Source: an uncultured Acidobacteriota bacterium
Lineage (GTDB): Bacteria; Acidobacteriota; Thermoanaerobaculia; Gp7-AA8
DNA length: 39,956 nt
Assembly (NCBI GenBank): GCA_946887105.1
Contig: CAMPKJ010000013.1
Span: forward strand, 1 to 39,956
Reading direction: 5' to 3'
Both the position numbers and the translations under genes were made by a program. The first letter of the stretch is position 1, and each line of letters opens with the position of its first letter. Positions 1 to 39,956 of this stretch are shown one piece after another. Below the pieces are notes generated by a model. That model saw only the letters and a list, made by a program, of their open reading frames with translations. It searched no databases and had not been told where the DNA came from.

Positions 1-98
1 GGAACTTCTTCCTGAGAGCGAAGAGCTAACACCTGAGAGCTGCAGTGCAGACCACACAAGAACTGAGGCGACTCAGTTCCAAGGTGAAAGCCAGACAA
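1..98 (+). other. Leader gap upstream of rplC
   Basis: There is no gene here. rpsJ would be expected just upstream, outside the window. The octamer CTGAGAGC occurs twice (about 12-19 and 33-40), like the unit of the repeat found before rpoA, so this may be an eroded repeat arm. An AGGTGA ribosome-binding sequence lies at 82-87, about 11 nt before the rplC ATG. Confidence 0.4.
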
Positions 99-740
99 AT
101 GGCAATCGAAGGAATCATTGGCAAGAAGGTCGGGATGACGCAGGTGTTCGCCGATGACGGCGCGCTGATCCCTGTCACCGTCATCCAGGCCGGCCCCTGC
201 CTCGTGGTCCAGAAGAAGACCAGCGAGAAGGACGGCTACGACGCCGTTCAGATCGGCCTGGTGGAAAAGGTCTCGAACCGCCGCATCAACAGCGCGCTTC
301 GCGGACATTTCGAAAAAGCGGGCGTGCAGCCCGTGAAGACGCTCGCGGAAGTGCCGTACTCCGGCGACGCGAACGTCGGCGACCGTGTGCAGGTCGACAT
401 CTTCAAGGCCGGCGACTCGATCGACGTCGTGGGCCAGTCGAAGGGCAAGGGCTTCCAGGGCGTCGTCAAGCGCCACGGGTTCGGCGGCGGACGCGAGTCT
501 CACGGCTCGATGTTCCACCGCGCGCCCGGCTCCATCGGCGCGTCGGCGTTTCCGTCGCGCGTCATGAAGGGCATGCGCATGGGCGGCCGCATGGGCGGCG
601 ATCAGGTCACGGTCAAGAACCTCCGCGTGGCGAAGGTCGATGCCGAGAACAACCTGCTCTACATCCGCGGCGCCGTTCCGGGCGGCCGCAACGGCCTCGT
701 CTACGTTCGCTTCTCCAACAACGGAAAGCGGGGTGAGTAA
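99..740 (+). CDS. rplC: 50S ribosomal protein L3
   Basis: Large-subunit protein that binds 23S rRNA early in assembly and reaches the peptidyl-transferase centre with a long loop. The protein opens [13 protein letters not shown] and carries the family core [17 protein letters not shown]. From this ATG it has 213 residues, close to the usual 205-215. The frame stays open back to a GTG at 45, but those 18 extra residues do not look like L3 and the Shine-Dalgarno sequence sits before 99, so the internal ATG was chosen. rplD starts 2 nt after the stop, which fits co-translation in the S10 operon. Confidence 0.97.
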
Positions 741-742
741 CC

Positions 743-1375
743 ATGCCGACCATTGACATCAAGAACTGGGACAACAAGACCGTCGGCTCGGTGGAGCTGC
801 CGGACGAGATCTTCGCCTATCCGTACAAGGAGCATCTCGTTCACGAGGCAGTGCGCAACTACCTTGCGTCGCTCCGCCAGGGTACGCACAAGACCAAGGT
901 CCGCTCCGAAGTGAGCGGCTCCGGCAAGAAGCCGTTCCGGCAGAAGGGAACCGGCCGCGCCCGTCAGGGCGGCGCCCGTCCGCCGATCCACCGCCACGGC
1001 GGTACGGTGTTCGGCCCGCAGCCCCGCGACTACTCGTACAAGATGAACACCAAGGAGAAGAAGGCCGCCCTCAAGTCGGCTCTCTCCCGCCGCGTGAAGG
1101 AAGGGAAGCTCGTCATCGTCAACGACATGGCCGTCGACGAAGCGAAGACCAAATCCTTCGCCCTGAAGATGGCCGGCATCGGCGTCGACGGGAAGGCGCT
1201 GCTCATCGACTCGCTCGAGAACAAGAACGCGGTGCTGGCCTCGCGCAACAACCCGAAGCTCAACTTCGTCGACGCCCTGCACGTGAACGTGTACGACGTC
1301 GTCAACAGCCGCTACATCGTCCTGAGCCAGTCCGCGCTCGATCGTCTGACGGAGGCACTCAGCAATGAACGCTAA
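743..1375 (+). CDS. rplD: 50S ribosomal protein L4
   Basis: Binds 23S rRNA domain I and lines the exit tunnel. In enterobacteria L4 also represses its own operon, but the leader that would show this lies outside the window. The 210-residue protein has the L4 core, including the tunnel loop with [13 protein letters not shown] and [11 protein letters not shown] around residues 70-100. The C-terminal 11 nt overlap the start of rplW (ATG at 1365), which suggests translational coupling. Confidence 0.97.
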
Positions 1376-1655
1376 TCAGATCATCCGCCGGCCGCTGGTG
1401 ACCGAGAAGAGCACCATCCTCCGCGAGGAGGAGAACGTCATCTCCTTCGAGGTGGACGGCAACGCGAACAAGATTCAGGTCAAGAACGCGGTCGAAGAGC
1501 TCTTCAAGGTGAAGGTCGAAGAGGTCCGCCTCTTCAACGTCCGCGGAAAAATGAAACGGATGGGCCGCTTCGTCGGCAAGCGCCGCGACTGGCGCAAAGC
1601 CTACGTCCGGCTCAAAGCGGGAGAGAAGGCGCCCGAGTTCGTCGAAGGCGTGTAA
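1365..1655 (+). CDS. rplW: 50S ribosomal protein L23
   Basis: Sits at the tunnel exit and is the docking site for trigger factor and SRP. The 96-residue protein begins with the typical [11 protein letters not shown] and contains the conserved [17 protein letters not shown] helix. The start lies inside the end of rplD in another frame. A long inverted repeat follows the stop before rplB, unlike the tight joints elsewhere in this operon. Confidence 0.96.
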
Positions 1656-1660
1656 GGAAG

Positions 1661-1750
1661 CAGTTCCTCGGTTCCTCGGAGTCCCTCGGAGTTCCTCGGC
1701 GGATTCAACCTGAGGAACTCCGAGGAACCCGAGGAACCCCGAGGAACTCG
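1661..1750. repeat. Inverted tandem-unit repeat, family A, copy 1
   Basis: The left arm (about 1663-1699) has four tandem units of the type AGTTCCTCGG. The right arm (about 1712-1750) has four of the reverse-complement type CGAGGAACTC. The loop is about 12 nt. As RNA it would form a long imperfect hairpin in the rplW-rplB gap. There is no U-tract after it, so it does not look like a simple terminator. Related copies lie at 20350-20440, 32662-32775 and 34039-34084. Confidence 0.9.
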
Positions 1751-1777
1751 TAACAACGAGCCGATAAAGAGAAAACT

Positions 1778-2602
1778 ATGGCTACCAACAAATACAAGCC
1801 GACTTCGCCGGGCATCCGGTTCCAGTCGCACGCGTCGTTCAAGGACATCACCAAGACGACGCCCGAGAAGGCCCTCACCAAGGGCAAGCCGAAGACGGGC
1901 GGCCGCAACAGCAAGGGCCGTATCACGTCGCGGTTCATCGGCGGCGGTCACAAACAGAAGTACCGCGACATCGACTTCAAGCGCGACAAGCGCGGGATTC
2001 CCGCGAAGGTCGCGGCCATCGAGTACGACCCGAACCGCACCGCGCACATCGCGCTGCTGCACTACGTCGATGGTGAGAAGCGCTACATCCTCGCGCCGAA
2101 CGGCCTGGCCGTCGGCACGATGATCACCGCCGGCGAGGAAGCCGACATCCTGGTGGGCAATGCCCTCCCGCTGTCGAAGATCCCCCTCGGCACCGTGATC
2201 CACAACGTCGAGCTGAAGGAAGGCAAGGGCGGCCAGATGGTCCGTTCCGCGGGCGTCGGCGCACAGCTGATTGCGCGCGAGGGCGACTGGGCCACGCTGC
2301 GTCTTCCCTCCGGCGAGATGCGCAAAGTCCACGTTCGTTGCTACGCGACGATCGGACAGGTCGGCAATCTCGAGCACGAGAACGTGTCGATCGGCAAGGC
2401 CGGCCGCACCCGTCACCTCGGCAAGAAGCCGCACAACCGCGGCGTCTCCATGAACCCGGTCGACCATCCGCTCGGCGGCGGTGAAGGCAAGACCTCCGGC
2501 GGCCGTCATCCGGTCAGCCCGTGGGGCCAGCCGACCAAGGGATACAAGACCCGCCGGAACAAGCAGACGAACAAGCTCATCGTCAAGCGGAGAACCAAGT
2601 AA
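1778..2602 (+). CDS. rplB: 50S ribosomal protein L2
   Basis: Core 23S rRNA-binding protein needed for subunit joining and peptidyl-transferase activity. The 274-residue protein matches the family length and has the RFIGGGHKQ and [12 protein letters not shown] motifs, plus the basic tail [18 protein letters not shown]. In the second motif the essential first His is kept, while the second His found in many bacteria is Leu. The stop codon shares one base with the rpsS start (TAATG at 2600-2604). Confidence 0.97.
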
Positions 2603-2892
2603 TGCGCTCACTGAAAAAAGGTCCGTTCGTGGACGACCACCTGATGAAGAAGGTGGAGACGATGAACCGCGAGCGCGACAAGAAGGTCATCAAGACCTGG
2701 TCGCGCCGCTCGACGGTGACGCCCGACATGGTCGGTCACACCATCGCGGTTCACAACGGCCGCAAGTTCACTCCGGTCTACATCTCCGAGAACATGGTCG
2801 GCCACAAGCTGGGCGAGTTCTCGCTGACCCGGATCTTCAAAGGCCACAGCGGCAAGAAAGTGGAGAAATCCGCCAAGCCTGCCGGCAAATAG
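2602..2892 (+). CDS. rpsS: 30S ribosomal protein S19
   Basis: Head protein of the small subunit that works with S13 near the A-site tRNA. The 96-residue sequence starts [14 protein letters not shown] and has the conserved [19 protein letters not shown] core. The frame is open further upstream inside rplB, but the ATG overlapping the rplB stop gives the canonical N-terminus. The gap to rplV is 12 nt. Confidence 0.97.
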
Positions 2893-2904
2893 CGGAGACG
2901 AACC

Positions 2905-3294
2905 ATGGAAGCAACCGCAACTCTCAGATATCTGAAAGCATCTCCGCAGAAGGTCCGCCTGGTGGCCGACCTGGTGCGCGGCAAGAAGGTCGAGGAAGCG
3001 CTCAACATCCTTCGCTTCACGCGCAAGTCGTGTGCGAAGGATCTGGAGAAGCTCCTTCGCTCGGCGGTCGCCAATGCGGAGAACAAGGAAAACGCACCCG
3101 ACGTCGACGAGCTCGTGGTCTCGCGGATCTACGTCAACGAAGGACCGCGCGAGCGGCGCATCCAGCCGGCTCCGATGGGCCGCGCCTATCAGATCCAGAA
3201 GCGCAAGGCGCACGTCACGGTGCATGTGTCGGATGAAGTCAAAGCGGTGAACGAGCGCAGCGGCGGCAAGGGCCGCGCCCGCGCCCGCAAATAA
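2905..3294 (+). CDS. rplV: 50S ribosomal protein L22
   Basis: Contacts all domains of 23S rRNA and forms part of the tunnel constriction. The 129-residue protein has the expected [21 protein letters not shown] helix pair and the hairpin region [22 protein letters not shown]. It is longer than the 110-residue E. coli protein because of a basic tail ([10 protein letters not shown]). The ribosome-binding site is GGAGACGAACC before the ATG. Confidence 0.97.
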
Positions 3295-3305
3295 CGGAGG
3301 CTACT

Positions 3306-3953
<648 letters not shown>

Positions 3954-3986
3954 TAGTCACGATCAGTATCCAGGAGAAATCGCATC

Positions 3987-4411
<425 letters not shown>

Positions 4412-4412
<1 letters not shown>

Positions 4413-4627
4413 TGGCCAGCCAGAAGACGATCACCACGCTTCGCGACAAGAGCGTCGACGAGCTCCGCTCGCGGGAGCGCGACCTGAAGGAGCAGCTGTT
4501 CAAGCTGCGCTTCCAGCGCGCCACCGGCCGAGTGGAAAACCCGATGAAGATGCGCCAGGTCCGGCGCGAGATCGCGCAGATCGAAACGCTCCTCAATGAG
4601 CGTGCGCGCACCAGCACCAACGCGTAA
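4412..4627 (+). CDS. rpmC: 50S ribosomal protein L29
   Basis: Small two-helix protein next to L23 at the tunnel exit. Of 71 residues, the recognisable parts are the [20 protein letters not shown] helix, [15 protein letters not shown], and the second helix ending LLNERA. It starts on the last base of the rplP stop, indicating coupled translation. The gap to rpsQ is 14 nt. Confidence 0.96.
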
Positions 4628-4641
4628 GGGAAGCAACACAC

Positions 4642-4920
4642 ATGGCAACGGAAAAGACAGAACAGACGGCGGACAAGAACGCGCGCACCAAGGTGGGCGT
4701 GGTGGTCTCCAACAAGATGCAGAAGACCGTCGTGGTGGCCGTGGAGAACCTGGTCAAGCACGGGATGTATCAGAAGTACATCAAGCGCACGAACAAGTTC
4801 CTCGCCCACAGCGAGCAGCCGGACATCAACATCGGCGATCGCGTGGTGATCGAGGAGACCCGGCCGCTCTCGAAGCTGAAGCGCTGGAAAGTCCGCGAAG
4901 TGCTCGACAAGGCAAGCTAG
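4642..4920 (+). CDS. rpsQ: 30S ribosomal protein S17
   Basis: Primary 16S rRNA-binding protein with an OB fold. The 92-residue protein has [17 protein letters not shown] and the [19 protein letters not shown] signature. About 15 extra N-terminal residues ([14 protein letters not shown]) precede the core. The TAG stop directly abuts an inverted repeat that fills the gap to rplN. Confidence 0.96.
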
Positions 4921-4982
4921 TGGAGCGGCGGCCTCTTCGGCCGCCGAACCAACGATCGTCGGGCGTAGAGCCCGCCGCTCCA
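4921..4982. repeat. Nested inverted repeat between rpsQ and rplN
   Basis: A perfect 11-nt outer inverted repeat has arms TGGAGCGGCGG at 4921-4931 and CCGCCGCTCCA at 4972-4982. An inner perfect hairpin lies at about 4928-4946, with arms GGCGGCC and GGCCGCC around a TCTTC loop. It starts at the first base after the rpsQ stop and ends just before the rplN ribosome-binding site (AGGAGA). The form is that of a REP-like dispersed palindrome; whether it is dispersed in this genome cannot be seen here. Confidence 0.85.
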
Positions 4983-4996
4983 CAGGAGAAAAAGTC

Positions 4997-5368
4997 ATGA
5001 TTCAGATGGGAACAGTTCTTCAGGTCGCGGACAACACCGGCGCGAAGAAGATCGCCTGCATCCGCCTCCGCGGCGGATCGACGGCCGGCCAGTACGCGCG
5101 CGTCGGCGACGTCATCACCGCTTCGGTCAAGGAAGCGTCGCCGGACGGGACCGTCAAGAAGGGCGCCGTGGTCCGGGCGGTCATCGTGCGCACGGTGAAA
5201 GAGACCCGTCGCCGCGACGGTTCGTACGTCAAGTTCGACGACAACGCAGCGGTCCTCATCAACGACGCACGCGAGCCGGTCGGGACGCGTGTCTTCGGAC
5301 CGGTGGCGCGCGAGCTTCGTGAGCGCAAGTTCATGAAGATCATCTCGCTGGCGCCCGAAGTCATCTAG
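4997..5368 (+). CDS. rplN: 50S ribosomal protein L14
   Basis: Intersubunit-bridge protein. The 123 residues match the family length almost exactly. [18 protein letters not shown] at the start and [17 protein letters not shown] near the end are diagnostic. The AGGAGAAAAAGTC leader before the ATG is a good ribosome-binding site just downstream of the inverted repeat. rplX follows after 12 nt. Confidence 0.98.
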
Positions 5369-5380
5369 GAAGCGAACGAA

Positions 5381-5746
5381 ATGTACGGAAAAGCATCAGT
5401 CAAACAGAAAGAAACCGCGCGCTACAAGCCGCACGTCAAGAAAGGCGACTCGGTCGTCGTTCTCTCGGGCAAGGACCGCGGCAAGCAGGGCCGCGTCCTG
5501 CGCGTGAACGCGACCAAGGGCACGGCCATCGTGGAGCGGGTGAACTTCACCAAGAAGCACACCAAGCCGAACCCCTCCAAGAACGTGAAGGGCGGCATCC
5601 TCGAGCGCGAGTCGCCGATCAACGTGGCCAAGCTCCAGGTGATCTGCCCCAGCTGCAACGAGCCGTCCCGGACCGGATCTCATCGGAACGAAGAGGGAGA
5701 AGCGGTCCGCTTCTGCCGCAACTGCAAAGCCGATCTCGGCAAGTGA
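5381..5746 (+). CDS. rplX: 50S ribosomal protein L24, zinc-ribbon form
   Basis: Assembly-initiator protein that binds the 5' end of 23S rRNA. The 121-residue protein has the KOW motif ([20 protein letters not shown], residues about 20-40) and [13 protein letters not shown]. The C-terminus adds CPSC and CRNC pairs, which would form a zinc ribbon; this is seen in L24 of many bacteria but not in E. coli. An 89-nt gap with a dyad follows before rplE. Confidence 0.96.
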
Positions 5747-5749
5747 CAC

Positions 5750-5790
5750 GAAGTGTCATCCTGAGCCGCCCGGCGGCGAAGGATCTGATC
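5750..5790. repeat. Short dyad repeat in the rplX-rplE gap
   Basis: Positions 5758-5784 form an imperfect palindrome. ATCCTGAGCCGCC pairs with GGCGGCGAAGGAT across one base, with 11 of 13 positions complementary. The wider string GTGTCATCCTGAGC...GAAGGATCTG resembles a short repeat that recurs in many bacterial genomes (recognised from memory, not searched). It separates rplX and rplE, genes that are usually tightly joined. Confidence 0.7.
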
Positions 5791-5835
5791 AATCGACCAG
5801 GCTCGTACTACGCCGAGCCACTACAAGGAACCAAG

Positions 5836-6378
5836 ATGTCAGCAAGGCTCAAAGAGCATTACCAGAAGGAAGTCCGCAGGAAGCTGCAGGACGAGTTTCA
5901 GATCAAGAACCCGATGGCGGTTCCCAAGATCGAGAAAGTGGTCCTGAACATGGGCATGGGCGAGGCCATCTCGAACGCCAAGCTCCTGGATACGGCGGTC
6001 GAAGAGCTGACCACCATCACCGGCCAGAAGCCGGTGGTCACCAAGGCCAAGAAGTCCATCGCCAGCTTCAAGCTCCGCGAGGGTCAGTCCATCGGCACGA
6101 TGGTCACGCTGCGCGGCGACAAGATGTACGAGTTTCTGGACCGTCTGATCAACATCGCGCTTCCGCGCGTCCGCGACTTCCGCGGCGTGCCGACCAAGTC
6201 GTTCGACGGCCGTGGCAATTACACCCTGGGCGTTCGCGACCACCTGATCTTTCCGGAGATCGACGCGGGCAAGGTCGACAAGTCCAAGGGCATGAACATC
6301 ACGATCGTCACGACGGCGAAGAATGACGAGCAGGCACGTTCGCTTCTTCGCGAGCTCGGGCTGCCGTTCGCGAAATAA
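5836..6378 (+). CDS. rplE: 50S ribosomal protein L5
   Basis: Part of the 5S rRNA complex with L18 and L25. From ATG 5836 the protein has 180 residues, matching the family (about 179), and starts [31 protein letters not shown] and [20 protein letters not shown] are diagnostic. The frame is open upstream to 5743, but that part lies in the palindromic gap and has no L5 character. AAGGAACCAAG precedes the chosen ATG. Confidence 0.97.
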
Positions 6379-6389
6379 GGGATACATCA

Positions 6390-6575
6390 ATGGCAAAAAC
6401 GTCAATGATCGTCAAGGCTGAGCGGAAGCCGAAATTTGCGGTTCGCAAGCGCAACCGCTGCAAGCAGTGCGGACGCCCGCGCGGGTTCCTGCGCAAGTTC
6501 CAGCTCTGCCGCATCTGCTTCCGTTTGCTCTCGCTCGGCGGGTACATCCCCGGCGTGACCAAGTCGAGCTGGTAG
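6390..6575 (+). CDS. rpsZ: 30S ribosomal protein S14, type Z (zinc)
   Basis: Small-subunit head protein. At 61 residues it is the short zinc-binding form, with CKQC and CRIC pairs around residues 24-43 and the ending [11 protein letters not shown]. The longer zinc-free S14 is not present at this locus. The gene could equally be called rpsN type Z. It sits in the standard spc position between rplE and rpsH. Confidence 0.97.
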
Positions 6576-6605
6576 CTCGCTGACCGAATAACCAGGAGTC
6601 ACAGA

Positions 6606-7007
6606 ATGTCGATGACAGATCCAATCGCGGATATGCTGACCAGAATCCGCAACGGAATTCAGTCGCGTCACGAACGCGTCGAGATGCCGAGCTCGAAACT
6701 GAAGGTCGAGGTCGCGAAGATCCTCAAGTCCGAGGGTTTCATCAGCAACTACAAGGTCGTGGCCGAAGACGGCAAACCGCAGGCCAGCCTGCGCGTCTAT
6801 CTCAAATACTCGAACGGCGAGTCCGTCATCCGTGGCATCGAGCGCGTCTCGCGTCCGGGCCGCCGCGTCTACCGCGGCAAGGAAGAGCTCCCGCAGGTCC
6901 TCGGAGGCCTCGGTCTGGCCATCGTCTCGACCTCCAAAGGCGTGCTCTCGGGCGCCGAGGCAGCTCGCACCGGCATCGGTGGCGAAGTGCTCTGCCAGGT
7001 CTGGTAA
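6606..7007 (+). CDS. rpsH: 30S ribosomal protein S8
   Basis: Binds the central domain of 16S rRNA; in E. coli it also regulates the spc operon. The 133-residue protein has [20 protein letters not shown] at the start and the ending [21 protein letters not shown], with the usual S(T)SKGVLS turn. An AGGAGT ribosome-binding site precedes the ATG. The gap to rplF is 12 nt. Confidence 0.97.
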
Positions 7008-7019
7008 GGAGAGATTCCA

Positions 7020-7562
7020 ATGTCTCGTATTGGTAAGAAAGAGATTCCGCTGCCGAAAGGCGTCGAAGTCAGCCACGTCGGCGATGCCGTCGTGGTCAAG
7101 GGGCCGAAAGGCAGCCTCTCCACGGCGGTGATCCCCGGCATCTCGATGTCGGTGGAGAACAACGTGGTGAAGTTCGAGCGCCGGGACGACGAGGGCAAGA
7201 CCCGCGCGTTCCACGGCCTCATGCGCGCCCTGGTGGCGAACAACGTCAAGGGTGTGAGCGAAGGCTTCAAGCGCGAGCTCGACATCGTCGGCGTCGGCTA
7301 CCGCGCCGAGGTCAAGGGGAAGGAAGTGGTCTTCCAGCTCGGCTACTCGCACCCGGTGAAGTTCCCGGTGCCGGACGGCATCGACATCACCGTCGACGCG
7401 AAGACGGGCCACATCACCGTGACCGGCATCGATCGCCAGAAAGTCGGACAGACGGCCGCGGAGATCCGCAGCCTGCGCGAGCCGGATCCCTACAAGGGCA
7501 AAGGCATCAAGTACTCCGACGAAGTGATCCGCCGCAAGGCCGGCAAGGCCGCGGGCAAATAA
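7020..7562 (+). CDS. rplF: 50S ribosomal protein L6
   Basis: Binds 23S rRNA near the sarcin-ricin loop with two similar domains. It is 180 residues long, starting MSRIGKKEIPLPKGV. The C-terminal domain contains GYSHPVKFPVPDGI, and the signature RSLREPDPYKGKGIKYSDE lies near the end. The 54-nt gap to rplR is longer than neighbouring joints, and I see no strong structure in it. Confidence 0.97.
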   Translation: MSRIGKKEIPLPKGVEVSHVGDAVVVKGPKGSLSTAVIPGISMSVENNVVKFERRDDEGKTRAFHGLMRALVANNVKGVSEGFKRELDIVGVGYRAEVKGKEVVFQLGYSHPVKFPVPDGIDITVDAKTGHITVTGIDRQKVGQTAAEIRSLREPDPYKGKGIKYSDEVIRRKAGKAAGK

Positions 7563-7616
7563 ACGCAGCACTCATGAACTAGTGGGCCGGGTACTCATCT
7601 CGGCACAGAGGACAAG

Positions 7617-7976
7617 ATGGATCAGGCAAGACACAGAGTGGAAGCGCGCGGAAGGATCCGGCAACGGATCCGGCGCAAGGTCTCCGGCACCGCGGATCGT
7701 CCGCGGCTGGCGGTGTACCGCAGCCTCAAGAGCATTTACGCGCAGGTGATCGACGACGCCAGCGGGCGGACGATCGCCTCCGCCTCGAGCCTGGAGAAGG
7801 ACGCCGGCGCGAAGGGCGCGAATGCAGCGGCGGCGAAAGCGGTCGGTGCGCTCATCGCGAAGAAGGCCAAAGACAACGGCATCACGAAGGTCGTGTTCGA
7901 CCGCGGCGGCTATCTCTACCACGGCAACATCAAGGCGCTCGCGGATGCAGCGCGTGAAGCCGGACTGGAATTCTAG
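7617..7976 (+). CDS. rplR: 50S ribosomal protein L18
   Basis: 5S rRNA-binding protein. The 119 residues include [20 protein letters not shown] and the C-terminal [20 protein letters not shown] block. The ribosome-binding site is GAGGACAAG directly before the ATG. It is followed 8 nt later by rpsE. Confidence 0.97.
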
Positions 7977-7984
7977 GAGAACTC

Positions 7985-8539
7985 ATGCAGCGTCCAATGC
8001 AGCGTCCAGGACAGGGCTCTCAGCGCGGCGAACGTCGTCAGGACGAGCGCAGCGAGAGCGGGATGATCGACAAGGTCGTCCACATCAACCGCGTGACGAA
8101 AGTCGTCAAGGGCGGTAAGAACTTCAGCTTCAGCGCGCTCGTGGTCGTCGGCGACGGCAAGGGCAAGGTGGGCTTCGGATCGGGCAAGGCCAAGGAAGTT
8201 CCGGCTGCGATCAAGAAGGGCATCGAGATCGCGAAGAAGAACATGATCCAGGTGGCTCTCAGCGGCACGACGATTCCGCACACGATCGTCGGCCACTACG
8301 GCGCCGGACAGGTTCTGCTCAAGCCGGCATCGGAAGGTACGGGCGTCATCGCCGGTGGTCCGGTGCGCGCGATCCTCGAGTCGGCCGGCATCCAGAACAT
8401 CCTCACCAAGTCGCTCGGAACGGCCAACCCGCACAACGTCGTGAAGGCGACGTTCGAGGCGCTCAAGCTGCTCCGCACGGCCGAGCAGTACAAGAGCCTG
8501 CGCGGCGGCGACGAAGCGACGGAAGGAGCCGAGGCATGA
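7985..8539 (+). CDS. rpsE: 30S ribosomal protein S5
   Basis: Small-subunit protein at the mRNA entry and decoding-fidelity region. The 184-residue protein has a Q/R-rich N-terminal extension (about 25 residues), then the S5 core with [37 protein letters not shown] and the domain-2 motif [19 protein letters not shown]. The stop overlaps the rpmD start as ATGA. Confidence 0.97.
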
Positions 8540-8757
8540 AACTGCGCGCCTTCCGGAGCAAAGAAAAGAAGACCGGACAGAAGATGATCCGCATCCGCCA
8601 GGTTGGCAGCGGCATCGCCTGCCCGGTGGAGATGCGCGAGACCCTCAAGGCGCTCGGCCTGGGCCGCATCAACCGCGTCAGCGAGCGTGTGGACACCCCG
8701 TCCGTGCGCGGCATGATCGCCAAGATCCCGCATCTGGTCGAAGTCGTCAGCGAGTAA
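8536..8757 (+). CDS. rpmD: 50S ribosomal protein L30
   Basis: Small 23S rRNA-binding protein. The core [13 protein letters not shown]...[10 protein letters not shown]...[10 protein letters not shown] is clear. The ATG overlapping the rpsE stop (ATGA) with GGAG upstream gives 73 residues, with a 16-residue basic extension. An internal ATG at 8584 would give 57 residues, nearer the usual size, but has a weaker ribosome-binding site. I favour 8536 because of the coupling. Confidence 0.93.
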
Positions 8758-8775
8758 ACGAATTCGAGGTCAACG

Positions 8776-9219
8776 ATGGAACTCAGCAATCTGAAACCGA
8801 AAAAGGGCGCGCGGCACGCCAAGAAGCGCGTCGGCCGCGGTCCGGGCTCGGGACATGGCAAGACGTCCAGCCGCGGGGAGAAGGGACAGAAGTCCCGCTC
8901 CGGCTACAGCGGCAAGCGCGGTTTCGAAGGCGGCCAGATGCCTCTGCATCGCCGTCTGCCGAAGCGCGGCTTCACCAACATCTTCAAGAAGGACTACGCG
9001 GTGGTGAACGTCTCCGACCTGGAGCGTTTCGACAACGGCGCGTCGGTCGATGAAGCGATGCTTCGTCAGGCCGGCCTGGTCAAAGGCTCGCACGACGGCG
9101 TGAAGGTTCTCGGCGACGGCGAGCTCTCCAAGAAGCTCACCGTCTCGGCGACGAAGTTCTCGAAGTCGGCCAAAGAGATCATCGAGAAGGCCGGCGGTAG
9201 CTGCCAGGAGATCCAGTAA
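8776..9219 (+). CDS. rplO: 50S ribosomal protein L15
   Basis: Late-assembly large-subunit protein. The 147 residues carry the glycine-rich, basic N-terminal half ([20 protein letters not shown], then [18 protein letters not shown]) typical of L15 and a globular C-terminal half. The secY GTG follows 1 nt after the stop, so secY is very probably translated together with it. Confidence 0.97.
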
Positions 9220-9220
9220 C

Positions 9221-10633
9221 GTGCCGAACGTCGTCGATACAGTCCGCAACATCTGGGCGATCGAGGACCTCCGCAAGCGCGTGCTCTTCACGTTCGCGCT
9301 GCTCGCGGTCTACCGCCTCGGATCGCACATCCCGACGCCGGGCGTCGATCCTGTCGCGCTGTCGGAGTTCTTCAAATCCATGAGCGGCGGCGTGTTCGGC
9401 TTCCTGGATCTCTTCTCCGGCGGCGCGCTCAGCCGCCTCTCCGTGTTCGCGCTTGGGATCATGCCGTACATCTCGGCGTCGATCATCCTGCAGCTCCTGA
9501 CCGTGGTCTGGCCCTTCCTCGAGAAGCTTTCGAAAGAAGGCGAGATGGGACGCCGCAAGATCAACCAGTACACCCGTTACGGCACCATCGTGCTGGCCGT
9601 CGTCCAGTCGATGGGCGTCGCGTTCTGGCTCAAGTCGCAGACCTCTCCGGGCGGCGCGCCGCTCGTTCCACCGCACATCCAGGATGCTCTCTGGGGCATG
9701 GGCTTCCCGATCCTGACCGTGCTCACGCTCACCACCGGCACCGCGTTCATCATGTGGCTCGGCGAGCAGATCTCCGAGCGCGGCATCGGCAACGGCATCT
9801 CGCTGATCATCTTCGCCGGCATCGTGGTCGGTCTCCCGTCGGCGGTCATCTCGACGGTCGGCGACATCCGCACCGGTGAGCGCAACATCTTCGGCATCCT
9901 CTTCCTGATCGTGTTCATGGTCGCCGTGACCGCGTTCGTGGTCTTCATGGAGCGCGCCCAGCGCCGCATCCCGGTGCAGTACGCGAAGCGCGTGGTCGGC
10001 CGCAAGGTCTACGGCGGCGCGAACACGTACCTGCCGCTGCGCGTGAACACCGCCGGCGTCATCCCGGTCATCTTCGCCTCGTCGATCCTGGTCATCCCGC
10101 AAACCATCGCGCAGATGATCAACCAGCCGTGGGCGCGTGCGATCGGCAATCAGTTGCAGATGGGCGAGCCGCTCTACTACCTGCTGCAGGTGATCGGCAT
10201 CGTCTTTTTCGCGTACTTCTACACGTCGATCGTCTTCAATCCGGTCGACACGGCCGACAACATGCGCAAGTACGGCGGCTTCATCCCCGGCATCCGCCCG
10301 GGCAAGAGGACGTCGGACTACATCGACCGCGTGCTGACGCGCATCACCTTCGTCGGAGCGCTGTACCTGGCGCTGGTGTGCATCATCCCCGAGTTCCTCA
10401 TTTCGGGCGTGCACGTCGCGCAGCTGCCGTTCGGCATCGGCGCGTGGCTCGACCGCATCCTGCCGCTGTGGATCACGGAAGGCATGGGGCTGAACTTCTA
10501 CTTTGGTGGAACGTCGCTTCTGATCGTGGTCGGCGTGGCCATGGATACGATGCAGCAGATCGAGTCGCAGCTGGTCATGCGCCACTACGACGGCTTCATG
10601 AAGAAGGGCCGCATCCGCGGACGCCGCGGGTAA
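9221..10633 (+). CDS. secY: Protein translocase subunit SecY
   Basis: Channel subunit of the SecYEG translocon in the inner membrane. The 470-residue protein has ten predictable membrane segments and begins with RVLFTFALLAVYRLGSHIP, the usual first segment, followed by the plug region with LFSGGALSRLSVFALGIMPY. The cytoplasmic loop PVQYAKRVVGRKVYGG and the end motif TSLLIVVGVAMDT are diagnostic. It is slightly longer than E. coli SecY (443), partly from a larger loop near residues 135-160. The start is GTG. Confidence 0.97.
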   Translation: MPNVVDTVRNIWAIEDLRKRVLFTFALLAVYRLGSHIPTPGVDPVALSEFFKSMSGGVFGFLDLFSGGALSRLSVFALGIMPYISASIILQLLTVVWPFLEKLSKEGEMGRRKINQYTRYGTIVLAVVQSMGVAFWLKSQTSPGGAPLVPPHIQDALWGMGFPILTVLTLTTGTAFIMWLGEQISERGIGNGISLIIFAGIVVGLPSAVISTVGDIRTGERNIFGILFLIVFMVAVTAFVVFMERAQRRIPVQYAKRVVGRKVYGGANTYLPLRVNTAGVIPVIFASSILVIPQTIAQMINQPWARAIGNQLQMGEPLYYLLQVIGIVFFAYFYTSIVFNPVDTADNMRKYGGFIPGIRPGKRTSDYIDRVLTRITFVGALYLALVCIIPEFLISGVHVAQLPFGIGAWLDRILPLWITEGMGLNFYFGGTSLLIVVGVAMDTMQQIESQLVMRHYDGFMKKGRIRGRRG

Positions 10634-10648
10634 GGCGGGTATCGAAAC

Positions 10649-11299
10649 TTGAAGATCATCTTCATCGGGCCGCCGGGCAGCGGCAAGGGAACCCAGGCGA
10701 AGCGGCTTGCGAGCCGCTTCGCCATCCCCCACATCTCCACGGGCGACATGCTTCGTGAAGCTGTGGCGGACGGAACCGAGCTCGGCCTGCAGGCGGCGCC
10801 GATCATGGCCTCCGGCGGGCTGGTGTCGGACGATCTGATGATCGGCATCATCAACGATCGTCTGGCCAAGCCGGACGCGCAGAAGGGGTTCATCCTCGAC
10901 GGGTTCCCGCGCACCATCGTCCAGGCCGAGAAGCTCGACAATATCGTCGCTTCGGATGCAGGGAATGGGCATGGCGGCCTCCGCGTTCTTCAACTGCTCG
11001 TTCCCGACGACGCCATCGTCCGCCGCATCACGCAGCGACGGACGTGTGTGCAGTGCGGGGCGATTTACCATCTCGAGAACAACCCTCCTGCGAACGACAG
11101 CGTTTGTGATCGCTGCGGCGCGGAGGTCATCGCACGTGCCGACGATACCGAGGAGGCCGTGCGCAAGCGTTTGGAGGCGTTTCATCGGCAGACGTTGCCG
11201 GTGGCGACGTACTACAAGGCAAAAAGCATTCTTCGGGAAGTCGACGGGGTTGGTCCCGTCGATGAGATCTTTGAACGGATTACCACGTCCCTGACGTAG
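10649..11299 (+). CDS. adk: Adenylate kinase, zinc-LID type
   Basis: Converts ATP and AMP to two ADP in the cytoplasm. The 216 residues include the Walker A loop GPPGSGKGTQ (7-16), the AMP site GFILDGFPRT and a long LID. Four Cys in the LID (C133, C136, C153, C156 in CVQC and CDRC) would bind zinc. The start is TTG, giving the canonical MKIIFIGPPG. A place between secY and map is common for adk in spc operons. Confidence 0.97.
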   Translation: MKIIFIGPPGSGKGTQAKRLASRFAIPHISTGDMLREAVADGTELGLQAAPIMASGGLVSDDLMIGIINDRLAKPDAQKGFILDGFPRTIVQAEKLDNIVASDAGNGHGGLRVLQLLVPDDAIVRRITQRRTCVQCGAIYHLENNPPANDSVCDRCGAEVIARADDTEEAVRKRLEAFHRQTLPVATYYKAKSILREVDGVGPVDEIFERITTSLT

Positions 11300-11312
11300 A
11301 GGCGCGAGGGAG

Positions 11313-12137
11313 ATGCTCGATCGCATGAAGGGACCGACGTTGAAGAGTCGCGACGAGATCGCGGTGATGGACCGGGCCAACCGGATCGTCGTCGAGATCC
11401 TCGAGATGATGCGCGCGATGGTCAAGCCCGGCACGACCACGGCGCAGATGAACGCGATGGCGGAGGAAGAGCTGGCCAGGCGCGGCGCGAAGTCGCCCTT
11501 CAAAGGCTACGCTCCGATGGGTCTGCCGCCGTATCCGGCGGTGGTCTGCACGTCGGTCAACGATGTGATCGTGCACGGCATCCCCAATCGGGCCAAGCTG
11601 CGGGAAGGCGACGTCATCGGCCTCGATTTCGGCTCGATCTTCGAGGGCTTCGTCGGCGACGCCGCCATCACGGTGCCGGTCGGCAAGGTCACTCCGCGGG
11701 CGGACGAACTGCTGCGCACGACGCGCGAGTGTCTGGAGCTGGCCATCGAAGAGATGCGTCCGGGCCGGCACCTCGGCGACATCGGGGCCGCGGTTCAGGA
11801 ACATGCGGAGTCGCGCGGCTTTCACGTGATCCGCGCGTTCGTCGGTCATGGAATCGGCCGCCGGATGCACGAGGAGCCGCAGGTCTACAACTACGGCAAG
11901 CGGGGACGGGGACTGGAACTGAAAGAAGGGATGGTCCTGGCCATCGAGCCGATGCTTTGTGACATCGGGTCGAAGCTGCGGTCGCGCATCGAGCGCGCCG
12001 GCAGCAACGGGACGATCCAGGACGTACGGACGGATGCCGACGGCTGGACTGCACGGACGGTCGACGGCGAGCTGGCAGCGCACTTCGAGAACTCGGTGGC
12101 TGTCACGGCAAACGGACCGTGGGTCCTGGGCAAGTAG
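11313..12137 (+). CDS. map: Methionine aminopeptidase, type I
   Basis: Removes the initiator Met from new proteins using two metal ions. The 274-residue sequence keeps all five ligands: D105 and D116 (LDFGSIFEGFVGD), H179 (GHGIGRRMH), E212 (IEPML) and E259 (HFENS). The spacing between the last two Glu is 47 residues against 31 in E. coli MetAP, an insertion of about 16 residues. The start could also be ATG 11325; neither ATG has ideally spaced Shine-Dalgarno sequence (GAGGGAG touches the first). Confidence 0.96.
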   Translation: MLDRMKGPTLKSRDEIAVMDRANRIVVEILEMMRAMVKPGTTTAQMNAMAEEELARRGAKSPFKGYAPMGLPPYPAVVCTSVNDVIVHGIPNRAKLREGDVIGLDFGSIFEGFVGDAAITVPVGKVTPRADELLRTTRECLELAIEEMRPGRHLGDIGAAVQEHAESRGFHVIRAFVGHGIGRRMHEEPQVYNYGKRGRGLELKEGMVLAIEPMLCDIGSKLRSRIERAGSNGTIQDVRTDADGWTARTVDGELAAHFENSVAVTANGPWVLGK

Positions 12138-12155
12138 GAAGTCAAAAAGGAAGGT

Positions 12156-12374
12156 ATGTCGAAGGAAGAAGCGATTGAAGTGACAGGAACCGTACTGGAG
12201 ACGTTGCCGAACGCAATGTTCCAGGTCGAGCTGGAGAACAAGCACAAAGTGCTCGCGCACATCTCCGGCAAGATGAGAAAGCACTTCATCCGCATCCTTC
12301 CCGGCGACAAAGTGCTGGTGGAGCTCTCGCCGTACGATCTGACGAGAGGGCGCATCACCTACAGATACAAGTGA
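12156..12374 (+). CDS. infA: Translation initiation factor IF-1
   Basis: Binds the 30S A site during initiation. Seventy-two residues is the exact family length. [34 protein letters not shown] and the [12 protein letters not shown] end are diagnostic. The preceding AAGGAAGGT is the ribosome-binding site. A small hairpin follows the stop, then rpmJ. Confidence 0.98.
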
Positions 12375-12390
12375 GGCTCGGCAACGAGCC
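12375..12390 (+). other. Hairpin between infA and rpmJ
   Basis: GGCTCG (12375-12380) pairs with CGAGCC (12385-12390) around a GCAA tetraloop, directly after the infA stop. There is no U-tract, so it is not a terminator; it may be an RNA-stability or processing element. Confidence 0.5.
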
Positions 12391-12407
12391 GAGGCGAGAG
12401 TGAAATC

Positions 12408-12521
12408 ATGAAAGTCCGTTCATCAGTCAAGCGTATTTGCACCAAATGCAAGGTCGTCCGGCGTCAGGGCGTGATTCGGATCATCTGTGAGAATCCGAAG
12501 CACAAACAGCGTCAGGGCTAA
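12408..12521 (+). CDS. rpmJ: 50S ribosomal protein L36, zinc form
   Basis: The smallest ribosomal protein, 37 residues, starting [14 protein letters not shown] and ending NPKHKQRQG. Cys at 11, 14 and 27 and His at 32 give the C+ zinc-binding form. It sits in the standard position between infA and rpsM. The reading frame was read directly from the bases because it is short. Confidence 0.97.
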
Positions 12522-12537
12522 TCAGGAGCTATAGTCA

Positions 12538-12921
12538 ATGGCACGTATCGCGGGTGTGGATCTTCCCCTCAACAAGCGGGTCCAGGTGGGCCTGACGTAC
12601 ATTTACGGCATCGGCCGTACGCGCTCGACGAAGATTCTCGAGCAGGCTGCCGTCAACAAGGACGTGCGCGTGAAGGACCTCACCGAGGATGACGTTCGCA
12701 AGATCCGTCAGATCATCACCGATGAGGGGAAGGTCGAAGGCGATCTGCGCAAGGACGTCGGTCTCGACATCAAGCGGTTGATGGAAATCAACTGCTACCG
12801 CGGCATGCGCCACCGCCGTGGGCTGCCCGTCCGCGGTCAGCGCACGCACACCAACGCGCGCACGCGCAAGGGTCCCCGCAAGGGCGCTGTTGCCGGCAAG
12901 AAGAAAGCAACGAAGAAATAA
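12538..12921 (+). CDS. rpsM: 30S ribosomal protein S13
   Basis: Head protein contacting the P-site tRNA and the large subunit. The 127 residues include the start [25 protein letters not shown] and the basic end [13 protein letters not shown], followed by a lysine-rich tail. AGGAGCTATAGTCA before the ATG is the ribosome-binding site. rpsK follows after 12 nt. Confidence 0.97.
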
Positions 12922-12933
12922 GGACGCAAATCC

Positions 12934-13347
12934 ATGGCAACTGCTAGAGCACCCAAGGCGGGCGCACGCCGCGCCGGCACCAAGCGTAAAGAGCGGAAGA
13001 ACGTTCCGCACGGAGTCGCGTCCATCGCGGCCACGTTCAACAACACCATCGTCGCGATCACCGATCCGATGGGCAACATCCTGTCGTGGTCCAGCGCGGG
13101 CCGCATCGGCTTCAAGGGCTCCCGCAAGGGCACCCCGTTCGCCGCACAGGTGGCGGCACAGAACGCCGCCCAGCTGGCCCAGGAGCACGGCATCCGCTCG
13201 GTGGATGTGAAGGTCAAGGGTCCGGGCGCGGGCCGCGAGTCGGCCATCCGCGCTCTCGCGGCGAGCGGTCTCGACATCAAGTCGATCAAGGACGTCACGC
13301 CCATCCCCCACAACGGCTGCCGCCCGCCCAAACGCCGCCGCGTCTGA
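12934..13347 (+). CDS. rpsK: 30S ribosomal protein S11
   Basis: Platform protein that interacts with the mRNA Shine-Dalgarno helix region. The 137 residues have [18 protein letters not shown] and the end [18 protein letters not shown], both diagnostic. The N-terminus is alanine/lysine-rich. A hairpin followed by T residues lies just after the stop. Confidence 0.97.
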
Positions 13348-13353
13348 GGCAGC

Positions 13354-13371
13354 ACCGTAACCACGGTTTTT
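13354..13371 (+). terminator. Weak hairpin plus T-run between rpsK and rpsD
   Basis: ACCGT (13354-13358) pairs with ACGGT (13363-13367) across AACC, followed directly by further T residues. The 5-bp stem is too short for a strong terminator inside an essential operon; it may attenuate or pause. A second small hairpin (GCGCCA/TGGCGC, loop ATGG) lies about 40 nt further on, before the rpsD ribosome-binding site. Confidence 0.35.
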
Positions 13372-13444
13372 CGTCACGCCGAGCAGCAGCCGGCGTACAC
13401 GCAACGCGCCAATGGTGGCGCGGGTGCGAACAACAGGAGGCACA

Positions 13445-14071
13445 GTGGCTCGTTATACCGATCCCGTCTGCCGGCTTTGCCGGCGTGAGGGCATGAAGCT
13501 GTTTTTGAAGGGTGATCGCTGTTTCAAGGACAAGTGCGCCATCGAGCGCCGCAACTACGCGCCCGGCCAGCACGGCCGCCGTCGCTCCAAGGTCCTCGGT
13601 TACGGCCTGCAGCTTCGTGAGAAACAGAAGGTCAAGCGCATTTACGGCCTGCTCGAGAGCCAGTTCCGGCTCTACTTCCAGCGTGCCGCCAGCCGCACCG
13701 GCGTCACCGGCGAGAATCTTCTCCGCCAGCTCGAGCTTCGGCTCGACAACGTGGCCTACTCTCTCGGCTTCGCCTCCTCGCGAGCCCAGGGACGCCAGCT
13801 CGTCCGCCACGGCCATGTCGAAGTGAACGGCAAGAAAATCAATGTCCCTTCGTACCAGGTGCGCAAGGGCGACGTCATCCAGGTTCGCGAGAAGAGCCGG
13901 AAGAACGATCAGATCCGCCAGGCCGTCGAAACGGCAGCGGGACGCGGCGTTCCCTCCTGGCTGCAGCTCGAGCCGGATGCGTTCCGCGGTACGGTGACGG
14001 ACCTTCCGAAGCGTGAAGACATCCGCCTCCCGATCCAGGAACAGCTCATCGTCGAACTCTACTCGAAGTAA
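13445..14071 (+). CDS. rpsD: 30S ribosomal protein S4, zinc form
   Basis: Primary 16S rRNA-binding protein; in E. coli it represses the alpha operon. From GTG 13445 it has 208 residues starting [16 protein letters not shown], preceded by a strong AGGAGG at 13435-13440. Cys in CRLC and around GDRCFKDKC indicate zinc binding. The S4 RNA-binding domain has [20 protein letters not shown] near residues 98-117. An in-frame ATG at 13412 lies before the ribosome-binding site and was rejected. Confidence 0.97.
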
Positions 14072-14079
14072 TTGAACCC

Positions 14080-14147
14080 AGCTCTCAGCTCTCAGCTCCG
14101 GCTCTCAGGTCTCTTTCCTGCGGGTTGCGCGCTGGGGGCTGCGGGCT
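14080..14147. repeat. Inverted tandem-unit repeat, family C
   Basis: The left arm (14080-14108) has about four 7-nt units of the AGCTCTC type. The right arm (about 14118-14147) has four 7-nt units of the GCGGGCT type (GCGGGTT, GCGCGCT, GGGGGCT, GCGGGCT). Many mismatches between the arms are A-to-G changes that keep G-U pairs in RNA. It fills most of the rpsD-rpoA gap and ends just before the rpoA AGGAGG. Confidence 0.65.
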
Positions 14148-14169
14148 TTGAAGCGAGGAGGCCGCTCAC

Positions 14170-15159
14170 ATGATGTGGTCAGATTTCCAGAAACCCAAGA
14201 AGCTCGATTACGATCCCGAAACTCTCACCCCGAACTACGGGCGGTTCACCGCTCAGCCGTTCGAGCGCGGCTTCGGCACCACGATCGGTAATGCGCTGCG
14301 GCGCGTCCTGCTCTCGTCCATCGAGGGCGCGGCCATCACCGCCGTTCGCGTCGAGGGCGTGCTCCACGAGTTCTCGTCGCTCCAGGGCGTCGTCGAGGAC
14401 ATGACCGACGTCGTCCTCAACCTCAAACAGGTCCCGTTCCGTCTGCACGGTTCCGGTCCCAAGACCCTCTACCTCGAGAAGAAGGGCCCCGGTGTGGTCA
14501 CCGCGTCCGACTTCGAAGAGGATCCGGACATCGAGATCCTCGACCCGAATGCACACATCGCCACGCTCTCCAAGGAAGGCTCGCTGAAGCTCGAGGCGCG
14601 TCTCAAGAAGGGCCGCGGCTACGTGGTCGCCGATCGCAACGCCGACTCCGACCTGCCCCTCGGCTACATCCCGGTCGACTCGATCCACTCGCCGGTCCGC
14701 CGCGTGAACTATCACGTCGAGGGCGCGCGCGTCGGTCAGATGACCGACTACGACAAGCTCATCCTCGAAGTGTGGACCAACGGCGCGGTCTCGCCGCAGG
14801 AAGCCATCAGCCTCGCCTCCGAGCTGCTCGGCGATCACCTGCGCATCTTCAGCGCGTTCGAAACCCGCATCGAAGAGCGCGAGGAAGCGGCGGCTCCGGA
14901 AGTCGATCCGCGCATGGCCGAGATGCTGGCCAAGCCGATCGAGGAGCTCGACCTCTCGGTCCGCTCCGCGAACTGCCTCAAGAACGCGAACATCCGCACG
15001 CTCGGCGATCTCGTGCAGCGCACCGAGCGCGAGATGCTTTCGACCAAGAACTTCGGCCGGAAGTCGCTCGACGAGATCAAGGACGTTCTCGGCAGCCTCG
15101 GTCTCTCCTTCGGGATGGCCCGTGTGCCGGCCGGCCGCGGCTACGACGCCCGCGACTAA
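14170..15159 (+). CDS. rpoA: RNA polymerase alpha subunit
   Basis: Dimer platform of RNA polymerase that also contacts UP elements and activators. At 329 residues it has exactly the length of E. coli RpoA. The N-terminal domain (about 1-235) contains [20 protein letters not shown], and the C-terminal domain (about 255-320) contains [25 protein letters not shown] ends 8 nt before ATG 14170; an ATG at 14173 is also possible. Confidence 0.98.
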
Positions 15160-15186
15160 TCACGCGAGCAGGGAAGGGGTTAATCA

Positions 15187-15747
15187 ATGAGACACGGAAT
15201 GGCAAATCGCAAGCTGGGACGGACCGCCAGTCACCGCAAGGCGATGTTCCGCAACCAGCTCGCGTCGCTGATCGACAACGAGCGCATCATCACCACGCTG
15301 CCGAAAGCGAAGGAGCTCCGGCCGCTCGCCGAGAAGCTCATCACCCTGGCCAAGAACGACAGCGTGCATACGCGCCGTCAGGCCTTCGCACAGGTGCCGG
15401 ACGACCAGCTGATCGCGAAGTTGTTCGACACGCTGGGGCCGCGTTTCTCGACGCGTCCGGGCGGCTACACGCGCATCCTGAAGCTCGGTGCGCGCCGTGG
15501 CGACGCCGCGGAGATGGCCATCCTCGAGCTGGTCGAGCGCTCCGCCGACAAGACCGAGGCCAAGGCCGCTGAGCCGGCGCCGGCGAAGGGTGGCAAGAAG
15601 AAGGCCGCTGCCGAACCGGCCGCGGAACCGGCCGCAGAGGAAAAGCCGAAGCGCACGCGCAAGGCCGCTCCGAAGGCGGAGGCCGAAGCCGAAGCGCCGG
15701 CCGCCGAAGAGAAGCCGAAGAAAACCCGCAAGAAGAAGGAAGAGTAG
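15187..15747 (+). CDS. rplQ: 50S ribosomal protein L17 with long basic/acidic tail
   Basis: Large-subunit protein near the tunnel exit. The first 120 residues or so are standard L17 ([20 protein letters not shown], then [20 protein letters not shown]). The last 65 residues are low complexity, made of Ala, Lys, Glu and Pro with [13 protein letters not shown] and [13 protein letters not shown] blocks, ending KKTRKKKEE. The total is 186 residues against 127 in E. coli. It is the last gene before a strong terminator. Confidence 0.97.
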
Positions 15748-15763
15748 CCAGCGCGCTCTTCGC

Positions 15764-15793
15764 AAAAACGCCCGCCGCAAGGCGGGCGTTTTT
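15764..15793. terminator. Intrinsic terminator after rplQ
   Basis: A perfect palindrome with AAAAACGCCCGCC and GGCGGGCGTTTTT arms around GCAA. It has an A-run before and a T-run after, so it can stop transcription from both sides. It ends the ribosomal operon and also the convergent peptidase gene, whose stop is at 15802. Confidence 0.95.
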
Positions 15794-15801
15794 GTTTGTG
15801 C

Positions 15802-17955
15802 TCAGAACGTCGCGCGCGTGCGGGTGATGGTCACGTCGCCGTCCTGAATCGTCGTCGCCACCGAGGCGTTGCGCGCGCGCTGCAACACCGCGCCTTCCGG
15901 CGGAAACGCGAACGTGCTGTCGCTGGCGATCGCTTCGACACGGCCCGCTGCTTCGACGTCGACGACGAGCTCCTGCACGCCTGCGCCGTTCGTCACCTGC
16001 CAGCCGTTCGCAAGACGGCCGCGATGGCGCGTGATCGGCGGAGGCACGACGCCATTCGTGCGCACGATCTTCCCGCCGCGGATGAACAGCGAGATGCGGC
16101 CGGCGTTGCGCTGCGAGGCGACGCGGATCGTCACGCCGCGCGCGGTGCGTTCGCCGCTGACGAGCACGCGCGGCAGGCGCAGATCCGGCGCGGGCGCGAC
16201 GAATGCGCTGCCGCGGTTCCACGGCGTGAGCTTCGGATCGGCTTTCGTGAACGCGGTCACCTTCGCGAGCGGCTCGGTGACGTCGTACGTCAGCCACTGC
16301 GGCCGCGCGCTGGAGTCGTCGACGTAGTAGAGCGGGACGATCTGCGGCTTTTCTTTCGTAAACGTCGGCTGCAGCAACGCGACCACCGCGCAGACGATCG
16401 CCAGCGCCAGCGCGGCCATGCCGTTGCGCGCGCGTGCGAAGAGCGGCGCGACGAGCGTCGTGAACACGCCTGCAATCAACGCGATCGCCGTCATCAGTCC
16501 GCCGCCGAGAGCCTCGTAGATCATGATCGCGATCGGGAAGATCACGATCGCGGCAACGGTCGCGGCCACGCTGCTGGTGACCGTTTCGTCCGCGCGTGCG
16601 AGAGCGCAGATCGTCACCGCCAGCGCCGGCACGATCATCAGATAGGCGGCGCCGGGCAGCGCGACGGCGAGTGCGATCCCGATGGCGTGCCACACGATGG
16701 CCACGCCGTACAGCATCCCGCGCGGATCATTGCGGCGGTTGAGCAGCGTGGCCGCGAAGAGCGCGGCGGCGATGCCCACCAGCGCCATCGCGGCGATGCT
16801 CGCCAGCGGGCGCGCGACCCAGTTCACGTCCGCGCTGCGCAGGCGCACCAGCCAGGCCATGCCGGCGCCGCCGAGCGCCGCGAACACGATTGCCGCGAAC
16901 GTGGCCAGCACGCCGAGCGTCATCGATCGCGGCGGCGTCTTGCGCGCCGCGATCAGCAGCGCGATCAGGCTCACGATCGCGATCCAGAGCGTCCATTCCT
17001 GCGGCCACCAGATCACGAACAGCTGCAGCACGTCGAAGTAGGTCGCATCGGTACGGCTGCGCGCGGCGAGATCGGCGTCGCCGAGCGCGCGCACGGTCGC
17101 CAGCGCGTGATCGCCTTGATGCTGGAGCGTGCGCGGGCTGGCGTGCGCGAGGTCGTCGAGCGGCGTGTGGTACCAGCTCACGCCGCCGATCGCGGCGAAG
17201 TTCACCGCTGCCTTGCCGGCGCGCTTGAACACCGTCACGTCGGTGTCGTTCGGCAGGAGCGTGTAGATCGCGTAGAAGAACGAGCTCGCCTGCGGCCGCG
17301 GCAGTGCGGCGGCGAGATGCCGGATCAGCCAGCGATTGCCGCGGCTGGTCTCGAAGAGATTGCTCGCGCCGTACGTGCCGCGCATTTCGAAGTTGACCAC
17401 CACGCCGACATCGCGCATGAGCGTTTCATCAGCGGCGAACGCCTCCGCGCCGAGAAGACCGGCTTCTTCGCCGTCGGTGAGGAGGAACGCCACGCGGTTG
17501 ACGAGCTTGTCCTTGCGGATCGCGCGTGCCACTTCGAGCAGCGTGGCCACGCCCATGCCGTCATCCGACGCGCCGGGACCGGCCGGAACGGAGTCGTAGT
17601 GCGCGACGAGCAGGATCGTGTCCCCGTCGCGGGCAGCGGGAGCGCGGGCGATGAGGTTCTCGACCATCGCGCATTGCGCGTTGCCGTTGCACGCGAAGCG
17701 GCGCTGAACGCTGGTCGCGTAGCCGAGCTCGCGGAAGCGCGCTTCCAGCCGCTGGCGGATGCGGATGTTTGCCGCCGAGCCGACCGGATGGGGAACGCCT
17801 TCGGCGAGCAGCGCGCGGAGCTCGGTCATGGCCCGTCCGGCCGAGAACGCGTTCTCCGGCGCGTTCGCATCGCGCGGCGGCGGCCCCTCGGCCCGCCAGA
17901 TCGCCAGCGCCAGGACCAGAATGAGCGGAAGAGCGACGGTCAGGGCGCGGCGCAT
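15802..17955 (-). CDS. M28-family membrane metallopeptidase
   Basis: Predicted zinc aminopeptidase-fold hydrolase, 717 residues. An N-terminal hydrophobic anchor (residues 4-20) is followed by the M28 domain with likely zinc ligands H119 (VAHYDS), D131 (ASDDG), E163/E164 (TDGEEAG), E190 and H263 (WYHTPLDD). From about 310 to 530 there are several membrane segments, then a soluble beta-rich C-terminal domain. The layout recalls eukaryotic ER/vacuolar M28 proteases (ERMP1/Pff1 type). The frame is open to 18009, but ATG 17955 gives a clean signal anchor and has a TAGAAT box 8 nt upstream. The substrate is unknown. Confidence 0.85.
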   Translation of the reverse strand: MRRALTVALPLILVLALAIWRAEGPPPRDANAPENAFSAGRAMTELRALLAEGVPHPVGSAANIRIRQRLEARFRELGYATSVQRRFACNGNAQCAMVENLIARAPAARDGDTILLVAHYDSVPAGPGASDDGMGVATLLEVARAIRKDKLVNRVAFLLTDGEEAGLLGAEAFAADETLMRDVGVVVNFEMRGTYGASNLFETSRGNRWLIRHLAAALPRPQASSFFYAIYTLLPNDTDVTVFKRAGKAAVNFAAIGGVSWYHTPLDDLAHASPRTLQHQGDHALATVRALGDADLAARSRTDATYFDVLQLFVIWWPQEWTLWIAIVSLIALLIAARKTPPRSMTLGVLATFAAIVFAALGGAGMAWLVRLRSADVNWVARPLASIAAMALVGIAAALFAATLLNRRNDPRGMLYGVAIVWHAIGIALAVALPGAAYLMIVPALAVTICALARADETVTSSVAATVAAIVIFPIAIMIYEALGGGLMTAIALIAGVFTTLVAPLFARARNGMAALALAIVCAVVALLQPTFTKEKPQIVPLYYVDDSSARPQWLTYDVTEPLAKVTAFTKADPKLTPWNRGSAFVAPAPDLRLPRVLVSGERTARGVTIRVASQRNAGRISLFIRGGKIVRTNGVVPPPITRHRGRLANGWQVTNGAGVQELVVDVEAAGRVEAIASDSTFAFPPEGAVLQRARNASVATTIQDGDVTITRTRATF

Positions 17956-17963
17956 GTGCGGCG

Positions 17964-17969
17964 ATTCTA
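17964..17969 (-). promoter_or_regulatory. Probable -10 box of the M28 peptidase gene
   Basis: TAGAAT on the minus strand lies 8 nt before the ATG at 17955, with no Shine-Dalgarno sequence between. This spacing would put the transcription start at or near the ATG, giving a leaderless mRNA. No clear -35 box was found. Confidence 0.5.
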
Positions 17970-18020
17970 CGCAACCTTGGACGCTGCGCATCCGTACGTA
18001 ACTGCACACGGAGGATTCTC

Positions 18021-18803
18021 ATGCGCACGTTGCTCGTCGCTGCCACACTCTTCGCCGCGGTTACGGCCGGCGCCGCCGAGCTGTCCGAGACCATCGACCG
18101 CACCTTCGATGTCCGCGCCGGTGCCGATTTCGTTCTTTCGAATGTCAACGGCAGGATCACCATCACCTCGTGGGATCAGCCGAAGGTGCGCGTGATCGCG
18201 CGCAAGGAAGTCGAGGGCGATCGCGACGAGATCAAGAAAGCGTTGGCCGAGCTGCGCGTCGAGATGCAGCCGCGCAACGGCGGCCTGGTGGTCACGACGC
18301 GCTATCCGAAAGACCAGGAAGGCATCTCGTCGATCTTCTCCTGGCTGGCGGGCGATCACATCGATGCAAACGTCCGGTACGAGGTCACCCTGCCGCGCAC
18401 GATGAACGTCGACGTGAGCAACACGAATGGCGGCATTCATCTGACCGGCGTGGCCGGCAAGCACGAGCTCGAGACCACCAACGGCAAGATCGAAGTGGAG
18501 CGCTGCTCCGGCTCGCTCGACGCCTCGACGACCAACGGCGCCATCAACGCCGAGCTCCTCGACGTCGCGCCCGGTCATTCGCTGAGCTTCGAGACCACCA
18601 ACGGACCGATCAAGCTGGCGTTGCCGGCCCGCGCCCGCGCCAGCCTCGACGCCTCGACCACCAACGGCTCGATCAACAGCGACCTGCCGGTGGCCACGAC
18701 GCGCACGAGCAGCAATTCGCTGCGCGGTACGATCAATGGCGGCGGAACATCGCTGCGCATGCGCACGACGAACGGCGGGATCACGATCAAGAGCGTCAGC
18801 TGA
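18021..18803 (+). CDS. Exported DUF4097-type beta-repeat protein
   Basis: A 260-residue protein with a signal peptide (MRTLLVAATLFAAVTAGAAE). It is built of short beta repeats, each with an N-G turn: SNVNGRITI, SNTNGGIHL, ETTNGKIEV, STTNGAINA, ETTNGPIKL, STTNGSINS, TTNGGITIK. This is the pattern of DUF4097 (putative adhesin / YvlB-LiaX-like), a beta-helical fold often tied to the cell envelope. GGAGG lies before the ATG. It is divergent from the M28 gene, and its stop directly abuts the convergent stop at 18804. The exact function is unknown. Confidence 0.85.
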   Translation: MRTLLVAATLFAAVTAGAAELSETIDRTFDVRAGADFVLSNVNGRITITSWDQPKVRVIARKEVEGDRDEIKKALAELRVEMQPRNGGLVVTTRYPKDQEGISSIFSWLAGDHIDANVRYEVTLPRTMNVDVSNTNGGIHLTGVAGKHELETTNGKIEVERCSGSLDASTTNGAINAELLDVAPGHSLSFETTNGPIKLALPARARASLDASTTNGSINSDLPVATTRTSSNSLRGTINGGGTSLRMRTTNGGITIKSVS

Positions 18804-18992
18804 CTAATGAAGGGCGCGCCGCGTGTGATGCGCGTGCACGTGATGCGCGTGTACATCGCGACACACGCGGCCGCGCGCGCGCCGCAGCACCATCACGATC
18901 GCCGGCACGTTCAGAAAGCGGAACAGATCCACCGGCGCGGCGGGGATGAGGCTCATCGTTGCTGCGAGCAAGGCTTCACGCGCCAGTCTCAT
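18804..18992 (-). CDS. Small hypothetical protein, His-rich tail
   Basis: A possible 62-residue protein. Its ATG overlaps the stop of the ligase gene upstream as ATGA, and its stop touches the DUF4097 stop with no gap. The first 40 residues are mostly hydrophobic with PVDLFRFLNVPAIVMVL; the C-terminus is basic with HAHHVHAHH. The family is not recognised. Support comes only from the overlap and from filling the space exactly, so it may be a chance frame. Confidence 0.4.
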   Translation of the reverse strand: MRLAREALLAATMSLIPAAPVDLFRFLNVPAIVMVLRRARGRVCRDVHAHHVHAHHTRRALH

Positions 18993-20344
18993 GCCTGTTC
19001 GAAGTACCGCTTCCTTTCCCAGTCCGTGACCGCGGCATCGAACTTTCGCTGCTCGGTGCGGAAGAAGTGCAGGTAGTGCTCGATCACGTCCGCACCGAAC
19101 GTTTCACGCGCAAACATGCTTCCATCCAGCGCCGCGATCGCTTCGGGAAGCGAGTGCGGGACCTGCGGCAGGTGCTGCGCGCCGTACACGTCCCCTTCGA
19201 ACGCCTCGGGTGGCTCGATTCTGTTGGCGATGCCGTCCAATCCTGCGGCGAGCGTTGCCGCAAAGGCGAGGTACACATTCGCGTCCGCGCCTGCGGTGCG
19301 GCATTCGATGCGCAGGGACGAGCCATGTCCGACGATGCGAAAGCCGGCCGTGCGATTGTCGTAACACCACGCGATGCCGGTCGGCGCGAACGAGCCCGCG
19401 ACGTAGCGTTTGTACGACGCCGGATACGGCGCGAAGAACGGGAAGAGCTCGCGGATGTGCGCCATCCATCCGCCGAGGAACCAGCGGAACGTGTCGGAGC
19501 ACTTGATCGGGCCGAGCGATTGGTCCCCTTTGAATAGCGGCTCGCCGTCCGGACTCCACAGGCTCGCGTGAATGTGGCAGCTCGAGCCGGCGTAGCGCTC
19601 GTCCCACTTGGCCATGAACGTGACCGACTTGCCGTGCTGCCACGCGATCTCCTTCGCCGCGTGTTTGTAGATCGTATGGCGGTCCGCCATCTCCAGCAGC
19701 TCGGCGTAGCGCAGCCCGATCTCCTGCTGTCCCGGTCCCCACTCACCCTTCGATGACTCGACCGGGATGCCGGAGCGTTCCAGATGGCGGCGGATGTCGG
19801 CGATCAGGAACTCTTCCTTCGTGCCCTGGAAGATGTGGTAGTCCTCGATCAGGCGGCCGATCGGCTCGAGATTGATGAAGCCTTTCTTCGCCACGTCCTC
19901 GTACGAATCCTTGAACACGTACAGCTCGAGCTCGGACGCCCCCATGGCGACGTAGCCCTGCTCCGCGGCGCGCGCGATCTGTTTGCGCAGGATGTTGCGC
20001 GGCGCGTACGGCACGAGCGCGTCGCGTTCTTCCTCGTACACGTCGCACAGCACCATGGCGGTGCGGTCCAGCCACGACACGACGCGCAGCGTGTTGAAAT
20101 CGGGCACGGGACGGAAGTCGCCGTAGCCTTTCGCCCAGCTGGTGAACTGGTAGCCCTGCACGGGATCCATATCCATGTCGCACGCGAGCAGGTAATCGCA
20201 TGCATGGATCTCGCTCTGTTCGATGAAGAAACGTCCGACGATGCGCTTGCCGACCAGGCGGCCGTACATGTCGGGGAACACCACCAGCACGGTCTCGATG
20301 GCGCCGTCTTCGACGAGGCGTTTCAGTTCGGTGAGATCGATCAT
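18989..20344 (-). CDS. Glutamine synthetase family ligase (PuuA/GlnT-like)
   Basis: ATP-dependent ligase that joins glutamate to ammonia or an amine. The 451-residue protein has the N-terminal MYGRLVGKRI block, SELELYVF and WGPGQQEIGLRY for metal and glutamate binding, GSSCHIHASLW, and the RIECRTAGADANVYLA end motif. The adenylylation-site region of classical GlnA is not evident, and the sequence looks nearer to gamma-glutamylpolyamine synthetases than to GlnA. An aldehyde dehydrogenase upstream on the same strand supports a PuuA-PuuC type amine route. The Shine-Dalgarno GAGG (7 nt before ATG) lies inside the upstream repeat. Confidence 0.85.
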   Translation of the reverse strand: MIDLTELKRLVEDGAIETVLVVFPDMYGRLVGKRIVGRFFIEQSEIHACDYLLACDMDMDPVQGYQFTSWAKGYGDFRPVPDFNTLRVVSWLDRTAMVLCDVYEEERDALVPYAPRNILRKQIARAAEQGYVAMGASELELYVFKDSYEDVAKKGFINLEPIGRLIEDYHIFQGTKEEFLIADIRRHLERSGIPVESSKGEWGPGQQEIGLRYAELLEMADRHTIYKHAAKEIAWQHGKSVTFMAKWDERYAGSSCHIHASLWSPDGEPLFKGDQSLGPIKCSDTFRWFLGGWMAHIRELFPFFAPYPASYKRYVAGSFAPTGIAWCYDNRTAGFRIVGHGSSLRIECRTAGADANVYLAFAATLAAGLDGIANRIEPPEAFEGDVYGAQHLPQVPHSLPEAIAALDGSMFARETFGADVIEHYLHFFRTEQRKFDAAVTDWERKRYFEQA

Positions 20345-20349
20345 GTCGG

Positions 20350-20440
20350 GTCCTCGGAGTTCCTCGGGTTCCTCGGAGTTCCTCGGCCGGTCTCGTTTCC
20401 TCCGAGGAACTCCGAGGCACCGAGGAACCCGAGGAACTCC
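20350..20440. repeat. Inverted tandem-unit repeat, family A, copy 2
   Basis: The left arm (20350-20386) has four units of the AGTTCCTCGG type. The right arm (about 20399-20440) has four of the CGAGGAACTC type. It fills almost the whole gap between the aldehyde dehydrogenase stop (20442) and the ligase ATG (20344). On the minus strand its last GAGG sits 7 nt before that ATG, so the element appears to provide the ribosome-binding site. Confidence 0.9.
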
Positions 20441-20441
20441 A

Positions 20442-21818
20442 TCATGTGATGTCGATATACACGGTTTTCCACTCCGTGTAATGGTCGAGTGCCTGCAGGC
20501 CGAGCTCGCGTCCGAGGCCGCTGCGCTTCACGCCGCCGAACGGCGCTTCGAGATGGACGCTGCTGCCGGAGTTGATGGAGAGGTTGCCGGTCTGCACCGC
20601 GCGCGCGACGCGCATGGCCCGTCCGATGTCGCGCGTCCAGATGGATCCGGAGAGTCCGTACAGCGAGTCGTTGGCCATGCGCACGGCCTCGGCTTCATCC
20701 GCAAACGGCATCACCGCGACCACCGGTCCGAAGATCTCCTCGCGCACGATGGTCATCTCCGGCTTCGCATCGAGGAACACCGCTGGCCGCAGATAGGAGC
20801 CGCGTCCTTCCGGAGCGTCGCCGCCGCACGCGAGCGTTGCCCCTTCGCTGCGTCCGCTGGCGATGTATTTCATCACGCGCTCCCGATGCGCGCTGGTGAC
20901 GAGCGGCCCCATCTCCGTCTTTTCGTCGAGCGGATCACCAACGGCGATCGAGTTGAATTTCTCGATCAGCGCGCGCGAGAAGCGGTCGTAGATCGAGTGC
21001 TGCACGAAGATGCGGCTGCGCGCGCAGCAGTCCTGACCCGCGTTGCCGAGAGCACTCGATGCAGCAGAGGCGACGGCACGGTCGAAATCGCAGTCGTCGA
21101 AGATGAGGTTCGGCGATTTTCCGCCCAGCTCGAGGGAGACGCGCTTGATGTCGTCCGCGGCGAGCCGCATCACGTTCATCCCCACCTCGGTCGAGCCGGT
21201 GAATGCGACTTTGCGCACCAGCGGATGCTTGATCATCGCTTCGCCGACTTCCGGTCCCGAGCCGGTGACCACCGTGAATACGCCCTCGGGGATTCCGGCT
21301 TCGAGCGCGAGCTGCGCCAGGCGCATCGCCGTCAGCGGCGTCTGTTCCGCGGGCTTGAGCACGACCGTGTTGCCCATCGCCAGCGCGGGCGCCGATTTCC
21401 ACGACGCGATCGCGATCGGGAAGTTCCACGGCACGATGATTCCGCAGACGCCGACCGGTTCGCGGAACGACAGCAGCACGCCCGGCGCCGCGCCGGGGAT
21501 GGTCTGGCCTCCGACTTTGTTCGCGGCGCCGGCGTAGTACTCAAAGACGTTCGCCGCCAGTCCGGTTTCATCGCGCGATTCCGCGATCGGCTTGCCGACG
21601 TTGCGCGATTCGAGCTTGGCCAGTTCGTCCGCGTTCTCGCGGATCAGCGCGGCCAGCTTCGTGAGCAGCCGCGCGCGATCGCGGGTGTTGATCCGCCGCC
21701 ATTCCCCGGTGAACGCGCGCTGGGCGTTGCGCACCGCGGCGTCGACGTCGGCCGCATTCGCGCGGGGAACGGTCGCGAAGGATTCGCCGGTGGCGGGCTC
21801 GATGAGGGTGGTGGACAT
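20442..21818 (-). CDS. NAD(P)-dependent aldehyde dehydrogenase
   Basis: Oxidises an aldehyde to an acid. The 458 residues show the superfamily motifs: PWNFP (N132), FTGSTEVG, ELGGKSPN (E230) and catalytic C264 in GQDC. EEIFGPV follows near residue 350. It resembles PuuC and betaine-aldehyde or aminobutyraldehyde dehydrogenases, but the substrate cannot be read from the sequence. Beside the PuuA-like ligase, a gamma-glutamyl-aminobutyraldehyde substrate is plausible. AGGAGG precedes the ATG; the EamA gene lies 16 nt upstream. Confidence 0.93.
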   Translation of the reverse strand: MSTTLIEPATGESFATVPRANAADVDAAVRNAQRAFTGEWRRINTRDRARLLTKLAALIRENADELAKLESRNVGKPIAESRDETGLAANVFEYYAGAANKVGGQTIPGAAPGVLLSFREPVGVCGIIVPWNFPIAIASWKSAPALAMGNTVVLKPAEQTPLTAMRLAQLALEAGIPEGVFTVVTGSGPEVGEAMIKHPLVRKVAFTGSTEVGMNVMRLAADDIKRVSLELGGKSPNLIFDDCDFDRAVASAASSALGNAGQDCCARSRIFVQHSIYDRFSRALIEKFNSIAVGDPLDEKTEMGPLVTSAHRERVMKYIASGRSEGATLACGGDAPEGRGSYLRPAVFLDAKPEMTIVREEIFGPVVAVMPFADEAEAVRMANDSLYGLSGSIWTRDIGRAMRVARAVQTGNLSINSGSSVHLEAPFGGVKRSGLGRELGLQALDHYTEWKTVYIDIT

Positions 21819-21834
21819 CGTTGGCGGCCTCCTG

Positions 21835-22686
21835 CTAATCCGGTGCCGGTAGGTCCGTCACCGGCTCTCCCTGCATCGTGTGCCACGCGATCGCTGCCAG
21901 CACCACCGCGGCGCCCGCGATCGCGAAGCGCGATGGCTGTTCGCCGAGGAACAGCAGCACCCAGATCGGATTCGCGACCGGTTCGAGCATGCCCGTGAGC
22001 GAGGCCTGCGTGGCGGTCACGTGTTGCAGGCCTTTCACGAAGAACGCGTACGCGAGGCCGATCTGGAAGACGCCGAGGAAGAGCAGAGCGAGGAACGAGC
22101 GAAGCGAGAGCGAGAGATCGTTGGCGACGAACGGCAGCAGCGCGATGGCGATGGCGACGTTGCCCCACGTCACGGCGGCACGCGACGCGTCGTGCTCGCG
22201 GCGCAACGCCAGGATCAGCATCGCGAAGAAGACGCTCGAGAGCAGCGCCATCGCGTTGCCGGCCATGCCCCGCGCCTCGAACTTTCCGACGAAGAACAGC
22301 GCCATCCCGCCGAGCGCGAATACGATCGCGATCACGTCGCGGCGGCGCATCGGCTCGCGCAGCACGAACGGCGAGGCGAGCAGCACCCACACCACGCCCG
22401 CGTACTGCAGGAAAATCGCGTTGGCCGCGGTGGTCCACTTCGTCGCGATCACGAAGAATGTGAGACACAGGCCGTACGCCACGATCGCCGCGAAGAACGC
22501 CGGCGTGCGATGGAACCGCGTGCCGCCGCGGCGGAAAATCAGGAACAGCGTGATGGCCGCGAAGACGGAGCGATAGAACGTCACCTTCAGCGGCGGATCA
22601 TCGATCGCCTTGATGCCGATGCCGCCGGTCGACCAGAGCAATGCAGCGATGACGATGTAGAGGATGCCGAGACGGCGCGGACTCAC
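21835..22686 (-). CDS. EamA/DMT-superfamily transporter
   Basis: Inner-membrane permease with two EamA repeats and about ten membrane segments in 283 residues. LYIVIAALLWSTGGIGIKAI at the start and the TATQASLTGMLEPVANPIWV segment before the last helices are typical. The start is GTG at 22686. It is probably first in a unit with the aldehyde dehydrogenase and ligase, so it may export or import a related amine or amino acid (inference). Confidence 0.9.
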   Translation of the reverse strand: MSPRRLGILYIVIAALLWSTGGIGIKAIDDPPLKVTFYRSVFAAITLFLIFRRGGTRFHRTPAFFAAIVAYGLCLTFFVIATKWTTAANAIFLQYAGVVWVLLASPFVLREPMRRRDVIAIVFALGGMALFFVGKFEARGMAGNAMALLSSVFFAMLILALRREHDASRAAVTWGNVAIAIALLPFVANDLSLSLRSFLALLFLGVFQIGLAYAFFVKGLQHVTATQASLTGMLEPVANPIWVLLFLGEQPSRFAIAGAAVVLAAIAWHTMQGEPVTDLPAPD

Positions 22687-22694
22687 GGGCGCGT

Positions 22695-22700
22695 ACTGTA
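22695..22700 (-). promoter_or_regulatory. Probable -10 box of the EamA gene
   Basis: TACAGT on the minus strand lies exactly 8 nt before the GTG start at 22686, and there is no Shine-Dalgarno sequence. This is the same geometry as at the M28 and HEAT-lipoprotein genes and suggests a leaderless start. Confidence 0.45.
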
Positions 22701-22720
22701 GCGAGAACGGCCTCGATCAT

Positions 22721-23176
22721 CTAGTTCGCGATGTAGGGTCCACGCTCCATCTGCGCGCGGAGATCGCTTTCCGGTGCGGTGGAGCAGGGGAGCGGCTCTT
22801 CGGGCAGCGGAACGACCAGCGCGCACTCGCGGACGATCTCGGCCAGCATGCCGATCTCCAGCGGTTTGTTGAGCACGGCGGAGACGATGTCGGGGTCGAG
22901 ATACCCATCGTTCTTCGGATCGCGCACGGCCAGGATGAACGTGGTCGCATCCGGCCGCCGTTCGGCAAAGCGGACGATAAATGTTTCCCCTTCCGCGTTC
23001 GGCATGTCCATGTCGACCACCGCCATCGCGTAGTCGCATTGCGTCGCTTTTTCGAGCGCCTCCCTCGCGTTCACGGCCGTGTCCACTCCCACCGGCTGAT
23101 GGCGAAGGATGGTGAACATCATCGCGCGCAGCGCGTCGTTGCTCTCGACGATCAGCACTCTCGGTTCATCGCTCAT
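22721..23176 (-). CDS. Single-domain response regulator (receiver) 1
   Basis: A 151-residue CheY-like protein with no output domain. The phospho-acceptor is probably D55 in VVDMDMPN, with K104 in LNKPLE. The acidic pocket is ESND rather than DDD, and the switch Thr/Ser position is Ala (ILAVRD), so signalling may be atypical. The last 25 residues are a non-receiver tail. A second receiver lies 36 nt upstream on the same strand; no histidine kinase gene is nearby. Confidence 0.85.
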   Translation of the reverse strand: MSDEPRVLIVESNDALRAMMFTILRHQPVGVDTAVNAREALEKATQCDYAMAVVDMDMPNAEGETFIVRFAERRPDATTFILAVRDPKNDGYLDPDIVSAVLNKPLEIGMLAEIVRECALVVPLPEEPLPCSTAPESDLRAQMERGPYIAN

Positions 23177-23212
23177 GAACTGGGTCGAATCTCAAAACAC
23201 ATGCCACGGCGC

Positions 23213-23653
23213 TCAGTTTGCCTCCTTCGGCGGCGCGCTGGGATGCTGCGGAATGTCGTGACAACTCTCCAGCTGTTCGCGCCGTTCCGTCGCCTCCAGG
23301 CAAGCCGCGACCGTGTCGACGAGCAACTCGATGTCGAACGGCTTCTGGATCGTGCCGATCACGAAGCTCGTATCGAATCTCCGCTGCTCGAGGCCGGCGG
23401 TGAGCACGAGCACCAGCGGGCGCGTGGCCGGTGGCATGCGGCTGATGTGTTCGAGCACTTCGTAGCCGTTCATGCGAGGCATCATCAGGTCGAGCACGAC
23501 CAGCGCGTAGCGGCACGCTGCCAGATGCTCGAGCGCATCGACGCCGTTTCGCGCACTGTCGACCGGCAGCCCGCGGCGCCGAATGACCGTCATCAGTAAA
23601 GCGCGAATGGGATCATCGTCATCGACGATGAGAATTCGTTTTTCGAGTCGCAT
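23213..23653 (-). CDS. Single-domain response regulator (receiver) 2
   Basis: A 146-residue receiver with the standard pocket: DDDD at 11-14, D55 in VLDLMMPRMNG, T85 and K104 in IQKP. A short Glu/Pro-rich tail follows. It precedes receiver 1 and shares its length and layout, so the pair probably arose by duplication and may be co-transcribed. The upstream 23654-23722 is A/T-richer than its surroundings and could hold the promoter. Confidence 0.88.
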   Translation of the reverse strand: MRLEKRILIVDDDDPIRALLMTVIRRRGLPVDSARNGVDALEHLAACRYALVVLDLMMPRMNGYEVLEHISRMPPATRPLVLVLTAGLEQRRFDTSFVIGTIQKPFDIELLVDTVAACLEATERREQLESCHDIPQHPSAPPKEAN

Positions 23654-23722
23654 GCCCGCACACGCCGCCTCCGCTGGCCGACGCCAAATAAATTGTGACC
23701 AGCAATTTACGCGCCGTCTTAT

Positions 23723-24283
23723 CTATTTGACGAGACGGGAGATGGCGCGGAACTCGTCCGTACCCGCGGCGACCGTCAGCTCGAACAGCGCCATCTCGGT
23801 GGAGGTCCGCTTCGCGCCATCCGAGGCCATCCGCTGCAACGCGATCTCGCGGTTTTGCGCCGTGCGCGAGGAAGCCGCATCGGCGATTACGCTGACTGCA
23901 AAGTCGCGCGCCAGCAGGTCCTCGACAGTTTGGTAGACGCAGACGTGCGTCTCGACGCCGGCGATCAGAATCTGCGTGCGCCCCAGCGCCGCCAGCCCTG
24001 CTGAGAACGCCTCGCAGCCGTACGCGGAGAAGCACGACTTCTCGACCGGTGCGTAGCCGCCCGTTGCCTCGAGTGCGCGGCGCACGCGATCGACGGTCGG
24101 CCCCAGTCCCTTCACGTATTGCTCGGTGAGGAGCACCGGCACGCCCAGGATGTGGCAGCCGTGCACCAGGCGCTCGAGGTTGAGGATGACGTTCGCCGAG
24201 CCGTCGATGACCGGCATCAACTTTTCCTGGACGTCAATGATGACCAGCGCTGTGTCGTCGCGATGCAGTTTCATGGCTTTCAT
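23723..24283 (-). CDS. Isochorismatase-fold cysteine hydrolase
   Basis: A 186-residue hydrolase of the isochorismatase/nicotinamidase superfamily. The triad is visible: D17 (VIIDVQEKL), K82 (APVEKSCFSA) and C115 (GVETHVCVYQT). It is most like the YcaC-type hydrolases of unknown substrate. The ATG at 24283 overlaps the stop of the dehydrogenase as ATGA; the frame stays open much further upstream inside that gene and was not used. ATG 24274 is an alternative. Confidence 0.88.
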   Translation of the reverse strand: MKAMKLHRDDTALVIIDVQEKLMPVIDGSANVILNLERLVHGCHILGVPVLLTEQYVKGLGPTVDRVRRALEATGGYAPVEKSCFSAYGCEAFSAGLAALGRTQILIAGVETHVCVYQTVEDLLARDFAVSVIADAASSRTAQNREIALQRMASDGAKRTSTEMALFELTVAAGTDEFRAISRLVK

Positions 24284-25197
24284 ACCACCCGATGCAGCGG
24301 CTCCGAGCCGCGGAGAAACAGGAGCACGTTCGTCGCCGCGAGGCGCGCCATCGCATTCCGCGCCTCCTCGGTGGCCGATCCGATGTGCGGCAGGAGCACC
24401 ACATTCTTCATCGACAGCAGGCGCGGATGCACGCGCGGCTCGTGCTCGTACACGTCGAGACCCGCGCCGCGGATCGTGCCGCGCTCGAGCGCATCGCAAA
24501 GCGCTTCCTCGTCGACCAGCGGACCGCGCGAGGTGTTGATGAGATACGCATCGCGTTTCATCTTCGCCAGCGCGGCGGCGTCGATCAGATGATGCGTCTC
24601 CTGCGACAGGGGCACGTGCAGCGACACGATATCGCTCGTGGCCAGGAGCTCATCGAGCGAGTCGCCGCGGCGCGCGCCGATGATCTCCATGCCGAATGCG
24701 CGCGCGCGATGCGCCACCGCGCTGCCGATGCGGCCCATGCCGATGATGCCCAGCCGCTTTCCCTGCAGCGACGCGCCGAGAAAGGCGAGCGGTTCCCACT
24801 CGCAGCGGCCGGTCGCGCGCAGTTCCGCATCGCTTTCCACGATGCGCCGCGTGATCCCGAGGATCAGTGCCATGGTCAGGTCCGCGGTGGCCTCGGTGAG
24901 CACGCCCGGCGTGTTCGTCACCGTCACGCCGAGCTCGCGCGCCGCGGCGAGATCGATGTTGTTGTAGCCGACCGCGAAGTTCGAAACGATGCGCAGGTTC
25001 GGATTCGATTCCAGCACGTGCCGCGTGATCGGGTCCGAAAGCAGCACGATGGCCGCATCCGCCTCCGCCAGCAGCGTGGCCACGTCGTCCTCGGAACGGT
25101 CATGTTCCGTCGGGTGCGCGACGACGTCGAAGTGCGGCGCGAGCAATTCCGTAGCCAGCGCCGGGAACTCCGCGGTGAGCACGACCGTGTAGCGCAT
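24280..25197 (-). CDS. D-isomer-specific 2-hydroxyacid dehydrogenase
   Basis: NAD(P)H-dependent oxidoreductase of the glyoxylate/hydroxypyruvate reductase type, 305 residues. The nucleotide loop GIIGMGRIGSA has Gly 153, 155 and 158. Catalytic residues are R224 (NTSRGPL), E253 (YEHEP) and H271 (LPHIGSAT). VGYNNIDLAAARELGV is the usual substrate-domain block. It overlaps the hydrolase gene (ATGA), so the two are probably made together. The true substrate is not readable. Confidence 0.93.
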   Translation of the reverse strand: MRYTVVLTAEFPALATELLAPHFDVVAHPTEHDRSEDDVATLLAEADAAIVLLSDPITRHVLESNPNLRIVSNFAVGYNNIDLAAARELGVTVTNTPGVLTEATADLTMALILGITRRIVESDAELRATGRCEWEPLAFLGASLQGKRLGIIGMGRIGSAVAHRARAFGMEIIGARRGDSLDELLATSDIVSLHVPLSQETHHLIDAAALAKMKRDAYLINTSRGPLVDEEALCDALERGTIRGAGLDVYEHEPRVHPRLLSMKNVVLLPHIGSATEEARNAMARLAATNVLLFLRGSEPLHRVV

Positions 25198-25204
25198 GCG
25201 TCAG

Positions 25205-25232
25205 CGATGCACGATGAACGATGAACGATGGG
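25205..25232. repeat. Family D tandem-unit array, left arm
   Basis: Four 7-nt units: CGATGCA, CGATGAA, CGATGAA, CGATGGG. It is the inverted partner of the array at 25399-25440, and the two arms face inward with CGATGGG and CCCATCG. A 56-codon membrane-protein gene fills the space between them. On the minus strand this arm starts directly after that gene's stop codon. Confidence 0.9.
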
Positions 25233-25403
25233 TCATGCGCGCCGGTCCCGCGTGAGGATCCATCCGAGTACGTACAGAAATCCGCCGAGCGCGAGCAGCT
25301 GAACTTCCGTACGAATCTCGCCGCGCACGAGTCCGTACAGCAACCCGATCGGCAGGATGATCATGCCGATGATCTGCAGGAGACGTCCGATCGTCGCGCC
25401 CAT
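25233..25403 (-). CDS. Small two-helix membrane protein (56 aa)
   Basis: The protein starts MGATIGRLLQIIGMIILPIG and has two hydrophobic segments (about 5-25 and 35-52) separated by a charged turn (VRGEIRTEV), ending TRDRRA. The frame was read directly from the bases. It is an inner-membrane protein of unknown function; I recall no named family. The start codon lies inside the last unit of the right repeat arm, with GAGGAACG in front as a possible ribosome-binding site. The gene exactly fills the space between the two inverted arms. Confidence 0.75.
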   Translation of the reverse strand: MGATIGRLLQIIGMIILPIGLLYGLVRGEIRTEVQLLALGGFLYVLGWILTRDRRA

Positions 25404-25440
25404 CGTTCCTCGTTCCTCGTTCCTCGTTCATCGTTCATCG
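25399..25440. repeat. Family D tandem-unit array, right arm
   Basis: Six exact 7-nt units read on the minus strand: CGATGAA, CGATGAA, CGAGGAA three times, then CGATGGG. The first unit contains the TGA stop of the HEAT-cyclophilin gene. The last unit contains the ATG of the 56-residue protein, with GAGG four bases before it. The array is the whole intercistronic region. Confidence 0.92.
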
Positions 25441-27966
25441 CGCAGCGATCGCCAGCAGGTCATCCTCGAACACGCCCTGCGGCCGCTCCTCGATCCGTCC
25501 GAGCTCCTCGCCGTCGCGGTAGTAGATGAACGTCGCCACTTTCTGCAGCGACTTTCCTTCGAGCAGCGCCGCCGGCTGCTGCTTCGACTTGTCGACCGCC
25601 ACGAAGCGCACCGGCAGCTCGACGCCGAACTGCGTTTTCAGCTCGTCCGCGATGCGCAGGAACTTCGGCACCTCGCGCTGGCTGTCATCGCACCAGGTGC
25701 CCATGAACACTTCCACGCGATCCCCTTCGCGCACCAGCGGCTTCATCATCTCCAGCACCGTGGCGTCGGGCTGGTACTCGTTCTTCTGCCGCACGTAAGC
25801 GGGCAGCGTGGCGGTGAGCCGATTCACGGAGAGCTCGCCGACGATCAGCGGCAGCGAGACGTTCGGGACACTGCTGATCTGCTGCTGCGTTGCGGGCGGG
25901 CGCTCGTCGATGGTGATGGTCTGCACGCGATCGCCGCGCTCGGTCTGATCGACGACGCCGTTCATGCCGTCGTACACGCGCCCGAAGATCGTGTAGCCGC
26001 CGTCGAGGTGCGGCTGCGGCGAATGCGTGATGAAGAACTGCGAGCCGCCGGTGTCGGGTCCGGAGAGCGCCATCCCCACCGCGCCGCGCGTGTACTTCTG
26101 CAGGTTGATCTCGTCGCGGATCACGTAGCCGGGACCGCCGCTCATGTCGTTGCGCGGGTCGCCGCCCTGGATCACGAAGTTCGGCACCACGCGCATGAAG
26201 GACGTGTTGTCGTAGTACTTCTTCTGCGCGAGCTGCGCGAAGTTCCACGCCGTCATCGGCGCGTCCTGCGTCAACAGCGCCATCTCGATTCGGCCGCGTG
26301 TCATGTGAATCGTGGCCGTATGCGGCGTCCGCGACCAGCGCACGATTTCCTCGTATTCGCTCTGCGGCCGCGCGACCGGCAGCGGCGTGTACGCGGGGCG
26401 CGGCTGGTCCAGCTTCTCCACGATCAGGTCGGCGCCGAGGCGGCGCACCACCGGGTCCGCATCCTCGAGCAGTCCGCGCAGGAACGCCGCGCGCTGCGGG
26501 CGTTGCCATTCGGCGATCGCTTTGATGGCGTTGAGCCGCGCGTCGTTCATCGCATTGCCGCGTTCCGCCTCCTCCGCCTTCAGCAGATTCGGCAGCCAGA
26601 CGTTGGACGGATCGACCGTCACCTTCAGATACTTCTCGAGCGCGTTGGCGCGCACGACCACATCGGGATCGGTGAGGCCGGCGCGGATGATCTCCACCTG
26701 CGCATCGACCTGCGTGTCGGCGATCGCGGAGATGACGGCGGCGCGCACCATCGCGTCGGGCGCATTCGCGTAACGCGCGCGGACGGCCATCCCGTGATGC
26801 GTCTCCGCGGTCGCTTCGATCACGCGCACGGTTGCCCACGGAGTCAGGCCGCTGTCGAGCACGCGGAAGGTCTCGGTGTCGGGCATGAAGTGTTTCGCGA
26901 TCGCGCCGGCCGCGAGCTCGCGCTCGGTCTGCGTGCCGTTCTTCAGCACGTCGAGCAGCTTGTCGCGGACGATCGGAACGACGCCGTACAGGCCGAGGAG
27001 ATCGATGGCCGCGGCGCGAACGCCGGGATCGGGATCGTCCGCCGCCGCGAGCACGCGCGGTGCGTGGTCCCAGTGCACGGCGATGCGATGCGCGGCGCCG
27101 ACGCGGCCCGCGGCCACGGCGGCATTCGTGCGCACCCACGGATGCGCATCGCCCAATGCATCGATGAGCTTCGGCAGCGACGCGCGATCGCTGATGCGGC
27201 CGAGGGCGGTCGCGGCGTAGGCGCGCGTGAGCACGTTCGGATCGGTCAGCAGCAACTCGAGCGGTCCGCGCGCCGGCAGGTACGCCCGGCGCGAGAGCGC
27301 GTACGCTCCCTCCTGCCGCACCGCTTCCGACGTGGCGTTGAGCGCGTCCATCGCCGCGGCGCTGGCCGTGTCGTCATTGAAGCGGAACAGGAATCGGACC
27401 GCGCGGGCTCGCAGTCCCTCCGGCCATTTCGCATCGGTCATCCAGAGGTAGCGCGTCAGCAGGTCTTTCGGCTTCGACGGCTTTTCGCCGAGTTTCGAGA
27501 GCGCCTCGACCGCTTCCGCCGCGACGCCGAAATCGGAGTCGCCCGTCAGCCGGATCAGCCCCTCGGCACCTTTCAGATCGCCGATCTCGCCGAGCGCGAA
27601 CGCCACCATCTCGCGCACGTTGCGCTCGCTGTCCGTCACCATCGAGGTCAGCTCGGTCACCCCGGCCTGCGCTTCCTCCGGATCGAGGAGCCGATCGCCG
27701 TCGGCATCGGCGAACGTGTGCGGTCCGATGCGGCCGAGCGCCAGCGCGATGCGCACGCGGTGCAGAGGATTGGGATGCTTCACCCATTCGGCCGTGAATG
27801 CGGGGTCGTACTCGCGCCGGTCCTCGAGCATGAGCACGCGCGCCTCTTCGGCCACCGTCATTCCGTACGGCTCCGCGGGTTGTGCTGTTTCCGCGGACGG
27901 CGGCGGCGCGGTGGTCGTGGTGCAGGCCAGGCTGAGGATCAGGATCGGGAGGGCGAGCTTGCGCAT
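25435..27966 (-). CDS. Lipoprotein: HEAT repeats + cyclophilin + thioredoxin-like
   Basis: An 843-residue exported protein with a lipobox (LSLAC, Cys15). Residues about 60-540 are HEAT-type helical repeats (ALALGRIG, AFALGEIGD, AATALGRISD and others) with an EF-hand-like loop at 87-98 (DADGDRLLDPEE). Residues about 549-690 are a cyclophilin peptidyl-prolyl isomerase with FMRVVPNFVIQGGDP and GSQFFIT. Residues about 748-843 are thioredoxin-like with WCDDS at 758-762, a monothiol CxxS site. It could be a periplasmic-facing protein-folding factor (inference). It is divergent from the cytochrome c maturation operon, with a TATCAT box 8 nt before the ATG. Confidence 0.9.
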   Translation of the reverse strand: MRKLALPILILSLACTTTTAPPPSAETAQPAEPYGMTVAEEARVLMLEDRREYDPAFTAEWVKHPNPLHRVRIALALGRIGPHTFADADGDRLLDPEEAQAGVTELTSMVTDSERNVREMVAFALGEIGDLKGAEGLIRLTGDSDFGVAAEAVEALSKLGEKPSKPKDLLTRYLWMTDAKWPEGLRARAVRFLFRFNDDTASAAAMDALNATSEAVRQEGAYALSRRAYLPARGPLELLLTDPNVLTRAYAATALGRISDRASLPKLIDALGDAHPWVRTNAAVAAGRVGAAHRIAVHWDHAPRVLAAADDPDPGVRAAAIDLLGLYGVVPIVRDKLLDVLKNGTQTERELAAGAIAKHFMPDTETFRVLDSGLTPWATVRVIEATAETHHGMAVRARYANAPDAMVRAAVISAIADTQVDAQVEIIRAGLTDPDVVVRANALEKYLKVTVDPSNVWLPNLLKAEEAERGNAMNDARLNAIKAIAEWQRPQRAAFLRGLLEDADPVVRRLGADLIVEKLDQPRPAYTPLPVARPQSEYEEIVRWSRTPHTATIHMTRGRIEMALLTQDAPMTAWNFAQLAQKKYYDNTSFMRVVPNFVIQGGDPRNDMSGGPGYVIRDEINLQKYTRGAVGMALSGPDTGGSQFFITHSPQPHLDGGYTIFGRVYDGMNGVVDQTERGDRVQTITIDERPPATQQQISSVPNVSLPLIVGELSVNRLTATLPAYVRQKNEYQPDATVLEMMKPLVREGDRVEVFMGTWCDDSQREVPKFLRIADELKTQFGVELPVRFVAVDKSKQQPAALLEGKSLQKVATFIYYRDGEELGRIEERPQGVFEDDLLAIAAR

Positions 27967-27974
27967 GGCCGCGA

Positions 27975-27980
27975 ATGATA
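27975..27980 (-). promoter_or_regulatory. Probable -10 box of the HEAT-cyclophilin gene
   Basis: TATCAT on the minus strand is 8 nt before ATG 27966, with no Shine-Dalgarno sequence. It lies back to back with the ccmA box in a 40-nt divergent gap, so the two promoters must overlap. Confidence 0.5.
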
Positions 27981-27991
27981 GCCGCCTCGGG

Positions 27992-27997
27992 TAGACT
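27992..27997 (+). promoter_or_regulatory. Probable -10 box of the ccm operon
   Basis: TAGACT ends 9 nt before the GTG of ccmA, and there is no Shine-Dalgarno sequence. Transcription would start at or within a few bases of the GTG. No -35 box is recognisable. Confidence 0.45.
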
Positions 27998-28006
27998 CGC
28001 GGGCGC

Positions 28007-28687
28007 GTGAACGACGTTTCGATCGATGTCCATCAGCTGGCGCGGCGGTACGGACGCCGCTGGGCGCTCAGCAGCGTGACCCTGCACATACCGGCCGCGA
28101 CCGCGGTGATGGTGGCCGGCCGCAACGGTGCCGGAAAATCGACGCTGCTGCGCGTGCTCGCGACCGCCATCCGTCCCGATCACGGGACGGCGACCATCGG
28201 CGGCTTCGACGTCGTGCGCGACCGCGCCGACGTGCGCAAACTGACCGCGCTGCTGTCGCATCAGAACTATCTCTACGACTCGCTCACCGCGCGCGAGAAC
28301 CTCGCGGTCGTGGCCGATCACCTGCGCGTTTCCCGCGATCGCGTCCTGCCGCTGCTCGAGCAGGTCGGACTCGCGGCGCGCGCGGACGATGTGATCTCGA
28401 CGTTCTCCGCCGGCATGCGCAAGCGGTTGTCGTTCGCGCGCGTGCTGCTGCAGGAGCCGCGGCTGGTGCTGCTCGACGAGCCGTATGGCGCGCTCGATCC
28501 GCCCGGCTTCGATCTCGTCGACAGCGTCATCGCCGGACTGAAGGCCAGCGGAGCGACCATCCTCATGGCCACGCATCAATGGGAGCGCTCCGCGAGCTTC
28601 TGCGACATGGCGGTGGTGATCGAGCAGGGGAAGGTGTACTGGCAGGGGCCGGCCGGCGAGGCGATGGCGCACGAGGTACGGGAGTGA
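28007..28687 (+). CDS. ccmA: Cytochrome c maturation ABC ATPase CcmA
   Basis: ATPase of the CcmABCD complex, which uses ATP to release holo-CcmE. The 226 residues have Walker A GRNGAGKST, the signature FSAGMRKRLSFARVLL, Walker B LVLLDEPYGALD and the switch His in MATHQW. Identity as CcmA rather than a generic ABC ATPase comes from ccmB-I directly downstream. The start is GTG. A family-B repeat separates it from ccmB, while the later ccm genes are nearly all overlapped. Confidence 0.93.
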   Translation: MNDVSIDVHQLARRYGRRWALSSVTLHIPAATAVMVAGRNGAGKSTLLRVLATAIRPDHGTATIGGFDVVRDRADVRKLTALLSHQNYLYDSLTARENLAVVADHLRVSRDRVLPLLEQVGLAARADDVISTFSAGMRKRLSFARVLLQEPRLVLLDEPYGALDPPGFDLVDSVIAGLKASGATILMATHQWERSASFCDMAVVIEQGKVYWQGPAGEAMAHEVRE

Positions 28688-28689
28688 GA

Positions 28690-28774
28690 AGTCGCAGAGT
28701 CTCAAAGTCTCAGAGTCTCAAAGGGTCTGCCTCCCTCGTCCTTTGCGACTTTGCGACTTTGCGACTTTGCGACT
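28690..28774. repeat. Inverted tandem-unit repeat, family B
   Basis: The left arm (28690-28724) has four 8-nt units AGTCGCAG, AGTCTCAA, AGTCTCAG, AGTCTCAA, then AGG. The right arm (28740-28774) has CCT then four exact TTGCGACT units, the reverse complement of AGTCGCAA. The loop is about 15 nt. It lies between ccmA (stop 28687) and ccmB (ATG 28797). Confidence 0.93.
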
Positions 28775-28796
28775 CCCCCCGCGGGTGGGGGCGCCC

Positions 28797-29456
28797 ATGC
28801 TGATCGCCGCGCTCCGCAAGGAGCTCCTCCTCCAATGGCGTACGCGCGGCCAGCTCATGGCCGTGTTCGTCTTCGGCGCGGCCGCGCTGCTGCTCTTTAG
28901 CTTCGCCATCGGTCCGGACGCCTCCGCGTTGCGCACGTTCTCGGCGGGGTTTCTTTGGCTCGGACTGCTGCTCTCCTCGACCCTCACGCTGGCCGAGAGT
29001 TTCCACGCCGAGATGGAGAATCGCGCGCTGGAAGGTCTGCTGCTGTTGCCGTCCGATCCGCACGCCCTCTATTACGCGAAGGCGATCGCCAACTGGATCC
29101 AGCTCACGCTTCTCGGCATCGCCCTGGTCCCGGTCATGGTCGTCCTCTACGACGCCGGCACGCCGCGACTGCTGACTCTGCTTCTGGTGATCGTCCTCGG
29201 CGCGGCCGGACTCTCCGCGCCGGGAACTCTCTATGCCGCGATGACGGCGCAGCTCAAGGCGAAACAGACTCTGCTCCCTCTGCTGTTGTTCCCGCTGATC
29301 GTTCCGGCCCTGCTCGCGTCCGTCAAGGCAACGTCCCTGGTGATCCTCGGCGACCCGATGGGGCAGGCCCGGCCGTGGATCATTCTGTTGATCGCGTTCG
29401 ACCTGATCTACTGGTCGCTGTGCGGATTGTTGTACGGTCGTGTGGTCGAGGACTGA
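28797..29456 (+). CDS. ccmB: Cytochrome c maturation permease CcmB
   Basis: Membrane partner of CcmA. From ATG 28797 it has 219 residues, the usual CcmB length, starting LIAALRKELLLQWRTRGQL. It has about six membrane segments and the cytoplasmic AESFHAEMENRALEGLLLLP block typical of CcmB. The frame is open upstream through the repeat to 28743; that part is repeat-encoded and was not used. The ccmC ATG follows after 7 nt. Confidence 0.94.
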   Translation: MLIAALRKELLLQWRTRGQLMAVFVFGAAALLLFSFAIGPDASALRTFSAGFLWLGLLLSSTLTLAESFHAEMENRALEGLLLLPSDPHALYYAKAIANWIQLTLLGIALVPVMVVLYDAGTPRLLTLLLVIVLGAAGLSAPGTLYAAMTAQLKAKQTLLPLLLFPLIVPALLASVKATSLVILGDPMGQARPWIILLIAFDLIYWSLCGLLYGRVVED

Positions 29457-29463
29457 GACGAAG

Positions 29464-30123
29464 ATGCGCAAAGGCTACGCATTCATCCTGATCGGAGCGG
29501 CCCTGCTGCTGCTCGGCTCGTATTACGGACTCTTCGTGGCGCCGCCCGAGAAGTTCATGCGCGACGTGCAGCGCATCATGTACGTGCACGTGCCGACCGC
29601 GTGGAACTGGATGCTGGCCATCCTCTTCTCGTTCTTCTGCGCGATCGCTTTTCTCTTCCGCAACGACATGAAGTGGGACGCGCGCCTCGAGGCCGGCCTC
29701 GAAGTAGGAGCGCTGTTCGGCTTTCTGCTCTGCTGCCAGGGCTCGATCTGGGCCAAGCCGACCTGGGGCGTCTGGTGGGACTGGGACCCGCGCCTGACCA
29801 CCACCGCCGTGCTGCTGTTCGCGACTCTGGGCATCCTGGCGCTGCGCAACTTCGTCGAAGATCCGACCAAGCGCGCGGTCTGGTCCTCCGTGGCCACGAT
29901 CATCGCCTCGGTCGATCTGCCGATCGTCTACTTCTCGGTCAAATGGTGGAACTCGCTGCACCAGGTGCAGTCGACGCCGCAGACCGTCTCGTCGCCGTTT
30001 CATCTGCCGCTGCGCGTGAACGCGTTCGGCGTGCTCTTTCTGATGATCGGATTCATCATGGTACGCACACGCATCGCCGCGGCGCGGCACGAACGTGAGC
30101 TGACCGCACCGGAGGTCGCATGA
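29464..30123 (+). CDS. ccmC: Haem transport protein CcmC
   Basis: Presents haem to CcmE in the inner membrane. The 219 residues contain the tryptophan-rich haem motif WGVWWDWDPRLTT (about residues 99-111), with His residues in MYVHVPTAWNW and near the end, and six membrane segments. The stop overlaps the ccmD start as ATGA. Confidence 0.95.
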   Translation: MRKGYAFILIGAALLLLGSYYGLFVAPPEKFMRDVQRIMYVHVPTAWNWMLAILFSFFCAIAFLFRNDMKWDARLEAGLEVGALFGFLLCCQGSIWAKPTWGVWWDWDPRLTTTAVLLFATLGILALRNFVEDPTKRAVWSSVATIIASVDLPIVYFSVKWWNSLHQVQSTPQTVSSPFHLPLRVNAFGVLFLMIGFIMVRTRIAAARHERELTAPEVA

Positions 30124-30245
30124 CTGAAGGCGTGATCAGCGGAGGCTGGGAGTTCGTCTGGGCCGCATACGGAATCACCGCGGCCGTATTTGTGCTGTAC
30201 GGAATCTCACTCATGTCCCGCATTCGGGAGGCCCGAAAGAAATGA
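30120..30245 (+). CDS. ccmD: CcmD-like small membrane protein
   Basis: A 41-residue protein with one membrane segment (FVWAAYGITAAVFVLYGISL) and a basic tail (SRIREARKK), the usual CcmD plan. It sits in the ccmC-ccmE interval with ATGA overlaps on both sides. In known systems CcmD is needed to release holo-CcmE from CcmABC. It was read directly from the bases. Confidence 0.92.
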   Translation: MTEGVISGGWEFVWAAYGITAAVFVLYGISLMSRIREARKK

Positions 30246-30718
30246 CCGAATCCGACAAGATGCGCCGCAGGACGCGCTGGTACATGGCCGGCGCATTCGC
30301 CGTCGCCGCGATCGCGTTCGGCGTGATCGCCGGCAGCGGCATCAACAAAAACCTCGTCTATTACTGGACGCCTACCGACCTCTACGCGAACGGCGACAAG
30401 GCGTACGGCGCGTCGATCCGTCTCGGCGGCATGGTCGCCAAGGGCTCGATCCGGAAGATCGGCGGCTCGGCGGTCGAGTTCGACGTCAAAGATGCCACGC
30501 GCGTGGTTCGCGTGAAGACCAGCACCGTCCCGCCGCAGATGTTCCGCGAGAACATCGGCGTGGTCGTGGAAGGGACGATGGTCAAGGGCGGCTACTTCCA
30601 GTCGAACCGCCTGATGGTCTCGCACAACAACGAGTACAAGGCACCCGAGGCAGGACATCCGGTCGATCGCAAAGAGCTCGAGCGGATGATGAAGAGCGTC
30701 GAGCAAGGAAACACATGA
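30242..30718 (+). CDS. ccmE: Haem chaperone CcmE
   Basis: Periplasmic haem carrier anchored by one N-terminal membrane segment (residues 13-32). The 158 residues have the OB-fold core with RLGGMVAKGSI and the haem-binding HxxxY motif at H128-Y132 (SHNNEY), the form that binds haem covalently through His. It overlaps ccmD and ccmF by 4 nt each. Confidence 0.95.
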   Translation: MTESDKMRRRTRWYMAGAFAVAAIAFGVIAGSGINKNLVYYWTPTDLYANGDKAYGASIRLGGMVAKGSIRKIGGSAVEFDVKDATRVVRVKTSTVPPQMFRENIGVVVEGTMVKGGYFQSNRLMVSHNNEYKAPEAGHPVDRKELERMMKSVEQGNT

Positions 30719-32793
30719 TCCCTTCCCTCGGACGCATGCTCATTCTGGCGTCGCTCCTCTGCGCCGCCGCGGGCGCGGTGCTCGGATTCGCCGCCGGCCG
30801 CTCGCGCTCGCTCGAAGGGCTGAAGTGGACGCGCCGCTTCGCCTATCTCTACGCCGCCACCATCGGCGCCGCCGCGCTGCTGATGGAGTACGCGCTGCTC
30901 ACGCACGACTTCTCGGTCGGCTACGTCGCGCAGGTCGGCTCGCGTGCGGTTCCGACATGGGTCACGATCGTCAGCCTCTGGTCGTCGCTCGAAGGCTCGA
31001 TCCTCTTCTGGGGCTTCGTCCTCGGCGCATACATCGCGCTGGCGACGTTCCTCACGCGCGGACGCTACGCGGAGTACCAGCCCGACGCGATCGGCGTCTG
31101 GCTCAGTTGCGCGGCGTTCTTCAGCTTTCTGATCGCCGGTCCGGCCAATCCGTTTCTGACCGTTCCGAACCCGCCGCTCGATGGTCCCGGTCCGAATCCG
31201 CTGCTGCAGAATCACGTGCTGATGGCGGTCCATCCGCCGTTCCTCTATCTCGGCTACGTCGGCATGACCATTCCGTTCGGATTCGCGTGCGCGGCGCTGA
31301 TCAAAGGACGCCTCGGACACGGCATCCTCAAGCCGCTGCGCGAGTCGCTGATGCTGCCGTGGATCTTCCAGACCATCGCAATCATGTTGGGGGGCTGGTG
31401 GGCGTACGAAGTGCTCGGCTGGGGCGGTTACTGGGCCTGGGATCCGGTCGAAAACGCATCGCTGCTTCCGTGGCTGACCGCCACCGCCGCACTGCACTCG
31501 ATCATGGTCGTCGAACGCCGCGGCATTCTGAAGGGCTGGACGATCACGCTGATCCAGGCCACGTTCCTGCTGGTCATCCTCGGCACGTTCATGACGCGCT
31601 CCGGCGTGTTCAACTCCGTGCATTCGTTCACGCAGAGCGCGATCGGTCCGACCATTCTCGCGTTCCTGGCGGTGTCGCTGCTCTTCTCGATCGCACTGCT
31701 GGCGTTCCGCATCGACAAGCTCGAAAGCGACGGCCGGATCGAAGGCGCCGCCAGCCGCGAGGCGATGTTCCTCATCAACAATATGCTGTTCGTGCTGCTG
31801 ACGTTCACGGTGCTGATCGGCACCGTCTTCCCGCTCATCGTCGAGGCCATCAACGGCAAGCAGATGAGCGTCGGACGTCCGTACTTCGATCAGATGGTGA
31901 TCCCGATCGGCGCGGTGCTGCTGTTCATCCTCGGCGTCGGCCCGGCGCTCCCGTGGGGCCGCGCCACCGGCGATCAGGTGAAGAAGGCGTTGCTGCCGCC
32001 ATTCCTCGGCGCCGCGGTATTCGCGATCGTCGGGTTCATCGCCAACGTGCGCAGCCCGTGGACGCTGCTGACGCTCGCGTTTGGCGGGTACGCGGTGTGG
32101 GTGACGCTCGGACAGATGTTCCTGCCGATGCTGCAGCGGATGAATCGCGGCGAGTCGGCGACGGCGTCGTTCGTCGACGCGAACCTGCGCCGCGGGCGGA
32201 GACGTTTCGCGTCGTACATCGTCCACGGCGCGGTGGTGGTGACGATCCTCTGCATCGCCATCGGCACCTCGCTGCGCCAGACCAATGAGCTGCACTTCAC
32301 GAAGGGACAGACGCAGCAGGCGTCGGGATTCGACGTCACGTTCCGCGGCGTCGAAGAGCTGCGCGAGCCGCACCGCACGTCGATCCTCGGCCGCTTCGAC
32401 ATCACCCGCAACGGAAAGCCGGTGGCCAGCCTCGCGCCGCGCATGAATCAGTACCGCATGATGCGCGAGCCGATCGGCACGCCGGACGTGCACACCACCG
32501 CCGGCGGCGATCTGTATCTCGCGCTCAGCAACATCGATCCGTCGGCCGAGACCGCGAGCGTGAACGTGATCACCACGCCGCTGGTGATGTGGATCTGGAT
32601 CGCGGTGATTCTGATGGGCGTTGGCGCGCTGTTCGGATTGGTTCCGGCGCGGCGCGCTGCTGAAGTCCCTCGGGGTTCCTCGGAGTTCCTCGGAGTTCCT
32701 CGGGACCAGGAGATCGCTGAGCCGCCGGATACTCCGAGGGACTCCGAGGAACCCCGAGGAACCCGAGGAACTTCAGCACCGGAGACCGCATGA
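30715..32793 (+). CDS. ccmF: Cytochrome c haem lyase subunit CcmF
   Basis: Multi-pass membrane protein that joins haem to apocytochrome c. From the ATG overlapping the ccmE stop it has 692 residues (E. coli 647). The WWD-type motif WGGYWAWDPVENASLLPW is present, and the last membrane segment is VMWIWIAVILMGVGALFGL. After this the protein ends in about 40 residues encoded by a family-A repeat (VPRGSSEFLGVPR... then TPRDSEEPRGTRGTS). The stop overlaps the ccmG ATG. Confidence 0.95.
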   Translation: MIPSLGRMLILASLLCAAAGAVLGFAAGRSRSLEGLKWTRRFAYLYAATIGAAALLMEYALLTHDFSVGYVAQVGSRAVPTWVTIVSLWSSLEGSILFWGFVLGAYIALATFLTRGRYAEYQPDAIGVWLSCAAFFSFLIAGPANPFLTVPNPPLDGPGPNPLLQNHVLMAVHPPFLYLGYVGMTIPFGFACAALIKGRLGHGILKPLRESLMLPWIFQTIAIMLGGWWAYEVLGWGGYWAWDPVENASLLPWLTATAALHSIMVVERRGILKGWTITLIQATFLLVILGTFMTRSGVFNSVHSFTQSAIGPTILAFLAVSLLFSIALLAFRIDKLESDGRIEGAASREAMFLINNMLFVLLTFTVLIGTVFPLIVEAINGKQMSVGRPYFDQMVIPIGAVLLFILGVGPALPWGRATGDQVKKALLPPFLGAAVFAIVGFIANVRSPWTLLTLAFGGYAVWVTLGQMFLPMLQRMNRGESATASFVDANLRRGRRRFASYIVHGAVVVTILCIAIGTSLRQTNELHFTKGQTQQASGFDVTFRGVEELREPHRTSILGRFDITRNGKPVASLAPRMNQYRMMREPIGTPDVHTTAGGDLYLALSNIDPSAETASVNVITTPLVMWIWIAVILMGVGALFGLVPARRAAEVPRGSSEFLGVPRDQEIAEPPDTPRDSEEPRGTRGTSAPETA
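32662..32775. repeat. Inverted tandem-unit repeat, family A, copy 3 (inside ccmF)
   Basis: The left arm (32662-32703) starts TGAAGT and has four AGTTCCTCGG-type units. The right arm (about 32731-32774) has four CTCCGAGGAA-type units and ends ACTTCA, so even the outer ends are inverted. The loop is about 27 nt. The element lies in frame in the 3' end of ccmF and stops just before the ccmG ribosome-binding site (GGAG). Confidence 0.92.
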
Positions 32794-33305
32794 ACCGCAC
32801 CGTCCTCCTCGTCGGCGTCGCCATCGCAGCGATCCTGCTCGGGATCCTGTTCATGGGACTGGGCAAGAATCCGAACGAGATCCGTTCGCCGCTGATCGGC
32901 AAAGCGGCGCCGGCGTTCACGCTGCGCGAAGTCGGCACCGGCCGCGCGGTCGATCTCGCGCAACTGCGCGGAAAACCGGTGGTGATCAACTTCTGGGCAA
33001 CGTGGTGCGCGCCGTGTTGGGAAGAGCATCCGGTGCTGGTCGCGAACGCGAAGATGCTGCCGGACGTGCAGTTTCTCGGCGTCGTGTTCCAGGATTCCGA
33101 GGAGAAGATTCTCGGCTTCCTGCAGCAGCGCGGATCGAGTTATCCGACCGTCGTCGACGACCGCGGGAAGACAGCCATCGCGTACGGCGTCGGCGGCGTG
33201 CCGGAGACCTTTTTCCTCGATGAGCGGGGGATCATCGTCGCGAAGTTCAGCGGACCGATGTCGTCCGACATCCTGCAGGAGCATCTGCGGAAGGTCGTGC
33301 GCTGA
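32790..33305 (+). CDS. ccmG: Periplasmic thioredoxin CcmG/DsbE
   Basis: Membrane-anchored thioredoxin that keeps apocytochrome c thiols reduced. Of 171 residues, 5-23 form the anchor, WCAPC holds C73 and C76, and the cis-Pro loop is GVGGVPETF. Its ATG overlaps the ccmF stop. It could also be called ResA-like, but the place in the operon fits CcmG. Confidence 0.95.
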   Translation: MNRTVLLVGVAIAAILLGILFMGLGKNPNEIRSPLIGKAAPAFTLREVGTGRAVDLAQLRGKPVVINFWATWCAPCWEEHPVLVANAKMLPDVQFLGVVFQDSEEKILGFLQQRGSSYPTVVDDRGKTAIAYGVGGVPETFFLDERGIIVAKFSGPMSSDILQEHLRKVVR

Positions 33306-33781
33306 TGGTGCTGGCGCTGCTGCTTCTGCTGCAATTGAAAGTGCCGGACGCGGCCACGTTCGTCGGTCCGCCGAAAGGCGCGCCGATGGCCGGAGCGGCA
33401 CTCGCACAGCGCACGAACGAAGTGTCCGCGCTGCTGCGCTGCCCGGTCTGTCAGGGCATGGCTGTCGCCGATTCGCCCGCGGAGATGGCGGTGAACATGA
33501 AGGCGCAGGTGCACGAGCTCCTCGCGCGCGGCTACACGGAAGAGCAGATCCTGAAGTACTTCGAGCTGTCGTACGGGCAGTTCGTGCTCTTGCGGCCGAA
33601 GTTCGAAGGCGTGAATCGTCTGGTGTGGCTGTTGCCACTCGGCGCGTTGCTGGCCGGCATCGCCATCGTCTATTTCGCGCTGAAGAAGCTCGAGTCCCGC
33701 GCCGCGGCACCGGCGCCGGCGCCTGTGGATGATCCTTACCTGTCGCGCGTGCGCGATCTCGTCGGCGGAGACAAATCATGA
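33305..33781 (+). CDS. ccmH: Cytochrome c maturation protein CcmH
   Basis: Thiol-reducing protein that works with CcmG on the apocytochrome CxxCH site. The 158 residues have a hydrophobic N-terminus, the LRCPVCQ motif (C46, C49) and a C-terminal membrane helix (LVWLLPLGALLAGIAIVYFA). It is the short form, equal to the N-terminal half of E. coli CcmH; the TPR half is the separate next gene. The start shares a base with the ccmG stop. Confidence 0.94.
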   Translation: MVLALLLLLQLKVPDAATFVGPPKGAPMAGAALAQRTNEVSALLRCPVCQGMAVADSPAEMAVNMKAQVHELLARGYTEEQILKYFELSYGQFVLLRPKFEGVNRLVWLLPLGALLAGIAIVYFALKKLESRAAAPAPAPVDDPYLSRVRDLVGGDKS

Positions 33782-35046
33782 ACGCATCCACGGACTGGGT
33801 CAGCGCGATCGCGATCCTCGCCGCCGGCCTGGTCCTCGGCGCACTGTTCTTCTACTTCAACAAGCGCCGCAACGCGCAGACGCTCGGCGGCGAAGTGGAT
33901 CTCGAACGCAAGGACCTCACCGCAAAACGCGACGCATTGATCCAGCAGCTCCGCGATCCGTCCCTCGGCGTCGACGAGCGCACGCGCCTCGAGCTCGAAA
34001 CCGCCGAGGTGTTGCGCAAGCTGGACGAATATCCGCCCACTCCGAGGGGCGCCGAGGAACTCCGAGGCACCCCGAGGAACTCGGCCGTCAATCCGACCGT
34101 GAAAGGCTTCCTGTGGGGCGCGGCATCGATGGCGGCACTCTTCGCCCTCGGGTACTTCGTGATGCGCGAGGCCAAGCCGCGGCAGGAAGGCGACGAGATC
34201 ACGGGCGGCTTCAATGCACAACAGCAGGCGCAGAACGCCGACCCGGCGGTGCAGACGCTCGAAGCGGCAGTGCAGGCGCAACCGGGAAACATCGAACTGC
34301 GCAACAATCTCGCGCAGGCGTATCTCGAGCGCGACAACCTGATGGCCGTGTTCGAGCAGACGCGGGTGGTGCTCGCGCAGGCGCCGGAGAACAGCCGCGC
34401 GCTCACGCTGCAGGGCCTCGTGCGCATGGCCATGGGCGAGACCGAACAGGCCACGTCGATGCTGCAGCGCGCCACGAAAAACGATCCGAAGAACCTCGAC
34501 GGATGGGTTGCGCTGGCGTGGGTCTACGCGCAGAGCGATCGCATGCAGGACGCGGAACGGATGATCCAGTCGGCCGCGCAACAGGTCCCCGAAGAGCGGA
34601 CTCGGCTCGAACAGGTCTTCGTGCAGATGAAGGCGCAGCTCGCGCAACAGGACGTGCAGCAGGCGGGCAACGCGCTGCCGGAAGGACATCCCCCCGTCGA
34701 AGCGCCTCCGGCGGCGCCCGCCGCAAACGCGCCTGCCTCCGGCGTGCGCGTCACGCTCGACCTCGACGCGAACGCAAAGCCGCGCACCGGCATCGTCTTC
34801 GTGATCGCGCGCAATCCCGCCGGCGGCCCGCCCGTGGCCGTGAAACGCGTGGTGGCGACGTCGTTTCCGATGAACGTCGAGCTCACGTCCGCCGACTCGA
34901 TGATGGGCCAGCAACTCCCCGCGAACTTCCGTCTCGAAGCACGCCTCGATACAGACGGCGATCCGATGACCAAGCCGCCGACGGACCCGAGCGCGTTGCA
35001 GAACGGAGTCGCGCCGGGAGCGACCGTGCGTCTCGCTCTGAAGTAG
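33778..35046 (+). CDS. ccmI: CcmI/CycH-like TPR protein
   Basis: Apocytochrome chaperone of the haem-ligation complex. The 422 residues hold membrane helix 1 (about 8-27), a charged helical stretch, a repeat-encoded linker (about 86-103, TPRGAEELRGTPRNS), membrane helix 2 (about 109-129), TPR-type repeats (150-290) and a C-terminal beta domain with TGIVFVIARNPAGGPPVAVKR typical of CycH proteins. The ATG overlaps the ccmH stop. It is the last gene of the ccm set. Confidence 0.88.
   Translation: MNASTDWVSAIAILAAGLVLGALFFYFNKRRNAQTLGGEVDLERKDLTAKRDALIQQLRDPSLGVDERTRLELETAEVLRKLDEYPPTPRGAEELRGTPRNSAVNPTVKGFLWGAASMAALFALGYFVMREAKPRQEGDEITGGFNAQQQAQNADPAVQTLEAAVQAQPGNIELRNNLAQAYLERDNLMAVFEQTRVVLAQAPENSRALTLQGLVRMAMGETEQATSMLQRATKNDPKNLDGWVALAWVYAQSDRMQDAERMIQSAAQQVPEERTRLEQVFVQMKAQLAQQDVQQAGNALPEGHPPVEAPPAAPAANAPASGVRVTLDLDANAKPRTGIVFVIARNPAGGPPVAVKRVVATSFPMNVELTSADSMMGQQLPANFRLEARLDTDGDPMTKPPTDPSALQNGVAPGATVRLALK
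34039..34084. repeat. Family A half-element inside ccmI
   Basis: Four units of the CTCCGAGGAA type in one direction only, with no inverted arm. It is translated in frame as a short linker between the charged segment and the second membrane helix of CcmI. It uses the same reading frame as the right arm in ccmF (TPR..EE..RGT). Confidence 0.8.
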
Positions 35047-35058
35047 CGCGAAACGTTC

Positions 35059-36348
35059 ATGGCCACGCGCATCACGCTTGAAATCATCCTGATCATTCTG
35101 CTGGTCATCGGCAACGGCGTGTTCGCGATGGCGGAGATCGCCATCGTCTCTTCGCGCAAGGCGCGACTTCGCGCGCGCAGCGAAGAGGGCGATCGTTCCG
35201 CTGCGGTGGCGTTGGAGCTGGCCGAAAAACCCGACGACTTCCTTTCCACCGTTCAGATCGGAATCACGCTCGTGGGGATTCTCGCCGGCGTGTTCGGTGG
35301 CGCGACCATCGCCGAAGAGCTGGGAGTGATCTTCAACAACGTGGAATGGATCGCGCCGCACGGCGAACGCCTCGCCCTCGTGCTCGTCGTCCTGGCGATC
35401 ACGTACCTGTCGCTCGTCATCGGCGAGCTGGTGCCGAAGCGGATCGCGCTCGCCAATCCCGAGCGCATCGCTGCGGCGTTGGCCGGATTCATGCGGCGTC
35501 TTTCGCGCGGCGCGCGTCCCGCGGTGTGGTTTCTCAGCATCTCCACCGCCGCGATCGTCAGGATGTTGCGCATCCGTCAATCGACGGAGCCGGCGGTGAC
35601 GGAGGAGGAGCTGACGTCGATGCTCGAACTGGGACGCAGGACCGGCGAGTTCCATCCCGCGGAGGAAGAGATGATCAAGGGTGTGTTCGCGCTGGCGGAC
35701 CGCACCGCCAGCGCCGTCATGACGCCGCGACACGAGGTGGTGTGGCTCGATCTCACGAGGCCCATGGCGGAGCTGCAGCGGCTGATCGTCGAGAGCGGCC
35801 TGTCGCGTTTTCCAGCCGCGGAGGGCAGCCTCGATCGTTACCTCGGCATCATCGACGTGAGGACGCTGATCGCATTCTGCTTCGCCGGCTCCCCGATCGA
35901 CCTCCGCTCCGCCGTTCGTGAGGCCGTGATCTTTCCGGAGACGACATCCGCCCTGCAGATCCTCCACGAGTTTCAACAGCGGCAGGCCGAGATCGGAATC
36001 GTTGTCGACGAGTACGGCGGATTCGAAGGCATCGTGACCGTCTCCGATCTCGCCACGCGCATTCTCGGCTTGGAGGAGGACGATCCTCTCACAGTGCGCG
36101 AGGACGGCTCGTGGCTCGTCGACGCGATGATGAACTTCGATGACTTCGCCGGGCGAGTTGGATTTCGCGCCCGCGGTGACGAACCCGATACCGTCGCCGG
36201 CTTCGTGCTCGCGCACCTGGACCGCCTTCCGCGGCCGGCCGATCGCTTCGACGCCGACGGCTTCCGCTTCGAGATCGTGGACATGGACCGCCGCAGGGTC
36301 GACAAAGTGCTGGTCTCGAGGATTGCCCGGTCCGCCCCGCCGCAGTAA
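35059..36348 (+). CDS. CNNM/CorC-family membrane protein (DUF21-CBS-CorC)
   Basis: A 429-residue protein of the HlyC/CorC (CNNM) family, linked to Mg2+ or other divalent-cation transport. The N-terminal DUF21 membrane domain has GNGVFAMAEIAIVSSRKARL and TYLSLVIGELVPKRIAL. Next come a CBS pair (about 205-330, VMTPRHEVVWLD, then IGIVVDEYGGFEGIVTVSDL) and a C-terminal CorC domain. It starts 12 nt after ccmI with no clear ribosome-binding site. The link to cytochrome maturation is probably only positional. Confidence 0.92.
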   Translation: MATRITLEIILIILLVIGNGVFAMAEIAIVSSRKARLRARSEEGDRSAAVALELAEKPDDFLSTVQIGITLVGILAGVFGGATIAEELGVIFNNVEWIAPHGERLALVLVVLAITYLSLVIGELVPKRIALANPERIAAALAGFMRRLSRGARPAVWFLSISTAAIVRMLRIRQSTEPAVTEEELTSMLELGRRTGEFHPAEEEMIKGVFALADRTASAVMTPRHEVVWLDLTRPMAELQRLIVESGLSRFPAAEGSLDRYLGIIDVRTLIAFCFAGSPIDLRSAVREAVIFPETTSALQILHEFQQRQAEIGIVVDEYGGFEGIVTVSDLATRILGLEEDDPLTVREDGSWLVDAMMNFDDFAGRVGFRARGDEPDTVAGFVLAHLDRLPRPADRFDADGFRFEIVDMDRRRVDKVLVSRIARSAPPQ

Positions 36349-36362
36349 GCGCCCAACCCTGC

Positions 36363-36368
36363 TACACT
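36363..36368 (+). promoter_or_regulatory. Probable -10 box of the thiamine operon
   Basis: TACACT lies about 8 nt before the first base of the TPP riboswitch P1 stem, so transcription would start at the riboswitch itself (about 36376). No -35 box is recognisable upstream. Confidence 0.55.
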
Positions 36369-36376
36369 CCGCGCCA

Positions 36377-36449
36377 GCCTCGGGGTGGCCACACGGCCTG
36401 AGATCACACCCGCGGAACCTGATCCGGTTTGCACCGGCGTAGGGAAGGC
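36377..36449 (+). promoter_or_regulatory. TPP riboswitch (THI box)
   Basis: The conserved parts are present in order: GCCTCGGGGTG, CTGAGAT, ACCCGCGGAACCTGATCCGG and GTAGGGAAGGC. GCCT at the 5' end pairs with AGGC at the 3' end to close P1. The aptamer ends 3 nt before the receptor ATG, and the likely Shine-Dalgarno GGGAAGG is part of its 3' strand. TPP binding should therefore block translation directly, without a separate expression platform. Confidence 0.96.
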
Positions 36450-36452
36450 AAA

Positions 36453-38510
36453 ATGAAGACACTCTTTTTCGCGGCAGTACTCCTCAGCAGTTCCGTCTTT
36501 GCCCAGACCACCGCTCCGACTTTCAGCGAGACCATGGAAGTCGCGGCCATTCGCGCCGAGGAGCCGGTGCCGGTCACCAAGACCGACATTCCTCGCGAAG
36601 AGATCGAGACGCGCTATCACGGCCAGGATGTGCCGCTGTTGTTGCGCGATGCGCCATCGATCAACGCGCACAGCGAGTCGGGCGTCGGCGGCGCTGGCTA
36701 TTCGTACATTTCACTGCGCGGCATCGGCTCGACGCGCATCAACTTCACGCTGGACGGCGTCCCGCTCGCCGATTCCGAGGACATGGGAACGTTCTTCGTC
36801 GACTTCCCGGACCTGGCGCGATCGCTCGAGAGCGTGCAGATCCAGCGCGGCGTAGGCACGTCGACGTTCGGCTCGGCCTCGTTCGGCGGGTCCGTGAACC
36901 TCGAGAGCATCGACCTCGCTCAGAACGATCACCTCGACGTGACCCTCGGCGCCGGATCGTATGGAAACCGGCAGGTCTCGGCGGGATATCAGTCGGGCGC
37001 GCTGCCGGGCGGCTTCGCGTTCTACACGCGACTGTCGTACCTCGAGAACGACGGCTTCCGCGACAACTCCGCCACGCGCCAGCGCAATCTCTTCTTCAGT
37101 GGCTCGAAGATCCTCGGCGACGACGCGCAGCTCAAGCTCACCGGCTTCAGCGGACACGAAGATCAGCAGCTCTCGTTCTATGCGACTGATGAAGCGACGC
37201 TCGAGAGCGACCTGCGCAACAATCCGCTGCGGCCGGAAGAGCGCGACAGCTTCGGCTACGACCTCGCGCAACTGCAGTACATCCGTTCGCTCGATGCGGA
37301 TTCTGAAATGACCGCGTCTGTCTATTACCAGCGCGGCTATGGCTGGTATCGCCTGTTCGACTTCGGTACGGACGTCCTCCGTCAGTACGGCCTCGACGGC
37401 CGCCTCCTCGGCACGATTCTCACGTATTCGCATCGCGCCGGCGCCATCACGACGAATTACGGCGTGCACGCGAACCGCTTCGTGCGCGATCACACGCGCG
37501 ACGATCTCTCCGTCAATGCCCGCGATTACTCGAATTACGGCGTGAAAGGGGAGGTGAACGCCTTCGCGAAGATCAATTACGCCGCCGCCCGCTGGAATCT
37601 GTACGGCGACGCGCAACTGCGCCACGCCACGTTCGACTATCACGGCGACGTCGAGATCGACGGCATCGACTGGACGTTCTTCAATCCCAAGGTCGGCGCG
37701 CGCTACGCGTTGTCGCCGCTCTCGAGCGTTTATGCCTCGGCCGGTCTGTCCACGCGCGAACCGACGCGCAATGACATGTTCCAGGGCGAAGACAATCCGT
37801 CCGTCGCGCACGATCTGCACGCCGTGCGTCCCGAGCGTGTGGTCGACTTCGAGGCCGGCTGGAGCTACGGCTCCGCTGCCGGTGGCGTCACCGCGAACGT
37901 GTACGCGATGGAGTTCCGCAACGAGATCGCCTCGACCGGCGAGCTCTCGGAGATCGGGTTGCTCCTGCGCCGCAACGTCGCGCGCAGCCACCGCCGCGGC
38001 TTCGAAGTGGAAGGGGCGTGGACGCTCACCGGCCGCGTCTTGTCGAAGACCTCCGCCAGCTTCAGCCAGAACCGCATCGACGAATGGACGCAGTTCTTCG
38101 ACGTCTATGACCTCGATGGCAATTACGTCGAGTCGCGGCCGGTGCTCTATCGCAACGTGCAGCCGCTGCTGACTCCGGCGGTGTTGATCAGCCAGACTTT
38201 CCTGTATGCGCCGGGGGCCCGGCTCAATGGGGAGGTCACGGGCCGCTACGTCGGGCGCTCGTATCTCGACAATACGAACGACGACGCCTTCGATGCGCCG
38301 GCGTTCACGCTCGTCGACGCTCGCGTCTCGTACGCCGTCACCCCGTGGGCACGCGTCACGCTGCAAGTGAACAATCTGCTCGACGCCGATCGCGTCTATC
38401 CGAGCGGTTACAGCTATCGCTTCTTCAGCGGAGACGTCAACAGCGGCACCGCGTATTACTATCCGCAGGCCGGGAGGAACGCCGTGGTGTTGATGGACTT
38501 CGACCTTTGA
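36453..38510 (+). CDS. TonB-dependent outer-membrane receptor, probably thiamine
   Basis: A 685-residue receptor with a signal peptide (MKTLFFAAVLLSSSVFAQ). The plug domain (about 25-145) contains YISLRGIGSTRINFTLDGVP and FGSASFGGSVNLES. It is followed by a beta barrel ending in aromatic-rich strands and the usual hydrophobic last strand (VVLMDFDL). The TPP riboswitch directly in front and the PnuT-like permease behind point to thiamine or a thiamine phosphate as substrate (inference). The ATG at 36453 follows GGGAAGG; the frame is open a few codons upstream inside the riboswitch. Confidence 0.92.
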   Translation: MKTLFFAAVLLSSSVFAQTTAPTFSETMEVAAIRAEEPVPVTKTDIPREEIETRYHGQDVPLLLRDAPSINAHSESGVGGAGYSYISLRGIGSTRINFTLDGVPLADSEDMGTFFVDFPDLARSLESVQIQRGVGTSTFGSASFGGSVNLESIDLAQNDHLDVTLGAGSYGNRQVSAGYQSGALPGGFAFYTRLSYLENDGFRDNSATRQRNLFFSGSKILGDDAQLKLTGFSGHEDQQLSFYATDEATLESDLRNNPLRPEERDSFGYDLAQLQYIRSLDADSEMTASVYYQRGYGWYRLFDFGTDVLRQYGLDGRLLGTILTYSHRAGAITTNYGVHANRFVRDHTRDDLSVNARDYSNYGVKGEVNAFAKINYAAARWNLYGDAQLRHATFDYHGDVEIDGIDWTFFNPKVGARYALSPLSSVYASAGLSTREPTRNDMFQGEDNPSVAHDLHAVRPERVVDFEAGWSYGSAAGGVTANVYAMEFRNEIASTGELSEIGLLLRRNVARSHRRGFEVEGAWTLTGRVLSKTSASFSQNRIDEWTQFFDVYDLDGNYVESRPVLYRNVQPLLTPAVLISQTFLYAPGARLNGEVTGRYVGRSYLDNTNDDAFDAPAFTLVDARVSYAVTPWARVTLQVNNLLDADRVYPSGYSYRFFSGDVNSGTAYYYPQAGRNAVVLMDFDL

Positions 38511-39073
38511 CCGCATTCGAGCTCGCCGCCGCCGTCATCACCGCGCTGAGCATCTGGCTGGGGACGCGCCAGAACATCTGGTATTACCCGACCGGCCTGG
38601 TGGCGCTGGTGATGTACACGTGGGTGTATTTCCACGCCAGGCTGTATGCCGAATCGCTGCTGCAGGTGGTGTGTCTGGGGCTGATGCTGTACGGCTGGTA
38701 CGAGTGGCTGCACGGCGGCGTGCAAAAGACCGAGCTGCCCGTGACGAAGACGCCGCGCTGGGCCTGGCGCAATGGCGTCATCGCGGGCGCGATCGGCTCC
38801 GCGCTGGTGATCGCCTTCCAGCTGCGCTTCACCGACAATCCCAATCCGTATGTCGACTCCTCGCTCTTCGTCTGGAGTCTGGTCGCGCAGTGGATGACCG
38901 CGCGCAAGTGGCTGGAGAACTGGATTCTGTGGGTGGTGATCAACACCATCTCGGTGCCGCTGTACGTCGTCCGCGATCTGTGGCCGACCGCGGTGCTGTA
39001 CGTCGTGTTGTGGATTCTCGCGATCGTCGGATACCGCGAATGGCGCCGCGCCCTCACCGCATCTGCCTCATAG
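38507..39073 (+). CDS. pnuT: PnuC/PnuT-family vitamin permease, probably thiamine
   Basis: A 188-residue inner-membrane protein with about seven membrane segments. The PnuC-type pattern includes QNIWYYPTGLVALVMYTW, YAESLLQVVCLGLMLYGWYEW and NTISVPLYVVRDLW. PnuC proteins carry nicotinamide riboside; those under TPP control (PnuT) carry thiamine. The TTG start overlaps the receptor stop (TTGA), placing it in the riboswitch operon. The last 34 nt overlap the kinase gene. Confidence 0.85.
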   Translation: MTAFELAAAVITALSIWLGTRQNIWYYPTGLVALVMYTWVYFHARLYAESLLQVVCLGLMLYGWYEWLHGGVQKTELPVTKTPRWAWRNGVIAGAIGSALVIAFQLRFTDNPNPYVDSSLFVWSLVAQWMTARKWLENWILWVVINTISVPLYVVRDLWPTAVLYVVLWILAIVGYREWRRALTASAS

Positions 39074-39564
39074 GTCCGGAGTCGACCGGCAAGAGCAAGC
39101 TCGCGCAGCGTCTCGCGCGCGAGATCGATGCGATCTACGTGGCCGAATTCGCGCGCGATTACGCGAGCGCGCGCGGAAATGCATTGACCGCCGCGGACGT
39201 CGAGCCGATCGCGCGCGGCCAGAGGGCGAGCGAAGATGCGGCGCAGGATGCGGAACGCGTCGTTCTCGATACCGATCTCATCTCCACGGTCGTCTATGCG
39301 CGCCATTACTACGGTTCCTGTCCGCAATGGATCGAAGACGAAGCGCGGCGCCGTCGAGCCGATCTCTATCTGCTGATGGACACCGACATCGAATGGGTCT
39401 CCGACCCCGCACGCGATGCAGGCGGCGACGCGCGGGAAGATCTCTTCGACGCATTCCGCGCCGCCCTCGACGAGTTCGAGACGAACTGGACGATCGTCAG
39501 TGGGGATTGGGAGGAGCGCTGGCGGCGGGTTCAGTCCAGATGTGACCGCAATTCGCGCACTTGA
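39040..39564 (+). CDS. NadR-like P-loop kinase, candidate thiamine kinase
   Basis: A 174-residue ATPase resembling the ribosylnicotinamide-kinase domain of NadR. Walker A is GPESTGKS (about residues 11-18), followed by VAEFARDY, VLDTDLISTVVYARHYYG and the DIEWVSDPARD motif near residue 115. PnuC-type uptake works by trapping the substrate through phosphorylation, so a kinase beside a PnuT permease may phosphorylate thiamine (inference); nicotinamide riboside remains possible. ATG 39040 gives the shortest protein with the full P-loop. The 3' end overlaps the opposite gene by 68 nt. Confidence 0.82.
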   Translation: MAPRPHRICLIGPESTGKSKLAQRLAREIDAIYVAEFARDYASARGNALTAADVEPIARGQRASEDAAQDAERVVLDTDLISTVVYARHYYGSCPQWIEDEARRRRADLYLLMDTDIEWVSDPARDAGGDAREDLFDAFRAALDEFETNWTIVSGDWEERWRRVQSRCDRNSRT

Positions 39565-39937
39565 TGCGCGGGCGCACCGCGATCACGAACGGCCACACCA
39601 ACAGCAGTGTCGGAATCAGCATCGTGGCAGCCTTCAAGCGAATCCGCCACCGCTCCGCCGCAATGGCCTCGGACTGACAGCGCGGACAGACGTCGCCCGG
39701 TGCAATCGGCATCGGCTCGAGCTCGATCGCATCGGGCGGCTGCGACAGCAGCTCTGCGGCGCGCTCTGCATCCACGGGATCGACCTGCAGCCGGATCCCC
39801 TGCAGCGCGGTGGCCATGCGCCAGTCGAGCCCGGCCACGTGCTCGTCCGGAATCGAGGCATCGATCCCCGCCGCCGCCAGCGTCCCGACCGCGACTTGCG
39901 CCGTCGCGAGATCAGGAAAATTCGCGATCGTTTCCAT
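39497..39937 (-). CDS. DUF2007 / zinc-ribbon membrane protein
   Basis: A 146-residue protein. Residues 1-70 match the DUF2007 type (putative signal-transducing domain; ETIANFPDLATAQVAVGTLAAAGI). Zinc-ribbon halves follow at CPRC (about 88) and CANC (about 128), split by one hydrophobic segment (ATMLIPTLLLVWPFVIAV). The function is unknown. The last 22 residues, including the second Cys pair, are encoded opposite the end of the NadR-like gene. Confidence 0.8.
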   Translation of the reverse strand: METIANFPDLATAQVAVGTLAAAGIDASIPDEHVAGLDWRMATALQGIRLQVDPVDAERAAELLSQPPDAIELEPMPIAPGDVCPRCQSEAIAAERWRIRLKAATMLIPTLLLVWPFVIAVRPRIKCANCGHIWTEPAASAPPNPH

Positions 39938-39956
39938 GCCGTGCTCGGTCGTGTGA

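Follow-up and report, generated by a model that had tools for sequence, protein, structure and literature searches.

Dispersed hairpins with tandem-array arms in an uncultured Acidobacteriota bacterium and its relatives: a known plan in wider form

Background

Short intergenic heptamer arrays are familiar from the cyanobacterial STRR, in which the repeats are direct. Arrays of the heptamer GGGAATC in Xanthomonas, as PMC4692102 describes them, have four units in the majority of cases, and a quadruplex has been proposed for them. The P6b stem of the Nostoc trnL group I intron is described as made from one of two seven-nucleotide motifs, one motif class having repeatedly displaced the other while a similar structure was kept (PMC4476775). 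A REPIN is presented as an inverted REP doublet with a less conserved spacer (PMC3116915), and a 2025 survey of REP sequences has three Acidobacteriota in a table (PMC12306157). Structure that is kept while sequence changes is usually taken for functional RNA.

We analyzed a stretch of 39,956 nt (hereafter, the window) from an uncultured Acidobacteriota bacterium (GTDB lineage Bacteria; Acidobacteriota; Thermoanaerobaculia; Gp7-AA8), comprising positions 1 to 39,956 of the forward strand of CAMPKJ010000013.1 in assembly GCA_946887105.1. An earlier note on this DNA had placed six elements, at 1661, 14080, 20350, 25205/25399, 28690 and 32662, and had claimed for them one shared plan of about four short tandem units, a loop and an inverted arm of about four units. 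All six are found at those places, and at every one a tandem array of 7-10-mers is accompanied by an inverted counterpart. The compact hairpin of the claim is confined to A1, A2, A3 and B, however, as C is decayed and D consists of two arms on either side of a host gene. We read these elements best as DNA hairpins that are dispersed and have tandem arrays for arms.

Results

The features of the window are as follows (gene calls were made from simple scores, not by an annotation pipeline):

1662 to 1699, unstranded: A1 5' arm, about four units TTCCTCGG(AG), between rplW and rplB
1700 to 1711, unstranded: A1 loop, 12 nt
1712 to 1749, unstranded: A1 3' arm, about four inverted units
14079 to 14113, unstranded: C 5' arm, about five units CAGCTCT, between rpsD and rpoA
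14118 to 14147, unstranded: C 3' arm, decayed inverted units (reverse complement AGCCCNC)
20346 to 20386, unstranded: A2 5' arm, about four units
20387 to 20399, unstranded: A2 loop, 13 nt, adjoining the start of the glutamine synthetase gene
20400 to 20440, unstranded: A2 3' arm, about four inverted units
25205 to 25230, unstranded: D 5' arm, about four units CGATGAA
25233 to 25403, minus strand: host gene enclosed by the D arms, encoding a 56-aa protein that is matched in G001, G018 and G015
25403 to 25440, unstranded: D 3' arm, five to six inverted units (TCGTTCC/TCGTTCA)
28689 to 28723, unstranded: B 5' arm, about four units of 8 nt, between the ABC ATPase and CcmB genes
28741 to 28774, unstranded: B 3' arm, about four inverted units (CTTTGCGA)
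32664 to 32703, unstranded: A3 5' arm, four units, within the 3' end of the CcmF reading frame
32704 to 32730, unstranded: A3 loop, 27 nt, within the CcmF reading frame
32731 to 32772, unstranded: A3 3' arm, about four inverted units
34039 to 34082, unstranded: A4, lone A-type array within a TPR/ccmI-like gene

As RNA, the whole hairpins A1 (1662-1749), A2 (20346-20440), A3 (32664-32772) and B (28689-28774) fold with z of -8.6, -8.3, -8.5 and -7.3, respectively; in B, most units of the 3' arm (CTTTGCGA) differ from the first arm at one position. C (14079-14147) is weak, its second arm fitting the unit only in the form AGCCCNC. The arms of D are tandem and inverted, lie about 170 nt apart and flank a small conserved gene, and the intervening segment is that host gene, with a local score of 141 against 73 ± 6 for shuffles (92 at most in 300). 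The short spacer of relative G001 holds no recognizable counterpart of the A1 loop. For A4 (34039-34082), which accounts for the end of the range 1661..34084 given in the earlier note, we looked for an inverted partner array and detected none. Rfam has no match to these elements in 101 kb (the window, L043, L105 and L103). The sole Rfam match in that DNA is a TPP riboswitch at 36371-36462 of the window.

Pairs were detected as TRF arrays of period 6-12 with reverse-complement units at most 250 nt apart. The window contains six such pairs, shuffled windows gave 0 (order 2), 3 (order 3) and 2 (order 5) per 100 shuffles, and 100 kb of E. coli K-12 gave none. A set of 80 loci drawn from Acidobacteriota and a small number of other phyla includes 26 with the same plan, and hairpins with arms of about four copies stand between genes in many soil Acidobacteria, the word differing among families and species. 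The paired plan in the window and its relatives is not a matter of chance. That the unit sequence changes among families while the plan stays constant, as had been noted for the window, is borne out in the stretches of relatives; the exact A-type 19-mer is present in 1 of 18 family genomes. Density is 2.5-12.6 pairs per 100 kb in sampled stretches of three relatives, and in G015 it is 7.5 per 100 kb in unpicked stretches versus 30.4 in stretches picked for hits. G025 has 10 pairs in 21 kb, and the detector found no pair of tandem arrays in 20.7 kb from relative L001, which take in its ribosomal-protein operon.

The search that the earlier note suggested for whole genomes was run on sampled stretches; inverted partners and a modal number of about four units recur there. 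For 436 of 845 arrays, about half, no inverted partner was detected within 100 nt. The median length of a paired arm is 4.4 units for 7-mers (n = 330) and 4.2 units for 8-mers (n = 80). About four units per arm is a description that carries over to DNA outside the window, but only as a mode, since A-type arrays reach 16 units in G015; we found nothing that explains the number four. Under the same rules for both orientations, neighboring arrays are inverted in 165 cases, direct in 11 and undecidable in 41, although same-orientation neighbors may be undercounted because TRF can merge adjacent direct arrays. Polarity within a family was constant in 63/63 tests in G015, G014 and G018 and in 73/76 in the Terriglobales operon set, with ties left out and the reference hairpin of each family not counted. 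With the families of the gp7-like sets counted set by set, the 5' arm has more G than C in 34 of 40, a skew that is absent in other Acidobacteriota hairpins (32 vs 29). In some hairpins the two arms carry different words.

The unpaired half of the arrays speaks for ordinary slipped-strand microsatellites, paired by chance. They are nevertheless a very unlikely explanation, given the few pairs in hundred-window shuffles against six in one real window, the preponderance of inverted over direct neighbors and the constant polarity (63/63). Pairing and polarity rule out slippage as a full account; it may well contribute to array growth. A G-quadruplex, as proposed for GGGAATC, would derive four units from the four G-tracts of each quadruplex; the predominance of four units in Xanthomonas (PMC4692102) fits this, and some units here are G-rich (GGGGTCG in G014). 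Against it, AGTCCTG, ATTGAAA, CAGCTNT and GTTTCAAG have the same plan without G-tracts, and the GGG of the GGGAATC type is missing from AGTCCTG, CAGATCG and ATTGAAA. The G-poor families rule out a quadruplex as the general cause, making it hardly credible for these elements. The hairpins also argue against quadruplexes as the reason for "four units" in the Xanthomonas repeats.

Loops of the same family are not alike: 0 of 223 comparisons reach 80% identity and family means lie near shuffled values, the exceptions being two small families with loop means above shuffled (0.55 vs 0.47; 0.68 vs 0.51) and several GAAGGCA-family loops in G018 that share the start TGAGAA. In four orthologous hairpins of G015 and G014 the loops are at the shuffled level (0.33-0.36) while arms (0.63-1.00) and flanks (0.60-0.92) are alike, and in two further orthologous hairpins (L105:12818 and L105:5993) the loops are again at the shuffled level, with arms at 0.20-0.77.

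Related genomes differ in which sites are filled and which are empty, and the comparison of orthologous loci for empty sites, also proposed earlier, gave a divided answer. Three of the sites, all within or next to called genes, gave length comparisons of 80 vs 77, 89 vs 90 and 100 vs 95 nt (53, 76 and 85 without the loop); because these lengths fit, the loop at these gene-associated sites may be host DNA, although it is not clearly like the empty site in sequence (equaled by 169, 178 and 17 of 500 shuffles). At two intergenic sites (A1, and L103:17961 of G015), on the other hand, a better fit to the empty site is obtained when the loop is left out. With three sites fitting by length, two not, and weak sequence similarity, we rejected host DNA in the loop as a general rule; only D is clear. 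With regard to a MITE, inverted arms are present, and inspection of a few filled/empty pairs by eye gave no clear target-site duplication.

These observations bear on REPIN/BIME-like non-autonomous mobile hairpins, of which a transposase would move the whole and the loops would decay fast afterwards. Dispersed families with like arms and nearly fixed polarity, families that differ among genomes (such as that of the A-type 19-mer), the filled/empty differences among related genomes and Y1_Tnp matches in 17 of 18 family genomes speak for such mobility, and, like REPINs, the hairpins are inverted pairs of dispersed short sequences (165 inverted, 11 direct). However, loops are not shared, the D arms enclose a host gene, and the transposase search (PF01797 against 18 family genomes plus 9 more) offered little: among 30 fetched Y1_Tnp loci, out of 101 matches in the 18 genomes, only two carried a pair within the fetched flanks, which led us to reject a RAYT/REP transposase link. 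G025, for all its pairs, has no Y1_Tnp match (its draft may be incomplete), and none was found in G001. A match to a known transposon family was what the earlier note had set against its proposal, and the transposase link looked for in our samples was not found. We consider mobile hairpins of this kind unlikely.

A selected role as intercistronic RNA hairpins (mRNA stability, processing, translation coupling), with the tandem words incidental, is in our estimate improbable, though several observations suggest it. In one Terriglobales genus, tandem units occur in 171 of 326 ribosomal-protein spacers versus 7 of 88 other co-directional spacers; the same spacer in different species carries hairpins of unrelated families, and also GTAG-type palindromes; and C folds through G.U pairs as plus-strand RNA (z -4.7), whereas as DNA it does not (z -0.6). 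Yet G.U mismatches are in no excess over A.C mismatches (187:163, p 0.22; 23:32, p 0.28), an absence of bias on which we rejected RNA-level selection via G.U pairs. Hairpins also stand in convergent and divergent spacers in G015 and G018, the ribosomal-protein operon of L001 lies in DNA without a detected pair, and a general RNA role leaves the tandem units and the number four unexplained.

At orthologous spacers, the two arms of one site tend to be built from the same word, and the word there differs from species to species. With no complementarity required, an arm matched its own partner better than an arm from another species in 422 of 588 comparisons; 136 were ties, and in 30 the own partner matched worse. 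The comparisons draw on those spacers, 117 of 352, in which both halves contain an array, and, since species within a genus are not independent of one another, the counts over species pairs do not amount to p-values. In G018 and G015, but not in G014, an arm is closer to its own partner than to sister arms. A mirrored order of unit variants was rejected, the register being favored in G015 and not in G014 or G018 by a test that is biased towards register because it selects the best phase beforehand.

Discussion

We propose, with a probability of about 0.4, that inverted pairs flanking host DNA arise through strand-asymmetric copying of tandem arms. A short array (~30 nt) would be copied into a spacer from a family of like arrays, or grow there by slippage, and would then be reverse-copied nearby when one particular strand folds back (a template switch); because the reverse copy would land a short distance away, the "loop" would be the host DNA that lay between. 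The word in the arms could later be replaced via slippage and copying from sister arrays, and our guess, from general knowledge, is that longer arms may be trimmed by hairpin nucleases, e.g., SbcCD, so that stems are kept near 30-40 bp. Such copying is supported by the medians of 4.4 and 4.2 units, the inverted partners, the near-fixed polarity, the like arms with unlike loops, the host gene between the D arms, the lengths at the three gene-associated sites, the better match of own than of cross-species arms, the G-rich 5' arms of the gp7-like families and the lack of an RNA-strand mismatch bias. Against it stand the arrays without a detected inverted partner (436/845), the two intergenic sites and the weak loop similarity at the other three, the few sets of loops that are alike, the hairpins with different words in their arms, the lack of the 5'-arm skew in other Acidobacteriota hairpins, the ribosomal-protein spacer enrichment in the one Terriglobales genus, which neutral copying does not predict, and a mirrored register and own-arm closeness that are not uniform across G014, G015 and G018; no nascent event was seen.

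We infer that one process lies behind all families, and the repeats hint at a DNA-copying process known so far only from isolated cases. It is conceivable, if doubtful, that a sequence-independent process acting across several phyla sets inverted, fixed-polarity pairs of about four 7-10-mer units around host DNA and rewrites the word of both arms, Xanthomonas and Nostoc being instances of it. As pairing here comes without an RNA-strand bias, conservation of a hairpin alone may stem from DNA copying. If this is true, searches that use covariation to find RNA elements can go astray in such genomes, and the origin and rewriting of short bacterial palindromes becomes testable.

The earlier note had not recognized the elements as a described class, but the same plan is in print for the Xanthomonas GGGAATC heptamers (PMC4692102), and the stem of the Nostoc trnL intron has been described along similar lines (PMC4476775). 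The Xanthomonas arrays, as described, likewise have 7-nt units, mostly four of them, in convergent pairs (here, a median of 4.4 over 330 paired arms); that description is of a single G-rich word read as a quadruplex repeat (PMC4692102), whereas here there are many words (7, 8 and 8-10 nt), G-poor ones included, and orthologous sites carry differing words. Nostoc P6b is a single intron locus, compared with the 2.5-12.6 pairs per 100 kb in our three relatives. REPIN and REP-BIME elements, as presented in PMC3116915 and PMC3733652, are also dispersed, intergenic inverted short pairs with a less conserved middle, but the hairpins studied here differ in that their arms are tandem words, their loops are not shared and a RAYT association was not found. 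The TAACTGA heptamer repeats share the short intergenic arrays, yet are described as direct repeats, the Maribeggiatoa genome having a single indirect set against 169 direct ones (PMC4679880). The hairpins of this window and its relatives are a known plan in wider form, and it is their breadth that is unusual.

Tandem hairpins of the window

The six elements (A1, A2, A3, B, C and D) that the earlier note had described as short tandem units with an inverted partner array all lie where it had placed them.

A1, A2, A3 and B: strong hairpins
C: decayed hairpin
D: two arms about 170 nt apart, enclosing a 56-aa gene also present in three relatives' genomes (G001, G018 and G015)
34039-34082: single A-type array, alone, inside a ccmI-like gene
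36371-36462: TPP riboswitch (RF00059, 65.5 bits), with a TonB-dependent receptor gene directly downstream

The window's SecY is 84-90% identical to those of L001-L004, MAG loci from acidobacteria; two of the four carry a gp7 label. The organism is, to judge from sequence, an acidobacterium near subdivision 7. A ribosomal-protein operon at the start is followed by genes for glutamine synthetase, aldehyde dehydrogenase and cytochrome-c maturation, and G001, the nearest relative among the genomes compared, is collinear across nearly the whole window.

A chance origin of the pairs is excluded: the window holds six, whereas 100 shuffles at each of the orders 2, 3 and 5 gave 0, 3 and 2 pairs. No pair arose when the window, L001-L004 and stretches of G015 were shuffled at order 3 (2.0 Mb in all), and a 100-kb sample of E. 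coli K-12 had none either.

Unit number and inverted pairing

The proposal of about four units per array holds as a mode. Across five sample sets, paired arms of period 7 have a median of 4.4 units (n = 330; median length 30-32 nt by set) and those of period 8 a median of 4.2 (n = 80), with higher values (5.0-6.2) for the rarer periods 6, 9 and 10 (n = 6, 4 and 5). It fails as a rule because A-type arrays of G015 reach 16 units. The longest arrays of the sample carry A-like words, in G015 arms of 8-16 units (e.g., L104:9513-9811 and L105:10075-10298); one AGTGCTG arm has 12. In 157 of the 233 pairs, the two arms have copy numbers no more than one unit apart.

Under one symmetric rule, neighbouring arrays within 100 nt were inverted in 165 cases, direct in 11 and undecidable in 41, where the unit resembles its own complement. 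An inverted partner within this distance was present for 409 of 845 arrays and absent for 436. Solo arrays bore the word of a hairpin family (hairpins sharing a word in their arms) in 28/70 cases in G015, 8/17 in G014 and 13/36 in G018.

Distribution across taxa

The detector used on the window found at least one pair in 26 of 80 SecY loci, 20 of them in records labelled as Acidobacteriota groups and six (L026, L049, L053, L055, L065, L075) under the labels Nitrospinae, Nitrospirae/Nitrospira, Thermodesulfovibrionales, Deltaproteobacteria and Desulfobacterales; the nine Aminicenantes-labelled loci had none. Unit words vary widely (AGTCCTG, CAGATCG, GGCTCTT, GGTTGCGA, GAAGGCA, CAGCTNT, GTTTCAAG, AAAATTC and others). 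Stretches not chosen by a match contained, with partners within 100 nt, 16 pairs in 214 kb of G015, 11 in 88 kb of G018 and 3 in 120 kb of G001; G014, where every stretch was chosen by matches, had 19 in 72 kb.

Polarity, loops and orthologous sites

Since an X-loop-X' hairpin reads X first whichever strand is taken, it has a genuine polarity. Not counting ties or the reference hairpin of each family, this polarity was constant within families for 37/37 hairpins of G015, 16/16 of G014, 10/10 of G018 and 73/76 of Terriglobales operons, whose species are not independent. The gp7-like sets comprise 40 families, counted per set, and in 34 of these G exceeds C in the 5' arm, a skew absent from other Acidobacteriota (32 versus 29 hairpins). 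Of the 96 hairpins from Terriglobales operons, 91 have T in excess of A in that arm, and in the nine non-acidobacterial hairpins A exceeds T.

Loops of one family (5-40 nt) reached 80% identity in none of 223 comparisons, and their means approximate shuffled values, being somewhat higher in two small families; several loops of the GAAGGCA hairpins of G018 start with TGAGAA. At one site shared by the congeneric G015 and G014 (L103:19511), arms are 97-100% identical, including a variant unit, and flanks 77-82%, with loops at the shuffled level. Five more such hairpins have loops at that level and arms whose similarity ranges from 0.20, where lengths are very unequal, up to 0.94. Two spacers (L103:9649 and L105:4342) hold different families in the two genomes, and the L103:17961 site is empty in G014. 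A larger palindromic element of G015 (L105:7294-7457; ~160-200 bp, dozens of matches in that genome), which resembles a MITE or a large REP, is missing at the G014 orthologous site.

G001 lacks tandem hairpins A1, A2, A3 and B at the orthologous sites, and its C site holds an unrelated short hairpin. The rpsD-rpoA spacer of L001/G001, the site of C, has a 13-bp hairpin containing GGCAGGCAGG, a short tandem. Relative to the window, G001 has ~2.5 kb extra at the D site (G001:C25), in the interval corresponding to window positions 25210-25345.

Ribosomal-protein spacers and a possible RNA role

For one genus (L035, L043, L047), placed in Terriglobales by its record titles, we compared the ribosomal-protein operon from 20 of 24 genomes, leaving out four fragmented ones. 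Spacers of 55-260 nt make up 330 of 448, whereas 21 of 27 spacers in the window do not exceed 33 nt. Among 326 spacers of 55-260 nt, a hairpin with tandem units was present in 107, tandem units without a hairpin in 64, a hairpin of another kind in 53 and neither in 102; outside the operon, tandem units occurred in 7 of 88 co-directional spacers (four genomes). The rpsM-rpsK word varies by species (AGTTCTC, AGGTCTC, the 8-mer AGGTTTCA, AGCTCTT and others), and in some (G031, G044, G046) the two arms bear different words. Arms were at most two edits apart in 88 of 117 two-array spacers, complementarity not being required, and where words differed, own arms matched better than cross-species arms in 422 of 588 comparisons, equally in 136 and worse in 30. 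GTAG-type palindromes replace the tandem hairpin at some spacers; GTAGAGACGCGGC...GCCGCGTCTC palindromes stand in its place at, e.g., rplN-rplX and rpmD-rplO of G029/G044.

The enrichment of tandem units in these operon spacers speaks for a selected RNA role. However, the sense strand has no G.U excess (G.U versus A.C mismatches, 187:163 and 23:32), hairpins also occur in G015 and G018 in spacers between convergent and between divergent genes, and loops are free to change, which together point to a DNA- rather than RNA-level process; element C, which pairs as RNA only, is the exception. Because of the enrichment we rank an RNA role third, and think it improbable.

Proposed copying of arms versus transposition

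REPIN-like transposition, which we place second and regard as unlikely though less so than an RNA role, gains from Y1_Tnp being common in the bacterial family (17/18 genomes), but hairpins lie near only 2 of 30 fetched Y1_Tnp loci. Movement of whole hairpins is disfavoured because loops are unshared and the D arms enclose a gene that the relatives also have. At three sites within or next to called genes, lengths fit a loop of host DNA; at two intergenic sites they do not; L105:13891 lies in a called gene.

The unshared loops, the D arms around a host gene and the lack of RNA bias lead us to favour, tentatively and at roughly 40%, copying of arms: these would be drawn from a pool of family arrays, and an inverted copy would then be made a short distance away, preferentially on one strand.

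Comparison with known systems

In a literature search that covered mainly open-access papers, we found no description of such a plan with many words in several phyla. In the Nostoc trnL P6b stem, one seven-base motif has repeatedly been replaced by another (PMC4476775), and the TAACTGA repeats of Beggiatoaceae differ from our pairs in being direct (PMC4679880).
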